Part shown: positions 1 to 64,000 of the stretch, one piece after another
How positions within the stretch are numbered: position 1 is the stretch's first letter
How the letters are laid out: the number at the start of each line of letters is the position of its first letter
Assembly: GCF_008039575.1 (NCBI RefSeq)
Contig: NZ_VDUY01000002.1
Span: 434,001-498,000, forward strand
Source of the DNA: Zeimonas arvi
GTDB lineage: Bacteria; Pseudomonadota; Gammaproteobacteria; Burkholderiales; Burkholderiaceae_E
Direction: 5' to 3'
Length of the DNA: 64,000 bases
Notes under the pieces: generated by a model
Database searches by the model: none
What the model saw: only the letters and a program-made list of their open reading frames with translations
Told to the model about the DNA's origin: nothing
Translations under genes and position numbers: made by a program

Positions 1-1327
<1,327 letters not shown>

Positions 1328-1336
1328 TGGCGCAAC

Positions 1337-1365
1337 GGAGCGGGGGCGCCGACCGCCCCCGCTCC
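1337..1365 (+). terminator. Strong hairpin after acnA
   Basis: An 11-bp perfect stem (1337-1347 with 1355-1365) and a 7-nt loop begin 10 nt after the acnA stop. The sequence after it is pyrimidine-rich (C and T) but has no clean T run, so it may be a weak intrinsic terminator or an RNA-stabilising 3' hairpin. Confidence 0.5.
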
Positions 1366-1460
1366 CTCTCCCACCCTCATCCACCTTCTCTCTCCCCCTT
1401 CCCCGATTCCCCTCCCCGCCCTTACACTCGGGTGATCGCACCGCCCTGGATCCAGGACCC

Positions 1461-3794
1461 TTGTTTCGCTCCGACCCCGCCCCGCCGCAGGACACCGGTC
1501 CCTTGCCGGACGCCGGAGGCGATGCCACCGCCGGCCCCCAACAGGCGGGCGGCGGGCTTGCCCTGGCGCTTGCGGTCTTCGCGATCGCCTTCTTCGCCTG
1601 CCTGGTCGCGCGGCTGATCTCGCCCCCCGCCCCCGGGGTGCTGCTCGTGTGGCCCGCCGCCGGCGTCGCGCTCGCCTTCGCCTGGCGCGACAGCCTGCGA
1701 TGGGTCCTGCCGGCGGCGGCCGGCGCGGCCCTCTGGGCCTGGGTCGACACCCGACTGCCGGGCGCCACGGCAGCCGCCTTCGCCGCAAGCGCTGCCGGGC
1801 CTGCCCTGGCCGTTCGTCTGATGCGGCAGCTCGGCGACTGGAAGCCGGCCGACTATCGGCTCGACGCCTCGGTCCGGTTCGCGATGCTGGTCATCCTGGT
1901 GGCGGCGCCGCTCGACGCGCTGTTCGCCGCGCTCGGCCTGCCGGCATCGATCGGCGGCGCCGAGTCGAACCCCATCCAGCGCTTCGCGGTCTGGTGGCTG
2001 ATCGACGCCCTGGGCATGCTGCTGGTCGCGCCCGCGCTGCTGGCCTGGTTCGGCAGCGGCGATCGCGGACCCGCCGCCGCCGAGCCGCCGGGGGGCGCTT
2101 CCCAGCCCGCGGGCTCGCGCATCGCCGCCCCCGATTCGGCGGCCCTGGTCGCCACCGCCGTCGTCGCGGGGCTCAGTGCCGCGCTCACGGTGCTCGGGCA
2201 TCCCGGCTTTGCGCACGCCCTGCTGTTCCTCTACTTCCCGGTCGTGGCCTGGACCGCCATCCGCTGCGACGAGCGGGCCACCGCGCTCACGCTGCTGATC
2301 ACCGGCCTGCCGCTGCTCGCGCTGCGCGCCTGGCAGGCCGACCTGGCGGGCGCGCGGGGCCACGAGTCGCTCGATGTGGCGGTCCTGCTCTTCTGCGCGG
2401 TCATCGTGGCCCTGATGCTCCAGGCCACCGCCGCCGATCGCCGCTTCGCCCTGGCCCGCATGGCCCGCCAGGCGCGCGAGGACATGTCCACCAGATTGCT
2501 CAACGACCGCGGCCTGATCACCGAGGTCGGCGAGCGCCTGGCCACGCCGGGCCGGCCGGACTACGGACTGATCGGCCTGCACGTGGCCAACTTCGACACG
2601 CTGAACGACCTCTGCGGCGCGCTGCAGGCCATGCAGCTCGAGCAGGACCTCGCCGCGATGCTTCGGCGGCAGCCGGGGTTGCGCGCGGCCGCCCGGCTGT
2701 CGGCCGGGCGATTCGCGCTGCTGGTCGAGGCCGACTCGGTGGCCCGCGTGCGGAGCGTGGCGCGCGAGATCTATTCCCAGTTCAACGGCCAGCTGTTCCG
2801 GACCGAGCACGGAAGCGTGCGCCTGCAGATGTGCGTCGGCGGCCTGCTGGTCGACCGCAACGCGCAGATCGACAGCGAGGACTGCATCGTCTCGCTGTCC
2901 GACGCGCTGGCGATCGCGGCGAGCGTTCGCGACCCGCAGCTCTTCGTGGAGCCGCTCTCGCAGACCATGATCGATGCCCGGCGCTCCCACCAGGCCCGGA
3001 TCGAGCAGATCCGCGAGGCGATCCGCGACCAGCGCTTCGCGCTGCACGCCCAGCCGATGATCGACCCCGAAGCGCCGCCCGACAAGCTCTCCTACGAGGT
3101 GCTGCTCAGATTGCTGGACCGCGACGGCAGCCTGATCAGGCCGCCCGAGTTCCTGACCCTGGTGGGCCAGGCGCAGATGACGCCAGCCATGGATCGTGGC
3201 GTGATCCGCGCGGTGTTCTCGTGGCTGGCTGCGCACCCCGAGGCGCTCGCGCGCACCTGGAAGTGCTCGATCAACCTGTCGGGCCTCACGATGAGCGACG
3301 GCACGATCGCGGGCTTCATCCGCGAGCAGCGCGCGCTGCACGGCATTCCCGCCGAGCTGATCGTGTTCGAGATCACCGAGAGCGAGGCCATCCGCAATCC
3401 GGCGGCCGCGTCGCGCCTGGTCGACGACCTCAAGGCCGAGGGCTTCGGCATCGCGCTCGACGACTTCGGCACCGGGCTGGCCACCTTCGAGTACCTGAAG
3501 CGCTTCCCGCTGGACTACCTGAAGATCGACGGTTCCTTCATCCGCAACCTGACCACCAGCCCGATCGACGAGGAGATCGTCCTCTCGACGGTACGGGTCG
3601 CGCAGCGCCTCAACGTGCGGACGGTGGCCGAGCATGTCCACAGCCGCGAGGTGCTCGACCGCGTCACCGAGCTCGGCATCGGCCACCTGCAGGGCAACCT
3701 GATCGGCAGCGCCTGTCCGCTCGCCGAGCTCTTCCGCACCGCCTCGTCCCAGTCGCCGTTCAAGGCGCCCAGGGATCTCCGGGCCACGTCCTGA
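1461..3794 (+). CDS. MASE1-like membrane sensor with degenerate GGDEF and EAL domains
   Basis: The protein has 777 residues from a TTG start at 1461; no in-frame ATG precedes the hydrophobic region. Residues ~30-330 are a multi-helix membrane region resembling MASE1. Residues ~340-500 are a GGDEF-like domain whose signature is degraded to SAGRF, so diguanylate cyclase activity is unlikely. Residues ~515-765 form an EAL domain that keeps YEVLLR, the INLSG asparagine, FEITES, DDFGTG, LKIDGSFI and LQGN, so c-di-GMP phosphodiesterase activity is plausible. One deviation is AEHVH where AEGVE is usual. The gene is monocistronic by spacing. It probably links an unknown membrane signal to c-di-GMP turnover. 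Confidence 0.88.
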   Translation: MFRSDPAPPQDTGPLPDAGGDATAGPQQAGGGLALALAVFAIAFFACLVARLISPPAPGVLLVWPAAGVALAFAWRDSLRWVLPAAAGAALWAWVDTRLPGATAAAFAASAAGPALAVRLMRQLGDWKPADYRLDASVRFAMLVILVAAPLDALFAALGLPASIGGAESNPIQRFAVWWLIDALGMLLVAPALLAWFGSGDRGPAAAEPPGGASQPAGSRIAAPDSAALVATAVVAGLSAALTVLGHPGFAHALLFLYFPVVAWTAIRCDERATALTLLITGLPLLALRAWQADLAGARGHESLDVAVLLFCAVIVALMLQATAADRRFALARMARQAREDMSTRLLNDRGLITEVGERLATPGRPDYGLIGLHVANFDTLNDLCGALQAMQLEQDLAAMLRRQPGLRAAARLSAGRFALLVEADSVARVRSVAREIYSQFNGQLFRTEHGSVRLQMCVGGLLVDRNAQIDSEDCIVSLSDALAIAASVRDPQLFVEPLSQTMIDARRSHQARIEQIREAIRDQRFALHAQPMIDPEAPPDKLSYEVLLRLLDRDGSLIRPPEFLTLVGQAQMTPAMDRGVIRAVFSWLAAHPEALARTWKCSINLSGLTMSDGTIAGFIREQRALHGIPAELIVFEITESEAIRNPAAASRLVDDLKAEGFGIALDDFGTGLATFEYLKRFPLDYLKIDGSFIRNLTTSPIDEEIVLSTVRVAQRLNVRTVAEHVHSREVLDRVTELGIGHLQGNLIGSACPLAELFRTASSQSPFKAPRDLRATS

Positions 3795-3857
3795 GCCGCC
3801 CGCGGCCGGGCGCCTCGGCCGTCGATCGTAACCGGCGCCCGTCAGGACGCCGGGGGT

Positions 3858-4277
3858 TCACTTCGCGAACAGCGACGCGATGTCGCGGAAGGCCTTGAAC
3901 TCGAGCGCGTTGCCCGAGGGATCGAGGAAGAACATCGTGGCCTGCTCGCCGACCTGGCCCTTGAAGCGGACGTGCGGCTCGATCACGAACGAAACGCCGG
4001 CCGCCTTCAGGCGGTCGGCAAGCGCCTGCCAGTCCTCCATCGACAGCACGACGCCGAAGTGACGCACCGGCACCTGGTCGCCGTCGACCGCGTTGGTCGC
4101 CGCCTGCCGGGCCTCGTCGGGCGCGAGGTGAGCGACGACCTGATGGCCGTACAGGTCGAAGTCGATCCAGTCCTCGGAACTGCGGCCCTCGGGGCAGCCG
4201 AGCAGCCCGCCGTAGAAGGCGCGGGCGGCGGCGAGATCGTGGACGGGAAAGGCGAGATGGAAAGGATGAACGGCCAT
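3858..4277 (-). CDS. VOC-family (glyoxalase/dioxygenase fold) protein
   Basis: The protein has 139 residues. HLAFPVHDL at residues 7-15 and the C-terminal [15 protein letters not shown] are the hallmark strands of the vicinal-oxygen-chelate fold. Candidate metal ligands are the early His, the His of RHFGVVL and the final Glu of NALEF. The length matches single-domain VOC proteins. The substrate cannot be inferred; glyoxalase-like and dioxygenase-like members look alike at this level. It is convergent with the EAL gene and lies downstream of the oxoprolinase gene on the same strand, 89 bp away, so it may be cotranscribed with it. Confidence 0.85.
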
Positions 4278-4366
4278 GGCAAGCGGGTTCGAGGAGACCG
4301 GAGAAGATCGGAACCGGGGCAGACCCGGCGAGAGCCGGGATTATCGCAGAGCGGCGCCGCCGGGAT

Positions 4367-8086
<3,720 letters not shown>

Positions 8087-8170
8087 CGTGTCGATTCCTG
8101 AAACGGGTGGAACGGTGGAATGCGGGCGGGTCGAAAGGGAGGCGAATCGAAAGGCGGGCGAGGCGGGCGC

Positions 8171-8716
8171 TCAGAGCGAGGCGGCCGCCCGGGCTGCCTG
8201 GTCGTACAGGCCCGACAGCGCCCTGAGCGTCCCGGCCAGCTCGGTGAGGTTCGCCCGGGCGGAGGCCGGATCGGCCGGCGCGCCGAGACCGTCCGCGGCG
8301 CCGCCGAGCAGGCAACGGTCGCGCACCTTGCGGTAGCGCTCAACGGTATCGCGCCCGGCCTTCGTCGTGGACCAGAAGGCTTCCTTGCCGACCTTCTCGC
8401 TGCGCACCAGGGCCAGGCCGGCCAGCTTGCGCAGCGCGTAGGACACCACGTGGGCGTCCTCGTAGTTGAGCGTGAAGCAGATGTCGGCGAGCTTCTTGGG
8501 CCGACCGCGGTGATGCACGTGGTGCAGCACCAGGACGTCGGTGACCGCCAGGTCGGGAACACCCGCCGCCGCCATGCAGCGGACGATCCAGCGGTCGAAG
8601 GCGTGGCGCGCCACGATCAGGCCGAACTCCATCTCGGACAGGCCCGCCCAGTCGCCATCGGCAAGGTGCGCGGAAGACAGGATCGGCGTGTCGGAAACGG
8701 GATTTCTCGCGGGCAC
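8171..8716 (-). CDS. Winged-helix (MarR-like) transcriptional regulator
   Basis: The protein has 181 residues from a GTG at 8716 with GGAG 9 nt upstream. The central region (~residues 55-125) has the helix-turn-helix and wing pattern of MarR-related proteins ([14 protein letters not shown] then [20 protein letters not shown]). It lies 84 bp upstream of the oxoprolinase gene in the same orientation. An AT-rich inverted repeat sits about 90 bp upstream of its start (8803-8827). It probably regulates itself and the oxoprolinase gene; the ligand is unknown. Confidence 0.75.
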
Positions 8717-8802
8717 GGGCTGGGTCTCCGGAGCTCGGGGCCCCTGATGAGAGCGGGCTGCGGCGGGACCGCCGGCAGCGGGCCCATGGGCTTCAAATAC
8801 GA

Positions 8803-8827
8803 TTTATGGATAATTTATAGTCATAAA
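8803..8827. promoter_or_regulatory. AT-rich inverted repeat, candidate operator
   Basis: TTTATG at 8803-8808 and CATAAA at 8822-8827 form an inverted repeat around an AT-rich core. It is strikingly A+T-rich for this genome and lies in the 256-bp gap between the regulator and nnr. It could be the regulator's operator and overlaps possible -10 elements on the minus strand. No other gene is visible in this gap. Confidence 0.35.
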
Positions 8828-8972
8828 GAACAAAACACAAGCTCTGCCGGTGCAGGCCGCGTTGAAGCCGGCCCTTGGTCTATGCTTGGCGTGTCCATGG
8901 GCCTGCCCATGGCCGCGCACATGACGCCGCTTCGCGCTCCATCACTACGCCCCCGCTCCTCGAGCCCTTCGC

Positions 8973-10508
8973 ATGCGCCGAGATCACCGTCCCCCGCATC
9001 CGCTGCTTCGAACCGCGTCCGTCCGGGCGCTCGAGCATGCGGCGCTCGCCGTCACCGGCCCCGGCGCGCTGATGGACCGCGCTGCGGCCGCCGTCGCCGA
9101 TGCGGCCGAGCGGCTCGCCCGGAGCCTGCCGGCAGGCACACCGGTGCGCGCCTTCTGCGGCCCCGGCAACAACGGTGGCGACGCGCTGCTTGCCGCCATG
9201 ATGCTGCGCGAACGCGGCTTCGACGCACGCGCCTTCGAGCTCGCCGAGGCTTGCGCCGGCTCGAATTCCCCGGCCGACGCGGCCCGGGTGCGCGAGCAGG
9301 CCCGCCGGAGCGGCATGACCCCGGCGCGCATCGAGTCGCTGGCCGGGCTGCGCGAGCTCCTGGACCCCGCCCCCCCGGCCCCTGCCCCCCTGGTGCTCGA
9401 CGGTCTGTTCGGCATCGGCCTGGCCCGACCGCTGTCCGGACTCGCCGAGGCCTTCTGCCGCCTGGTCGACGAACTGCGCCCGCCCCTGGTGGCGGTCGAC
9501 GTCCCGAGCGGCATCGACGCCGACACCGGCGCAATCGTGGGCGGTCCCGGGGCCGCGGCCGTCCGCGCGACCCTGACCGTCACCATGATTGCCGACAAGC
9601 CCGGACTGCGCACCGGCGCTGCGCTCGATCACGTCGGCGAACTCAGGATCGAACCGCTCGGCGTGACCGGCGCGCGCAGCGACGGCATCCTGTTCACGCG
9701 GGCCGACGCCGCGACGCTGCTGCCGGGCCGCCCGCGCGACAGCAGCAAGGGAAGCTTCGGGTCGGTTCTGGTCATCGGCGGCGCGGCCGGAATGGCCGGC
9801 GCGGCCCTGCTCGCCGGGCGCGCGGCCCAGTGCAGCGGCGCCGGCAAGATATGGATCGCCTCGCCCGACGGACCGGTCTTCGACCCGGGCCAGCCGCAAC
9901 TGATGACCCGCAGCGTGAACGCTCCCTTCGAGCGTCGCGCCACGATCGTCGCAGGTTGCGGGCTGGGTGCCGATTCGCGCGCCGAGGCCCTGCTGGCGCG
10001 AATCCTCGACAGCGGCCTGCCCATGGTGCTCGACGCCGACGCGCTGAACCTGCTCGCCCTGTGCTCGCCGGCGGGCCACGGCACGCTACCGGTGCTGACC
10101 CCGCACCCGCTCGAGGCGGCGCGGCTGTCAGGCAGCGAAGTCGGCGAGATCCAGGCGGACCGGATCGGCGCCGCTTGCACGATCGCCGAAACGAGGCGCG
10201 CGGTGGTGGTGCTCAAGGGGGCCGGCACGGTGGTTGCGCATCCGGACGGTTACTGGGCGATCGTGGACAGCGGCGGGCCGGCACTGGCCACGGCCGGCAC
10301 CGGCGACGTGCTGGCCGGGCTGATCGGGGGCCTGCGCGCGCAGGGCTTGTCCGCCTGGGAAGCCGCGCTGCTCGGCTGCTGGGCGCACGGCCATGCGGCC
10401 GACCGCTGGGCTGCGCACTGCGGGCACGCAGCGGGACTGTCGGCCGCGGAGCTGCCCGAACTGGCGCGCGGCGCGCTCGCGTCGCTACACTTCGCCCGCA
10501 ACGAGTGA
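8973..10508 (+). CDS. nnr: Bifunctional NAD(P)H-hydrate epimerase / ADP-dependent NAD(P)H-hydrate dehydratase
   Basis: The protein has 511 residues. The N-terminal YjeF_N domain (~10-215) has the FCGPGNNGGDALLA loop and VDVPSGIDADTG. The C-terminal carbohydrate-kinase-like domain (~235-500) has GSVLVIGGAAGMAGA, LDADALNLLA, LTPHPLEAARL and ATAGTGDVLAGLIGG. The enzyme repairs hydrated NAD(P)H: the epimerase interconverts R and S forms and the dehydratase restores NAD(P)H using ADP. Its length is typical for the fused protein. pgi follows within 14 bp, so the two are probably one transcript. Confidence 0.93.
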   Translation: MRRDHRPPHPLLRTASVRALEHAALAVTGPGALMDRAAAAVADAAERLARSLPAGTPVRAFCGPGNNGGDALLAAMMLRERGFDARAFELAEACAGSNSPADAARVREQARRSGMTPARIESLAGLRELLDPAPPAPAPLVLDGLFGIGLARPLSGLAEAFCRLVDELRPPLVAVDVPSGIDADTGAIVGGPGAAAVRATLTVTMIADKPGLRTGAALDHVGELRIEPLGVTGARSDGILFTRADAATLLPGRPRDSSKGSFGSVLVIGGAAGMAGAALLAGRAAQCSGAGKIWIASPDGPVFDPGQPQLMTRSVNAPFERRATIVAGCGLGADSRAEALLARILDSGLPMVLDADALNLLALCSPAGHGTLPVLTPHPLEAARLSGSEVGEIQADRIGAACTIAETRRAVVVLKGAGTVVAHPDGYWAIVDSGGPALATAGTGDVLAGLIGGLRAQGLSAWEAALLGCWAHGHAADRWAAHCGHAAGLSAAELPELARGALASLHFARNE

Positions 10509-12274
10509 GAGTGAGCGAACCTTGAAGCGTCGGCAAGAAACCGAGCCAGGCAATCCCGGGCAGCCAAGATCGCCGGATCCCGACGGCGCCTGGCAGGCGG
10601 CGTGGACTGCGGTCGAGAGGCAGGCCGCGGCCTGTCGCGCGCTGCGGATCGACGGGCTGTTCGATTCCGAGCCGGAACGGCTCGACCGGTTCTGCGTCGA
10701 AGCGGCCGGACTGTGGCTGGACCTGAGCCGCAACCGGCTGCCCGAGAGCGGCCTCGACGCGCTGCTGGCGCTGGTCGATGCGGCCGGCGTGCCCGCCTGG
10801 CGCGACGCGATGTTCGCCGGACACGCGATCAACGGCACCGAAGGCCGGCCCGCGCTGCACGTGGCGCTGCGCTGCCCTCACGGCCGGCATCGGGATGTCG
10901 CGGGACCGGCCGTCGATGCGGGCACGCAGCCGCGACCGGATCCGCTGACCGCCCCGCTGAAGGTCGGGGACGAGGACATCCGCGCCGTCGTCCGGAACAC
11001 GCTGGACCGGATGCGCGCCTTTGCCGAGGCAGTGCGCGACGGCGCCTGGCGCGGCGCCACCGGCCGCCCGATCACCGACATCGTCAACGTCGGCATCGGG
11101 GGCTCGCACCTGGGGCCTGAACTGGCCTGCGGCGCACTGGCCAGCCTGGGCCACCCGCGGCTGCGGACGCACTTCCTGTCCAACGTGGACCCCGACGCCT
11201 GGCAGCGCCTGGCGCGCGAGCTCGATCCGGCGTCCACGCTCGCGATCGTGGCCTCCAAGAGCTGGCGCACCCAGGAAACCGCGATGAACGCGCTGGCGGT
11301 GCGCGAATGGCTGCTGGCCGGCGGCGTGCCCGAGGACGGATTGCACAGGCACTTCGTGGGCGTGACGGCCAACGTGGCGGGCGCCCGTGCATTCGGATTG
11401 TCCGACGACACGATCTTCCCCTTCGGCGACTGGGTGGGCGGGCGCTATTCGCTGTGGTCCGCGATCGGCCTGCCGGTCATGCTGCAGATCGGCTCCGGGG
11501 CCTTCGATGCGTTGCTGGCGGGGGCGCACGCGATGGATCGCCATTTCGCCGACGCGCCGCCGGCCCGCAACGCACCGATCCTCCTGGCGCTGGTCTCGCT
11601 GTGGAACGGGCTGGTCCACCCGGGCTGCACCGAGGTCATCGCCCCGTACAGCGATGCGCTCGCCCGCCTGCCCGCCTGGCTGCAGCAGCTGCAGATGGAG
11701 AGCAACGGCAAGCGGGTCGACCGGCACGGCAATCCCGTGGCCTACGACACCGCGCCGGCCTGCTGGGGCGAACCCGGCACCGGCGCACAGCATTCCTTCT
11801 TCCAGGCGCTGCACCAGGGCACGCGGATCCACCCGATCGACTTCGTCGTGCCGGTGCCGGACGCCGGACTCGGCAAGGCGGCAAGCGAGCGGCCCGAGGG
11901 CGGCGCGCCGCTCGCCGATTCGGGCGCCCCGTCCCGGGCCGCCACCCTGCTGGCCAACGCGATCGCCCAGGCGGAAGCGCTGATGCGCGGCCGCGAGCCG
12001 GCGCCCGGCGACCCGCTGGGCCCGCATCGCGAATGCCCCGGCAACCGCCCGTCGAACACGATCCTGCTCGACGCGCTGACGCCGGCCAGCCTGGGCGCCC
12101 TGCTGGCACTCTACGAGCACAAGACCGTGACCCTGGGATGGCTCTGGCGGATCGATTCCTTCGACCAGTGGGGCGTGGAACTGGGCAAGACCCTGGCGGC
12201 CCGGATCGAGCCGCTGCTGGCTGACGATGGCGCGCCCGACGCCGCGTCGGAGGGCGCGTCCGGCGTGGCGGCGC

Positions 12275-13025
<751 letters not shown>

Positions 13026-13027
<2 letters not shown>

Positions 13028-13727
13028 GAACGACAAGGTCCTTGATCAGGCACGAAGGCGGTGGGTCAGCGCAGCCGCCAGTTTACTTACGATGGCGACG
13101 ATCGCCGCGCCGGCGCTCGCGACGACCGGCCGCGACGGCGCCGCGAGCGGACCCCAGGCCGCAGCCGCTGCCGCCCGCACGCTGCTGGTGCTCGGCGACA
13201 GCCTGTCGGCCGAATATGGCCTGGCCCGCGGCGCGGGCTGGGTGGCGCTGCTCGAGCAGCGACTCGCCGAGCGGCACCCGGGCTGGACCGTGGTCAACGC
13301 CAGCATCAGCGGCGAGACCACCTCGGGCGGCGCCACGCGCATCGCAGGCCTGCTCGACCGGCACCGCCCTGCGGCGGTCGTGGTCGAACTGGGCGGCAAC
13401 GACGCGCTGCGCGGCCTCGACCTGAACGCCACGCGCGGCAACCTGGACCGGATCGTGGGCGCGTCGCGCGAGGCCGGCGCCAAGGTGCTGTTGCTCGGCA
13501 TGCAGGTGCCGCCGAACTACGGCAAGGCCTACACCGACGCGTTCGCGCAGGTGTTCCAGGATGTCGCGAAGGCCCACCAGGCGCCGCTGGTGCCCTTCTT
13601 CCTTGACGGCGTGGCCGAGGACATGTCGCTGTTCCAGTCCGACCGGATCCACCCGAACGCCCAGGCCCAGCCACGGATGCTCGAGAACGTCTGGCCGGCA
13701 CTGCGCAAGCTGATCGGCAAGGGCTGA
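13026..13727 (+). CDS. tesA: Arylesterase / thioesterase I-like GDSL hydrolase, secreted
   Basis: 233 residues from the ATG at 13,026. The start gives a full signal peptide: basic RRR, hydrophobic core, APALA cleavage region near residue 32. The SGNH/GDSL blocks follow in order: [11 protein letters not shown] (nucleophile Ser), [19 protein letters not shown] and [10 protein letters not shown] (Asp/His). This family hydrolyses esters and acyl thioesters in the periplasm. An alternative ATG at 13,092 would remove the basic signal-peptide region. With the longer start, the tesA and ybbA start codons overlap. Confidence 0.87.
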
Positions 13728-13781
13728 CCCTCGGGGAGGACTTCCGGCACCCGCTTCGGTAGAGGCGCGGGCCCGCCGGAG

Positions 13782-13794
13782 TAAAATCGACGGC
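13782..13794 (+). promoter_or_regulatory. -10-like element immediately before acnD
   Basis: TAAAAT at 13,782-13,787 ends 7 nt before the acnD ATG at 13,795, and no Shine-Dalgarno is visible. This spacing would place the transcription start at or next to the ATG, suggesting a leaderless mRNA. No good -35 is seen. Confidence 0.35.
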
Positions 13795-16392
13795 ATGATG
13801 AATACCGCCTACCGCACCCGCCTGCCCGGCACCGACCTCGATTACTTCGACGCCCGCACGGCAGTCGACGCCATCCAGCCCGGCGCCTGGGAGAAGCTCC
13901 CCTACACCTCGCGTGTGCTGGCCGAGAACCTGGTCCGCCGCTGCGATCCGGCCGCGCTGACCGATTCGCTGAGACAGCTGATCGAGCGCAGGCGTGAACT
14001 GGACTTTCCATGGTTCCCCGCCCGCGTGGTCTGCCACGACATCCTCGGCCAGACCGCGCTGGTGGATCTCGCCGGCCTGCGCGACGCCATCGCCGACCAG
14101 GGCGGCGACCCGGCGCAGGTGAACCCGGTGGTGCCGGTCCAGCTGATCGTCGATCACTCGCTGGCGGTGGAATGCGGCGGCTACGACCCCGATGCCTTCG
14201 CGAAGAACCGCGCGATCGAGGACCGCCGCAACGAGGATCGCTTCCACTTCATCGACTGGACGAAGAAGGCCTTCGAGAACGTCGACGTGATCCCGCCGGG
14301 CAACGGCATCATGCACCAGATCAACCTGGAGAAGATGTCGCCGGTGATCCAGGTGCTCGACGGCGTGGCCTTCCCCGACACCTGCGTGGGCACCGACAGC
14401 CACACGCCGCATGTCGACGCGCTGGGCGTGATCGCGATCGGCGTCGGCGGCCTCGAGGCCGAGAACGTCATGCTGGGCCGCGCGTCGTGGATGCGCCTGC
14501 CCGACATCGTCGGCGTGGAGCTCACCGGCAAGCCGGGCCCCGGCATCACCGCCACCGACGTGGTGCTGGCGCTGACCGAGTTCCTGCGCAAGCAGAAGGT
14601 GGTCGGCGCCTACCTGGAGTTCCGCGGCGAAGGCGCGGCGGCGCTCACGCTGGGCGACCGCGCGACCATCTCGAACATGGCGCCGGAGTATGGCGCGACC
14701 GCGGCGATGTTCTTCATCGATCGCCAGACGATCGACTACCTGAAGCTCACGGGCCGCGACGACGGACAGGTGAAGCTGGTCGAGCGCTACGCGAAGCACA
14801 CCGGATTGTGGGCGGACGCGCTGGCGAATGCCGAATACGAGCGCACGCTGCATTTCGACCTGTCCAGCGTGGTGCGCAACATGGCCGGCCCGTCGAATCC
14901 GCACGCGCGGGTAGCCACGGCCGACCTGGCCGCCAAGGGCATCGCCGGCAAGTGGGAGGAAGTCCCTGGCCAGATGCCCGACGGCGCGGTCATCATCGCC
15001 GCGATCACCAGCTGCACCAACACCAGCAATCCGCGCAACGTGATCGCCGCCGGCCTGCTGGCGCGCAACGCAGTCAGGCTCGGCCTGGCCCGCAAGCCGT
15101 GGGTCAAGACCTCGCTGGCCCCCGGCTCGCGCGTGGTGGCCGAGTACCTGAAGGAAGCCGGCCTGACCGACGACCTGGAGCGGCTCGGCTTCGGCATCGT
15201 GGCCTTCGCCTGCACCACCTGCAATGGCATGTCGGGCGCGCTCGACCCGAAGATCCAGCAGGAGATCGTCGACCGCGACCTGTACGCGGTGGCGGTGCTG
15301 TCGGGCAATCGCAACTTCGACGGCCGCATCCATCCCTATGCCAAGCAGGCCTTCCTTGCCTCGCCGCCGCTGGTGGTCGCCTACGCGATCGCCGGCACGG
15401 TCCGTTTCGACATCGAGAAGGACGTGCTCGCGGTCGTCGGCGGCAAGGAGATCCGCCTGACGGATCTCTGGCCGAGCGACGAGGAGATCGACGCGGTGGT
15501 CCGGGCCTCCGTGAAGCCCGAGCAGTTCCGCAATGTCTACACGCCGATGTTCGCGCTGAAGAAGGACAGCGGAGAGAAGGTCAGCCCTCTCTACGACTGG
15601 CGTCCGCAGAGCACCTACATCCGCCGGCCGCCGTACTGGGAAGGCGCGCTGGCCGGCGAGCGCACGCTGAAGGGCATGCGGCCGCTGGCGGTGCTGGGCG
15701 ACAACATCACCACCGACCACCTGTCGCCGTCGAACGCGATCATGCTCGACAGCGCCGCCGGCGAGTACCTGGCGAAGATGGGCCTGCCCGAGGAAGACTT
15801 CAATTCCTACGCGACCCACCGCGGCGACCATCTCACCGCGCAACGCGCCACCTTCGCCAACCCCAAGCTGATCAACGAGATGGCTGTGGTGAACGGCAAG
15901 ATCGAGCAGGGATCGCTCGCCCGGGTCGAGCCCGAGGGCCAGGTCATGCGGATGTGGGAGGCGATCGAGACCTACATGAACCGGCGACAGCCGCTGATCA
16001 TCGTGGCCGGCGCCGACTACGGCCAGGGCTCCTCGCGCGACTGGGCGGCCAAGGGCGTCCGGCTGGCCGGCGTCGAGGCGATCGTGGCCGAGGGCTTCGA
16101 GCGCATCCACCGCACCAACCTGATCGGCATGGGCGTGCTGCCGCTGGAGTTCCAGCCGGGTACTACCCGCAAGACCCTGGGCATCGACGGCACCGAGACC
16201 TACGACGTGGTCGGCGAGCGCACGCCGCGCGCAACGCTCACGCTGGTCGTCCACCGCAGGAACGGCGAGAAGCTCGAGGTACCGGTCACCTGCCGGCTCG
16301 ACACCGCCGAGGAAGTCTCGATCTACGAGGCCGGCGGCGTGCTGCAGCGCTTCGCGCAGGACTTCCTCGAAAGCTCGAAGAAGGTCGCCTGA
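13795..16392 (+). CDS. acnD: 2-methylcitrate dehydratase, Fe/S-dependent (AcnD)
   Basis: 865 residues. The cluster cysteines lie in ITSCTNTS and ACTTCNGMSG. Substrate-binding segments are VGTDSHTPHVD, GSRVVAEYL, DNITTDHLSPSNAI and [14 protein letters not shown]. AcnD dehydrates 2-methylcitrate to a 2-methylaconitate isomer that PrpF then converts for aconitase-type rehydration. The assignment rests on length, divergence from the AcnA fragment at the window start and the directly downstream prpF (45 bp). The family is close to AcnA, so without prpF it would be called aconitase. prpB and prpC are not in the window. MMN offers two adjacent starts. Confidence 0.9.
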   Translation: MMNTAYRTRLPGTDLDYFDARTAVDAIQPGAWEKLPYTSRVLAENLVRRCDPAALTDSLRQLIERRRELDFPWFPARVVCHDILGQTALVDLAGLRDAIADQGGDPAQVNPVVPVQLIVDHSLAVECGGYDPDAFAKNRAIEDRRNEDRFHFIDWTKKAFENVDVIPPGNGIMHQINLEKMSPVIQVLDGVAFPDTCVGTDSHTPHVDALGVIAIGVGGLEAENVMLGRASWMRLPDIVGVELTGKPGPGITATDVVLALTEFLRKQKVVGAYLEFRGEGAAALTLGDRATISNMAPEYGATAAMFFIDRQTIDYLKLTGRDDGQVKLVERYAKHTGLWADALANAEYERTLHFDLSSVVRNMAGPSNPHARVATADLAAKGIAGKWEEVPGQMPDGAVIIAAITSCTNTSNPRNVIAAGLLARNAVRLGLARKPWVKTSLAPGSRVVAEYLKEAGLTDDLERLGFGIVAFACTTCNGMSGALDPKIQQEIVDRDLYAVAVLSGNRNFDGRIHPYAKQAFLASPPLVVAYAIAGTVRFDIEKDVLAVVGGKEIRLTDLWPSDEEIDAVVRASVKPEQFRNVYTPMFALKKDSGEKVSPLYDWRPQSTYIRRPPYWEGALAGERTLKGMRPLAVLGDNITTDHLSPSNAIMLDSAAGEYLAKMGLPEEDFNSYATHRGDHLTAQRATFANPKLINEMAVVNGKIEQGSLARVEPEGQVMRMWEAIETYMNRRQPLIIVAGADYGQGSSRDWAAKGVRLAGVEAIVAEGFERIHRTNLIGMGVLPLEFQPGTTRKTLGIDGTETYDVVGERTPRATLTLVVHRRNGEKLEVPVTCRLDTAEEVSIYEAGGVLQRFAQDFLESSKKVA

Positions 16393-16437
16393 ACGGCGAC
16401 CGTCGCCCCGGCATCCGACATCGCTCCCACCACGACC

Positions 16438-17628
16438 ATGGCCCACGTTCCGCAGATCCGCATCCCCGCCACCTACATGCGCGGGGGCACCAGCAAGGGC
16501 GTGTTCTTCCGCCTGCAGGACCTCCCCGATGCCGCCCAGGCGCCGGGCAAGGCGCGCGACGCGCTGCTGATGCGCGTGATCGGGAGCCCCGATCCCTACG
16601 GCAAGCAGATCGACGGCATGGGCGGCGCCACGTCCAGCACCAGCAAGACGGTGATCCTGTCGAGAAGCGAGCGGCCCGATCACGACGTCGACTACCTGTT
16701 CGGCCAGGTCTCGATCGACTCGGCCTTCGTCGACTGGAGCGGCAACTGCGGCAACCTGTCGGCAGCCGTGGGTCCGTTCGCGATCGCCAACGGCCTGGTC
16801 GACCCGGCACGCGTGCCCAGGAACGGCACGGCCACCTTGCGGATCTGGCAGGCCAACATCGGCAAGACCATCGTGGCGCATGTGCCGATCAGCGAGGGCG
16901 CGGTGCAGGAGACCGGCGACTTCGAGCTCGACGGCGTGACCTTCCCGGCCGCCGAGGTGCAGCTCGAATTCATGGACCCGGCCGCCGAAGAGGAGGGCGC
17001 CGGCGGCGCGATGTTCCCGACCGGGAATCTGGTCGACGAGCTCGAGGTGCCCGGCGTGGGCACGCTGAAGGCCACGATGATCAACGCCGGCATCCCCACG
17101 ATCTTCGTGAACGCCGACTCGATCGGCTACAGCGGCACCGAACTGCAGGACGCGATCAACGGCGACGAGAAGGCGCTGGCGAAGTTCGAAACCATCCGTG
17201 CCCAAGGCGCGGTGCGCATGGGCCTCATCAAGGACGTGTCCGAGGCCGCGAAGCGCCAGCACACGCCGAAGCTGGCATTCGTGGCGCCCTCGAAGGACTA
17301 TCTGGCCTCGAGCGGCAAGGCGGTCGCCGCGAAGGACATCGACCTGCTGGTGCGCGCGCTCTCGATGGGCAAGCTGCACCACGCGATGATGGGCACGGCC
17401 GCGGTGGCGATCGGCACCGCGGCGGCGATCCCCGGCACCCTGGTCAACCTCGCCGCCGGCGGTGGCGCCCGCAACGCGGTCCGCTTTGGCCACCCTTCGG
17501 GCACGCTGCGCGTGGGCGCCGAGGCCAACCAGGAGAACGGCGAGTGGGTCGTCAGGAAGGCCATCATGAGCCGCAGCGCGCGGGTGCTGATGGAAGGCTG
17601 GGTTCGGGTTCCCGGCGACGCGTTCTGA
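16438..17628 (+). CDS. prpF: 2-methylaconitate cis-trans isomerase PrpF
   Basis: 396 residues. The N-terminus has the family's YMRGGTSKGVFF loop and GMGGATSSTSKT; the second lobe repeats a diaminopimelate-epimerase-like fold (INAGIPTIFV, then ARNAVRFGHPSGTL). Length is normal for PrpF. It isomerises the product of AcnD so the 2-methylcitrate cycle can proceed during propionate degradation. It is cotranscribed with acnD by spacing. Confidence 0.94.
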   Translation: MAHVPQIRIPATYMRGGTSKGVFFRLQDLPDAAQAPGKARDALLMRVIGSPDPYGKQIDGMGGATSSTSKTVILSRSERPDHDVDYLFGQVSIDSAFVDWSGNCGNLSAAVGPFAIANGLVDPARVPRNGTATLRIWQANIGKTIVAHVPISEGAVQETGDFELDGVTFPAAEVQLEFMDPAAEEEGAGGAMFPTGNLVDELEVPGVGTLKATMINAGIPTIFVNADSIGYSGTELQDAINGDEKALAKFETIRAQGAVRMGLIKDVSEAAKRQHTPKLAFVAPSKDYLASSGKAVAAKDIDLLVRALSMGKLHHAMMGTAAVAIGTAAAIPGTLVNLAAGGGARNAVRFGHPSGTLRVGAEANQENGEWVVRKAIMSRSARVLMEGWVRVPGDAF

Positions 17629-17644
17629 CCGGGCCGCCCAGCTG

Positions 17645-17673
17645 AAACTGCAGCCCTATTCGGGCTGCGGTTT
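17645..17673. terminator. Bidirectional hairpin between prpF and tesB
   Basis: A 12-nt stem (17,645-17,656 with 17,662-17,673, a few mismatches) and loop TATTC separate two convergent genes. The stem is A-rich on one side and T-rich on the other, so it can serve as an intrinsic terminator in both directions. It overlaps the last codons of tesB. Confidence 0.5.
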
Positions 17674-18528
17674 GCGTACCCGGATCAGGCCCTCCTGGGC
17701 CACCGAGGCGACCCGGCGCCCGTCCTGCGTGTAGAGGCTGCCGCGGCAGAAGCCGCGCGCGCCGCCGGCCGCCGGCGACTCCATCGAGTACAGCAGCCAT
17801 TCGTCCATGCGGAAACCGTCGTGGAACCACATCGCGTGGTCCAGACTGGCGACCTGGAGCGTGGGCTGAACGAAGCTCAGGCCGTGCGGGATCATCGCGC
17901 TCTGCAACAGCCCGAAGTCCGACGCGTAGGCGAGCAAGGCCTGATGCAGCAGCGGATCGTCGGGCGCGCGATCGGCCAGGCGCAGCCAGGTGTGTCGCAG
18001 CGAGGGCCCCGGCTTCGGGTCGAGCGGATCGTAGGGCTCCACCGGCCGGAAATCGAGCGCGCCCTCGGTCTTGGCCGCGGCGCGCTGGCGCTCGGGCAGC
18101 AGCCCCAGGATCCGGCGGCGCAACTCCCGATCGCTCTCCAGTCCCTCCGGCCCCCTCGCCTGCGGCATCGGGTCCTGGTGCGAGACGCCGTCTTCCGGCA
18201 CGTGGAACGAGGCGGCCAGATTGAAGATCGGCCGCCCGTGCTGGATCGCCACGACCCGCCGCGTGGTGAAGCTGCCGCCGTCGCGGATCCGCTCCACGTC
18301 GTAGACGATGCGCGCGTTCTTGTCGCCGGGGCGCAGGAAGTAGGCATGCAGCGAATGCACGCTGCGCGAGGCCTCGACCGTGGTGGCGGCCGCCATCAGC
18401 GCCTGGCCGAGCACCTGCCCGCCGAACACCTGTGGGCTGCCGATCTCGCCGCTGACGCCGCGGAAGAGGTTGTATTCGAGCCGCTCGACCTGCAGCAGCG
18501 AGAGGAGTTCCTGGACTTCGGGTTTCAT
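17656..18528 (-). CDS. tesB: Acyl-CoA thioesterase II
   Basis: 290 residues, a double hot-dog thioesterase. Residues corresponding to the TesB catalytic set are visible: Asp in ASLDHAMWFH, Ser in LYSMESP and Gln in AQEGLIRVR. The N-terminal half has GGQVLGQALMAAA and HSLHAYFLRPGD. It hydrolyses medium and long acyl-CoAs in the cytoplasm. The start codon is only 13 bp from the island's left boundary, so its original upstream neighbour was the tRNA-Leu now 19.6 kb away. Confidence 0.93.
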   Translation of the reverse strand: MKPEVQELLSLLQVERLEYNLFRGVSGEIGSPQVFGGQVLGQALMAAATTVEASRSVHSLHAYFLRPGDKNARIVYDVERIRDGGSFTTRRVVAIQHGRPIFNLAASFHVPEDGVSHQDPMPQARGPEGLESDRELRRRILGLLPERQRAAAKTEGALDFRPVEPYDPLDPKPGPSLRHTWLRLADRAPDDPLLHQALLAYASDFGLLQSAMIPHGLSFVQPTLQVASLDHAMWFHDGFRMDEWLLYSMESPAAGGARGFCRGSLYTQDGRRVASVAQEGLIRVRKPQPE

Positions 18529-18541
18529 TCTAGATCTTGAA

Positions 18542-18558
18542 TGGTGCGCGGACCGGGA
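18542..18558. repeat. attL: 17-bp copy of tRNA-Leu 3' end
   Basis: Identical over 17 bp to 38,098-38,114; flanking bases differ on both sides. It lies 13 bp before the tesB start codon and carries only the CCA, acceptor stem and first T-arm bases, so it is not a tRNA gene. Confidence 0.85.
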
Positions 18559-18612
18559 ACCACAGATTACTGTTTATGGGGACTTCAAGGGTTTCGCAAA
18601 TTTTTCTGTCTA

Positions 18613-18634
18613 GATACCGTGAGTCATACCGTAG
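18613..18634. repeat. Left-end ATACCG motifs (candidate integrase arm sites)
   Basis: GATACCGT (18,613-18,620) and CATACCGTAG (18,625-18,634) match three copies of the same motif near the right end (37,911-37,963), all in one orientation. Paired clusters inside both attachment sites are what tyrosine integrases of the DUF4102 type use as arm-binding sites. The function is inferred. Confidence 0.5.
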
Positions 18635-18740
18635 ATGACGGCTAGCTAGGACCGCCTGAGTGGGCCACAGCCTCCAACAGCCCCCAATCCGAAGACTCCC
18701 GGTGCTAGGCTGACGAAACCACTCCAGCGGTCATTGCAAC

Positions 18741-19862
18741 ATGGAAATCACCCGCGCCGAGCTATACGATCGTATCTGGTCCACGCCCATGAGCAAGCTG
18801 GCACGCGAATTCGACATCTCGGACGTCGGACTTGCCAAGGTCTGCGCGAGCTACGGCATTCCGCGACCGCCGCGAGGATACTGGGCCAGAGCAGCCGCAG
18901 GGAAGGTTCCGCCTCGTCCGTCTCTACCGCCTTCGCGCTCGGAAATCGTCCAATTCAATCCGGAACAGCATCGTGCGCGGATGACCACTACCGACGCTGT
19001 TGCGCGGCCTGCCGAACCGATCCCAGTGCTCTTGCCGGACGACGCCTTGCCGCCCGTCGCAAGCGCGACCCTCGAACGCCTGCGCAAGACGAAGCCCTCC
19101 ACGGATGGGTTCGTTCGGTGCGAATCGCCGCGAGTCTTCACCTGTGAGCTCAGCACGGCGACAATCGAGCGCGCAAGCCGGATCCTCGGCGCCATCGAAC
19201 ACGCCCTTCCGGCCATCGGCGGCCGGCTGAAGAAATCCGACAAGACCCCCTGCATCGGCATCCTGGTCGGCGACGAGTGGATCGGCATCAGCATTGCGGA
19301 AGACTACCGACGCACCGAAACGGTCCTGCAGGATCCCAAGATCGCCTGGCTGAAGCAGCGCGAGTACAGCTACCACTTCACCGGCGCACTGCGCCTGACG
19401 ATCGCCGCCGAATTCAACGGCCGGAAGTCTTGGGGCGATGGCAAGCAGGCCCGCCTCGAGGAAAAGATCGACAGCATCGTCACGGGCCTGCTGGTCGCCT
19501 CAACGGGGATCGTCGAACTCCGACGGGAGCGCGAGGAGCAGCGCCGACAGTGGCAAGAGGAAGCGAGGATTGCGGAACTCGCCCGCGAACGGCAACGCCG
19601 TCGCCAGCACTTCCTGGACAATCTGCACGCAGAGGCGAACTCGTGGAGCACGCACCGCGAGATCCAGAAGTACGTCGATCACCTGCGGCAGCACCTGGGC
19701 TCGGCCGACGCGCTCCCGCCTGCCTGCCTCGAGTGGATCGAGCTGGCTGAAGAGCTTGCGAAGGCTGTAGACCCGACACCGAAGCGGCTGCAGCTGTTAC
19801 GCGAGGGAATCACTGGGTACAACTACGACATGCCCTTCGGTCGATCCGTGGGTGACGACTAG
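18741..19862 (+). CDS. Conserved hypothetical protein with helix-turn-helix-like N-terminus and coiled coil
   Basis: 373 residues. The N-terminus (ELYDRIWSTPMSKLAREFDISDVGLAKVC..., residues ~6-35) reads like a helix-turn-helix followed by the motif GIPRPPRGYWARAAAGK. Residues ~255-295 are Arg/Glu-rich and likely coiled coil. I recognise this as a type of unknown-function protein common in islands of proteobacteria, but cannot assign an activity. It is the first gene inside attL and reads inward. It ends in a CTAG shared with the ancestral end of the convergent ParB-like gene. Confidence 0.75.
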   Translation: MEITRAELYDRIWSTPMSKLAREFDISDVGLAKVCASYGIPRPPRGYWARAAAGKVPPRPSLPPSRSEIVQFNPEQHRARMTTTDAVARPAEPIPVLLPDDALPPVASATLERLRKTKPSTDGFVRCESPRVFTCELSTATIERASRILGAIEHALPAIGGRLKKSDKTPCIGILVGDEWIGISIAEDYRRTETVLQDPKIAWLKQREYSYHFTGALRLTIAAEFNGRKSWGDGKQARLEEKIDSIVTGLLVASTGIVELRREREEQRRQWQEEARIAELARERQRRRQHFLDNLHAEANSWSTHREIQKYVDHLRQHLGSADALPPACLEWIELAEELAKAVDPTPKRLQLLREGITGYNYDMPFGRSVGDD

Positions 19863-19863
19863 T

Positions 19864-20475
19864 CTAGGTCCGCCCAGCTGAAGGGCCGCTTGACGACGAC
19901 TGGCACCTGCGAGAAACCGAGCGCGCGACCGAAAGGTGGAATCGGCGAAACCCGTCGTGCACCTCGTAGCGGTAGGGTGCCGCGATGCCGTTCGGAACAT
20001 GCACCTCGATGGGCGGGAGCGGCTCGCCACGTTGGATGGCGGTCAGGATGCTTGCCGCACGCTCCGGGTCGATGCCCCTGACTCTCGGGTTCCGGGCCGG
20101 CGGCTTCACCTCCGAAGGCGGGACGACGACGCAGACGCCGTCAGGGACCGGCACCCATACATAGGGCTCCAGCAAGGGCACGAACCGCTCCATGTTGGCC
20201 GCGGCAATCGCTGCGCGAATCTCATCGACCAACAGCAAGCGTCTCCTTTCCCCGCCCAATGGCGCCGTGAGACCGAATCCGCCGTCTGTGCGGCCACCGA
20301 CCGCCGTGAGGAAGTCCGACTCGATCTCGACGTCGAGCGCGGCGCGAGCGACGCCGGTCGCACCGTGGGCATCGAGGCACGCGGGCGGCTTCACCTGGTC
20401 AGGTCGATCGCGCCTCACCCCTCCTCCGAATCGGAAGTTCCTCCCATCCGGAAAGGGCGTCAGCCGAACCTGCAT
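19864..20475 (-). CDS. ParB/sulfiredoxin-fold protein with frameshifted C-terminus
   Basis: 203 residues as it stands; ATG at 20,475 with AAGG 5 nt upstream. The C-terminal third has the ParB-like pattern GEPLPPIEVHV then YEVHDGFRRFHLSVA. After SVA the frame turns into an unlikely Ser/Arg tail. Shifting frame by one base at ~19,920-19,926, in a GCGCGC run, continues as LGFSQVPVVVK, the usual next strand of this fold, and stops at 19,859-19,861. So the present ORF probably reflects a 1-nt deletion or a sequencing error. It overlaps the RES toxin gene by 77 bp. Its role is unknown. Confidence 0.6.
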   Translation of the reverse strand: MQVRLTPFPDGRNFRFGGGVRRDRPDQVKPPACLDAHGATGVARAALDVEIESDFLTAVGGRTDGGFGLTAPLGGERRRLLLVDEIRAAIAAANMERFVPLLEPYVWVPVPDGVCVVVPPSEVKPPARNPRVRGIDPERAASILTAIQRGEPLPPIEVHVPNGIAAPYRYEVHDGFRRFHLSVARSVSRRCQSSSSGPSAGRT

Positions 20476-21400
20476 CCAACCTTGTGTGCCGGACTTCTGA
20501 CGGAGCCGGGTTGGCGAGTTCGATGAAGGATCCGGAATCGATGAGGTCGGGGAAGACTGCTACGCACCGCCCTCCCCCCTTGGTCGAACGAAAGAGAATT
20601 GCCTCATAGCCTGCCGCACGAACGAGCTCGGCGACCACATGGCTGGGGGCTGGCAAGCCGAATTGGACCGGCAGCGTTCTCCAGTTGGCGAAGACGGCGT
20701 TGTAGAGCATCTGCCCCGTGTTGACCATCTTCAGCGCTCCATCCGGAATCCTGAGCTTCTTCTTCAACTCCCTGGCACGCGTTGGCATCTTGATGCGCCC
20801 CAGGACGCCAGCCAGATCTCTGAGCGACTCAGGACTCGTCATGTCGAAGACGCGATGCAGGCAGACGGTCACCACCACCTTGGCGTAGCTCTCCGGGCGT
20901 GCCAGGGCAAGGTCCTCAGGCCTCAATCCGTTCGCCAGGGTCGCAGACGCGACCTGGAACTTCTCGCGAAACGCTGTCTCGTCGTCCTCGGCGAGGTAGA
21001 GGCATGGCCATGCGTCGAGGGTGCCGAGATCGAGGTCTGCGCCGGCGTTGAAGCGGCCGCCATAGGCAAGCAGGCTGCCCGCCGCCGACAGCGGACTGAA
21101 GCTGTACTGGTAGGTAACGAACCGGACCCAATTCGACTCGTCTAGGCAGATCGGCTCGGCCTTCTCTATCGCGCCGATCAACTGCGGACGGAGTCGGCGC
21201 TGCTCTGGCTGCGTCCCGAAGAAGAGCGACGCGTTCAGTTCATCCAGGTCCTGCGAGACCTCCGTCCACCGCGAAAGCGTCGCCTCGCTAAATCGCTCGA
21301 GCTCGATGACCCCGATCGGCCCACGTAGGCCGCCCGGACCGCGCTGCGGGATGATCGGCTTCCGCCTAGCCACCCGCGGCACTCTCCACGCCCGGGGCAT
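20399..21400 (-). CDS. RES-domain toxin of a type II toxin-antitoxin system
   Basis: Up to 333 residues. The RES signature is present: Arg in YGGRFNAG (~residue 116), Glu in ETAFREKF about 25 residues later, and Ser in ILFRSTKGGG with following VAVFPD. Characterised RES toxins degrade NAD+ or modify partner proteins. It lies directly after the Xre/DUF2384-type antitoxin. Starts at ATG 21,400, GTG 21,382 and GTG 21,373 are possible; the last has GGAG about 9 nt upstream and overlaps the antitoxin stop by 8 nt. The protein is longer than most RES proteins, with extra residues at both ends. Confidence 0.82.
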   Translation of the reverse strand: MPRAWRVPRVARRKPIIPQRGPGGLRGPIGVIELERFSEATLSRWTEVSQDLDELNASLFFGTQPEQRRLRPQLIGAIEKAEPICLDESNWVRFVTYQYSFSPLSAAGSLLAYGGRFNAGADLDLGTLDAWPCLYLAEDDETAFREKFQVASATLANGLRPEDLALARPESYAKVVVTVCLHRVFDMTSPESLRDLAGVLGRIKMPTRARELKKKLRIPDGALKMVNTGQMLYNAVFANWRTLPVQFGLPAPSHVVAELVRAAGYEAILFRSTKGGGRCVAVFPDLIDSGSFIELANPAPSEVRHTRLDAGSADALSGWEELPIRRRGEARST

Positions 21401-21809
21401 GCGGGGACGACTGCTCGTGCCGGGACGCCGCTGCGCGCTCCGTCATCGCATTGATGATGAATTTGCGAAGGCGCTCATACCTTCCGAGCCTGATCATGTC
21501 CTTTGGCGAGATATCGCCCAGCAACGGATTGCGGGTCCGAAACCACGCGAGCGTCTTCTCGGTGTCGCCGTCGAACGCCCTCGCCACCAGGTTGATGGTG
21601 TTGGCGATCTCTTCGAGCCTCTCCCGTACCTGGGCGGGAATTGCGTCGTCGTACCTCACCGAGCTGGCCGAAACCGAGGCAAGACGCGACACGTCCGCCT
21701 TCTTGAGATCCAGAACTTCGGGAACTCGCCTGGGATTGAAGGCGGATCCGCGTCCGAAATCCATGTAGTCGTCGGCCACCGATTCGAATAGCCCGATACC
21801 CGGAGACAT
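21366..21809 (-). CDS. Xre/MbcA/ParS-type antitoxin (DUF2384)
   Basis: 147 residues from ATG 21,809, chosen because AAGGAG lies 7 nt upstream. The C-terminal segment TINLVARAFDGDTEKTLAWFRTRNP, LLGDISPKDMIRLGRYERLRKF is the antitoxin toxin-binding domain. The N-terminal part contains a likely helix-turn-helix. It is transcribed before the RES toxin with overlapping ends. Three GTGGTTCA-like repeats upstream are a likely autoregulatory operator. Confidence 0.82.
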   Translation of the reverse strand: MSPGIGLFESVADDYMDFGRGSAFNPRRVPEVLDLKKADVSRLASVSASSVRYDDAIPAQVRERLEEIANTINLVARAFDGDTEKTLAWFRTRNPLLGDISPKDMIRLGRYERLRKFIINAMTERAAASRHEQSSPHAPGVESAAGG

Positions 21810-21857
21810 GGCGCCTCTCCTTTCTGTCTGCATGGTTTCGGTCGTGGGCGCGCCTAT

Positions 21858-21889
21858 TGAACCACGCATGAACCACTTTTTGACCACGC
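21858..21889 (-). promoter_or_regulatory. Three tandem TGAACCAC-type repeats upstream of the RES/Xre pair
   Basis: TGAACCAC at 21,858, TGAACCAC at 21,869 and TGACCACGC at 21,881 repeat at 11-12 bp, about one helical turn, 49-80 bp upstream of the antitoxin start. Toxin-antitoxin operons of this class repress themselves through such sites. The 247-bp gap to the next gene holds no ORF I can support. Confidence 0.45.
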
Positions 21890-22056
21890 TTTTTACATCG
21901 AACGAGCAAGCATACCGTACTGTCCTGCATCGCGCACCCGGGTCCATCTACTCCGTGCACGACACCACAGCGCCGCCCCCGTCACCCGTTGCCCCCGCCC
22001 CGCCGGCGCCACATTCGTTCGCGACCGACCGGCGACCGAAGCCCTGCAACAGGAAC

Positions 22057-22284
22057 TCAGAGGGCCTTCTTCCTCGGCAGAACCTCCGGTAGGCGGAGCT
22101 GCGGCCGTCGGGCAGGCGCAAGGGATCCGACGTGGCCGAGGGCGACCTCGACCGCGACGCGCAGCACCACCAGCGAGCCGTCGGGGCGCACCTTGTGCGG
22201 AATGCCAAGGGCCTCCAGCACACGTCGCTGAGCGGAGCAGCGCACTTTCGCGGTCAGGGCTACCAGGTCATCGGGGGTCAGCAC
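22057..22284 (-). CDS. DUF4224-like small phage protein
   Basis: 75 residues: LTPDDLVALTAKVRCSAQ, then LEALGIPHKVRPDGSLVVLR. This matches my memory of DUF4224, a short basic family common next to phage integration and replication genes; it resembles a small excisionase-like DNA-binding fold. It lies alone between two toxin-antitoxin units. Confidence 0.7.
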   Translation of the reverse strand: MLTPDDLVALTAKVRCSAQRRVLEALGIPHKVRPDGSLVVLRVAVEVALGHVGSLAPARRPQLRLPEVLPRKKAL

Positions 22285-22316
22285 GACGGCGGTCTCCGAA
22301 GTCAGGAGCCCGCACG

Positions 22317-22730
22317 CTATCGGTGCGGCTGAAGGTTAAACCTGCCGTGAGCACCGTACTTCCACGGCACCTCGATCAAGCTCGCGGACACCATATCGGC
22401 CTGCTGCAGGATTCGCGGCCACCAGCGCACAATGCAGTGAGTCTTGGTCCAGTAGTCGTGGCTATTCCACGCCTTGTTCAGCCGGAACACGTTCAACCCT
22501 GACAACCGAAGCGCAGCGCGCTCGAGGTCACCCTTGCCGAACCGATCCTGAGACAGGATGCACCAGCCCCGTTCGCGTCCGAGCGCGTCGATCCATTCGT
22601 GATCCGGGGTGTTGGCCGCAAATTTCGACCTGAGGGCAACGACCTCAGGACACGGCACTTCGTTCTTCGACAACTCGGTCAGCGCGACCGCCCACACCGG
22701 CGGCAGGTTGTTGTCGATCAGGAACTTCAA
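22317..22730 (-). CDS. DUF5615/PIN-like toxin
   Basis: 137 residues. MKFLIDNNLPPVWAVAL at the N-terminus, TPDHEWIDALGRERGWCILSQD in the middle and the spacing of the acidic residues (Asp6, Asp45 area, Asp58 area) resemble PIN-like nuclease toxins that cut RNA. It overlaps the upstream antitoxin gene by 4 nt (ATGA), so translation is coupled. Confidence 0.75.
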   Translation of the reverse strand: MKFLIDNNLPPVWAVALTELSKNEVPCPEVVALRSKFAANTPDHEWIDALGRERGWCILSQDRFGKGDLERAALRLSGLNVFRLNKAWNSHDYWTKTHCIVRWWPRILQQADMVSASLIEVPWKYGAHGRFNLQPHR

Positions 22731-23416
22731 TGCAGTAGGTTCGACTCGAACGCGACCGCCTTCGTGACGGCCTCGCGGGACACTTCGTAGATCCGCGCCA
22801 CCCGAGCAACGTCACGACCTTCGGCAACATAGGCATCGAAGAGAGTCCAAGTCGGCACCCCCGCCGCGTCGATGATCGGCTTGCCGAAACTTCTGCGCGG
22901 ATCCAGGATGATCACCCGATCCTTGGGCACGGGGTGCCAGGCACGAGCCACTCCATCGTCCCCGAATACGACCCCTGCGACGAGCGAATCCTTGATCACC
23001 TGGCTCATCGCGTACTGCTTCTTGAGCAAGTCGAGCAGCGGCTGATCGTCGGTCGCATGCGCGGCCTCGGCGAAGATACTCCGACCGTCCGTCGCGATGC
23101 TCCTGATCACGAATGGGTGCGGGTGGTCGTGTTCCTCCTTTGCACGCTGCACTGCCAGCCTGATGGCCTGCAGGCTGACGCCATGCTGACGAAGCTCGCG
23201 AATCAGCCGCAGTTCCAGAAGCTCGAAGAAGCTCAGTGCGCGCTGATCGTCGACCATGTGCTGCTCGCCCGCGACGGGAAGAACACGACGGCGCTCCTCC
23301 CCGCGCGTGTACTCGTACCCGAACATCCACCGCGCGACTTCCCGCGTCGGTATCCGAACCAGGCGCGCAGCGTCCGCGATGGTGTATAGGCCGATGTCGA
23401 AGAGATTTCCGTCCAT
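22727..23416 (-). CDS. MerR-like/DUF433 antitoxin
   Basis: 229 residues from ATG 23,416. The N-terminus LYTIADAARLVRIPTREVARW is a MerR-like helix-turn-helix; the C-terminus RRSFGKPIIDAAGVPTWTLF, then VARVARIYEVSREAVTKAV, is a DUF433-type domain. DUF433 proteins pair with DUF5615 toxins, as here. The chosen start has no Shine-Dalgarno but a -10-like TATACT 8 nt upstream, suggesting a leaderless transcript. Confidence 0.78.
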   Translation of the reverse strand: MDGNLFDIGLYTIADAARLVRIPTREVARWMFGYEYTRGEERRRVLPVAGEQHMVDDQRALSFFELLELRLIRELRQHGVSLQAIRLAVQRAKEEHDHPHPFVIRSIATDGRSIFAEAAHATDDQPLLDLLKKQYAMSQVIKDSLVAGVVFGDDGVARAWHPVPKDRVIILDPRRSFGKPIIDAAGVPTWTLFDAYVAEGRDVARVARIYEVSREAVTKAVAFESNLLH

Positions 23417-23424
23417 TTCGGGGG

Positions 23425-23430
23425 AGTATA
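23425..23430 (-). promoter_or_regulatory. -10 element of the DUF433/PIN operon
   Basis: TATACT on the minus strand ends 8 nt before the antitoxin ATG; no Shine-Dalgarno lies between. A convincing -35 is not visible. Confidence 0.4.
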
Positions 23431-23532
23431 GCGGGCATCCATCCCCTTGACCCCCCCGCCACACCAGCGCACAATCTCCCCGCGTCCGAGCTTTCGGGCG
23501 TGCAGGCTTGGCGGCCTGCGGAAGAGGCGGAC

Positions 23533-23555
23533 AACCGCCGACATGGCGGTTTTTT
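23533..23555 (+). terminator. Intrinsic terminator/attenuator upstream of C4-like RNA
   Basis: AACCGCC, loop GACAT, GGCGGTT, then four more T. A perfect 7-bp stem with a T run directly before the C4-like RNA; in related prophages a similar hairpin precedes the C4 region. Confidence 0.6.
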
Positions 23556-23587
23556 CACGTCCGCAGCACTGGCTTCGCTCCTATGGG

Positions 23588-23685
23588 CGGGCCGGTGGGG
23601 AGACCCGCAAGGGTCTGCCGGCCTCTTCCCGGTCCGCCAACCCTGCCGGTCTGCCCACCACGCTTGGCGGCGTGGTGTGCGGTAC
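23588..23685 (+). ncRNA. C4 / P4-CI-type antisense RNA (candidate)
   Basis: The stretch has a hairpin AGACCC-GCAA-GGGTCT enclosed by GCCGG/CCGGC, a single-stranded GTCCGCCAACCCTGCCGGTCTG segment in between, and a second hairpin CACCACGC-TTGGC-GCGTGGTG. This order, and the CCAACCCTG segment, match my memory of C4 antisense RNAs of phages P1/P7 and many prophages. Those RNAs pair with the leader of the downstream operon to control immunity. A four-gene cassette follows 28 bp later. Exact ends are estimates. A covariance-model search against the C4 family would settle it. Confidence 0.55.
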
Positions 23686-23712
23686 TCAAACCGCTGAAGA
23701 GGAGCACCCATC

Positions 23713-24000
23713 ATGGGCTCGAAACCCGTCTTCGCGCGCGCCGGAGAGGCCGCGCCGCTGCACCCTTCCCCCGCGTTCCGACTGCCCGGCAATCGCCCGC
23801 GTCGCTGGCATCCCGTCGTATATCTCGACCGAGGCCCGGTGCGCTTCGCCGGCTGCGACACGATCACCGAGGCGATGCGCGAAGCCCGCAAGCTCGCCTT
23901 CGCACTGGGCGCCCGCACCTGGAGCGCCGTCCCCGGCCGCGCTCTGCTCGTCTCCGGCGGATCGGTGCCGTCCGACCTGGCCGATGGAGGTGCGCAATGA
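23713..24000 (+). CDS. Small hypothetical protein downstream of C4-like RNA (Icd-like position)
   Basis: 95 residues, ATG preceded by AGAGGAGCACCC. The core RRWHPVVYLDRGPVRFAGCDTITEAMREARKLA has the feel of short phage proteins annotated as Icd-like, which follow C4 RNA. It overlaps the next gene by 4 nt. No activity can be assigned. Confidence 0.65.
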   Translation: MGSKPVFARAGEAAPLHPSPAFRLPGNRPRRWHPVVYLDRGPVRFAGCDTITEAMREARKLAFALGARTWSAVPGRALLVSGGSVPSDLADGGAQ

Positions 24001-24236
24001 GCGACGTCACCAACGCCACCCCGGTGTCTGCCGATGACCAGCTGCGCCTGCTTCCTGTCGTGCTCTACGACAACGCCCACTGCCCCAACGGCTGGCGTGC
24101 GCTCAAGCAGGAATTCTCGGTAGCTGAGAGCCCTGCGGCCTGGGCCGCGGCACGCGCCGCCTGCGAGACGGATCCGAAGGCCATCGGCTTCTACGTGCTG
24201 CAGGTCGGCCGCCAGAATCGGGGAGGTGCACGATGA
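23997..24236 (+). CDS. Small hypothetical phage protein
   Basis: 79 residues, ATGA overlap with the preceding gene and with the next. LLPVVLYDNAHCPNGWRALKQEF, then EAPAAW-like and IGFYVLQVGRQNR. It belongs to the four-gene coupled cassette; unrecognised. Confidence 0.6.
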   Translation: MSDVTNATPVSADDQLRLLPVVLYDNAHCPNGWRALKQEFSVAESPAAWAAARAACETDPKAIGFYVLQVGRQNRGGAR

Positions 24237-24598
24237 ACCTGCCCGCCACCTTCCAGCCCATCGCACTGACCGACAATCGCCCGCAGCCCCATCCGGGCAT
24301 GCCGCTGCGCGCGCAGCTCGAGGTCACCGTGCGCGAGGCCCGCGACGCGCTGGCTCGCATGGGTGCGACCAGCCCGGAGCACGCTCACCTGGCTGCCGGC
24401 ATCGAGGCCCTGCTGGTGCGCCTTGACACCGTCCGTGACGAGTGCCTGTTCCGGGCACAGATCGCCACCACGAAGCTGCGCGGCGGGGATGCCTCCGGTG
24501 CACAGGAGACCTTGGCCAACATCGCCGTCGTCTGCGGGCGACAGGACGATCGCCACGCGTTGACGTTGAAGGCTTCGGGCCGCGGGAGGCTGCTGTGA
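24233..24598 (+). CDS. Hypothetical phage protein
   Basis: 121 residues, 4-nt overlaps on both sides. The centre (PLRAQLEVTVREARDALARM, HLAAGIEALLVRLDTVRDEC) is predicted helical. Third gene of the cassette; function unknown. Confidence 0.62.
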   Translation: MNLPATFQPIALTDNRPQPHPGMPLRAQLEVTVREARDALARMGATSPEHAHLAAGIEALLVRLDTVRDECLFRAQIATTKLRGGDASGAQETLANIAVVCGRQDDRHALTLKASGRGRLL

Positions 24599-24963
24599 AC
24601 AATCACCACAACGACCACACCGAGCTCGACGCGCTTCGGGAAGACCTGATCCGCCAGCAGGTCGCCATCCAGACCTGGCTGCCCGACCTTGAGGTCAGCG
24701 CGCAGCTCGTACTGAACGCACTCGACCACGCGCAGCCTCGACAATCACCCGGGCGGCGCTCTGCCGCCCAGACTCCTAGTTGCAGTCGCGCCCCGCTGAT
24801 AACCTATCGTGACCGGTCGCCGACCCGGAGAACCGCTTGCCTCAAGGTGCCGCGTCGACCGTCCGACTTCAATCCATGGCGGACGAACAGTTGGTGTGCT
24901 TTGCCCGCTACAAGCAAGATTGGATTCAAATGTCATTCGCCGACGTCACCATTGTCCCCATAG
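24595..24963 (+). CDS. Hypothetical protein, probably 3'-truncated at a recombination junction
   Basis: GTG start overlapping the previous stop. The first ~52 codons have the G+C-rich third positions of the neighbours (ELDALREDLIRQQVAIQTWL). After ~24,755 the codon usage and composition change and the frame runs on by chance into the next gene. A hairpin at 24,751-24,769 marks the change. The original C-terminus was probably replaced by the insertion that brought the next gene. Confidence 0.45.
   Translation: MNNHHNDHTELDALREDLIRQQVAIQTWLPDLEVSAQLVLNALDHAQPRQSPGRRSAAQTPSCSRAPLITYRDRSPTRRTACLKVPRRPSDFNPWRTNSWCALPATSKIGFKCHSPTSPLSP
24751..24769. other. Perfect hairpin at compositional junction
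   Basis: GGGCGGC, loop GCTCT, GCCGCCC. It lies where base composition falls from island-typical to A+T-richer. No T run follows, so it is not a classical terminator; it may be a recombination or stop signal. Confidence 0.35.
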
Positions 24964-25565
24964 GCGTGAAGGATCTTGTGATTACCTTCGCCGCTTTGAT
25001 CGGAGCGTGGGTCGCCGTGCAAGGACTGAGCACATGGAAGCGCCAGCTCAGGGGCAGCGTCGAGTACGAACTGACCCGCCGTCTGCTACGGACGACGTAT
25101 CGCTGGCGCGAGTCGGTCAAAGCGGTTCGGAGCCCGATGGTTTGGGCCCAGGAAATGCCGGCGCCTTCGGACGAAGACAGAAAATCTATGTCTGAAGCTG
25201 AAATTCAGCACTACGGCTACGCCATGGCGTATCAGCGAAGGTGGGATAAGGTCGTCGACGCGCGGGATGCACTTCAAACCGAGCTGCTCGAGGCCGAGGT
25301 TCTGTGGGGCAAGCAGGTTCTCGACATCTTTAGCACCGCCTTTGAACTACAGCGGGAACTCTACGTCTACATCTACACTTGTCTCGAAAGCGAAAATCCT
25401 AGGACGCGTCCTGGGATGCGCGAGGCCAAAGAGCGAGTGTTGGAGAAGCGACGCAATGTGATGTACGACTCCTCCACGCCTGGCGAGGAGGACGAATTCT
25501 CGCGTGACCTTTCGACGGCAATTGCGGCGATCGAGTCTTTCCTTAAACCTCACTTGAGAAAGTAG
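24930..25565 (+). CDS. Single-pass membrane protein of unknown function (cargo)
   Basis: 211 residues from ATG 24,930; the frame could start earlier at ATG 24,876 or at TTG 24,837, which has GGAG 7 nt upstream. Residues ~14-30 (DLVITFAALIGAWVAVQGL) form one membrane helix, followed by STWKRQLRGSVEYELTRRLLRTTYRWRESV, a conserved-looking amphipathic segment, and a long cytoplasmic helical domain. Similar small membrane proteins occur singly in genomic islands. Codon usage is A+T-richer than its neighbours, a sign of separate transfer. Confidence 0.65.
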   Translation: MSFADVTIVPIGVKDLVITFAALIGAWVAVQGLSTWKRQLRGSVEYELTRRLLRTTYRWRESVKAVRSPMVWAQEMPAPSDEDRKSMSEAEIQHYGYAMAYQRRWDKVVDARDALQTELLEAEVLWGKQVLDIFSTAFELQRELYVYIYTCLESENPRTRPGMREAKERVLEKRRNVMYDSSTPGEEDEFSRDLSTAIAAIESFLKPHLRK

Positions 25566-25733
25566 CCAGGTGTTCTTGTTCAAGCCCGGCTTCGCTCCTC
25601 GACTCCATCAGAAGCTATCGGCGCCGCTCAATGCGCGCGCCACCGGGGAGAGCGCACGGAAAACCATTAACAAGAAGGCGGCGTAGGGCCGCGATCTGCG
25701 CTTGGCCCATCTCGGTGCGCGGTCGATCCGCGG

Positions 25734-25973
25734 CTACGGGTTCCGACGCCGTGCGGATCGGCGCACGGCGTCTACGAATTCCTGTCGCCAGGAGAGCCTG
25801 GATAGGCAGCGCATCGATTGGCCGTCGATGCTGGCGACTTCGCGCCCGTCTCGGTCGAGGATGAGAAGCGCGAACGCGCGGTCGAAATTCCGTAGCTCGA
25901 TGCGGACGTCGTACTCCGGCAAGGCGCGTTGCAGCGCATCGAAGCCGGCGGGCTGAAGGGGATCGGTCGTCAT
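25734..25973 (-). CDS. Small hypothetical protein
   Basis: 79 residues from ATG 25,973 with AGGA 8 nt upstream. ALPEYDVRIELRNFDRAFALLILDRDGREVASIDGQSMR looks like a compact alpha/beta domain ending in an Arg-rich tail. Not recognised. The ~160 bp before it (25,566-25,733) and ~290 bp after its start hold no other supportable gene. Confidence 0.5.
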   Translation of the reverse strand: MTTDPLQPAGFDALQRALPEYDVRIELRNFDRAFALLILDRDGREVASIDGQSMRCLSRLSWRQEFVDAVRRSARRRNP

Positions 25974-26269
25974 GGATAGATCCTGCTTGACGTGGGGGGC
26001 TGACCGCCAGGGTATTGCATCGAGCGTTCCGCAAACGGAACGCTTTGGCCTCTCTGCACGAGCCTGGACCCGGCCGGCGAGATCGCGTCGGGCGGCGGCG
26101 GGCAGGGAACTACTGCCCCGGCGTCTGGGGCGTCCCAGGCGAACGGTCAGGGAGGCGCTCGCGGGCCGCGTCGGTCTGCCCAGGCGTCCGCTCAGAGTAG
26201 ACCGGAAAACGGGGGAACGACGCGGGGGAATCGCCACAATGGATTTCCAGGAAATCTAGTACTGGCGCG

Positions 26270-26694
26270 GCCCGCCGGGTGACTCTCTGCTCCCCTACGG
26301 ACGCCGGCGGGCTCGCGATGGTCATCGCCGTGACACGGCTGCGCGGTGGTGGTCCATCCACGATCTACAGCCACGCCCACGGCGGGCGCACCTTCCGGCT
26401 GGAGCGCGCGCGGTCCCGCCTGCAGTTGGCCCGAGGGCAACAGCCCCGGGTACTGGACGCCGTGCTGGAAGTGACACGCTTGCAGGGCGAGCTCTTCGAC
26501 TTCGGCGCGACCGACCGCCGGCATGGCGCGTGTGGTGGGCGATCGCGCGGTGCCGGCGGGCCCCGAGTGGCTGACCGACCACCTGGGCCGGGCATTTTCG
26601 TTCTACTCGCTGCGTAAGCTCGGCGAGCGCTCGTCAATTTCCGCTGCGGACACGCTCGACCGCCTGCTCGAGCAGTGCGGCCAGCAGGTCGGGG
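26270..26694 (+). pseudogene. Remnant of a phage/plasmid replication primase, frameshifted
   Basis: In one frame IYSHAHGGRTFRLERARSRL, then LDAVLEVTRLQGELFDFGATDR; then the frame shifts by one base near 26,520 and continues MARVVGDRAVPAGPEWLTDHLGRAF to ~26,690. Joined, this resembles the central part of D5/P4-type phage primase-helicase proteins (HGG..YRL, then YDFG..). Both ends are missing: the 3' end stops at the terS gene, and upstream there is no matching frame. It is a leftover of a second replication module, on the strand opposite to the working one. Confidence 0.5.
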
Positions 26695-27324
26695 TTATTT
26701 CCCCGGTCCGACATTGCCCTTCACCTTGGCCAGCAGCGCGGCGAGCTTCGCGGTCGATCCATCCTCGACCTGCACCGGCCCGCCCTCGGCACCCGTAACC
26801 TCGGTCGTCACCCTGTCCCCGTAGACCTTGGGCAGCAGCTTGCTTACCAGCCGCTTGCGGGCTTCTACCCGCAGGCGGGAGCGCGCAATGACGTCGTGAT
26901 CGATGCGCCTGTTGCCGTTCTCATCGACGTAGGTGTCGTTGCTACCGTCGTCGGCGATCGTGACCAACTCCTCGACCAATAGCTCGGCCCGAATCTCGCG
27001 CGCACGCGCGTAGGCCTTCGCGAACGCCTCGTCCCTCCCGAGCTCCGTGAACACCCAATAGACCTGCGGCATCCCCTCGTCCCGCATGATCGCTGTCAGC
27101 GTCCGGCCGGCGGCAATCTCGGCGCAGATGCGGTCCTTGTGCGCCTGGCCATAGATCGGCGGGCGGCCCGTCTTCCTTGGGACCGACTTCGTTGCGGCGC
27201 GCTTCTGCTCAGCCGCCGGGGGGGTGTGCTGTTTTTTCATGGTGGCAAAGATGTCCCCTGTTTCCCGGCCGGTCCCCGTGCGGGAGCCTTCGTCAATCGG
27301 CCGCTGTTCATCTGACGAGATCAC
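26695..27324 (-). CDS. Phage terminase small subunit, Sf6-type
   Basis: 209 residues from a GTG that overlaps the upstream stop (GTGA); ATG 27,240 is the alternative. The DNA-binding region ICAEIAAGRTLTAIMRDEGMPQ, then ARAREIRAELLVEELVTIADD and the acidic DDGSNDTYVDENG segment are typical of this small terminase family. These proteins recognise the packaging site and recruit the large terminase. No large terminase gene is in the island. Its family differs from the second small terminase at 28,929. Confidence 0.82.
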   Translation of the reverse strand: MISSDEQRPIDEGSRTGTGRETGDIFATMKKQHTPPAAEQKRAATKSVPRKTGRPPIYGQAHKDRICAEIAAGRTLTAIMRDEGMPQVYWVFTELGRDEAFAKAYARAREIRAELLVEELVTIADDGSNDTYVDENGNRRIDHDVIARSRLRVEARKRLVSKLLPKVYGDRVTTEVTGAEGGPVQVEDGSTAKLAALLAKVKGNVGPGK

Positions 27325-27677
27325 CCGACACTCTTGCAGGCTGCCCAGCCGGCGAGCCCACCCCAGTTCGAGCGCAAGAGTCTCTGTGGCCGGCCCTCAT
27401 CATCCAGCGCAACCCAGACGACTCGCGGCGTCGACGCGCTCACCGGTGACGGCACGCGCATGGCGCAGCGCACTGCACCCAGCGACGCCAGCCGATACAG
27501 GGCGTTGCGCACCCGCTGGTGGTCCTCATCCAACCTGGCAGCCAGATCATGCACCGTCGCCGGGCCGTCCTCGGCTAGGTTTCGCCAGACCGCTTCCTGC
27601 AGGCCACGCCCGAAGATCGCCACCAGTGTTGCAGTCGACACCGGCACCTGTTGCGCAATCCAGGCCATTACCGACAT
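27321..27677 (-). CDS. Small winged-helix DNA-binding protein
   Basis: 118 residues. PATVHDLAARLDEDHQRVRNALYRLASLGAVR is a helix-turn-helix/winged-helix pattern, followed by the wing-like RVVWVALDDEG. Its stop overlaps the GTG start of the small terminase. It may regulate the packaging genes. Confidence 0.62.
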   Translation of the reverse strand: MSVMAWIAQQVPVSTATLVAIFGRGLQEAVWRNLAEDGPATVHDLAARLDEDHQRVRNALYRLASLGAVRCAMRVPSPVSASTPRVVWVALDDEGRPQRLLRSNWGGLAGWAACKSVG

Positions 27678-27725
27678 GAGAATCCCTGTAACAAATCTGC
27701 ACGCGGGAACATCGACAATCCGTTT

Positions 27726-28793
27726 TCATCCGGCGTCCGGCGAGGTGAGACTGGCGTAGCTCGAGCTGAGCATCTCCAGGAGTCGAGCGCGGCTCCGAGC
27801 CTGGCTTTGGCTCAAAAGCTTTTGCACTTGTCCCTGCTCCTTCGACCTGCGCCTCTCATCGATGACCTCCTCCTCCGCAAGCAGACCCAAGATCTGCCGC
27901 ATGTCGAGCTGCTCGGACGCCGGCAATCCGGCGACCATCTGCTCGGGCGTGATGTCCACCACCGCGGCTCCGACAGGGCCTGTTTCTCCCGCCCCCGTGA
28001 TACTCAGCGCGCCCCGCGATCCCGCGGACGCCGTACCCAAGTGGTGCCGGGCGGCCCTGGCGATTGGCCCCAGTGGTTGCGGGGTTCCCGCTGCGCCGTA
28101 GCCAGCGTGCGAAGTCGGGCCAATTGCTTCTGACAACGCAAGGTCCGGGCCTGCCGGTAACGTGACACCGTAGATCGGCCGCGCACCGCCGCCGCCGATC
28201 ACATCCGGATCGCCACCGTAAGCCATGCCGACGACGCCCAGTCCCGCTTGCATCGCAGCGCTCTCAATACGCCCCGGTTGACCAGACGCGCGGGGCCGCG
28301 TGAACGGTGTTGGTGCGTTCGCGGCGTCCATGGTCGAGGCAGTCGATGCCGCAACCCGACTCATCGGCGCCAGGGCCGACGGTGGAGGTGTCCCCGGCGC
28401 CGCGGAGGGCGCTTCACCGGCAAGCCGCTGGCCAACGTTGTCGGCATTCTTCAGCTGCTTGAAGCCGTCCACGGCGACCGCAGCCCCGGCGACTCCGCCA
28501 AGCTCGGTCGCGGCGCGCCCTTGCGCTACTCTCGCTGCGCTCGGGACGCGCGGTGCCCCGACTGGTGCGGTACCTGTCGGCGCCGGCGGGGTCTTGGGCG
28601 CGGCCGATGTGACCGAAGGCGCCATGTTGCTCGCCCGCATGGCAGCTGAAGGCCCTGGAGGCTTGCCAACACCTGGGGCCGATCTCATCGATGGCATCGA
28701 CGGACTCGCGGGCGCCGACAGGCCGGGCGAACGCATCGCACCGGACCCACTCAGGGGCGTTCCCGTCGAGGTGCGTCTGGTCGGATCATTCAT
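27726..28793 (-). CDS. Pro/Ala/Ser-rich phage-like protein of unknown function
   Basis: 355 residues; GGGGG lies 6 nt before the ATG. Residues 1-170 are low-complexity Pro/Ala/Ser/Thr; ~215-290 is Gly-rich; ~290-350 is predicted helical and charged (DITPEQMVAGLPASEQLDMR, then EEEVIDERRRSKEQGQVQKLL). It lies between the two small terminase genes. The composition resembles phage internal or capsid-associated proteins. If so, it could act in capsid redirection, but this is speculation. Confidence 0.55.
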   Translation of the reverse strand: MNDPTRRTSTGTPLSGSGAMRSPGLSAPASPSMPSMRSAPGVGKPPGPSAAMRASNMAPSVTSAAPKTPPAPTGTAPVGAPRVPSAARVAQGRAATELGGVAGAAVAVDGFKQLKNADNVGQRLAGEAPSAAPGTPPPSALAPMSRVAASTASTMDAANAPTPFTRPRASGQPGRIESAAMQAGLGVVGMAYGGDPDVIGGGGARPIYGVTLPAGPDLALSEAIGPTSHAGYGAAGTPQPLGPIARAARHHLGTASAGSRGALSITGAGETGPVGAAVVDITPEQMVAGLPASEQLDMRQILGLLAEEEVIDERRRSKEQGQVQKLLSQSQARSRARLLEMLSSSYASLTSPDAG

Positions 28794-28925
28794 GCTGGGC
28801 CCCCGTCTTTTTGAGCGCGCCGGTCAGTGCGGATCTCGCTGCCTGCAGGCCCTGGATGGCGCCCAGTAGCGAATCGTGTGGCCCGGTGCAATTTCTCCAC
28901 CGCGCCGTCGATCAGGGCCGCGAGC
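28786..28925 (-). pseudogene. Frameshifted short ORF between terS and the Pro/Ala-rich gene
   Basis: Directly after terS, one frame encodes DLLAALIDGAVEKLHRA and a second frame continues HDSLLGAIQGLQAARSALTG, ending in a TGA that overlaps the next gene's start. Both have G+C-rich third positions like real genes here. Together they suggest a ~40-50-residue gene broken by one indel. No start codon is clear. Confidence 0.3.
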
Positions 28926-28928
28926 AGA

Positions 28929-29522
28929 TCACTCCTTCTGTCGGGCCCGGACACGTTCAAGCGCCTTCTTGAGGGCCGGCAGTTCGACCGCGACGGCCAC
29001 CTGAACCGGGCCGCCCTGCGGATCGGACAAGCCCACCTGCTCGCGGAATGCCGATACCTGGACGTGCTTGCCGATCAGTTCGATGAGCTTCGTTCGGTCG
29101 GCGAGCTTGACCTTTCGGACCTCGGCATAGATCACCTTGCCATCCGCGTCCTGCCCCTTGGGCACCATGAATGTCTCGACGCCCGCGACCAGCCCCTGTC
29201 GCCAGACCTCCGGCCACTGATTCGGATGCAGCAGGTCGCCCTGGTCGTCGTACAGGTCGGCGAGATCCGCCTCGGCCATCTCGACCAGGCGCTGCAACAC
29301 CCGCTCCGAATCCATCCGCACATTCTCGGCACGGGCTACCTTGGCCGCCGAGATTGCAGCAGAAACACAAGTTTTCCCAAGTAGCTCCGGCCCGATCCTG
29401 TCGGCGGTCCGCGCACTGTATCCAGCCCGGATTGCCGCCCGGGTCGCGTTGAGATCGATCAGATACTCGTCGACGAACCGCTGCTGCCGAGCCGTCAGCC
29501 GTTGCATGCTGGCGAGCGTCAT
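28929..29522 (-). CDS. Phage terminase small subunit, Terminase_2 (XtmA-like) type
   Basis: 197 residues. LTARQQRFVDEYLIDLNATRAAIRAGYS at the N-terminus is the canonical helix-turn-helix of this family, followed by AAISAAKVARAENVRMDSERVLQRL and a C-terminal domain. It is a packaging-site recognition protein. It overlaps the upstream gene by 4 nt. No large terminase accompanies it. A second, unrelated small terminase lies 1.6 kb away. Confidence 0.88.
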   Translation of the reverse strand: MTLASMQRLTARQQRFVDEYLIDLNATRAAIRAGYSARTADRIGPELLGKTCVSAAISAAKVARAENVRMDSERVLQRLVEMAEADLADLYDDQGDLLHPNQWPEVWRQGLVAGVETFMVPKGQDADGKVIYAEVRKVKLADRTKLIELIGKHVQVSAFREQVGLSDPQGGPVQVAVAVELPALKKALERVRARQKE

Positions 29523-30274
29523 CGTCCACCCTCTGATTCGGTGCCTTGACGGACACGCATCGGATGACGCGGCCCATTCGCTGCGGCCACAGCCTTGCCA
29601 TCAGCCGTGCGCGGCCCGGTCGACCTCGACCACGGCCGCCAGCGGTGAATTGCTGCAGCCTGCTTCGCACGGAGTTCCGGCGTCCATCTTCCGCCCGCCA
29701 CAATCGCCTCGCGAAAAGTTCGATGATCGAATGGTGGCCGTTGTTTCCTGCTGGCCACCACCGACGTTGTGACCGGCGCCACCATGCGTCGGCGGCCAGA
29801 GCGAGTTGGATCTTCGCCGAGCGAATGATGGCTTGCAGCTCGCTGGGCATCGCTCTCGAGCTCAGCGGCTCGCCCGAGGAGATCCGCCACAGCGCGGGCG
29901 CGCTGCTCGATCGTGGGCAGGGCCAGTGGCGTACGCTCGATGCAACGCCGCCCGGCGTTGACCCTCGCAAGCAGCTCGTCGTAGGCCTGCGGGGGCGATT
30001 CGGCGTCCGCGATCGCGACCGCCAGCGCCTCGCGTTGGGCTAGCGCGGCCTCGATCTGCCGTTCAGCCTGCTCGCGCTCGGCCTGCAGGGCATGCACCGC
30101 GGCGAGCGTGGACTGGCGCGGCTCCAGCTCGTCAGCATATCGAGCCGAGGCCGCGGCGAGCCTGGCGCGTGAGGCTACGACGTCCGGGTGATCCGCCACG
30201 GCCGCGTCGCCGATCCTTAACGCCGCCTCCCGAATGCCCGCCGGAACGGCGCTCATCTTGAGAAGTTTCCCCAT
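29519..30274 (-). CDS. Phage-type protein with coiled coil and conserved WTPELRAKQ...STGPRT C-terminus
   Basis: 251 residues from ATG 30,274 (AGGGAG 6 nt upstream). Residues ~35-150 are Ala/Glu/Arg-rich coiled coil. The end, FREAIVAGGRWTPELRAKQA, then RWRPWSRSTGPRTADGKA, is a motif I have seen in short proteins placed before small terminases. Between them (~29,740-29,830) an alternative frame encodes AIIRSAKIQLALAADAWWRR with better codon usage, so two genes may be fused or frameshifted here. Confidence 0.55.
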   Translation of the reverse strand: MGKLLKMSAVPAGIREAALRIGDAAVADHPDVVASRARLAAASARYADELEPRQSTLAAVHALQAEREQAERQIEAALAQREALAVAIADAESPPQAYDELLARVNAGRRCIERTPLALPTIEQRARAVADLLGRAAELESDAQRAASHHSLGEDPTRSGRRRMVAPVTTSVVASRKQRPPFDHRTFREAIVAGGRWTPELRAKQAAAIHRWRPWSRSTGPRTADGKAVAAANGPRHPMRVRQGTESEGGR

Positions 30275-30311
30275 CACGATCTCCCTGTTGCGGGCATTGG
30301 CGCGCGGTGAA

Positions 30312-30530
30312 TCAGGCGGCAGCCGCCGCCAGTTGTTTGGCCTCGACCCGACGTTCGGCGTCGGTCAACAGCAGCTCGACCTCGACCAGAAGTGCCGACT
30401 CGCCACGCACGTACTCGGCAAGCCAGCGAACCTCGGCCTCGTTGTAGAAGCCCGCGCGGCGCAGGACATTCGCTCGGCGGCCGATTTCGGCGATGCGGCG
30501 CTCGCGGGCGCCCGGGTGTGCTTCTTCCAT
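30312..30530 (-). CDS. Small hypothetical protein
   Basis: 72 residues from ATG 30,530 with GGAG 10 nt upstream. ERRIAEIGRRANVLRRAGFYNEAEVRWLAEY is helical and charged. First gene after a terminator, so it may start the packaging transcript. Not recognised. Confidence 0.5.
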   Translation of the reverse strand: MEEAHPGARERRIAEIGRRANVLRRAGFYNEAEVRWLAEYVRGESALLVEVELLLTDAERRVEAKQLAAAAA

Positions 30531-30555
30531 ATGCTTCGTTCTCCAGTCTTCGGGA

Positions 30556-30592
30556 GCAAAAAGCCCCCCTACCCCACGCGGGGCGGAGGCTT
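30556..30592 (-). terminator. Terminator after the replication operon
   Basis: On the minus strand AGCCTCCGCCCC pairs (with small bulges) with GGGGTAGGGGGGCT and is followed by TTTTT. It lies 207 bp after the primase stop and separates replication from packaging genes. The gap 30,593-30,798 holds no gene I can support. Confidence 0.6.
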
Positions 30593-30798
30593 CGGTCGCT
30601 TTTCCGCTCGCTTCCCCGGCAGCTCCCACGCCAGGTATCCCCGCCCGAGCGGCACCGACTCCTGTCGGCCAGCCAACGGCGCCGGAATCCCTGGAATTGC
30701 ACCTGCGGGTCCGGTTCCGATACGACGCCTCGGGATCGGCTGTGTTCTGCTCCGAGCGGCCCATGCAGGCCCACTGCTTGCGGCGCGGAGTGCCGTGT

Positions 30799-31719
30799 CT
30801 AGGTCTGGTCGACGACCTCCTCGCGCCTCACGCGCGCGATCGCAGCACACAAGGGGATCAACCCGGCCGCGGCGTGCCAGTCATTCGCATCCCAGCCGAC
30901 GGTGGGCGCAAAGCAGTAGGGGCGTCCTGTCCGCTTGGCCGCCGCCTCGCCCGTGCCGGACGCGTCGTTGTCGGCAAAAACGAAGACGCGCCCCCGGATC
31001 ATCTCGGCAACGTGAATGAGATTGGCCGCACTGAAAGTCACGAGCACGGCCGCATTGATGTGCATCTGGCGAAGTGCGGCCAATACCGACAGACCGGTCG
31101 CATAGCCCTCGACCAGCCAGGTCTCGTCAGCCGCTGACGGGCCGAGCCGAAAGACAGCGCCCTTGGCACGCATGCCAGCGATCATTTCCTTTACCCATCG
31201 CCGCTCCGCCGAGTCCCACCAAATCAGCTGAGCGCCGAGCAACGCGTTCCGCTCGAGCCCTCGCATGGGAACGAAGAGAACGTCCTCACTGGTCAACTCC
31301 GCGAAGCCGGTCACGAGGCGCTTCGTGCGCGTGTACTGCCGGAGCACGAGGCCTCGCTCCCTCGGGAAGCCCTTCAGGCGGAAGTAGCCGTGGAAGTCGG
31401 CCTCGCAGCGCTTCAGCAGTTCGGCAGCGGTGGCCGCCGCACGCTCCTGCCTGCGCCGGGTGCGCTCGGCTTCCTCCGCGCGCTGACGTGCCCGTTCGCG
31501 CAACGCCTGACCAGACGGAGGCCTCGCATGTGGATCGTCGTACCAGTGAACTTCACCATCACCGTCCCAGGCCTGCACCCATCCCCGCTGACCGTCCCAG
31601 AGATAAGCACCGTTGTCGGATCTCGGGTGCGCCAACGTCGGGCAGCGGTGGATCCGGCCATCGGGATTTAGGCGCCGAATGTCGACGCCGTGCGCACGGG
31701 CAAAGTTCTCGAAGCTCAT
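30799..31719 (-). CDS. Toprim-domain DNA primase-like protein
   Basis: 306 residues from ATG 31,719. N-terminal RCPTLAHPRSDNGAYLWDG resembles the start of phage/plasmid primases but lacks a full CHC2 zinc finger. Residues ~75-110 are a charged helix. Residues ~205-285 form a Toprim domain with the Glu of WLVEGYATG and the acidic triad VFVFADNDASG. It probably makes primers for island replication. Start and helicase stop overlap (ATGA). No ATPase domain is fused; the separate helicase upstream may supply it. Confidence 0.83.
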   Translation of the reverse strand: MSFENFARAHGVDIRRLNPDGRIHRCPTLAHPRSDNGAYLWDGQRGWVQAWDGDGEVHWYDDPHARPPSGQALRERARQRAEEAERTRRRQERAAATAAELLKRCEADFHGYFRLKGFPRERGLVLRQYTRTKRLVTGFAELTSEDVLFVPMRGLERNALLGAQLIWWDSAERRWVKEMIAGMRAKGAVFRLGPSAADETWLVEGYATGLSVLAALRQMHINAAVLVTFSAANLIHVAEMIRGRVFVFADNDASGTGEAAAKRTGRPYCFAPTVGWDANDWHAAAGLIPLCAAIARVRREEVVDQT

Positions 31720-33254
31720 GCCGCCCGGTCCTTCTGACGTGCCTTGTTGTAGGCGATGTTCCTGGAGCGGATCAGGTTGAGGACATTGCGGGTGATCGGG
31801 ACGTTCGGGGTGCCTTCGAAGGACCAAGCCTGCGGTGGCCAGGTGCCGACGATGTCGCGGTAGAGATTCGACGCCCGGCCCTTCTGCCGATCGGGAGCCG
31901 AATGGGCACGCGCGTAGGTGGCGACCTGCTCCCACAGGTGCCGGCGGTCATCGGCTAGCTTCTTCTTGCCGATGGTGACCTCGCGCATCTCGCCGGGCTC
32001 ATGATCGACCAGCGACAGGCGGCCGCGCTCGTAGCCGCAGGCCATGCACCGCCGTCGGAACGGCGTGAAGCCGCACTTCGGGCAGCCCTTAGGCGCCTCG
32101 TCGGCGTCCTCGTCGCGGCGGATCGCCTTGTCGAGCTTCTCCCCGGCATCCAGGGCGTTGAGGCCCTCATGAAAAATGCGTTCGAAGTCCTCCGCGAAGC
32201 GAAGGATGTTCCCGCTGTGGTCTAGCAGGATGCAGTCGCGCTTTCCCGTCTCGGGCGACGAGCGCAGGCCGCGCCCCCACATCTGGATGGCTGTGCTCAG
32301 GCTCTTGCGCAGGGGCCGACAGTCGACGACGCAACCGACGTCCTGGACGTCGAACCCCTTGGCCAGGGCCTCGACAGAGATCAGCACGCGCAAGAGGGAG
32401 TCCGGCTTGCGGTACTCGGACAGCAGCTGCTCGCGTTCGGCTGGCGTGGTCTCGGCCGTGAACACTCCAGCCATCACGCCGGCATCGTTGAACTGACGGC
32501 AAAGCGCTTCACAGTGCGCGATCGTCGCGCCGAAGATGATCGTCTTCCTACCCTCGCCGAACCTGACCCATTCGGTCACGACGTCACCGATGATCTCCAT
32601 ACCGCGCTGCTCGGCGGCCTTCTCAGTCCATTCACCGTTTGCGGTCTCCGCGCCGGCCATGTCGGGGCGGGTGCAGCTGAATACGCGCATCGGGACCAGC
32701 ACGCCGGATTCGGTGAGCTCGGCCATCGTCACCGCGTTGACGATGCGGGTGAACAGGCGCCCGAGGCCTTTGCTGAACGGCGTGGCCGAGAGCCCAATGA
32801 CCGCCGCACGGCAGTGCGGAATGTGCTCCGTCCACGCCGCGAGCTGCGTGTGCACCTCATCGATCACGACAACGTCCGCCTCCGGCCAGGTGCGCCGGGC
32901 CAAGGTCTGCGCGCTGGCAATCTGGAACGGCATGTCCGGGCTGTATCGCCAGTGATTCGCCTGGATGACGCCATGCGCCGAAAGGCCGTAGCGGTCAGCG
33001 GCAGCCGAGGTCTGGTCGATCAAAGTCGTGCGGTCGCAGACGAACACAGCACGCTTGCCCCGGCGCAGCGCTTCGTGGATCACCCGCAACCCAAGGTAGG
33101 TCTTTCCCGCACCAGTGGGAGCCATGACCAGCTGACAGCGGTGCCCATCGCGGGCGCCCTGGCGCAGCTTCTCGTGAGCGGCCGCCTGGAAGGGCCGGGG
33201 CTCGGGAAAGGTCGAGCTCTCGTACGTCGGGCGGTCGAGAAGATCGGCCTGCAT
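31716..33254 (-). CDS. SF2 DEAD/DEAH-box helicase
   Basis: 512 residues from ATG 33,254. Walker A is MAPTGAGKTYLG, motif II is VVVIDEVHT (DEVH), motif III GLSATPF, and the second RecA domain contains MWGRGLRSSPETGKRDC (motif VI-like). Near residue 395 there is a possible zinc ribbon, CPKCG...CMACG. This helicase type occurs in phage replication modules. It is coupled by 4-nt overlaps to the ParB-like gene before it and the primase after it. Confidence 0.87.
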   Translation of the reverse strand: MQADLLDRPTYESSTFPEPRPFQAAAHEKLRQGARDGHRCQLVMAPTGAGKTYLGLRVIHEALRRGKRAVFVCDRTTLIDQTSAAADRYGLSAHGVIQANHWRYSPDMPFQIASAQTLARRTWPEADVVVIDEVHTQLAAWTEHIPHCRAAVIGLSATPFSKGLGRLFTRIVNAVTMAELTESGVLVPMRVFSCTRPDMAGAETANGEWTEKAAEQRGMEIIGDVVTEWVRFGEGRKTIIFGATIAHCEALCRQFNDAGVMAGVFTAETTPAEREQLLSEYRKPDSLLRVLISVEALAKGFDVQDVGCVVDCRPLRKSLSTAIQMWGRGLRSSPETGKRDCILLDHSGNILRFAEDFERIFHEGLNALDAGEKLDKAIRRDEDADEAPKGCPKCGFTPFRRRCMACGYERGRLSLVDHEPGEMREVTIGKKKLADDRRHLWEQVATYARAHSAPDRQKGRASNLYRDIVGTWPPQAWSFEGTPNVPITRNVLNLIRSRNIAYNKARQKDRAA

Positions 33255-34171
33255 CACACCCTCGCCTTCTCGATGCGCTCGAGCTTCAGGCGCCACGAGC
33301 GCGCCAGGCGCTTGGCCTCGGCGGCCTCGTTCATCAGGCCCGCCTGGCGCTCACGCAGCACGCGAACCTCGGCCTGCAGCTGGTGAATCTGGCGGCGCGC
33401 CTCGGCCATTTGGTCGCTTGCGTCGACGAGCTTCGAAAGGCTCTCGATCTTGTCCTGGGCTTCTTCCAACATCACCGTCTGCTCGGCCAGGACCTCGCGC
33501 AGCTCCGCCAGTTCAGGGGCGGAGGCGGACGCCTCCTGCGGCTTGCTGCCGGGCTCGGCGTGATCGCCGGTGGAATCCGGGCCCCCTGCCTGGCCGGCGC
33601 TCGATTCCTCGGGCGGGGTCGCTGCAGTGGAATCCGATTCCAGTGACGGGGTGGAGTCGGACTCCAGTGACGGGGTGGAATCCGATTCCACCTTGTTGGC
33701 GGCCGACCTGTTCCTGGCCTCCTGCTGGCGCTGGGCAACCTCCGGCCGGCGCAGTGCTGCGACCATCGGATGACCGACGGCACAGGCTTCGGCAATCTGG
33801 CGATCGGACCACTTAGACCACTCGGCGTCCGCCAGCAGCGTCAGGACTGCTTTGCGCTTGTCCTCATTAGTTCGGCGCAGCCCGTGGGCCGCGTTCGCGC
33901 CGACCGACCAGAGCACGGCGTCACGCAGCGTGCCCTGCCGGACATCGGCCATCAGCGTGAGGGCGCCGATTTTTCGGTGGGCGAAAAGCCGGTGAAACCC
34001 GTCGACAAGCCAATGGTCGGATCCGTCGTGAAAGACGGTCACCGGGGGCAGCTCGCCGCCGGCAGTGAGCACCTCCGCGTACTCGTCGACCGTGGCCTGG
34101 TTGAACGCGGCTCGGGGCTGCGTACCGCCGTCGATGCGGATCGCGGCGATCTTGAGCTGCTGCGCCGTCAC
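33254..34171 (-). CDS. ParB-like DNA-binding protein with internal repeat and coiled coil
   Basis: 305 residues from GTG 34,171, chosen for GGAGGTG 5 nt upstream. Residues ~10-85 are a ParB/Srx domain: GGELPPVTVFHDGSDHWLVDGFHRLFAHR. A helix-turn-helix-like segment follows (WSDRQIAEACAVGHPMVAAL). Residues ~155-180 contain the repeat SLESDSTP, encoded by three spaced DNA palindromes. The last ~85 residues are coiled coil. It probably binds island DNA for replication or partition. It lies inside the coupled alpA-to-primase operon. Confidence 0.82.
   Translation of the reverse strand: MTAQQLKIAAIRIDGGTQPRAAFNQATVDEYAEVLTAGGELPPVTVFHDGSDHWLVDGFHRLFAHRKIGALTLMADVRQGTLRDAVLWSVGANAAHGLRRTNEDKRKAVLTLLADAEWSKWSDRQIAEACAVGHPMVAALRRPEVAQRQQEARNRSAANKVESDSTPSLESDSTPSLESDSTAATPPEESSAGQAGGPDSTGDHAEPGSKPQEASASAPELAELREVLAEQTVMLEEAQDKIESLSKLVDASDQMAEARRQIHQLQAEVRVLRERQAGLMNEAAEAKRLARSWRLKLERIEKARV
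33628..33690. repeat. Three 15-bp palindromes at 24-bp period inside the parB-like gene
   Basis: TGGAATCCGATTCCA at 33,628-33,642 and 33,676-33,690, and TGGAGTCGGACTCCA at 33,652-33,666. The middle copy differs at two arm positions that change together, preserving the palindrome, and all differences are silent in the protein. Regular palindromes in a ParB-like gene could be its own binding array (parS- or iteron-like). Confidence 0.6.
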
Positions 34172-34317
34172 GGGCACCTCCGCGACGCGCGCTCGTACTG
34201 AAGCGCCCACCACGCCAGCGACACCGACCGCCAGCGGATCGCGCGGCGGGCGAAGCCCAAGAGCAGGCCGGCGAGCGCGACGCTATTGCGGGCAGCCCCG
34301 GTCACTAGGCCAGTCAT
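34168..34317 (-). CDS. 49-residue ORF coupled between alpA and the ParB-like gene
   Basis: ATG at 34,317 overlaps the alpA stop (ATGA); its own TGA overlaps the parB-like GTG (GTGA). The peptide begins MTGLVTGAARNSVALAGLL and ends in Trp/Arg-rich sequence; it has one short hydrophobic stretch (~residues 13-22) and strong positive charge. No family is recognised. The exact fit of both overlaps in an operon where every junction is a 4-nt overlap is the main support. Confidence 0.5.
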   Translation of the reverse strand: MTGLVTGAARNSVALAGLLLGFARRAIRWRSVSLAWWALQYERASRRCP

Positions 34318-34640
34318 GCGGACACCGCGGCGGCGGCATTGGAACGCTTGCGGCCGCGAGCTGCGACGGGCGCCGCCTCTGCGCCCCCGGTGTCCTCGAT
34401 GTGCTGCTCGGCCGCACGCTTGGGGTCAGTGGCGGCCGCACCCGCAGAGGCCACGGTCACGCGCGGCCTAGACGCGATCCACTCGTGAAGCTCGCTCTCA
34501 AGGAACCCGACCGACCTCGCGCTGAGCTGGATCGCCTTCGGGAACGTCCTGCTGCTACGCCGAAGGTCATCCAGGCTCGACACGGCCAACCCTAAGATCT
34601 TTGCCGCTTCTGGCTTCCGAAGTATCCGCATGGCTTCCAT
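34314..34640 (-). CDS. AlpA-family transcriptional regulator
   Basis: 108 residues from ATG 34,640; a second ATG is at 34,631. The N-terminal ~60 residues (MRILRKPEAAKILGLAVSSL, then FPKAIQLSARSVGFLESELHEWIASR) are the AlpA/MerR-like winged helix. The C-terminal ~45 residues are Ala-rich and disordered. In PICIs and P4 relatives AlpA switches on excision and replication genes, which fits its place at the head of the coupled replication operon. Confidence 0.85.
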   Translation of the reverse strand: MEAMRILRKPEAAKILGLAVSSLDDLRRSSRTFPKAIQLSARSVGFLESELHEWIASRPRVTVASAGAAATDPKRAAEQHIEDTGGAEAAPVAARGRKRSNAAAAVSA

Positions 34641-34681
34641 CTCTCTCGGCAGTCCTTGCCTGACGAAAGGAGACCATGCGA

Positions 34682-34758
34682 AACCCACCCAAGCGCAACC
34701 CACCCAACCCCCCCAAGTTTTGGGGTGGTTTCTTGGGGTGGTTTCTTGGGGTGGTTTT
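34682..34758. repeat. Iteron-like repeats upstream of alpA
   Basis: TTGGGGTGGTTTC occurs three times in tandem at exact 13-bp period (34,720, 34,733, 34,746; last base differs). On the other side two AACCCACCCAA(G/C) copies (34,682 and 34,697) are similar in the inverse orientation. Position before the replication operon suggests an operator or replication origin. The strand asymmetry is strong (G/T on plus). A 63-codon plus-strand ORF with a good Shine-Dalgarno also crosses it, so coding cannot be excluded. Confidence 0.5.
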
Positions 34759-34789
34759 GAGGGGAGTGCGCGCTCTGAAGTCGAAACGC

Positions 34790-35551
34790 CTACTCGGGCG
34801 AGCGATCCATGATCAGACGGTCACGACGCAGGCGATCCCAGGCGTGCTGGAACACCTTGCCGGCTGACGGAAAGAGGGATGCGTGGTGCTCCTCGACGAA
34901 GCGCTTCACCTGAGCACGAACACCTCCGCCTCGGCCGCCACGACTGGGGGGAAGTCGAAGCGGGTCGTGCTCCAGCGCCCGGATCGCAGCGAGGATGGCC
35001 GCATCTTGCGACTCTGCGCGGCTCCGCGGCTTGTTGGGAATCGCTGGCAGATCGTCTTGCCCGGCCCCCTCAGCGTCTGGCTGCTCCGCCACCTCGGCAG
35101 GCTCCACGCACTGCTCGGCCACAGGCTGCTTTTCTGTCGACGCGCGCTCAGGAGGGCTCACCGCAGTCGCGATGCCCCAGGGATCGGCGAGCGTAACCAC
35201 GTCGTCTAAGCGAACGAGCGCGCCGAGGAGCTCGACATCGTTAAGAGATGAAAGGTGCGAAGGAAGTGCTACGCCCGTGCGCGGGTTGTATAGCTTCAAA
35301 TCACCCCGCCGAACGGCCAGCCTGATCGCTTTTCCGGCGTCTCGCTCGGCCAGCACCTGTTCCACCGAAACCCTGGGAGGATCCGCCTTCAATGGGCCGC
35401 TGTCAGGTGGAACAGAATTCGCTGGCTCGGGCAGCTGCATCACGGCCCGTCTATGCGCGGCGTAGAAGTCGATGGCGTCCAGAACGGACACGAAGCCATC
35501 GACTGGTACTCGCGCCTTCGGCGGCCCGCCGCCGCCTCGCTGATCCTGCAT
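34790..35551 (-). CDS. Hypothetical island protein
   Basis: 253 residues from ATG 35,551 (AAGGG 6 nt upstream). Middle part SVEQVLAERDAGKAIRLAVRRGDLKLYNPRTG looks like a DNA-binding-type helix pair; residues ~135-175 are acidic and disordered; the C-terminus VRAQVKRFVEEHHASLFPSA, then FQHAWDRLRRDRLIM is basic helical. Such proteins are frequent near AlpA in islands, but I do not know the function. Confidence 0.6.
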   Translation of the reverse strand: MQDQRGGGGPPKARVPVDGFVSVLDAIDFYAAHRRAVMQLPEPANSVPPDSGPLKADPPRVSVEQVLAERDAGKAIRLAVRRGDLKLYNPRTGVALPSHLSSLNDVELLGALVRLDDVVTLADPWGIATAVSPPERASTEKQPVAEQCVEPAEVAEQPDAEGAGQDDLPAIPNKPRSRAESQDAAILAAIRALEHDPLRLPPSRGGRGGGVRAQVKRFVEEHHASLFPSAGKVFQHAWDRLRRDRLIMDRSPE

Positions 35552-35681
35552 GCGCACCCCTTCTCGGTGCCCTTCAAGGAGAACCCCCGGCAGCGAGTGA
35601 AGGTGACTCGTGTTCAGCTGGCCGGCCTAGCCGGGGGCAGTCCAGTCTATCGCGCTAAGTGCAGCACAGGTGCAGCGCGCC

Positions 35682-36515
35682 TCAGGTTTCCTCCGGTTCA
35701 CTGAGCATCGAAGATCCTCCGTCATCTGCGGGAGAAACCGCCTCCGACGGCTGCACAGCCGGCTCCTCTAGCAACGGGCCGTACTCCTGCTCCCACCGTG
35801 CGCAGAGCGGCTTGGAGACCTCGAGCAGGTAAGCGCCGAACTCCTGGATCCCTTTCGGCCTCCGACTGAGGTCGCGCGACGGAAGAATGCGCGAGAACGC
35901 GAGCGCAGCACGGACAAGTAGATGCGCGTTCGGCGCGGAAAACATGACGAATCGATTCTCAACGCCGACATGAAACTGCGGATGCATGATGGGCTCGGAG
36001 AACGATGCTCCCGGGTGCACCGCCTGGTCGCGAAATCGGTAGACCTCCTTCAGTACCGAACGCAGGTTCGTCGTCCCCTGCTTCCTGAGCCCAAAGGATC
36101 GCCGCAGCTGCTCGGCGACCACCATGTACCGAGTGCGCCGCTTCTTCGGGTTTCCTGTCGGCTTCGGACGCGGCGGAGGGTCTCGATCGATAGTCGCGGC
36201 ATAGAGTGCCTCGAAGAAGGTCGCGGCGGCGACGGTCGCCTGCATCGCCGCCTTGAACTCCCGATCGAGAGCCTCGCCGAACTCCCGATTTCCGGATCCA
36301 ACCGAAGCGGTATGCGCCTCGTCGAGGCGATCAACCGCAATCTCAAGCCAATGGATGCAAGTGTCGAGCTGCAGCTCGACACTCCGGACTTCCATTGCCT
36401 GCGGACCCTTCGGACCGAGAGAGAGCACCAAGCCGCCCGCGGGAATGCGAAGTCGGACTCCACGCGAAACATGAATTCCTCCGGCCGCCGTCGGCGTCTT
36501 CGGCGGGCTGCTCAT
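35682..36515 (-). CDS. Putative HEPN-like protein coupled to the integrase
   Basis: 277 residues; ATG overlaps the integrase stop by 4 nt. Helical throughout (~40-110 and 130-260). Residues 162-167 read R-D-Q-A-V-H, matching the R-x4-H signature of HEPN RNases, inside LKEVYRFRDQAVHPGAS. The N-terminal helix bundle with CIHWLEIAVDRLDEAH is compatible with HEPN. HEPN proteins are often RNases of toxin or defence systems. Assignment is by motif only. The C-terminal ~30 residues are disordered. Confidence 0.55.
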   Translation of the reverse strand: MSSPPKTPTAAGGIHVSRGVRLRIPAGGLVLSLGPKGPQAMEVRSVELQLDTCIHWLEIAVDRLDEAHTASVGSGNREFGEALDREFKAAMQATVAAATFFEALYAATIDRDPPPRPKPTGNPKKRRTRYMVVAEQLRRSFGLRKQGTTNLRSVLKEVYRFRDQAVHPGASFSEPIMHPQFHVGVENRFVMFSAPNAHLLVRAALAFSRILPSRDLSRRPKGIQEFGAYLLEVSKPLCARWEQEYGPLLEEPAVQPSEAVSPADDGGSSMLSEPEET

Positions 36516-37897
36516 ACTGTCCGCACCAGCGGCACCACCTTGCCCGCCTGGGATCCGTCGAGGATGTCCGCGTATGCCTGCAGCATGATCCGGCGCTGCG
36601 GCAGGTACTCGGCCTTGTTGTACGCCCGCTCCTGCTGCTCGTCCGATTTCTCGTGGGCCAGCTGCGCGTGGACGACATCCCCGGGGAAGCCAGCTTCGCG
36701 CAGGATGGTCATGGCCAGGTGCCGAAACCCATGGCCAGTCTGGCGCCCTTTGTAACCCAGGTCGTCGAGGGCGTACAGCATCGTGTTCTCGCTCATGAAT
36801 GCGCCCAGCTTCCGGCTGTGCGGGAACACCCGCTCGTCATCTAGGCGCAGAGCCTTGAGCTCACGCAGCACCTCGACCACTTGGCGGGAGAGCGGGACGA
36901 CGTGATCCTCGGCGGGGCGATCACCGCGTTGCTTCACCTTCATCCTGGCTGCCGGGACGGTCCAGGTCGGCGCGACGCCCTCGAGGTCGAACTCCTCCCA
37001 GCGCGAGAACCGCAACTCGCCAGTCCGCACGAACGTGTAGGCCATCACCAGCAGTGCCGCCCGGGTCACTGGCGACCCCTGGTAGCCTCGGATGGCACGC
37101 ATCAAGCCCGGCGCCTCGGCGGGCCGAACGTGCGGCAGGTTTCTCGGCGGATTGACCTTCTTCGCCGCGGCGATCCGCTTCGTAGTCTCGCGGTAGGTCG
37201 GCATCACGACATCTGCGGGTGCGTAGCCCTGCAGCACCGCGTAGTGCCAGATACCGGCGAGCCGCCGACGCACTTTGTTGGCAGTTTCGTGTTTCCCAGC
37301 AACGGCAAGGCGGTCGATCACGTCGACGATATCGGCGCTCGTGACGCTCGCGATACCCCTGCTCCCTATGTACGGGTAGACGTGATCGACCAGCGACTGA
37401 TGCAACTGCTGGACGGTCCGGGCGGCACGGCCGCGGCAGTGGATGTCCGCCCAAGTATTCCCGACACGCTCCACCGTCCAGTGATCCGCCAGGCGCTCCG
37501 CGCGCTTCACCTCCGCCGCAGCCTTGCGCGCTGCCCGCTCGGCCCGCGCCTTCGCGCGAACGGCGGCGGCTCCTTCCCGGACGCGGGCGGCCTCGAGCGC
37601 CTTAGCGTCAGCCGGCCGGATGCCCTGTCGGAGCAGCTCGCGACAGCGGTCGCGCTCGAGGCGAGCGCCCGCCAGCGACATCGTCCCGCGAGTACCGCCG
37701 GCATGCTGGTACACGCCTAAGGCCACGGTACCGCGCTTGCCGTCAAGCTGGTAGTCAAAGCGCCAGAGCCGCGACCCGTTCGGGTTGACCAGAAGGTAGA
37801 GCCCGGCGCCATCGCTGGCCTTGTAGGGCTTGTCCCTGGAGGCCAGGGCCCGTACCGCCTTGTCCGTGAGCTTCACCGTGCCTGTCCGTCCACTCAT
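36512..37897 (-). CDS. int: Tyrosine integrase, P4/DUF4102 type
   Basis: 461 residues. N-terminal DUF4102 arm-binding domain (KLTDKAVRALASRDKPYKAS..., residues ~8-105), charged linker (~105-140), core-binding domain (~140-245) and catalytic domain. Catalytic residues: R291 in VRTGELR, H389 and R392 in GHGFRHLAMT, H415 in LAHEKSD and nucleophile Y426 in AYNKAEYL. It reads away from the tRNA-Leu attachment site, the usual geometry. It would integrate the island at the tRNA 3' end. Confidence 0.95.
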   Translation of the reverse strand: MSGRTGTVKLTDKAVRALASRDKPYKASDGAGLYLLVNPNGSRLWRFDYQLDGKRGTVALGVYQHAGGTRGTMSLAGARLERDRCRELLRQGIRPADAKALEAARVREGAAAVRAKARAERAARKAAAEVKRAERLADHWTVERVGNTWADIHCRGRAARTVQQLHQSLVDHVYPYIGSRGIASVTSADIVDVIDRLAVAGKHETANKVRRRLAGIWHYAVLQGYAPADVVMPTYRETTKRIAAAKKVNPPRNLPHVRPAEAPGLMRAIRGYQGSPVTRAALLVMAYTFVRTGELRFSRWEEFDLEGVAPTWTVPAARMKVKQRGDRPAEDHVVPLSRQVVEVLRELKALRLDDERVFPHSRKLGAFMSENTMLYALDDLGYKGRQTGHGFRHLAMTILREAGFPGDVVHAQLAHEKSDEQQERAYNKAEYLPQRRIMLQAYADILDGSQAGKVVPLVRTV

Positions 37898-37910
37898 ATT
37901 CTGTGCCCGA

Positions 37911-37963
37911 GATACCGTAGGAGGGCACTTTATCGGCGAGATACCGAGGTCTGATACCGTAGG
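37911..37963. repeat. Right-end GATACCG motifs (candidate integrase arm sites)
   Basis: GATACCGTAG (37,911), GATACCGAGG (37,940) and GATACCGTAGG (37,953) lie between the int start and attR, in the same orientation as two copies at the left end. One further internal copy, CATACCGTA, is at 21,912. Confidence 0.5.
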
Positions 37964-38052
37964 TTAAGTCCGGCTGTCCCTGCGACTTCTCGTGATTCCT
38001 CGGCAGAATCCTATCCTGTAAAGGATTGATTCACAATGGGATCTTGAAACAG

Positions 38053-38075
38053 AAAAACCCCTTATCGGGGCTTTT
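38053..38075 (-). terminator. Terminator between tRNA-Leu and the integrase
   Basis: On the minus strand CCCC, loop GATAA, GGGG, TTTTT, 23-45 nt after the tRNA 3' end. It belongs to the island side of attR and would stop tRNA transcription before int. Confidence 0.6.
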
Positions 38076-38097
38076 CGGTGATCTTCGGTGTTCAAAG

Positions 38098-38114
38098 TGG
38101 TGCGCGGACCGGGA
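38098..38114. repeat. attR: 17-bp repeat in tRNA-Leu 3' end
   Basis: TGGTGCGCGGACCGGGA, identical to 18,542-18,558. It covers the CCA, the 3' acceptor strand and the start of the T arm. Confidence 0.85.
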
Positions 38115-38182
38115 CTCGAACCCGGACGCCTTGCGGCCGCGGATTTTAAGTCCGCTACGGCTACCGATTTCGTCATCCGCGC
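38098..38182 (-). tRNA. tRNA-Leu (anticodon UAA)
   Basis: On the minus strand the acceptor GCGCGGA pairs with TCCGCGC, followed by A and an encoded CCA. The anticodon arm is GCGGA-CTTAAAA-TCCGC, giving anticodon TAA. A long variable arm and the T arm with GTTCGAGTC are typical of class II tRNA-Leu. 85 nt with CCA. It is intact after island integration because the element carries a copy of the 3' end. Confidence 0.96.
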
Positions 38183-38216
38183 GCTGGCCGACCAATGATA
38201 CCGGCCGCCGCGGACC

Positions 38217-38834
38217 TCAGAAGCCCGACAGGCCCTTGCCGCCATCGCGCGCCGAACCCTGCAGGTGGACCGTGCAGTTGACCAGCAGCGCCTCGTGCGG
38301 CGCGGCCGGCGCCAGCACGGTGACCGAGGTGTTCGCCAGGCTGGCGGGCGCATCGACGCCCGCGGCCAGGCGCGCATGCCGCGCGAGCAGCGTCCGGATG
38401 ACCAGCCCGTGGGTCACCACGACCAGGTCGCCAGCAAGCGCGGCCCGCAGCGCGAGGATCTCCCCGAAGGCGCGGGCCACCCGAGCCTCGAACTCGGCCA
38501 CCGACTCCCCCAGGGGCGGGGCGTCGGGCGTGGCCAGCGGGTCGTAGCCGAGATCGTCGTAGGCGCGGCCACGCAGGGCGCCGAAATTGCGCTCCTGCAG
38601 CAGAGCGGTCGTGCGCAGATCCAGCCCGGTGGCAGCCGCGATCGCGGTGGCGGTCTCGAAGGCGCGCGGCAGGTCGCTGCTCAGGACGGCGGCAGGCCCC
38701 GCGCGCGCCGCCAGCCGGCGCGCGACCGCCTCGGCCTGCGCCCTGCCCCGTTCGCTCAGCGGCGTGTCGGCCGGCTGGATCACGCGCGCCGCGTTCAGCG
38801 AGGTTTCACCGTGACGGATCAGGACGATGCTCAT
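38217..38834 (-). CDS. Histidine phosphatase family protein
   Basis: 205 residues from ATG 38,834. IVLIRHGETSLN carries the catalytic RHG; the second His is in VVTHGLVIR and the acid in LLQERNFGALRG. The phosphoglycerate-mutase-like fold covers sugar-phosphate and alpha-ribazole phosphatases; substrate unknown. It lies 16 bp after the thiolase gene in the same direction, probably cotranscribed. Confidence 0.9.
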   Translation of the reverse strand: MSIVLIRHGETSLNAARVIQPADTPLSERGRAQAEAVARRLAARAGPAAVLSSDLPRAFETATAIAAATGLDLRTTALLQERNFGALRGRAYDDLGYDPLATPDAPPLGESVAEFEARVARAFGEILALRAALAGDLVVVTHGLVIRTLLARHARLAAGVDAPASLANTSVTVLAPAAPHEALLVNCTVHLQGSARDGGKGLSGF

Positions 38835-38850
38835 GCCGGCGCTCCTCCGA

Positions 38851-40026
38851 CTACGCCACCTCGAACAGCCCCGCCGCCCCCATGCCGCCACCGATGCACA
38901 TCGTCACCACCACGTACTTGACGCCGCGCCGCTTGCCCTCGATCAACGCGTGGCCGGCCAGCCGCGCACCGGACATGCCGAAGGGATGGCCGACCGCGAT
39001 CGCGCCGCCGTCGACGTTCAGGATCTCGTTCGGGATGCCGAGCCGGTCGCGACAGTAGAGCACCTGGACCGCGAAGGCCTCGTTCAGCTCCCACAGGCCG
39101 ATGTCGTCCATCCTGACGCCGGTGCGCTCCAGCAGGCGCGGCACCGCGAACACGGGGCCGATGCCCATTTCATCGGGCTCGCAGCCGGCCACCGCGAAAC
39201 CGCGGAAGATGCCCAGTGGCTCGACGTTGCGCCGCTCGGCAAGCTTCGCGTCCATCACCACGCAGGCCGAGGCCCCGTCGGACAGCTGGCTGGCGTTGCC
39301 CGCGGTGATCGTGCCGCCCTCCATCACCGGCTTGAGCTTGGCAACCCCCTCGAGCGTGGTCGGGCGGATGCCTTCGTCGCGGGTCAGCGTGACCTCCTCG
39401 GTGGTCTTCTCGCCCGATTCGAGCGTCACCTCCCTCGTCGTGGTCATCGGCACGATCTCGCGGCCGAATCGTCCGGCTGCCTGCGCCGCCGCGACCCGCT
39501 GCTGGCTCTGCACGCCGTACTCGTCCATCCGCTCGCGCGAGATGCCGTAGCGTTTCGCCACCGTCTCGGCGGTCTGGATCATCGTGTGATACACGCCCGG
39601 GACATTCGCCTCGAGCCAGGGCTCGCGCAGCATGAAACGGTTCGCGTGCTCGTTCATCGTCAGGCTCACCGAGTCCAGGCCGCCCGCCACGACCGCGGGC
39701 GCCCCTTCCATGACGACCCGGCTGGCCGCCATCGCGATCGTCTGCAGGCCCGAGCTGCAGAACCGGTTGACGGTGACACCGCCGGTCGTGACCGGCAGGC
39801 CCGCGCGCAGCGCGATCTGGCGGGCGATGTTGCCGCCCACCGGCCCTTCGGGCCGCGCCGTGCCCATGATGCAGTCCTCGATCTCCGCGGGGTCCAGACC
39901 GGAGCGCTCGACTGCGTGCCTGACCACGTGGCCGCCCATCGTGGCGCCGTGGGTGAGATTGAACGCCCCCTTGTAGGCCTTGCCGATCGGCGTGCGGGCG
40001 GTCGAGACGATGACGGCTTCCTTCAT
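38851..40026 (-). CDS. Acetyl-CoA C-acyltransferase (thiolase)
   Basis: 391 residues from ATG 40,026 (GGAG 8 nt upstream). N-terminal [17 protein letters not shown], nucleophile Cys in [12 protein letters not shown], His in [14 protein letters not shown] and second Cys in [10 protein letters not shown]. It cleaves 3-ketoacyl-CoA with CoA or condenses acetyl-CoA. Whether it is biosynthetic or degradative cannot be read from sequence. Nearby acyl-CoA genes suggest degradation. Confidence 0.93.
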
Positions 40027-40137
40027 GGCGGAGCTCCGGTTCACGGGTTCGGTTGGATTCCTGCCGACGAGGATAACCGCACCGGCATCCGGCCGATGCC
40101 CGGCCCGCCGCTGCCGGGCAGGCATACTCGCGCCCCC

Positions 40138-40638
40138 ATGCCCGAAAACGAAACACTCACCGTGGTGATCGGAGCGAGCGGCGGGATCGGCGCCGCGCTG
40201 GCCGCCGAGTTGTCGCGCTCCTCGCCACTTCGGAGGGTGGTCGGCCTCTCCCGAAGGCCCGCACCGCCGATGAAGCATCTCCTGCCGCTGCTGCTGCGCG
40301 ACGGCCGCTCGGTCTTCGCCACGCTCTCTGCAAAGGTCGGCAGCATCGGCGACAATCGGCTGGGCGGCTGGTACGCGTACCGGGCGTCGAAGGCGGCGCT
40401 GAACCAGCTGGTGCGAACCGCCTCGATCGAGCTTCGCAGGCGCTGCCCCGAGGCGGTCTGCGTGGCGCTTCACCCGGGCACGGTCGACACTCCGCTCTCG
40501 GCCCCCTTCGGCAAGGCCGGGCTGGAGGTCCGCCCGGCAGCCGAAGCTGCCCGGCTGCTCGTCGGCGTGCTCGAGACCCTGCAGCCGGCGCAATCCGGCG
40601 GATTCTTCGACTACCGAGGCCAGGCCCTGCCCTGGTGA
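40138..40638 (+). CDS. Short-chain dehydrogenase with large internal deletion (probably non-functional)
   Basis: 166 residues. [17 protein letters not shown] is the NAD(P)-binding start and [10 protein letters not shown] the catalytic Tyr-x-x-x-Lys, as in CsgA-type SDRs of about 235 residues. After GLSRRPAPP the sequence jumps to [20 protein letters not shown], so ~70 residues including the NAG motif and central helices are missing. The frame is kept. It is probably an inactive remnant. Confidence 0.75.
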
Positions 40639-40670
40639 GAACGACAACGAACACTTCCGGAAACCACGAC

Positions 40671-41357
40671 ATGGCCCAGGACGAATACCTCGCATCAGAA
40701 CGGATCCGCAAGCGCCTGCTCGCCGCCCGCCAGCGCTTCCATGCAAACGACAACATCAGCGGCTTCATCGAGCCCGGCGAGCTCGAGGCCATCCAGGCAG
40801 AGGTCGCGGGCCACATGCAGGCGGTGCTGAAGAGCCTGGTGATCGACGTGGACGGCGACCACAACACCGCCGACACCGCGAAGCGGGTCGCCAAGATGTT
40901 CGTGCGCGAGGTGTTCTCGGGCCGTTATCTGAAGATGCCGGCGGTCACCGAGTTTCCGAACGTCGAGCGCCTGAACGAGTTGCTGATCGTGGGACCGATC
41001 ACGATGCGCAGCGCGTGTTCGCACCACTTGTGCCCGATCCTGGGCAAGGTGTGGATCGGCATCCTGCCGCGCGAGGACTCCAAGCTGATCGGCCTGTCGA
41101 AGTACGCCAGGCTCACCGAATGGATCATGAACCGGCCGCAGATCCAGGAAGAGGCGGTGATCCAGCTCGCGAACAAGCTGGAGGAGAAGGTGAACCCCGA
41201 GGGGCTGGCGATCGTCATCGAGGCCGATCACTTCTGCATGCGCTGGCGCGGCGTGAAGGACGCCGACTCGAGCATGACCAACAGCGTGATGCGCGGCGCC
41301 TTCCTGACGAACCCCGACCTGCGCAAGGAGTTCCTGACGCTGCTGAGCCGCAGGTGA
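40671..41357 (+). CDS. folE: GTP cyclohydrolase I
   Basis: 228 residues from ATG 40,671; a GTG at 40,635 overlapping the SDR stop is possible. Zinc ligands lie in [10 protein letters not shown] and [11 protein letters not shown]; active-site IGLSKYARL is present. It converts GTP to 7,8-dihydroneopterin triphosphate for folate or pterin synthesis. The protein is a little longer than E. coli FolE at the N-terminus. Confidence 0.94.
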
Positions 41358-41409
41358 GCCCCGCGACCCGGTGCCGGTCGCCGGCGCCGCCGCGAGCGGC
41401 AGCCGTCCC

Positions 41410-42177
41410 TCAGATGGCGAGGTACTCGTGCCGAAGGTCGGCGTTGTCGATGACCTCCTTCGCCGCGCCCTGGAAGACCACCTCGCCCATGTCCAGGATG
41501 ATCGCGCGATCGGACAGGTGCAGCGCTGCGATCGCGTTCTGCTCGACGATGATGGTGGTGTAGCCGGCTCGCCTGACCTCCTGCAGCATCTTCTCGATCT
41601 CCTGCACGATCACCGGGGCCAGGCCCTCGTAGGGCTCGTCGAGCAGCAGCAGCTTGATGTCGCGCGCCAGCGCCCGGGCGACCGCCAGCATCTGCTGCTC
41701 GCCGCCGGACATGGTCACCGCCTCCTGCAACCGGCGCTCGGCCAGCCGCGGGAAATGGTCGTACAGTTTCTCGATGCTCCAGCCGCGGGGGCCCTCGATC
41801 TGCGCCAGCTTCAGGTTCTCTTCGACGGTCAGCCCGGCGATGATCCGCCTGTCCTCGGGGACGAGCCCCACGCCGTTGCGCGCGGCCTGCCAGGCGCTCA
41901 TCCGGTGCAGCGGCTGGCCGTCGAGCCAGATCTCGCCCTGGCGCAACTGCGGATCGGCCAGACGGGCGATCGTGCGAAGCGTCGAAGTCTTTCCAGCGCC
42001 GTTGCGTCCCAGCAGGGCGAGGATCTCGCCCTCCTGCATCTCGAAGCCGACGCCCTGGACGATGTAGCTCTCGCCGTAATAGGCATGCAGTCCGCTGCAG
42101 GAGAAGTAGGCCCGCGGCGAGCGGCCGGCTTCGCCGACGGCGGCGATCGCCGCGCGGGGACTGGCGAAGGCGTTCAC
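41410..42177 (-). CDS. livF: Liv-type ABC transporter ATP-binding protein (LivF)
   Basis: 255 residues from GTG 42,177 overlapping the livG stop by 4 nt. Walker A GRNGAGKTST, signature MSGGEQQMLAVARAL, Walker B LLLLDEPYEGL. Last gene of the livJHMGF operon. The N-terminus has ~20 residues more than usual. Confidence 0.92.
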   Translation of the reverse strand: MNAFASPRAAIAAVGEAGRSPRAYFSCSGLHAYYGESYIVQGVGFEMQEGEILALLGRNGAGKTSTLRTIARLADPQLRQGEIWLDGQPLHRMSAWQAARNGVGLVPEDRRIIAGLTVEENLKLAQIEGPRGWSIEKLYDHFPRLAERRLQEAVTMSGGEQQMLAVARALARDIKLLLLDEPYEGLAPVIVQEIEKMLQEVRRAGYTTIIVEQNAIAALHLSDRAIILDMGEVVFQGAAKEVIDNADLRHEYLAI

Positions 42178-42929
42178 AGGTGCGCCCCTCCGAGATAGGC
42201 CTCGCGGACCCTGGGGTCGTTCTTGATCGCATCCGGCTCGCCCTCCGCGATCACGCTGCCCTGGGCCATGACGCTGATGCGGTCGGCCAGCGAGAAGACT
42301 ACGTGCATGTCGTGCTCGATGATGATCTTGGTGATGCCGCGCTCGCCGATCCGCTGCAGCAATTCGATCGTGCGGTTGGTGTCGGCGCGCGACATGCCGG
42401 CCGTCGGCTCGTCGAGCAGCAGCAGCCTGGGATCCTGCACCAGGCACATCGCCAGCTCGAGCCGGCGCTTGTCGCCGCGCGACAGCGTGGCAGCCACGGC
42501 GTCGCGCTGGTCGGCCAGTCCCATCTCGGCAAGGACGTGCTCCGCTTTCTCCCGCACCTCGGCCTGGGCGTCGGCACGCGACCAGGCGTTGACCCGGAAC
42601 GCGCCGTCGCGACGCGCGAAGGTCGGGATCATCACGTTCTCGATCAGGCTCAGGTCGCCGAAGATCTCCGGCGTCTGGAACACCCTCGCCACGCCGGCCT
42701 GGTTGATCTCGTGCGGCGACAGCCCCACCAGCGACTGGCCGCCGAAGACCACGCTGCCGGTGTCCGGCGTCAGGCGGCCGACGAAGCAGTTCAGCAAGGT
42801 CGACTTGCCGGCCCCGTTCGGCCCGATGATCGCGTGCACCGTCCCCTCCTCGACCTCGAGGTTGACGTCGTCGAGCGCCCGCAAGCCGCGAAAGCTCTTG
42901 TTCACGGTATTGACCCGGAGGATCGCCAT
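42174..42929 (-). CDS. livG: Liv-type ABC transporter ATP-binding protein (LivG)
   Basis: 251 residues. Walker A GPNGAGKSTLL, signature LSRGDKRRLELAM, Walker B LLLLDEPTAGM, switch IIEHDMHVVF. Typical LivG. Located 19 bp after livM. Confidence 0.93.
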   Translation of the reverse strand: MAILRVNTVNKSFRGLRALDDVNLEVEEGTVHAIIGPNGAGKSTLLNCFVGRLTPDTGSVVFGGQSLVGLSPHEINQAGVARVFQTPEIFGDLSLIENVMIPTFARRDGAFRVNAWSRADAQAEVREKAEHVLAEMGLADQRDAVAATLSRGDKRRLELAMCLVQDPRLLLLDEPTAGMSRADTNRTIELLQRIGERGITKIIIEHDMHVVFSLADRISVMAQGSVIAEGEPDAIKNDPRVREAYLGGAHL

Positions 42930-42948
42930 CTTCGTTCGCCTCCTCGGG

Positions 42949-44163
42949 TCAGTCGCTCGCGGCAGCGGCGGTCGACGCGCGCCGCGTGCCGCCGCCCCCT
43001 GCCTGCGTCCGGTCCTGCTGGGCCGGACTGCCCCTGGCCTGCCCGGAACTCGTGCCGGGGCGCCGGCGACGCAGCGCGCGCCCCGTCCGCCGGATGCCTT
43101 CCATGACCCCGCCGGGAAGGTAGATCACGAGCAGCATGAACATCAGGCCAAGCGTAAGCTGCCAGCCATCGCCGACGAACAGGCCCGCGACGGCGACCGC
43201 CACGTCTTCCAGCGGATCGGGCAGGAAGCCAAAGAAGTCGTGCAAGGTCTGCGCGTTGAACGACGAGAAGATGTTCTCGAAGTACTTGATGATCACCGCC
43301 CCCAGCACCGGTCCCAGCAGGGTCCCGACCCCGCCCAGTATGGTCATCAGGACGACCTCGCCCGAGGCGGTCCACTGCATCCGCTCTGCCCCCGCCAGCG
43401 GATCGGTCACCGCCAGCAGCGAGCCCGCCAGGCCGGCGAACAGGCCCGAGATCACGAAGGCGGCGAGCGCATAGGGCCGCGAGCTCACGCCGGTGTAGTT
43501 GAGCCGGTTCTGGTTGGACTTGACCGCCCTGAGCATCGTCCCGAACGGCGAGCGCGCGATGCGCATCGCCACGTAGAAGGCCACGATCAGCATGACGGCG
43601 CAGAAGTAGAAGCCGGGGTAGCCGCTCATGGGAATGCCGAACAGCGTGGTCGAGGGGATCGCGTCGCTCGGACCCGAGAGCCAGGTGTCGATCAGACGCG
43701 CGTCGGTCCGGGTGATCTGCAGCCCGGTCTCGCCGTTCGTGATCGGCGTGAGCACCGAGTAGGCGAGGTTGTAGGACATCTGCGCGAAGGCGAGCGTGAG
43801 GATCGAGAAATAGATGCCGGAGCGGCGCAGGCTCACGTACCCGATCGCCAGGGCGAAGACGCCCGACACCGCCATCCCGCACAGCACCGCAGGAAGCACG
43901 TTCATCGTCAGCAGCTTGAAGCACCACACCGCGGTGTACGAGCCGACCCCCAGGAAGGCGGCGTGACCGAAGGAGAGGTAACCGGTCAGACCGAACAGGA
44001 TGTTGAAGCCGATCGCGAAGATGCCGTAGATGGCGAACTTCTGCAGCAGGTCGGGGTAGGCCGCGCCGAACGGCGTCAGCCACACCGGCATGGCGAGCAC
44101 TGCTGCCGCGAAGCCGGCGAGCAACAACAGGTCCTTGCGGGCAGGGTTCATCGCGAGCCTCAT
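42949..44163 (-). CDS. livM: Liv-type ABC transporter permease (LivM)
   Basis: 404 residues from ATG 44,163, which overlaps the livH stop (ATGA). Eight or more membrane helices; [18 protein letters not shown] and the cytoplasmic loop [18 protein letters not shown] are typical. The C-terminus has a ~45-residue basic, disordered tail. Confidence 0.92.
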
Positions 44164-45176
44164 GTCTCCATCACGCCGCTGCGGCCGAGCAGTCCGCGCG
44201 GCCTGACCAGCAGGATCGCCACCGCCACCAGGTAGACGACGATCTGGTCGATACCCGGGATCAGCGCCTTGACCTCGTTCATCGATGCGAAGGACTGCAG
44301 GATGCCGAGCAGGAATCCCGCCAGCACCGCGCCTTCGAGCGACCCCATGCCACCGACCACCACCACGACGAAGGACAGCACGAGGAACTCCATGCCCATG
44401 TGGTAGTCCGGAGACAGGATCGGGGTGTACATCAGCCCGGCCAGGCCGGCGACCACCGCGGCGATCCCGAACACGATCGTGAACCGGCGCTCGATGTCGA
44501 TGCCGAACAGCCCGACGGTCTCCCGGTCGCGCATGCCCGCGCGCACCACCAGGCCGAAGGTCGTGAAGCGCAGGAACGCGAACACCAGCGCGATCACCAC
44601 CAGCGAGAACAGGAAGTAGACCAGCCGCCACCACGGGTAGGCGATCGCGTCGCCAAGGCCGAGCCAGGCGCCGATCTGCGCCGTGCCCGACACCGCGTCG
44701 GGCGCGGGCATCGGGATCGGGTTCGCGCCGAACGCGACCTTGACGATCTCCTGCAGCACGATCGCCAGTCCGAAGGTGACGAGGATCTGGTCTGCATGCG
44801 GGCGCCTGTAGAAGTGCCGGATCAGGCCGCGCTCCAGCGCAACCCCGACGAGCAGCATGACCGGTATCGCCAGCAGGATCGAGAGCGGCACCGAGAGGTC
44901 GATCAGCCGCTCGCCGAGGTCGCCCAGCCAGAGCTTCAGGTAGGGCACTTCCTTGTAAGCGTCGAAGAAGGTGACCGTCTCGTCCTTCACCGACCTGGAG
45001 ATCGTCATCAGCCGGTTCAACGAAACCGCGCAGAACGCGCCCATCATGAACAGGGCGCCGTGCGCGAAGTTCACCACTCCGAGGGTGCCGAAGATCAGGG
45101 TCAGGCCGAGGGCGATCAGCGCATAGGCGCCGCCCTTGTCCAGCCCGTTGAGGAGTTGCAGGAATATCGCGTCCAT
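44160..45176 (-). CDS. livH: Liv-type ABC transporter permease (LivH)
   Basis: 338 residues from ATG 45,176. [20 protein letters not shown] and [18 protein letters not shown] are LivH signatures. A ~45-residue insertion after helix 2 ([20 protein letters not shown]...) is longer than in LivH of E. coli. Confidence 0.92.
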
Positions 45177-45241
45177 TCGGAGTCCGGGTGCGAAGCGCCC
45201 GTCGGTCCGGCACGGGCGCCGGACCGACGGGATCGGGTGGC

Positions 45242-46591
45242 TCAGACTTCGTAGGGCCCCAGTTCCCCGCCGCCCATCGACGCGGGATACTCGACGGCGC
45301 TGCGGGGCACGACCTTGACGACCTCGAGCAGGTCGTACTGGCCGGTGGGTTTCTCCTTGCCGCGCACGACCAGCACGTCCTTCATGCACTGGTGATCGCC
45401 GGCGCGGTACTCGGTCGGCCCGTTGCCCAGCCCGTCGAACTTGAAGCCCTCGAGTGCCTTGATGACCTCGGGCGGATAGAAGGTCCCGGCCACCTCGCAG
45501 GCATTGGCGTACAGGAGCGTCTGCGCATAGCAGGTCTGCGCGGCCTGTGACGGCGGAAACCCGTACTCCTTGGCGAAGGACTTGGTGAAGGCCTTGGTGC
45601 CCTCGTCAGGCAGGTTCCAGTGCCAGTTCGCGGTGCCCAGGATGCCCCGGGCGGCCTCGCCGGCGCCTTGCACCATCAGCTCGGAGTACAGCGGCACCAC
45701 GATCTCGAACTTTCGACCGTTCACCATCTTCTCGCGCAGGCCGAACTGCACCGCCTGGCGCAGCGAGTTCACCATGTCCTTGCCGTAATGGTTGAGGATC
45801 AGCACGTCCGCGCCGGAGTTGACCGCCGGCGTGATGTACTGCGAGAAGTCCCCGGCCCCGAGCGGCGTGCGGACGGCGGCCACCGTCTTCCAGCCGAGAC
45901 TCTCGGTGGCGTTCTTGAGCGACTCCTCCTGGGTCCAGCCCCAGGTGTAGTCGGCGGTGAGGTGATAGGCCTTGCGGTCCTTGCCGTATTCCGCGGCCAG
46001 CACCGGCGCCAGCGCCTGGCCCGACATGTAGGCGTTGAAGAAGTGCCGGAACCCGTAGCGACGGCGGTCCTTCATCGTCGTGTCGTTCGAGTGACTCAGG
46101 CCGACCATGTAGATGACGCCCATTTCCTGGGCCAGCGACTGAACCGCCACCGCCACCGCCGAGGACGAGCAGCCCGAGAACATGATCACGCCGTCCTTCT
46201 CGATCATCCGCTTGGCCGACGCCCGTGCGGCGTCCGCCTTCGTCTGGGTGTCGCCGGTCACGAACTCGACCTTCTTGCCCAGGATGCCGTTGCCCTTCAA
46301 CTGCGACGGCTTGAAGGTCTTGACCATGCCGCCGTCGCCCTCGCCGTTCAGGTGCTTCGCCGCGAGCTTGAACGCGCGCAGTTCGTCGGCGCCCTCGTCG
46401 GCGTACGGGCCGGTCAGCGGCACGTTGAAGCCCAGCACGCAGGACTTCGCCTTGGAGGGATCGTTGCGGAAGTTCGCCGCCCATGCATTGCGCGTGAACA
46501 CCAGCGACGGGGCCGCCACCCCCGCCGCCCCCAGCACCGCGCCGCTCTTGAGCACCGAACGGCGCTTGTCGTCGTGAACGGAATCACCCAT
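45242..46591 (-). CDS. ABC transporter substrate-binding protein with Tat-like signal
   Basis: 449 residues from ATG 46,591. The signal [16 protein letters not shown] carries twin arginines followed by LK, so Tat export is likely; cleavage near AWA-A. The mature part is a Leu/Ile/Val- or amide/urea-type periplasmic binding protein ([20 protein letters not shown]). Ligand unknown. First gene of the livJHMGF operon, divergent from the ScfR-like regulator. Confidence 0.9.
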
Positions 46592-46733
46592 GTCGTCTCC
46601 TCCTGTTGATTCGAGCCGAGTGCGCTCCGCGAGATTGCGGCCCCCGGGCCACCGCCTGTCGAAGCGATCGTGGCGACCAGACTCGTCGAATCCTGTCAAT
46701 GCATCAACAATCAATTGACTTCACAAGACATCT

Positions 46734-46763
46734 TTGTCAAAACTTGAATGTCAACTTGTCAAA
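46734..46763. promoter_or_regulatory. Repeated TTGTCAAA sites between livJ and the ScfR-like gene
   Basis: TTGTCAAA at 46,734 and 46,756, 22 bp apart, with a related ATGTCAAC at 46,748. Two turns of spacing suggest a dimeric regulator. The relatives RamB and PrpR of actinobacteria bind TTTGCAAA-like sites, by memory, so this could be the ScfR operator controlling both divergent units. Confidence 0.45.
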
Positions 46764-46771
46764 TACCGTCG

Positions 46772-48394
46772 ATGATTGACCTTGCACCGCAACATCCCCA
46801 GGACCGGCCGCCGGGCGCGGCGGGACGCTCCCCATTGATCGGCGCCAGGCTGCGCGATCAGCGAAAGCGACTGCGCCTCACGCAGTCCGGCCTCGCTGCG
46901 CAGGTCGGGATCTCGCCCTCGTACCTGAACCTCATCGAAGGCAACCGGCGCAGCATCGGCGGCGCGCTCCTCAAGCGCCTCGCCGACGCGCTGGGGCTGG
47001 ACGTCGCCGAACTGGACGGCGCACGCGAGCGACGGCTGGCTGGCGCACTCGACGACGTCGCCGGCGATCCGCTATTGAGCGACCTTCGGCTCGCGGCATC
47101 CGCCACCCGGGAAATCGCGGCACGCTTCCCCGGCTGGGCAGAGGCCCTCGTCAGACTGCATCGGTCCTGCCTCGACCGCGGCGCTGCCGTGGCAGCCCTG
47201 TCGGACCGACTCAACCAGGATCCCTTCCTCGGAACCGCCGTGCACGGCATGCTGACCCGGGTCGCCTCGATCCGGTCGGCGTCCGAGATTCTCGATGCGG
47301 TGGCGGACCTTTCGGACGACGAGCGCAGCCGCTTCGTGTCGATCATCGCCGCAGACAGCGCCCGCCTTTCCGGTCTCGCCCAGGCCCTGGCCGCCTACTT
47401 CGACCGCGCGCATACCGAGACGCGCTCGATCACGCCGGTCGAGGAAGTCGACGATTTCCTCCTCGAGCGCGACAACCACTTCCCGGCGCTCGAGCAGGCC
47501 GCAGCCGACTTCCGGGCCGCCGCGGGCATCACCGGTGATTGCCGCGAGAGCACGCTGGTGGAGTATCTCCAGCGGACGCACTCGGTGACACTGGCCAGCG
47601 GCTCCGCCGCGACGATCGCCGGCAGCGCCCCGCGCATGGCGGTCTTCGATCCGGTCTCGCGCGTCCTGACGCTCGCCGACGAGGCGCCCCGGTCCACGCG
47701 CCGCTTCGAGCTCGCGCGTCTCGCCACCGGGCTGTTTCACCAGGGCCGGGCGGTGTCGAGCGAGATCGAGAGCGCGGAGAACCTGTCGAGCGAAGCGGCC
47801 CGCAGGCGCGCGCAAGGGGCCCTGGGCGCGTACCTGGCGGCGGCGGCGCTGCTGCCGTACGGACCCTTCCTGGAAGCGGCGATCCGCTTGCGCTACGACG
47901 TCGAGGCGTTGTCCGAGCGCTTCGAGGCAAGCTTCGAGCAAGTCGCGCATCGGCTGACCACCCTGCGCCGCCCCGGCGTAGGCGGCGTTCCTTTCGGCTT
48001 CATGCGCATCGATCCTGCGGGCCACGTCAGCAAGCGCCTCCCGCTTCCGCGTTTCGTGATGCCGCGGCACGGCACCGCATGCCCGCTGTGGGCGGTTTAC
48101 CAGGCCTTCCAGGCACCGGGGACCGTCGTCAGGCAGTTCGCCGACTTCCCGGCTGGCGAGCGTTTCCTGATCGTGGCGAGAACCGTCGAGAAACCCCGGC
48201 CGGCGTTCACGATGCCGCGCCGCCTGATGTCGGTCGCGCTCGTGTGCGATGCGCTGCACGCCGACCGCACGACCTACGCCGACGGCCTCGATCCCGCCTC
48301 GCAGGCGGGGGCCACGCCGGTCGGCGCCAGTTGCCGCCTCTGCCCTCGCAGCACCTGCCCGTACCGCGAGGAAGACCCGATCATCGACGCCTGA
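46772..48394 (+). CDS. ScfR/PrpR-like XRE regulator (short-chain acyl-CoA responsive family)
   Basis: 540 residues from ATG 46,772; ATG 46,748 would add 8 residues but overlaps the repeats. N-terminal XRE helix-turn-helix (LIGARLRDQRKRLRLTQSGL, then ISPSYLNLIEGNRR), central IrrE-like and C-terminal DUF2083 region with CRLCPRSTCPYRE, a conserved cysteine cluster seen in RamB/PrpR/ScfR. These regulate acetate, propionate and glyoxylate metabolism in response to acyl-CoA. It is a likely regulator of the divergent ABC operon. Confidence 0.85.
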   Translation: MIDLAPQHPQDRPPGAAGRSPLIGARLRDQRKRLRLTQSGLAAQVGISPSYLNLIEGNRRSIGGALLKRLADALGLDVAELDGARERRLAGALDDVAGDPLLSDLRLAASATREIAARFPGWAEALVRLHRSCLDRGAAVAALSDRLNQDPFLGTAVHGMLTRVASIRSASEILDAVADLSDDERSRFVSIIAADSARLSGLAQALAAYFDRAHTETRSITPVEEVDDFLLERDNHFPALEQAAADFRAAAGITGDCRESTLVEYLQRTHSVTLASGSAATIAGSAPRMAVFDPVSRVLTLADEAPRSTRRFELARLATGLFHQGRAVSSEIESAENLSSEAARRRAQGALGAYLAAAALLPYGPFLEAAIRLRYDVEALSERFEASFEQVAHRLTTLRRPGVGGVPFGFMRIDPAGHVSKRLPLPRFVMPRHGTACPLWAVYQAFQAPGTVVRQFADFPAGERFLIVARTVEKPRPAFTMPRRLMSVALVCDALHADRTTYADGLDPASQAGATPVGASCRLCPRSTCPYREEDPIIDA

Positions 48395-48463
48395 AGCCGG
48401 TCGGAATACACTGGCCGTGCGCCGCGCCCGGGCGCGCGCCGGGAGAAGAGGAGACACCACCGC

Positions 48464-48847
48464 ATGCCGCACCGAGTCCTGATCGCCGAAGACGAGCCCA
48501 ACATCGTCGAGTCCCTGAGCTTCGTGCTCGCGCGCGAAGGTTTCGAGGTCGAAGCGGCACTCGACGGAGAGGCAGCGATCGACCGACTTCGCAGGCAGCT
48601 GCCGGATCTGCTGATCCTCGACGTGATGCTGCCCCGGCTCAACGGCTTCGAGGTCCTCAAGCGGGTCAAGGCCGATCCCGCCCTGCGCGCGCTGCCGGTC
48701 ATCGTGCTCACCGCCAAGGGGCAGGTGCAGGATCGGCGGATGGCCGAAGAGATCGGCGTCGACGGATTCATGACCAAGCCCTTCTCCAACCGCGAAGTGG
48801 TCGACGAAGTGCGCAGGCTCATCGCCGAGCGGCAGGTCGCACCATGA
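48464..48847 (+). CDS. Single-domain response regulator (CheY-like)
   Basis: 127 residues. Phospho-acceptor D53 in LLILDVMLP, acidic pair in IAEDEPN, Thr in VIVLTAKG and Lys in FMTKPF. No output domain. Its stop overlaps the next start by 4 nt. The partner is likely the transporter-kinase two genes downstream. Confidence 0.92.
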   Translation: MPHRVLIAEDEPNIVESLSFVLAREGFEVEAALDGEAAIDRLRRQLPDLLILDVMLPRLNGFEVLKRVKADPALRALPVIVLTAKGQVQDRRMAEEIGVDGFMTKPFSNREVVDEVRRLIAERQVAP

Positions 48848-49065
48848 CGCCTGAAGACGACGTGCCGCCGCGCCTGCGCGACGCGGCCTCGGTGCTCCCG
48901 CTCCTGGGCGTGTTCCTGCTGATGCCGCCGGTGATCGTGCTGTTCGCGGCGCCGGTCCTGGTGGGTGGCGTCCCGCTGATCGTCGTCTACCTGTTCGGGG
49001 TCTGGCTGGCGCTGATCGTGTGCGCAGCGCTGCTCGCGCGCCGGATCGAGCGCCGCCGAGCCTGA
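48844..49065 (+). CDS. Small two-helix membrane protein of symporter-kinase operon
   Basis: 73 residues with two membrane helices (LPLLGVFLLMPPVIVLFAAP, then LIVVYLFGVWLALIVCAALL) and a basic tail. Small proteins of this size (DUF4212/DUF485 type) often accompany sodium:solute symporters such as ActP. It sits between the response regulator and the SSS-kinase, suggesting a subunit of the sensor. Confidence 0.75.
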   Translation: MTPEDDVPPRLRDAASVLPLLGVFLLMPPVIVLFAAPVLVGGVPLIVVYLFGVWLALIVCAALLARRIERRRA

Positions 49066-49072
49066 CGTTCCA

Positions 49073-51820
49073 GTGAGCCTTTCGCAGAACCTGGTCCTCG
49101 GGATCGGACTGCTCTACGTGACGCTGCTGTTCGCGGTCGCCTTCGTCGGCGACCGCCGCGCGCGCGCCGGCCGGCTCGGATGGCTCCAGTCGCCGCTGGT
49201 CTACACCTTGTCGATCTCGGTCTATTGCACCTCGTGGACCTTCTATGGCGCGGTGGGCTCGGCGGCCCGCAACGGCCTCGAGTTCGCGACGATCTATATC
49301 GGCCCGACGCTCGTGTTCGTGGGCTGGTGGCTGCTGCTTCGGAAGCTCGTGCGGATCGGCCGGATCAACGGGATCACTTCCATCGCCGACATGGTCTCCT
49401 CGCGCTACGGCAAGAGCGCGAGCCTTGCCGCGCTCGTAACGATCATCGCGCTGGTCGGCACCACCCCCTACATCGCGCTTCAACTGCAGGCGGTCACCAC
49501 CAGCTTCCAGGTGATCGGCAATCCCGTGAGCGAGGGCCTGCCTGGCCTGCCCGATGCCGCCCCCGACTTCCGGATGGCGTTCTGGATCGCCGCCGGCATG
49601 GCCCTGTTCACCATCCTGTTCGGGACCCGGAACATCGACGCGAAGGAGCGGCACCACGGCGTGGTGGCGGCCATCGCGCTGGAGGCGATCGTCAAGCTGC
49701 TGGCGCTGGTCGCCGTCGGCGCCCTGGTGATGTTCGGCCTTTCCGACGGGCCCGCCGAGGTCTTCGCACGGGCCTCGCCGGAGATGCTGCACTCCGCGGA
49801 CGTGTTCGGGCCGCGATGGATCTCGTTGACCCTCCTGTCGGCCGCGGCGATCGTGTGCCTGCCGCGGGAGTTCCAGGTGACCGTGGTCGAGAACGTCGAC
49901 GAGACCCACCTGCGCACCGCGTCGTGGCTGTTCCCGCTCTACCTGTTCCTGCTGAGCCTGTTCGTGCTGCCGATCGCGATCGGCGGCCTGCACCTGCTGC
50001 CGGCAGGCTCGGACCCGGACATGTTCGTGCTGACGCTGCCGATGGCGACCGGCCACGAGTCCATTGCCCTGCTCGCCTTCCTGGGCGGCTTCTCGTCGGC
50101 GACGTCGATGGTGATCATCGCCTGCATCGCGCTGTCCACGATGCTCTCGAACCACATCATCATGCCGATCGCGTTGCGGATGAAGTGGGTATCGGTCGGT
50201 CCGGGCGGCGAGCTGCGCCGCTTCCTGCTGACGAGCCGTCGGATCTGCATCTGCGCCACGCTGCTGCTGGGGTTCCTGTACTTCCGCCTGAGCGGCAACT
50301 CGGCTGCGCTCGCGTCGATCGGCCTGATCGCGTTCGCCGGCGTCGCACAGGTGCTGCCCAGTCTGCTCGGCGGCCTGTTCTGGCGGCAGGCGACCGCCCG
50401 CGGCGCCTTCGCAGGTCTTCTGTCCGGCGCCGTGCTGTGGGCGTACACCCTGTTCCTGCCGAGCTTCAGGGGGGGGTTCCCGATGTCGGCGGACACGATC
50501 CACGAGGGGCCCTTCGCGATCGCGGCGCTCCGGCCGCACGCCCTCTTCGGCCTCGAAGGGCTCGATCCGCTCATCCACTCGCTGTTCTGGAGCCTGTCGG
50601 TCAACACGCTGCTCTTCGTCCTGGTTTCGCTCGCACGCGAGCCCAGTCCGCTCGAGCGGCTGCAAAGCGCGCTGTTCGTGGACGTGTTCCGCACCCCTGC
50701 CGAGTCGACTTCGGCGCTCATCCGCCGTTCCGCCCCGACCTACGAACTGAGCCTGCTCGCTCACCGGATCCTCGGCGCCGACGAGGCCCGGCGCCTCTTC
50801 GAGGAGGCGCCCGCCGACGCCTCGGGCCCTGGCGCACGGGCCGCATCGGTCAACGATGCCTTCATCACCCGGGTCGAGCGCAGGCTTGCCGGAAGCGTGG
50901 GCGCCGCGACCGCCCGGGCGATGGTCTCGCGGGTCGTGACCGGCGAGACCATCAGCCTCGACGAGTTGATCCGGATCGCCGACGAGGCGCAGCAGATCCG
51001 CGACTACAGCCACCGGATCGAGGAGAAATCGCGGCAGCTCGAGACCGCCGCGCGCCAGCTCGAGGAGGCCAACGAGCGACTCACCAGGCTCGACCGGCAG
51101 AAGGACGATTTTCTCAGCCAGGTCAGCCACGAGGTACGCACGCCGATGGCCTCGATCCGCTCCTTCGCGGAGATCCTGCTCGATTCGCGCGATCTGCCTC
51201 CGTCGCGGGCCGAGAGATTCGTTCGCATCATCCACGACGAGAGCATCCGCCTGACCCGGCTGGTCGACAGCATGCTGGACCTGAGCGTGCTCGAGCGCGG
51301 CGATCCTCCCTGGCACATCTCGCGCTTCGATCCGGAGCTGTCGCTGGAGAGCGCGATCCGCGCCTGCGAGGGCTTGGCCGCGCGCAGCGGGATCCGCGTC
51401 CTGCGCGGCGATCGCGTCCGCGGCGCGCAGGTCGAGGCCGACGGCGACAGGCTGAGTCAGGTCCTGATCAACCTCATCTCGAACGCGATCAAGTACAACG
51501 ACAAGGCAGACGGCATCGTGCGGATCGACAGCCGCATCGCCGGCGATCGCTACGAGATCTTCGTGCAGGACAACGGCCCGGGCATCCCCGCCGAGGAGCG
51601 GGAGCGCATCTTCTCGGAGTTCCTGCGCGGTGCCGCCCAGGCCCGGCGCCCTACGCCGGGCGCCGGCCTCGGCCTCGCCATCAGCAGGCAGATCATGCGC
51701 CGGCTCGGCGGATCACTGACGCTCGAGCGGACCGATGGCGAAGGCGCCACATTCCGGGTGGCGCTGGCGCTCGCGGATGCGCTCAGTACGTCTCCAGGTG
51801 AAGGCGCCCCTCGCGCTTGA
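49073..51820 (+). CDS. Sodium:solute symporter-histidine kinase fusion (CbrA/CrbS-like)
   Basis: 915 residues from GTG 49,073. Residues ~1-560 are a 12-13 helix SSS-type transporter; ~640-680 a coiled linker; ~680-900 a kinase core: H-box [14 protein letters not shown]-box [13 protein letters not shown]1 DNGPGIP, G2 GAGLGLAIS. There is no fused receiver or clear PAS domain, so the CheY-like protein upstream is the probable partner. CbrA/CrbS types sense or transport acetate or amino acids. It ends 38 bp inside convergent boxA. Confidence 0.9.
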
Positions 51821-53060
51821 GCGCGGCCCCAAGCGTTTCCCACTTCAGCCCGGCCTGCTGCGCGATGTCGCGCAGCGCCAGCACCACGCCCTCTTCCATG
51901 CTCTTCAGGCCGCACACGTAAAAGAAGGTGTCGTCGTCCTTCAGCAGCTCGGCCAGGTCGGCCGCGCGCTCGCGCATCAGGTCCTGCACATAGCGCTTCT
52001 GCGCGCCGGGCGTGCGCGAGAACGCCAGGTTGATGTCGATGAAGTCCTTGGGCAGGCTCATCAGCGGACCGAAGTAAGGCAGCTCCTCGCGGGTGCGCGC
52101 GCCGAAGAAGAGCATCAGCCGGCCGCCCTCGAACTTGCCCGACTTGCGCAGCCTGCGCCGCCACTCGGTCATCGCGCGCATCGGGGCGCTTCCCGTGCCG
52201 GTGCAGATCATCACGATGTTCGAGCGCGGATGGTTCGGCATCAGGAAGCTCGCCCCGAACGGCCCGATCACCTGCACCGTGTCGCCGGTCTTCAGGTCGC
52301 ACAGGTAGTTGGAGCAGACACCGCGCACCGGCCGGCCCTGGTGGTCGGCAGTCACCCGCTTCACCGTGAGCGACAGGTTGTTGTAGCCGGGGCGCTCGCC
52401 GTTGCGGGCGCTGGCGATCGAATACTGGCGGGCGTGATGCGGCTTGCCCGAGGCGTCGGCGCCCGGCGGCACGATCCCGATCGACTGCCCCTCGAGCACC
52501 GGGAACGGCATGCGCCCGAAGTCCAGCACGATGTGGTGGGTCTCGTTCTCGGTGCCCGCCTCGTTGACCTTCACGTTGCCGACCACGGTCGCGGTGGTCG
52601 GGCCCCTGGGGCCGTAGAGGTTGGTGTACGCGTGAGCGGCCGACCAGGGCGGCAGCGTGGCGTTGAACGCCGCCGAATCGAAGACGGTCTCGCCCGGCGT
52701 CGCCAAGGTCCCCGTCTCGGCGCCGACCGATGTCGCGGCCTCGGCCTCCGCGCCAGGCGGCACCCCAGCCTCGGCGAGCTGCTCCGCGGTGAGCTCGGCC
52801 GGCAGTGCCTCCCAGCCGAACTGCTCCTCGACCGTGTAGGCCTTCGCACGCGGCACCAGCCGCCAGTTGTCGATCGACCCGGTCGGGCACGGCGAGATGC
52901 AGTCCATGCAGAAGTTGCACTTCTCCGCATCGACGACGTAGTTGTCGTCGTTGTGGGTGATCGCGCCGACCGGGCAGGTCGCCTCGCAGGTGTTGCAACG
53001 GATGCAGATCTCGGGGTCGATCAGGTGCTGCTTGAGCAGCCCCGCGTCCGGCGCGTTCAT
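51783..53060 (-). CDS. boxA: Benzoyl-CoA epoxidase reductase component BoxA
   Basis: 425 residues from ATG 53,060 (GGGAC 5 nt upstream). N-terminal two [4Fe-4S] motifs [14 protein letters not shown] and [14 protein letters not shown]; then a ~60-residue acidic linker; C-terminal ferredoxin-NADP reductase with RQYSIAS and [10 protein letters not shown]. It passes electrons from NADPH to BoxB. Last gene of the boxCBA unit. Confidence 0.95.
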
Positions 53061-53128
53061 CTCGTGTCCCATTCGTTTTCGCGATGCGCCGGGGAAGGCT
53101 CGTGGCGGTCTTCCCCGATGCACCCGGT

Positions 53129-54556
53129 TCAGTTGAAGCGAACGTACTCGAAGTCCACCGGCTGGCGGTTGATGCCCATGACCGGCGGCGCGATCCAGTT
53201 CGCGAACTTGCCCGGCTCGACCACCCGGCCCATCAGCGAGGCCACGAAGGCGCGGTCCTCGGCGCCAGGCAGCCATTGGCGCTCGTGCGCGGCCCACTCG
53301 GCCTCGCTGACCACGCGCCCGTCGGGGCTCACCCGCACGCCAGCCAGCGTGCCGATCTTGCGGTTGAAGGCCTTGTGCGGCGCGACCAGCCGGAACGGGA
53401 GCCCGGCCTTCTCGATGACCTTGTTCCAGCGGTTCACGCCGGCGATCGAGTCCTTGATGAAGTCGTCGCGCAGCACCTCGTTGAGCGCGTTGAGCATCGA
53501 CACCTCGCGCTCGACCAGCTGCCCGTCCTGCACCGCCAGCACCTTGTAGGTGCGCCCCTGCAGCCGGTGGTCGTCGTCGCGCTTGGTCTCCTCGAAGCGG
53601 CCCTTCAGGCCGGCGTTGTAGAAGATCGCCGCGTTGCTCGACTCGTCGGCGCCGAACAGGTCGATGGTGACGCTGAAGTGGAAGTTCAGGTAGCGCTGGA
53701 TGGTGCCCAGGTCGATCACGCCGGCCGCGCGGACCTTCGCCGGGTCGTCGGTCCTGAGCTGGTTCATCACCTCGCAGGTGCGGGCGATCACGCGCGACAC
53801 GCCGCTCTCGCCCACGAACATGTGGTGGGCCTCCTCGGTCAGCATGAACTTGGTCGTGCGGGCCAGCGGGTCGAAGCCGCTCTCGGCCAGGGCGCAGAGC
53901 TGGAACTTGCCGTCGCGATCGGTGAAGTAGGTGAACATGTAGAAGGACAGCCAGTCGGGCGTCTTCTCGTTGAAGGCGCCCAGGATACGCGGGTGGTCGG
54001 CATCGCCGGAGTGGCGTTGCAGCATCGCATCGGCCTCTTCGCGGCCGTCGCGGCCGAAGTGCTTGTGTAGCAGGTAGACCATGGCCCACAGGTGGCGGCC
54101 TTCCTCGACATTCACCTGGAACAGGTTGCGAAGGTCGTACTGGCTGGGCGCAGTCAGGCCCAGATGGCGCTGCTGCTCGACCGAGGCGGGCTCGGTGTCG
54201 CCCTGGGTCACGATGATCCGGCGCAGGTTGGCGCGGTGCTCCCCCGGCACGTCCTGCCAGGCGGCCTCGCCCTTGTGCTCGCCGAAGTTGACCTGCCTGC
54301 CTTCCTCGCGAGGATTCAGGAAGATGCCCCAGCGATACTCGGGCATCTTCACGTAGCCGAACTGCGCCCAGCCCTGCGGATCGACACTGACCGCCGTGCG
54401 CAGGTACACGTCGAAGCTCTGCGAGCCCTCGGGCCCCAGGTCGCGCCACCACTGCAGGTAGTTCGGCTGCCAGTGTTCGAGCGCGCGCTGCAGGGCCTTG
54501 TCCTGCGAAAGGTCGACGTTGTTCGGGATCTTGTCGGTGTAGTCGATCGACGACAT
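53129..54556 (-). CDS. boxB: Benzoyl-CoA 2,3-epoxidase oxygenase component BoxB
   Basis: 475 residues. Diiron ligands are in [10 protein letters not shown] and [12 protein letters not shown] (two ExxH motifs). It uses O2 to epoxidise benzoyl-CoA at positions 2,3. Normal length. boxC ends 20 bp upstream. Confidence 0.96.
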
Positions 54557-54575
54557 CTGTTGGCTCCGTGTGGAT

Positions 54576-56258
54576 TCAAACGCGGTTCATGTCGAACTGG
54601 GCCTTCTCGCCCTTGCCGTAAAGCTTCAGCGCGCCCTTCTCGCCGACGGCATTGGGACGCTGGAAGATCCAGTTCTGCCAGGCGGTGAGCCGCCCGAAGA
54701 TCCGGGTAAACATGGTTTCCTTGCCGTTGAAGCGCAGGTTGGCCTCCATGCCGGTGAGCGCATCGGGCGACATCGCCGCGCGCTCCTCGAGCGCGATCCG
54801 GACCTCGTCGGCCCAGTCGATGTCGTCCGGGGCCGCGGTGACCAGGCCCAGCGCGAGCGCCTCCCCGGCCTTCAGCGGCCGGCCGATCCTCGCGCGGACC
54901 GCGGCGATCGGCTCGTCCTCCTCGTAGAAGCGGCGCTGCAGCCGCGACTGGCCGGTGGCCATGGGGTAGAAACCGAAGTTCGCGTCGCTCACGGCGATGG
55001 CCGGCTCGCGCTCGGGCTCGTCGGGCAGCGCGGCGTGGTAGCTGCGGTCGCAGGCAAGCGCCAGCTCGAGCAGCGTGCCGGCGAAGCAGGAGCCCGGCTC
55101 GATCAGTGCGAACAGGCTGCGCGCGGACACGTCCAGACGCGACAGCGTGCGGCGCAGCATCCCGATGGTCTCGCGCACGAGCCAGTGGTCGCGGTGCGCG
55201 GCAAGTTCGGCATCGACGACCAGCACCGCCGCGGTGTCGCCTTCCGTCTTCAGCAGCCAGGTGCCGATCTCGAGCTCGTTGCTGCGCATCGTGAGGATGG
55301 CATCGTCGAGCTCGCGAGCCATCGCGAGCGGCCACCACGCGGCGCCGGCGGCAAGGATCGCCGCGATGCCCTGGGGCTGCGCGCCCTGAGGCGCCTTCAC
55401 GGTGAAGGTGGCAAGGCGCTTCGCGCGGTCGATCTCGACGGTGACGTGGGCATAGCGCAAGGCGTCCGCCTCCTCGGTCCGCTCCAGGGCGGGCAGCGCG
55501 ACGCCCGTCGCGCCGGCCGGGCGGTCGCTCTGCGCGGCGAGCTGCAGCGCCCGCTCGCGGACCTTCTCGGCGAAGACCGCCGGCTTCGCGATCTCGTCGA
55601 CCAGCCGCCAGTCCTTGGCCCGCTGGCCGCGCACGCCCTCGGTGGTCGTGCAGAACATGTCGGCCAGGTCGTGGCGGACCTTGCGCTTGTCGGTGACCCG
55701 TGTCAGGCCGCCGGTGCCGGGCAGCACACCGAGCAGAGGGACTTCGGGCAGGCTGACCGAGGAGGAGCGGTCGTCGACCAGCCAGATCTCGTCGCAGGCC
55801 AGCGCAAGCTCGTAGCCGCCACCGGCGCAGGCGCCATTGACCGCGGCGAGGAATTTCAAGCCCGAATGGGCGCTGGAATCCTCGATGCCGTTGCGGGTCT
55901 CGTTGGTGAACTTGCAGAAGTTCACCTTCCAGGCGTGGCTGGACATGCCGAGCATGAAGATGTTGGCGCCGGAGCAGAAGATCCGGTCGCGCAGGCTGGT
56001 CACGACCACGCAGCGGACCTCGGGATGCTCGAAGCGGATGCGGTTCAGCGCATCGTGCAGCTCGATGTCGACGCCCAGGTCGTAGCTGTTCAGCTTGAGC
56101 TTGTAGCCCGGACGCAGGCCGGCGTCCTCGTCGATGTTCAGGGCCAGCGTGGCCACCGGGCCGTCGAAGGCGAGCGACAGGTGGCGATAGCGGGACGGGT
56201 CGGTGCGGTAGTCGACGCCTGTCGCTGCGTGCGTTGCCTGGATGTCGGGCGCGTTCAT
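54576..56258 (-). CDS. boxC: Benzoyl-CoA-dihydrodiol lyase BoxC
   Basis: 560 residues from ATG 56,258. Crotonase-fold N-terminal half with FCSGANIFMLG and NGACAGGGYELALACDE oxyanion-type loops, second half a related domain. It hydrolytically opens the epoxide ring to 3,4-dehydroadipyl-CoA semialdehyde plus formate. First gene of boxCBA. Confidence 0.95.
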   Translation of the reverse strand: MNAPDIQATHAATGVDYRTDPSRYRHLSLAFDGPVATLALNIDEDAGLRPGYKLKLNSYDLGVDIELHDALNRIRFEHPEVRCVVVTSLRDRIFCSGANIFMLGMSSHAWKVNFCKFTNETRNGIEDSSAHSGLKFLAAVNGACAGGGYELALACDEIWLVDDRSSSVSLPEVPLLGVLPGTGGLTRVTDKRKVRHDLADMFCTTTEGVRGQRAKDWRLVDEIAKPAVFAEKVRERALQLAAQSDRPAGATGVALPALERTEEADALRYAHVTVEIDRAKRLATFTVKAPQGAQPQGIAAILAAGAAWWPLAMARELDDAILTMRSNELEIGTWLLKTEGDTAAVLVVDAELAAHRDHWLVRETIGMLRRTLSRLDVSARSLFALIEPGSCFAGTLLELALACDRSYHAALPDEPEREPAIAVSDANFGFYPMATGQSRLQRRFYEEDEPIAAVRARIGRPLKAGEALALGLVTAAPDDIDWADEVRIALEERAAMSPDALTGMEANLRFNGKETMFTRIFGRLTAWQNWIFQRPNAVGEKGALKLYGKGEKAQFDMNRV

Positions 56259-56299
56259 CGGCTCTCCTCGCGGTGCTGCGGCCATCGATTCAGAAAACA

Positions 56300-56352
56300 T
56301 GCATCATTGTGCATACTTCTTCGAGGCCTGAATACTAATGCACTATTGTGCA
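56300..56352. promoter_or_regulatory. BoxR operators: two TGCA-N6-TGCA sites upstream of boxC
   Basis: TGCA at 56,300 and 56,310, and at 56,339 and 56,349, each pair with six bases between. BzdR and BoxR of Azoarcus recognise TGCA repeats, by memory. The first pair is 42 bp before boxC. Together with a third near-copy at 57,307 they likely control the box regulon. Confidence 0.6.
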
Positions 56353-56393
56353 TTGTCAAGCGAATTCCCCGGCGGCGCGCCGGGGTCGGCCCC

Positions 56394-57302
56394 TCAGCGG
56401 CCGGCAACCGCGCGCAAGGCCCCGCGCAAGCGGGCCGCCGCCTCGTCGGGAGATTGTCCTCCCGTTTCGAACTGGAGGTCCGCTTTCCCATAGAAGGCGG
56501 ACCGGCCGGCCAGGATCCGCTTGAGGTCTTCCATCGCTTCCTGGTTTCCCGCCATCGGCCGCAGGTCGCCCTGCGCGATCACCCGCTGCATGTGCGCCTC
56601 GGGACTGGCCTTGAGCCAGATCGTGTAGCAGTGCGACAGCAGCAGATTGAAGGTGGTCGGGTCCGAAACGATGCCGCCCGGCGTTGCGATCACCGCGTCC
56701 GGGTAGAGCTGGATGGTTTCCTCGAGCGCCCGCCGCTCGTAGCGGCGGTAGGCGGCCGGCCCGAGCAGGTTGTGGATCTCGGCGATGCCGCAACCAGCCA
56801 CCCGTTCGATCTCGTTGTTCAGCTCCACGAAGGGGATGTCGAGCGCGTCGGCCAGGGTCCGGCCCAGGGTGGATTTACCGGCCCCGCGCAGTCCGACCAG
56901 GGCGATCCGGCAGGCCCGTGCATCGGGCCGGCCGGCCTCGCCGTAGAGCTCGGCCAGCGCCAGCCGCGCACGCCGCAGCGACTCGTCGTTGCGGCCGCGC
57001 AGCAGGTCGCGGATCAGGAGCCATTCCGGCGACGCGGCGGTCTCGTCGCCGAGCAGCTCGGCCAGCGGGCAGTCGAGCGCGCGAGCGACCTGCCTGAGCA
57101 CCAGGATCGAGGCATTGCCGACGCCGAGCTCCAGGTTCGCGAGGTGGCGCTCGGATACCTCGGACGCGCGCGCCAGCGCCTTTCGCGTCATGCCCTTTCG
57201 CGCGCGCAGCGAGCGGACCCGCTCGCCGAGCGCCTGAAGAAAAGGATCGCGATCGGTCGTCTCGGAGGCCGGTGCGGCTGCGCTGAGGTCTTGCAGATCC
57301 AT
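56394..57302 (-). CDS. boxR: BoxR, benzoyl-CoA-responsive repressor
   Basis: 302 residues from ATG 57,302; ATG 57,311 overlaps the -10. N-terminal XRE helix-turn-helix (ARKGMTRKALARASEVSERH, ~residues 35-90), C-terminal shikimate-kinase-like domain with P-loop GLRGAGKSTLG. This fusion is diagnostic for BoxR/BzdR, which bind benzoyl-CoA and derepress the pathway. Leaderless start likely: TATAAT 7 nt upstream, no Shine-Dalgarno. Confidence 0.93.
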   Translation of the reverse strand: MDLQDLSAAAPASETTDRDPFLQALGERVRSLRARKGMTRKALARASEVSERHLANLELGVGNASILVLRQVARALDCPLAELLGDETAASPEWLLIRDLLRGRNDESLRRARLALAELYGEAGRPDARACRIALVGLRGAGKSTLGRTLADALDIPFVELNNEIERVAGCGIAEIHNLLGPAAYRRYERRALEETIQLYPDAVIATPGGIVSDPTTFNLLLSHCYTIWLKASPEAHMQRVIAQGDLRPMAGNQEAMEDLKRILAGRSAFYGKADLQFETGGQSPDEAAARLRGALRAVAGR

Positions 57303-57306
57303 CTCA

Positions 57307-57320
57307 TGCATTATACTGCT
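57307..57320. promoter_or_regulatory. Divergent promoter region with a BoxR half-site
   Basis: TGCA-N6-TGCT at 57,307-57,320 overlaps TATAAT (minus strand, for boxR) and TATACT (plus strand, for the ligase). BoxR binding here would repress both directions. Confidence 0.5.
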
Positions 57321-57343
57321 TATTATTCGAGGAGACGACAGAC

Positions 57344-58960
57344 ATGAGCGATCCCATCGCCGACCCGGAAGCAGCGGCCGTCCCGCCCCCGGAGCGCTTC
57401 AACTTCGCCCGCCACGTGTTCGAGCGCAACGCACGCCGCGCGGCGCGCCCCGCCTATGTCGACGACGCCGGGGCGCTGAGCTACGGGGCGCTGGAAGAGC
57501 GGGCGCGGCGATGCGCCGCCGCGCTGCTCGCATCGGGGATCCGCCGCGAGGAACGGGTGCTGCTGCTGATGCACGACTGCAACGACTGGCCGGTCGCCTT
57601 TCTCGGCTGCCTGCACGCCGGGGTCGTTCCCGTGGCGGTGAACACCCTGCTCACCGCCGACGACTACGCCTACATGCTCGGACATAGCCGCGCGCAGGCC
57701 GCCCTGGTGTCCGGTGCCCTGTTGCCGGTCCTCGACAAGGCCATGGCGCTCGGACCTCACGAGTTGCGCGCGCTGGTCGTGTCACGCCCGGCATCCGGGC
57801 TTCCCGCCGGAGCCGTCGCGTTCGACGCCTGGCTCGATGCCCAGCCTCCGCTGGCCGCCGGCGCCGACACGCTTGCCGACGATATCGGTTTCTGGCTGTA
57901 TTCGTCCGGCTCGACCGGCCGGCCCAAGGGCACGGTCCACACGCACGGCAACCTGTACTGGACCGCCGAGCTGTACGCGGCGCCGGTACTGGGCTTGCGC
58001 GAGGACGACGTCTGCTTCTCGGCCGCCAAGCTGTTCTTCGCCTACGGACTCGGCAACGCGCTCAGCTTCCCGCTCAGCGTCGGCGCCACCGTGCTGCTGA
58101 TGGCCGAGCGTCCGACCCCGGACGCGGTGTTCCGCCGCTGGACCGGCGAGGTCGGCGGGCTGAAGCCGACCGTGTTCTTCGGTGCCCCGACCGGTTACGC
58201 CGGGATGCTCGCCTCGCCGAACCTGCCGGCCCGGAACGCGGTCTCGCTGCGCCTGTGCTCGTCGGCCGGCGAGGCGCTGCCCAGGGAAATCGGCGAGCGC
58301 TTCACCGCGCACTTCGGCTGCGAGATCATCGACGGCATCGGCTCGACCGAGATGCTCCACATCTTCCTGTCGAACCGTCCCGGCGACGTGCGCTACGGCA
58401 CGACCGGCAAGCCGGTCGCCGGCTACCGCGTCGAGTTGCGCGACGAGACCGGCCACGTGCTCGAAGGCCCGGACCGGGTCGGCGACCTCTTCATCTCCGG
58501 GCCGTCGGCGGCCCTGATGTACTGGACCCAGCGAGCCCGCAGCGAGGAAACCTTCCGGGGGGCCTGGACGAAGAGCGGCGACAAGTATCATCGCGACGCC
58601 GACGGCTACTACGTCTACGCGGGCCGCAGCGACGACATGCTCAAGGTCAGCGGCCAGTATGTCTCGCCCTTCGAGGTGGAGTCCACGCTGGTCCGGCACG
58701 ACGCGGTGCTCGAAGCGGCCGTCATCGGAATCGAGAACGAGGACGGGCTGATCCGGGCCAAGGCCTTCGTCGTGCTGAAGGATCCGGCCGCCGCCGGACC
58801 GGCGCTCGGCGAGACCCTGCAGGCCTTCGTCAAGGCACGACTCGCGCCGCACAAGTACCCCCGGGAGGTCGAGTTCGTGACCGAGCTGCCCAAGACGGCG
58901 ACCGGCAAGATCCAGCGCTTCAGGCTGCGCGAGCGCGAGCGCACGAGGCGCCACGGGTGA
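57344..58960 (+). CDS. Benzoate-CoA ligase
   Basis: 538 residues, preceded by GAGGAG. Adenylate-forming motifs: LYSSGSTGRPKGTVHTHGN, GIGSTEMLHIF, YVYAGRSDDMLKVSGQY and KTATGKIQRFRL. The family and the divergent boxR support benzoate as substrate: benzoate + ATP + CoA to benzoyl-CoA. It heads a plus-strand operon with the transporter. Confidence 0.92.
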   Translation: MSDPIADPEAAAVPPPERFNFARHVFERNARRAARPAYVDDAGALSYGALEERARRCAAALLASGIRREERVLLLMHDCNDWPVAFLGCLHAGVVPVAVNTLLTADDYAYMLGHSRAQAALVSGALLPVLDKAMALGPHELRALVVSRPASGLPAGAVAFDAWLDAQPPLAAGADTLADDIGFWLYSSGSTGRPKGTVHTHGNLYWTAELYAAPVLGLREDDVCFSAAKLFFAYGLGNALSFPLSVGATVLLMAERPTPDAVFRRWTGEVGGLKPTVFFGAPTGYAGMLASPNLPARNAVSLRLCSSAGEALPREIGERFTAHFGCEIIDGIGSTEMLHIFLSNRPGDVRYGTTGKPVAGYRVELRDETGHVLEGPDRVGDLFISGPSAALMYWTQRARSEETFRGAWTKSGDKYHRDADGYYVYAGRSDDMLKVSGQYVSPFEVESTLVRHDAVLEAAVIGIENEDGLIRAKAFVVLKDPAAAGPALGETLQAFVKARLAPHKYPREVEFVTELPKTATGKIQRFRLRERERTRRHG

Positions 58961-59775
58961 GCGCCGGCGCACTGGCCAGCATCGACTGCGGCGGACGGCG
59001 CGTCGACATCGAGTACGCCTGGGTCGGCGCCGGCGCGCCGGAGCGGCCGGTCCTCGTCTTCCTGCACGAAGGGCTCGGCTCGCTGTCGGCCTGGCGCGAC
59101 TTCCCGCAACGCCTGTGCGCCGCACTGGGGCTTCGCGGCCTCGTGTGGTCCCGCGCCGGCTACGGTCGCTCGACGCCCCGCGACCCGGACGAGCGCTGGG
59201 ACCCCGACTTCATGCACCGGCAGGCGCGCGAGGACTTGCCCGCGCTGCTCGACGCGCTCGGGGTCGGCGCCCCCTACCTGCTGTTCGGCCACAGCGACGG
59301 CGGCTCGATCGCGCTGATCCACGCCGCCCTGCACCCTGCCCGCGTGGCCGGGCTGATCGTGCTCGCGCCCCACCTGTTCGTCGAGGACGTCTCGGTGACG
59401 AGCATCGAGAAGACCCGCCAGGCCTACCTCGCGACGGACCTGCGCGCTCGCCTGGCCCGACATCACGCCGACCCCGACTCCGCCTTCTGGGGCTGGAACG
59501 ACGCCTGGCTCGACCCGGCCTTCCGCGACTGGAGCATCGAGCCGCTGATCGCCCGCATCGCCGCCCCGGTGCTGGCGATCCAGGGCGTGGACGACGAATA
59601 CGGGACGATGCGCCAGATCGACGCCATCGCCGCGGCATTGCCCGGTACCATGCTGCTGAAACTCGATCGCTGCGGCCACTCGCCGCATCGCGACAGGCCG
59701 GATGCGGTCGTCGAGGCCTGCGAGGGCTTCGTTCGACCCATCGTGGCAAACCGGGCCCCGGCCCGTTCGCTGTGA
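58957..59775 (+). CDS. Alpha/beta hydrolase of the benzoate operon
   Basis: 272 residues from GTG 58,957 overlapping the ligase stop. Nucleophile Ser in FGHSDGGS, acid Asp in QGVDDEYG, His in CGHSPHRD. Such a hydrolase accompanies many box clusters; it may act as a thioesterase or lactonase clearing side products. Exact substrate unknown. Confidence 0.88.
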   Translation: MSAGALASIDCGGRRVDIEYAWVGAGAPERPVLVFLHEGLGSLSAWRDFPQRLCAALGLRGLVWSRAGYGRSTPRDPDERWDPDFMHRQAREDLPALLDALGVGAPYLLFGHSDGGSIALIHAALHPARVAGLIVLAPHLFVEDVSVTSIEKTRQAYLATDLRARLARHHADPDSAFWGWNDAWLDPAFRDWSIEPLIARIAAPVLAIQGVDDEYGTMRQIDAIAAALPGTMLLKLDRCGHSPHRDRPDAVVEACEGFVRPIVANRAPARSL

Positions 59776-59794
59776 ACCAGGAGGAGACGACAAG

Positions 59795-60958
59795 ATGAAG
59801 ATCAGGTATTGCGTGGCATCGCTGGCCTCGGCCGCGCTGCTGGCCGCCGCGCCGGCCCAGGCCCAGGGGCAGAAGCTGAAGGTGGGCTTGATGCTCCCGT
59901 ACACCGGCACCTATGCGGCGCTGGGCATCGCGATCGAGAACGGCTTCCGGCTCTACGTCGACGAGCAGGGCGGCAAGCTCGGCGGCCGCGAGATCGAGTA
60001 CGTGAAGGTCGACGACGAATCCGACCCCTCCAAGGCCACCGACAACGTGAACAAGCTGATCAAGCGCGACGAGGTCGACGTGCTGATCGGCACCGTGCAC
60101 TCGGGCGTGGCCGTCGCGATGGCGCGCGCCGCGCGGCAGAGCAACACGCTGATGATCAACCCCAACGGCGGCGCAGGCGCGATCACCGGCGCGCTGTGCG
60201 CGCCCAACGTGTTCCGCAGCTCGTTCTCGAACTGGCAGCCGGCCTACGCGATGGGCGAGGTCGCGGCCAAGCGCGGCCACAAGACCGCGATGACGATCAC
60301 CTGGAAGTACGCGGCCGGCGAGGAGTCGGTCAACGGCTTCAAGGAGGCCTTCGAGAAGAACGGCGGCAAGGTGCTCAAGGACCTGACGGTGCCCTTCCCG
60401 AACCTGGAATTCCAGGCGCTGCTGACCGAGATCGCCGCGGCCAAGCCCGATGCCGTCTACACCTTCTTCGCGGGCGGCGGCGCGGTGAAGTTCGTCAAGG
60501 ACTACGCTGCTGCGGGGCTGAACAAGACGATCCCGCTCTACGGCGCGGGCTTCCTCACCGACGGCACCCTCGAGGCGCAGGGCGAGGCCGCCCAGGGGCT
60601 GCTCACGACGCTGCACTACGCCGACGGCCTGAACACCCCGCGCGACAACGCCTTCCGCCTCGCCTACGCGAAGGCCTTCAAGCTGCAGCCCGACGTCTAC
60701 GCAGTGCAGGGCTACGACGCGGCGCAGATGCTCGGCGTGGGCCTGAAGGCGGTCAACGGCGACGTGAAGAAGAAGGCCGAGATCGCCGCGGCGATCCGCA
60801 AGGCCACGATCGACAGCCCGCGCGGCAAGTTCACCGTGTCGAGTTCGCACAACCCGGTGCAGGACATCTACCTGCGCAAGGTCGTCGGCAACGAGAACCG
60901 GCTCGAGGGCGTCGCGATCAAGGCCCTGGCCGACCCGGGCCTCGGCTGCAAGATGTGA
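59795..60958 (+). CDS. Periplasmic substrate-binding protein, benzoate-type Liv ABC transporter
   Basis: 387 residues, GAGGAG 9 nt before ATG 59,795. Sec signal with cleavage near AQAQ. Type I periplasmic-binding fold (VGLMLPYTGTYAALG). Its place after the ligase suggests benzoate or 4-hydroxybenzoate as ligand, as in hba-type transporters. Confidence 0.9.
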   Translation: MKIRYCVASLASAALLAAAPAQAQGQKLKVGLMLPYTGTYAALGIAIENGFRLYVDEQGGKLGGREIEYVKVDDESDPSKATDNVNKLIKRDEVDVLIGTVHSGVAVAMARAARQSNTLMINPNGGAGAITGALCAPNVFRSSFSNWQPAYAMGEVAAKRGHKTAMTITWKYAAGEESVNGFKEAFEKNGGKVLKDLTVPFPNLEFQALLTEIAAAKPDAVYTFFAGGGAVKFVKDYAAAGLNKTIPLYGAGFLTDGTLEAQGEAAQGLLTTLHYADGLNTPRDNAFRLAYAKAFKLQPDVYAVQGYDAAQMLGVGLKAVNGDVKKKAEIAAAIRKATIDSPRGKFTVSSSHNPVQDIYLRKVVGNENRLEGVAIKALADPGLGCKM

Positions 60959-60961
60959 TCG

Positions 60962-61843
60962 ATGGACCTGGCCACCCTCCTGATCCAGTGCCTGAATGCC
61001 GTCCAGTACGGGCTTCTCCTGTTCCTGGTCGCTTCGGGCCTCACCCTGATCTTCGGGATCATGGGGGTGATCAACCTGGCGCACGGCAGCTTCTACATGA
61101 TCGGCGCCTACATGGCCTATGCGCTGGCCCCCGCCGTCGAGCAGCACCTCGGCGGCGGGTTCTTCGCGACGCTGGCCGTGGGGCTCGCGCTGTCGATCGT
61201 GCTCGGCTACCTGCTCGAATGGCTCTTCTTCAGCTACCTGTACACCCGCGAGCACCTGCAGCAGGTGCTGATGACCTACGGGCTGATCCTGGTCTTCGAG
61301 GAGTTGCGCAGCCTGATCGTGGGCAACGACGTGCACGGCGTCGCCATGCCGGAGTGGCTCTCGGGAAGCGTGCCCCTGGGCGACGTGATGACCTATCCGG
61401 TCTACCGTCTGTTCATCTCTGCGGTTTGCGTGGTCGTGGCGCTGGGGATGTGGGCGGTCCTGACGCGCACCCGGCTGGGCATGCGGATACGAGCCGGCGC
61501 GACCAACCGCGAGATGGTCCGCGCGATGGGCATCGACATCCGCCTGCTCTACCGGGTCGTGTTCGCGATCGGCGTAGCGCTGGCCGCGCTGGCCGGCATG
61601 ATCGCGGCCCCGGTGAGCTCGGTGTACCCGAACATGGGCGCGCAGGTGCTGATCATCTGCTTCGTGGTCGTCGTGATCGGCGGCATCGGATCGATCAAGG
61701 GCGCCCTGCTGGCCGCGCTGCTCGTGGGCTTCGTCGACACCTTCGGCAAGGTCCTCTTTCCGTCGCTGGCCGGCATCTCGGTATACCTGCTGATGGCGGC
61801 AATACTGCTCTGGCGGCCCGAGGGGCTCCTGCGGGCCGGATGA
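60962..61843 (+). CDS. Liv-type permease (LivH-like), benzoate operon
   Basis: 293 residues. LFLVASGLTLIFGIMGVINL and VVVIGGIGSIKGALLAAL are LivH-type. Three bp after the binding-protein gene. Confidence 0.92.
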   Translation: MDLATLLIQCLNAVQYGLLLFLVASGLTLIFGIMGVINLAHGSFYMIGAYMAYALAPAVEQHLGGGFFATLAVGLALSIVLGYLLEWLFFSYLYTREHLQQVLMTYGLILVFEELRSLIVGNDVHGVAMPEWLSGSVPLGDVMTYPVYRLFISAVCVVVALGMWAVLTRTRLGMRIRAGATNREMVRAMGIDIRLLYRVVFAIGVALAALAGMIAAPVSSVYPNMGAQVLIICFVVVVIGGIGSIKGALLAALLVGFVDTFGKVLFPSLAGISVYLLMAAILLWRPEGLLRAG

Positions 61844-61856
61844 CGCGATCCCGAAC

Positions 61857-62831
61857 GTGACCCACGCGCCCTTCCCGATCCTGCGGGCCCTGCCCGTGGC
61901 CCTGGCGTTCCTGCTGCTCGCCCTGTTCCCGGCTTTCGGCGGCGGGTACGAGACCGACCTCGCCATGAAGATCATGATCCTCGCGATCTTCGCGATGAGC
62001 CTCGAGCTGCTCGTCGGCCAGGCCGGCCTGGTCTGCTTCGGCCATGCCGCCTTCTTCGGCATCGGCGCCTACACGGTGACCCTGCTCACGCCGGCCAGCG
62101 GCCCGGCCTCGCTGTGGCTCGTCGCCCCGGCGTCGCTGGCCGCGGCGGCGCTGTATGCGCTCGCCGTAGGCGCGCTCTCGCTGCGCACCCGCGGGGTCTA
62201 CTTCATCATGATCACGCTGGCCTTCGCGCAGATGGCCTACTTCGTCTTCCACGACACGCCGCTCGGCGGCGGCAGCGATGGCATCTACCTGGACTTCCCG
62301 CCCGATGCCTCGATCGGCGGCTGGCGGCCCTTCGACCTGGGTTCCGGCCACACGCTGTACTACGCGACGCTGGCATCGCTGGTCGGCGTCTTCGGCCTGC
62401 TCGCCACCGTGCTGCGCAGCCGCTTCGGCCGCGCGCTCGCCGGGATCCGCGTGAACGAGCAGCGGATGCGCGCAACCGGGTTCCCGACCTACGGCTACAA
62501 GCTGGCGGCCTTCGTGCTGTCGGCCACGCTCGCCGGGCTGGCCGGATTCCTGCACGCGCTGAAGGACGGCTACGTGAACCCCGAACTGCTCAGCTGGCAC
62601 CACAGCGGCGCGGTGCTGCTGATGATCATCCTCGGCGGGCTGGGTCACTTGCGCGGCGCGATGCTCGGCGCGCTGGCCTTCACGATGCTGCAGGAGGCCT
62701 TCCAGTCGGACGCCCTGCTCGGCGACTTCGCGCGCCACTGGCAGCTGCCGCTGGGCCTCACGATCATCGCCTTCGTCGCGTTGCTGCCGCGCGGCTTGAT
62801 CGGCGCCACCTTGCGCGGAGCACGGCAGTGA
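61857..62831 (+). CDS. Liv-type permease (LivM-like), benzoate operon
   Basis: 324 residues from GTG 61,857. FGHAAFFGIGAYTVTL and ILGGLGHLRGAMLGAL are LivM-type motifs. Its stop overlaps the next GTG by 4 nt. Confidence 0.91.
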   Translation: MTHAPFPILRALPVALAFLLLALFPAFGGGYETDLAMKIMILAIFAMSLELLVGQAGLVCFGHAAFFGIGAYTVTLLTPASGPASLWLVAPASLAAAALYALAVGALSLRTRGVYFIMITLAFAQMAYFVFHDTPLGGGSDGIYLDFPPDASIGGWRPFDLGSGHTLYYATLASLVGVFGLLATVLRSRFGRALAGIRVNEQRMRATGFPTYGYKLAAFVLSATLAGLAGFLHALKDGYVNPELLSWHHSGAVLLMIILGGLGHLRGAMLGALAFTMLQEAFQSDALLGDFARHWQLPLGLTIIAFVALLPRGLIGATLRGARQ

Positions 62832-63577
62832 GCGGCGAGGTCCTGCTCGAGGCCGACCGCGTGTCGCTCAGCTTCGGGGGCCTGCGCGCGGTCGACGAGG
62901 TGTCGCTCGCGCTCGAGCGCGGCATGCTGCACGCGGTGATCGGCACGAACGGCGCGGGCAAGTCCACGCTGATCAACCTGCTCTCGGGCGAGCTGCGCGC
63001 GAGCGCGGGCCGGGTGAGCCTGCGCGGCCAGGACGTGACTGCCTGGAGCCAGCCCCGGCGCGCCCGGGCCGGCCTGGGCCGCAGTTACCAGCGCAACACG
63101 ATCTTCCCGGAGTTCACGGTCTTCGAGAACTGCCGGCTCAGCGCGCAGGCGCGCCGGCCCCGTCCGTGGGACTGGCTCACGCCCGCCGCGAGCTGCCCGT
63201 TCGCGGGCGGCGCAGCCACCCGAGCGATCGGCATGGCCGGGCTCGACGAGGTCGCCGGGCGACCGGCCGGCACGCTGTCGCACGGCCAGAAACGGCAGCT
63301 CGAGATCGCGATGTGCCTGGCCACCGACCCGCAGGTCCTGCTGCTCGACGAGCCGCTCGCCGGCATGGGCGCCGAGGAGACCGAGCGGATGCTCACGCTC
63401 CTGCGCGAGCTCGTGCCGGGCCACGCGATCATGCTCGTGGAGCACGACATGGATGCGGTGTTCCGGGTCGCCGACCGGATCACCGTGATGGTCAACGGCC
63501 GGGTGATCGCCAGCGACGCGCCGGATGCGGTGCGCGCCAATCCGGAGGTTCAACTCGCCTATCTCGGACACGAATGA
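62828..63577 (+). CDS. Liv-type ATP-binding protein (LivG-like), benzoate operon
   Basis: 249 residues from GTG 62,828. Walker A GTNGAGKSTLI, signature LSHGQKRQLEIAM, Walker B LLLDEPLAGM, switch LVEHDMDAVF. Confidence 0.92.
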   Translation: MSGEVLLEADRVSLSFGGLRAVDEVSLALERGMLHAVIGTNGAGKSTLINLLSGELRASAGRVSLRGQDVTAWSQPRRARAGLGRSYQRNTIFPEFTVFENCRLSAQARRPRPWDWLTPAASCPFAGGAATRAIGMAGLDEVAGRPAGTLSHGQKRQLEIAMCLATDPQVLLLDEPLAGMGAEETERMLTLLRELVPGHAIMLVEHDMDAVFRVADRITVMVNGRVIASDAPDAVRANPEVQLAYLGHE

Positions 63578-64000
63578 GCGACATGCTGATCGAGGCGCGC
63601 GCGCTGCACGCGCACTATGGACAGAGCCACATCCTGCAGGGCCTGTCGCTGTCGATCGCGCGCGGCGCCGCCGTCGGCCTGCTCGGGCGCAACGGCATGG
63701 GCAAGACGACGCTGATCCGAACGCTTCTGGGCCTGGTGCGGGCCAGCGGCGGCAGCGTCCTGGTCGACGGTCGCGACATGACCGGCGCGCGCACCGAGCA
63801 GATCGTGCGCCTCGGGATCGGATACGTTCCCGAGGGCCGCGGCGTGTTCCCCAATCTGTCGGTGCGCGAGAACCTCGTCATGGGCGCGCGGCCCGGCGTG
63901 CGCGGCCAGAACGACTGGACCTTCGAACGGGTGCTGGCGACCTTCCCCCGGTTGGCCGAGCGGCTGTCCCACCTGGGCAGCCAGCTCTCGGGCGGCGAGC
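63574..64000 (+). CDS. Liv-type ATP-binding protein (LivF-like), cut by window end
   Basis: The first 142 codons are visible from ATG 63,574, overlapping the previous stop by 4 nt. Walker A GRNGMGKTTLI; the signature LSGGE is the last sequence in the window. Fifth gene of the benzoate ABC operon. Confidence 0.92.
   Translation, partial: MSDMLIEARALHAHYGQSHILQGLSLSIARGAAVGLLGRNGMGKTTLIRTLLGLVRASGGSVLVDGRDMTGARTEQIVRLGIGYVPEGRGVFPNLSVRENLVMGARPGVRGQNDWTFERVLATFPRLAERLSHLGSQLSGGE

Follow-up and report, generated by a model that had tools for sequence, protein, structure and literature searches.

A tRNA-Leu(UAA) island of Zeimonas arvi with the features of an AlpA-type phage satellite and two classes of terminase small subunit

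Results

We analysed a 64,000-nucleotide stretch of Zeimonas arvi contig NZ_VDUY01000002.1 (hereafter the window), in which a 19.6 kb island occupies positions 18542-38114 in a tRNA-Leu(UAA) gene. Its features, read from the tRNA towards the far border, are as follows.

38098-38182, minus: tRNA-Leu(UAA), integration target, kept intact (ARAGORN, Rfam)
38098-38114: 17-bp attachment core on the tRNA side (exact repeat)
37911-37962, plus: putative arm repeats for the integrase: two copies of GATACCGTAG, at 37911 and 37953, and a diverged one at 37940
36512-37897, minus: tyrosine integrase (phrog_1; Arm-DNA-bind_3)
35682-36515, minus: ORF of 277 aa, no family match
35570-35637, minus: int-alpA RNA (RF02996; Rfam 52.9 bits, above gathering)
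34790-35557, minus: ORF of 255 aa, no family match
34314-34703, minus: AlpA regulator/excisionase (PF05930, 46.4 bits, cut-off 21)
33254-34213, minus: ParB-like protein (phrog_1033; Pfam ParB_N below cut-off)
31716-33296, minus: SF2 helicase (ResIII/Helicase_C; phrog_16)
30799-31719, minus: Toprim primase (Pfam, PHROGs; start chosen from alignment A1)
30312-30764, minus: ORF of 150 aa, no match
29519-30277, minus: ORF of 252 aa; its C-terminal domain also occurs in small proteins, several of them in int-alpA islands
28929-29522, minus: TerS1, small terminase subunit of the SPP1/SF6 class (Terminase_2; Pfam, PHROGs, solved TerS)
27726-28793, minus: ORF of 355 aa, Ala/Gly/Pro-rich, weak codon-position signal
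27321-27677, minus: ORF of 118 aa, winged-helix-like (every match below cut-off)
26695-27324, minus: TerS2, small terminase subunit of the class of Shigella phage Sf6 gp1 (PF20901; Pfam, PHROGs, solved TerS)
24837-25565, plus: ORF of 242 aa, no assigned function (Pfam, PHROGs)
24233-24598, plus: ORF of 121 aa, downstream of the C4 RNA
23579-23662, plus: C4 antisense RNA (RF01695; Rfam 59.5 bits, above gathering)
23482-23556, plus: isrK-like RNA, immediately before C4 (28.7 bits, below gathering)
22727-23464, minus: HTH/DUF433 protein that may pair with the PIN protein (Pfam)
22317-22730, minus: PIN_10 domain protein (Pfam)
22057-22284, minus: DUF4224 excisionase-like ORF (family scans)
21366-21947, minus: Xre/MbcA/ParS-type antitoxin candidate (matches below cut-off)
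20399-21400, minus: RES-domain toxin candidate (Pfam)
19864-20475, minus: ORF of 203 aa, no assigned function (Pfam, PHROGs)
18741-19862, plus: ORF of 373 aa, with a homologue (70 bits) in L303, an AlpA/TerS locus of another genome
18613-18634, plus: putative arm repeats of the opposite end, two diverged copies
18542-18558: 17-bp attachment core at the far border (exact repeat; empty site in a relative)

The 17-mer from the 3' end of the tRNA was found in two exact copies in the window, both on the plus strand, at 18542 and 38098, as the initial annotation had described. By our own rough estimate, a chance match of 17 bp across ~20 kb has a probability below 1e-4. That annotation had also suggested looking for a vacant tesB-tRNA-Leu site. 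Such a site was present in G003, a relative of the same genus, where a tRNA identical over all 85 nt is followed directly by the start of a tesB gene 93% identical to that of the window. The proposal of a bounded island that carries an integrase, AlpA, a replication module and TerS, with no structural genes found, was supported, and the site it occupies is vacant in a relative. G003 was the one of three tesB-bearing relatives in which a tRNA adjoined tesB; no tRNA lay by tesB in G016 and G001, for which at most 8.0 kb and 4.7 kb, respectively, could be inspected.

The integrase is a phrog_1 protein that we take to be of the P4 type. Its nearest relatives at E<=1e-60 were found in 12 of 348 other genomes (39-43% identity), and a tRNA or tmRNA adjoined the integrase gene in all 12. 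With regard to the PICI trait of an att site that prophages never use, one related integrase lay at tRNA-Leu(UAA) in L245, with no TerL match in the available stretch. No att repeats were found within the available stretches of L117 and L126. The int-alpA RNA recurred in 4 of the 15 loci searched (L172, L173, L224 and L302); a literature search for the phrase 'int-alpA RNA' returned no match. The integrase, AlpA, helicase, Toprim primase and both TerS proteins named in the initial annotation all scored above Pfam cut-offs and its C4-type RNA above gathering, and the DUF4224 ORF, the isrK-like RNA and the putative arm repeats near the two ends were additions to its list.

The replication module is not peculiar to islands. 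The ParB-helicase-primase block also occurs in whole phages, namely Acidovorax phage AP1, which has an annotated TerL, MW202545, and L006, a viral contig that encodes both TerL and a portal protein. Unlike the island, AP1 and similar temperate phages are complete and possess TerL and portal. The primase was 49% identical to that of AP1 (alignment A1) and had no match among plasmids. A scan with the primase alignment, taking one genome per species across 84,980 species, revealed 19 loci with at most 51% identity in the best segment, and TerL was detected by profile in the available stretches of three of these (L122, L125 and L127). Head-gene-like ORFs were seen in other primase loci, as judged by eye only. 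In the phage-like locus L063 the helicase, the primase, a gene of the TerS1 class and TerL all stand together, and the grouping of replication genes with a TerS1-class gene and TerL was seen more weakly in L006 and L125. A replication module common to whole phages is one unusual trait of the island.

The other unusual trait is the pairing of TerS1 with TerS2, which belong to unrelated classes. Each resembles solved TerS proteins in both sequence and fold. TerS1 fits 45 of the 49 well-conserved columns of its relatives. TerS2, the less conserved of the two, fits 31 of 42 and differs in the other 11, some non-conservatively; it covers the full PF20901 profile (1-106 of 106) and aligns with Sf6 gp1 over residues 5-134 of 140. 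The two classes stood together in none of the 134 TerS-bearing loci tallied, a count that includes partial window views, overlaps and short stretches. HTH-only relatives of the TerS2 N-terminus adjoin TerS1-TerL in L009-L011. We rejected the idea that TerS2 came as part of an AP1-like block, because the AP1 TerS matched neither class by the models used and no AP1 ORF matched the 355-aa or 118-aa ORFs (phmmer, E 0.01).

The initial annotation had seen no structural or lysis genes, and by family scans only we likewise found no such family among the 26 ORFs against Pfam, 23 of which were also compared with PHROGs. Searches of all six frames for TerL or portal remnants, using seven TerL profiles and four TerL and four portal references, returned only noise (maxima of 8.1 bits with phmmer and 3.2 bits with a TerL profile). 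The annotation had named capsid, tail and large terminase genes of the same element elsewhere as evidence that would count against it. A large terminase elsewhere did not emerge convincingly from this genome with three models (phrog_2, PF03237 and PF04466), and therefore no resident helper was found. The phrog_2 model, which detects a match in 11 of 14 control genomes, gave a single match of 25.6 bits. This match was treated as background since five named genomes each yield phrog_2 matches of 25-41 bits in frames of 680-920 aa; one of the five also has a 104-bit match, on a contig with no overlap with L123. PF03237 and PF04466 had no match in this genome, their reach being limited because they detect a match in only 6 and 3 of the 14 controls, respectively. 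A second TerS1-like gene of this genome, on contig C9 (96.3 kb), was considered as a sign of a helper and discarded, as it belongs to a different island with an integrase, where no TerL match occurs up to the contig end.

Predicted ORFs take up 84% of the island's length. Its cargo includes the PIN/DUF433 and RES/Xre toxin-antitoxin-like pairs, and no defence gene was matched by PADLOC at E<=0.01 (10 island proteins). When targets of the C4 RNA were sought in the 738 bases downstream, one 8-mer was the sole complementarity of at least 8 nt, which by a rough estimate is no more than chance would give.

Loci with an integrase, AlpA and TerS1 and no TerL match in the stretch were found in the same bacterial order (L300, L302, L303 and L306), with weak AlpA scores in L300, L302 and L303 (23-29 bits) and a weak integrase match in L303 (32 bits). 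The viral contig L046 likewise has a TerS and no TerL match, and also encodes a tail-spike-like protein. Within the genus, L214 carries AlpA and TerS2, again with no TerL match in the stretch. For the integrase and the 252-aa and 355-aa ORFs, no close relative turned up among viral contigs in scans that reach close relatives only. The exact island was met once among the searched genomes, but the suggestion of an undescribed family was not upheld: the kind is already known, because TerS-bearing integrase/AlpA loci without a detected TerL recur in this order.

Discussion

Among the closest known parallels are the Gram-negative PICIs. As far as the available text describes them, PICIs such as EcCICFT073 have an integrase, AlpA, their own replication genes and accessory genes, lack structural and lysis genes, and in some cases carry terS (PMC6092414). 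The island likewise has an integrase at a specific att site, AlpA as its regulator of the AlpA or MerR type and a primase with helicase, though an SF2 helicase, ParB and a separate Toprim primase stand in place of Pri-Rep. It also differs in its two TerS classes and in its 19.6 kb, against about 15 kb in the PICI definition (PMC6092414). Neither the capsid, portal and TerL of a capsid-forming PICI nor the TerL, portal, capsid, tail and lysis genes of an intact temperate prophage were found in it. PICMIs, described in the accessible text as having int, alpA, a DUF3987/DUF5906 primase and a fis site (PMC10803314), differ from the island, with its Toprim primase and tRNA site. The satellite phiAH14b of Pseudomonas sp. 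ANT_H14 (KU708005), part of whose report describes it in capsids of helper protein (PMC4936722), has an integrase homologous to that of the island (E 2e-63), a homologous AlpA, a putative 18-bp att sequence, its own Toprim primase and helicase, and no capsid genes. Unlike the island, it has no terminase gene reported and carries homologues of its helper's tail assembly protein and lipoprotein, and its replication proteins are not similar to those of the island (phmmer, E 0.1). Pac-type SaPIs have a TerS of their own that docks to the helper TerL, as the island's may do, but in the portions available they are described with one TerS each, an Stl-type repressor and Gram-positive hosts (PMC5052747).

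The island is not a member of the P4 family. It shares with P4-like satellites the integrase type, AlpA and a C4-type RNA, presumably related to the P4 immunity RNA, but its C4 lies on the opposite strand, and the replication genes are not downstream of it. The 26 ORFs gave no match at E<=0.1 to PF07455, PF04606, PF10554 or PF03288, for psu, delta, epsilon and alpha, which together with sid are among the genes listed for P4-like satellites in the text seen of PMC8628076. Thus, the 'P4-like' label of the initial annotation held for integrase type and AlpA only, and failed for these four genes and for replication genes common to whole phages.

We conclude that the island is probably an AlpA-type phage satellite that works like a Gram-negative PICI. 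This is suggested by the exact att cores with a matching vacant site in the same genus, the tRNA or tmRNA beside all 12 nearest relatives of the integrase, and the int-alpA RNA, AlpA and own replication module. It is further suggested by two TerS proteins that match solved TerS and retain most conserved columns, with no TerL or portal remnant, and by similar TerS loci without a TerL match in the order and the homologous integrase and AlpA of phiAH14b. Weighing against it are the failure to find a resident helper, the single occurrence of the exact island, the 11 columns in which TerS2 differs from its relatives, the weak AlpA and integrase scores in some of the similar loci and the tail-spike-like protein of L046. 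The island may also descend from a prophage, because replication genes and a TerS1-class gene sit with TerL in the phage-like locus L063 and, more weakly, in L006 and L125. Under such a lifestyle, a helper phage would turn on AlpA, AlpA and the integrase would excise the island at the 17-bp tRNA core, and the ParB-helicase-primase module would replicate it. TerS1, TerS2 or both would then bind island DNA and dock to the helper large terminase, so that helper capsids might be filled with this DNA and deliver it to a new cell, with reinsertion at tRNA-Leu by the integrase.

The same genes might instead be the remains of a temperate phage with a ParB-helicase-primase block, in which TerL and the structural and lysis genes have decayed while those for integration, replication and TerS happened to survive. 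The block in AP1, MW202545 and L006, the three primase loci with TerL, the head-gene-like ORFs seen by eye in others, and the joined genes of L063 all fit such decay. However, the dense ORF coverage, the empty six-frame searches, island-type regulators in AlpA and the int-alpA RNA, a TerS2 from a second, unrelated class and the still exact att cores make it unlikely. It is very improbable that the locus is a chromosomal defence or cargo island whose TerS proteins are decoys that spoil the packaging of invading phages rather than packaging keys; the toxin-antitoxin-like pairs and the failure to find a helper in the genome would suit it, but the integration and replication modules are full and PADLOC matched nothing.

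Within the satellite reading, two versions differ in the roles they give to the two TerS proteins. Only one of them may package, the other regulating through DNA binding or interfering with the helper TerS, a version we regard as quite plausible though not the one to expect. SaPIs interfere with helper TerS via Ppi (PMC5052747, in part) and proteobacterial PICIs bind it via Rpp (PMC10690885, in part), the HTH-only relatives in L009-L011 adjoin TerS1-TerL, and TerS2 is the less conserved protein. Against this, TerS2 extends beyond the HTH over the whole of PF20901 and nearly all of Sf6 gp1. Tentatively, and with some doubt, we propose that the satellite has two packaging adaptors, TerS1 for the TerL of SPP1/SF6-class phages and TerS2 for that of Sf6-class phages, so that the two might serve two kinds of helper.

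The island combines the AlpA and TerS genes of such islands with a replication module common to whole phages, and, as the listed loci show, integrase/AlpA islands with a TerS recur within this bacterial order. The choice of helpers by satellites, and the ability of a single satellite to use phages that are unrelated, become testable questions with an island that carries two TerS classes. If the two-adaptor proposal is true, the island could use two unrelated helper lineages, and generalism would be encoded as an interchangeable pair of keys.

Borders and integration site of the island

The initial annotation had described an island in tRNA-Leu(UAA) bounded by a 17-bp repeat of the tRNA 3' end, and both the island as such and its repeat were borne out. 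When the window was searched with the 17-bp tRNA 3' end (38098-38114), one further plus-strand copy, also exact, was found at 18542-18558. The proposed check for an empty site between tesB and tRNA-Leu succeeded in G003, a genome of the same genus, in which the tRNA is identical at 85/85 nt and the start of tesB follows it directly; in the window, the tesB start is on the outer side of the far att copy. A tesB match was obtained in 4 of 18 genomes of the genus, the window's own among them. Among the three relatives, the tRNA adjoins tesB in G003, and no tRNA was seen near tesB in G016 and G001 within the 8.0 and 4.7 kb stretches examined, respectively. The two 17-bp copies and the empty site in G003 thus give a mobile unit of about 19,556 bp. 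The G+C content of the island is 65.7%, versus 69.8% in the remainder of the window.

Exact copies of GATACCGTAG at 37911 and 37953 and diverged copies at 37940, 18613, and 18625 lie near both island ends and may be arm sites of the integrase. This pattern was chosen by eye, and at two or fewer mismatches it had 47 matches in the whole window, many of them beyond the island, versus 22.9 expected.

Gene content

Features of the island
38098-38182 (-): tRNA-Leu(UAA), the island target
Leftward block, from the tRNA inwards: integrase; 277-aa ORF; int-alpA RNA; 255-aa ORF; AlpA; ParB-like; SF2 helicase; Toprim primase; 150-aa ORF; 252-aa ORF; TerS1 (28929-29522, -); 355-aa ORF; winged-helix-like ORF; TerS2 (26695-27324, -)
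Rightward part, after TerS2: isrK-like RNA (below threshold) directly 5' of C4 RNA (23482-23662, +); small ORFs
Far end: DUF433/HTH with PIN_10; DUF4224 excisionase-like ORF (22057-22284, -); Xre-like with RES; 203-aa and 373-aa ORFs

The integrase at one end, AlpA, helicase, Toprim primase, C4 RNA, and terminase small subunit (TerS) genes of the initial annotation were all present. Its claim of no structural or lysis genes also held in the family scans on which the absence of capsid, tail, and lysis genes is based: no such family was matched by Pfam (26 ORFs) or PHROGs (23 of the same ORFs). Six-frame searches for the terminase large subunit (TerL) and portal, using seven TerL profiles and four TerL and four portal references, returned noise only.

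The isrK-like/C4 tandem is, we presume, reminiscent of prophage antirepressor leaders. The DUF4224 ORF is 14 kb distant from the integrase and may be cargo or the trace of a second element. In another genome, an AlpA/TerS locus contains a homologue of the 373-aa far-end ORF (L303, 15367-16719), likewise distant from the integrase match there.

Comparison with known satellites

Of the PICI/P4-like identity first proposed, the PICI half was supported. Measured against PMC6092414, the testable features of Gram-negative PICIs were found in the island, apart from size (the island is larger) and from an att site that prophages never use, on which the one observation was a related integrase at tRNA-Leu(UAA) (L245) with no TerL match in the stretch examined. 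P4-family membership was ruled out by the components tested, listed in PMC8628076. PMC10803314 served as the yardstick for PICMI, and PMC10690885 and PMC5052747 as the source for the roles of TerS, Ppi, and Rpp. The closest element reported in capsids is phiAH14b (PMC4936722); it and our island have the integrase and AlpA in common, but not the replication proteins. A literature search (titles and abstracts, few subscription journals covered) returned no description of two-TerS satellites or betaproteobacterial TerS satellites.

The ParB-helicase-primase order also occurs in phages (Acidovorax phage AP1, MW202545, and viral contig L006). Within the stretches examined, profiles detected TerL in 3 of the 19 primase-bearing loci from named genomes (L122, L125, and L127), and several others have head-gene-like ORFs in a by-eye reading. 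A Thauera locus (L117) has the order integrase-AlpA-ParB-helicase-primase with other ORFs interspersed; the 10 kb downstream gave no TerL match and contains, as read by eye, restriction-modification-like ORFs. An Aromatoleum locus (L126) is similar but without an AlpA match. Both were read as islands from short stretches, in which the far borders were not found.

Two terminase small subunits of different classes

TerS1 matched Terminase_2 (119.6 bits) and phrog_51, and among solved structures it is related by sequence to the small terminases 3zqp, 4zc3, and 2cmp. The top fold match of its predicted model (mean pLDDT 82.9) was 3zqq, a full-length small terminase of an SPP1-like phage. TerS2 covered the full PF20901 profile (116.7 bits) and also matched Shigella phage Sf6 gp1 by sequence. 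Its model was weaker (mean pLDDT 60.9, residues 1-54 below 50), and all six fold matches at E≤0.001 were Sf6 gp1. BLAST aligned the two proteins over a 7-residue stretch at most (best E 0.096), and the class profile of each scored below 4 bits on the other. At columns at least 80% identical among the relatives only, TerS1 agreed in 45/49 (30 relatives) and TerS2 in 31/42 (10 relatives), so TerS1 looks well kept and TerS2 more diverged.

Counting the window's genome, TerS1 (E≤1e-6) was found in 20 and TerS2 in 17 of 399 genomes of the order. The 252-aa ORF was found in 35/399, mostly via a C-terminal domain of ~45 residues that also occurs in int-alpA islands (e.g., L173, L174, and L224), and the primase in 3/81.

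TerL is the usual companion of both classes. Among 134 TerS loci above 50 bits, profiles detected TerL in 106 and none in 28 within the stretches examined. The tally counts overlapping and short loci as well as partial views of the window, and a TerL outside the profiles used would escape it. Both classes above 50 bits were found together in 0/134. A subsequent scan brought in another 14 TerS2 loci outside this tally, and TerL accompanied 13. Integrase, AlpA, and TerS1 without a TerL match occurred in L046, L300, L302, L303, and L306 (weak matches: AlpA in L300, L302, and L303, integrase in L303), and AlpA with TerS2 in L214 of the same genus. L040, L164, and an own-genome island (L288) have integrase and TerS without TerL or AlpA-profile matches. 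A search of 15 loci detected int-alpA RNA in L172, L173, L224, and L302, and C4 RNA in L040 and L046, each of which also has a virion-type protein.

L040 (13.6 kb) and L046 (13.1 kb) are viral contigs with TerS1 and C4 RNA and no TerL match. Because L040 encodes a VapE-type primase together with a virion structural protein (phrog_684), and L046 has a similar large ORF and a tail-spike-like protein, they may be satellites with virion parts or prophage fragments. The nearest TerS1 relatives (57-58% identity) are in viral contigs L009-L011, where they adjoin small proteins with the TerS2-type HTH only, followed by TerL. An ORF read as FtsK near 10.9 kb suggests that L009 is a short element.

Helper phage and packaging

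Three large-terminase models, two of which detect something in less than half of the control genomes, found nothing convincing in the own genome. The assembly is 98.9% complete and split into 16 contigs, so a helper may lie on a missing or foreign element. One satellite, according to PMC11389934, was not mobilised at detectable frequency by any of its native strain's 17 prophages.

The own genome carries a second integrase island on contig C9 (~90.3-99.3 kb; L288 and L289), with an HTH protein, large ORFs, some without a Pfam match, and a TerS1-class gene in opposite orientation; no far border was seen up to the contig end.

The best supported reading is that the island is a phage satellite, which we consider probable. 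Judged from its sequence, it would on paper work like a Gram-negative PICI. The boldest reading still standing, which we hold only tentatively and think rather unlikely, is that TerS1 and TerS2 might act as two packaging keys, serving two unrelated helper lineages.
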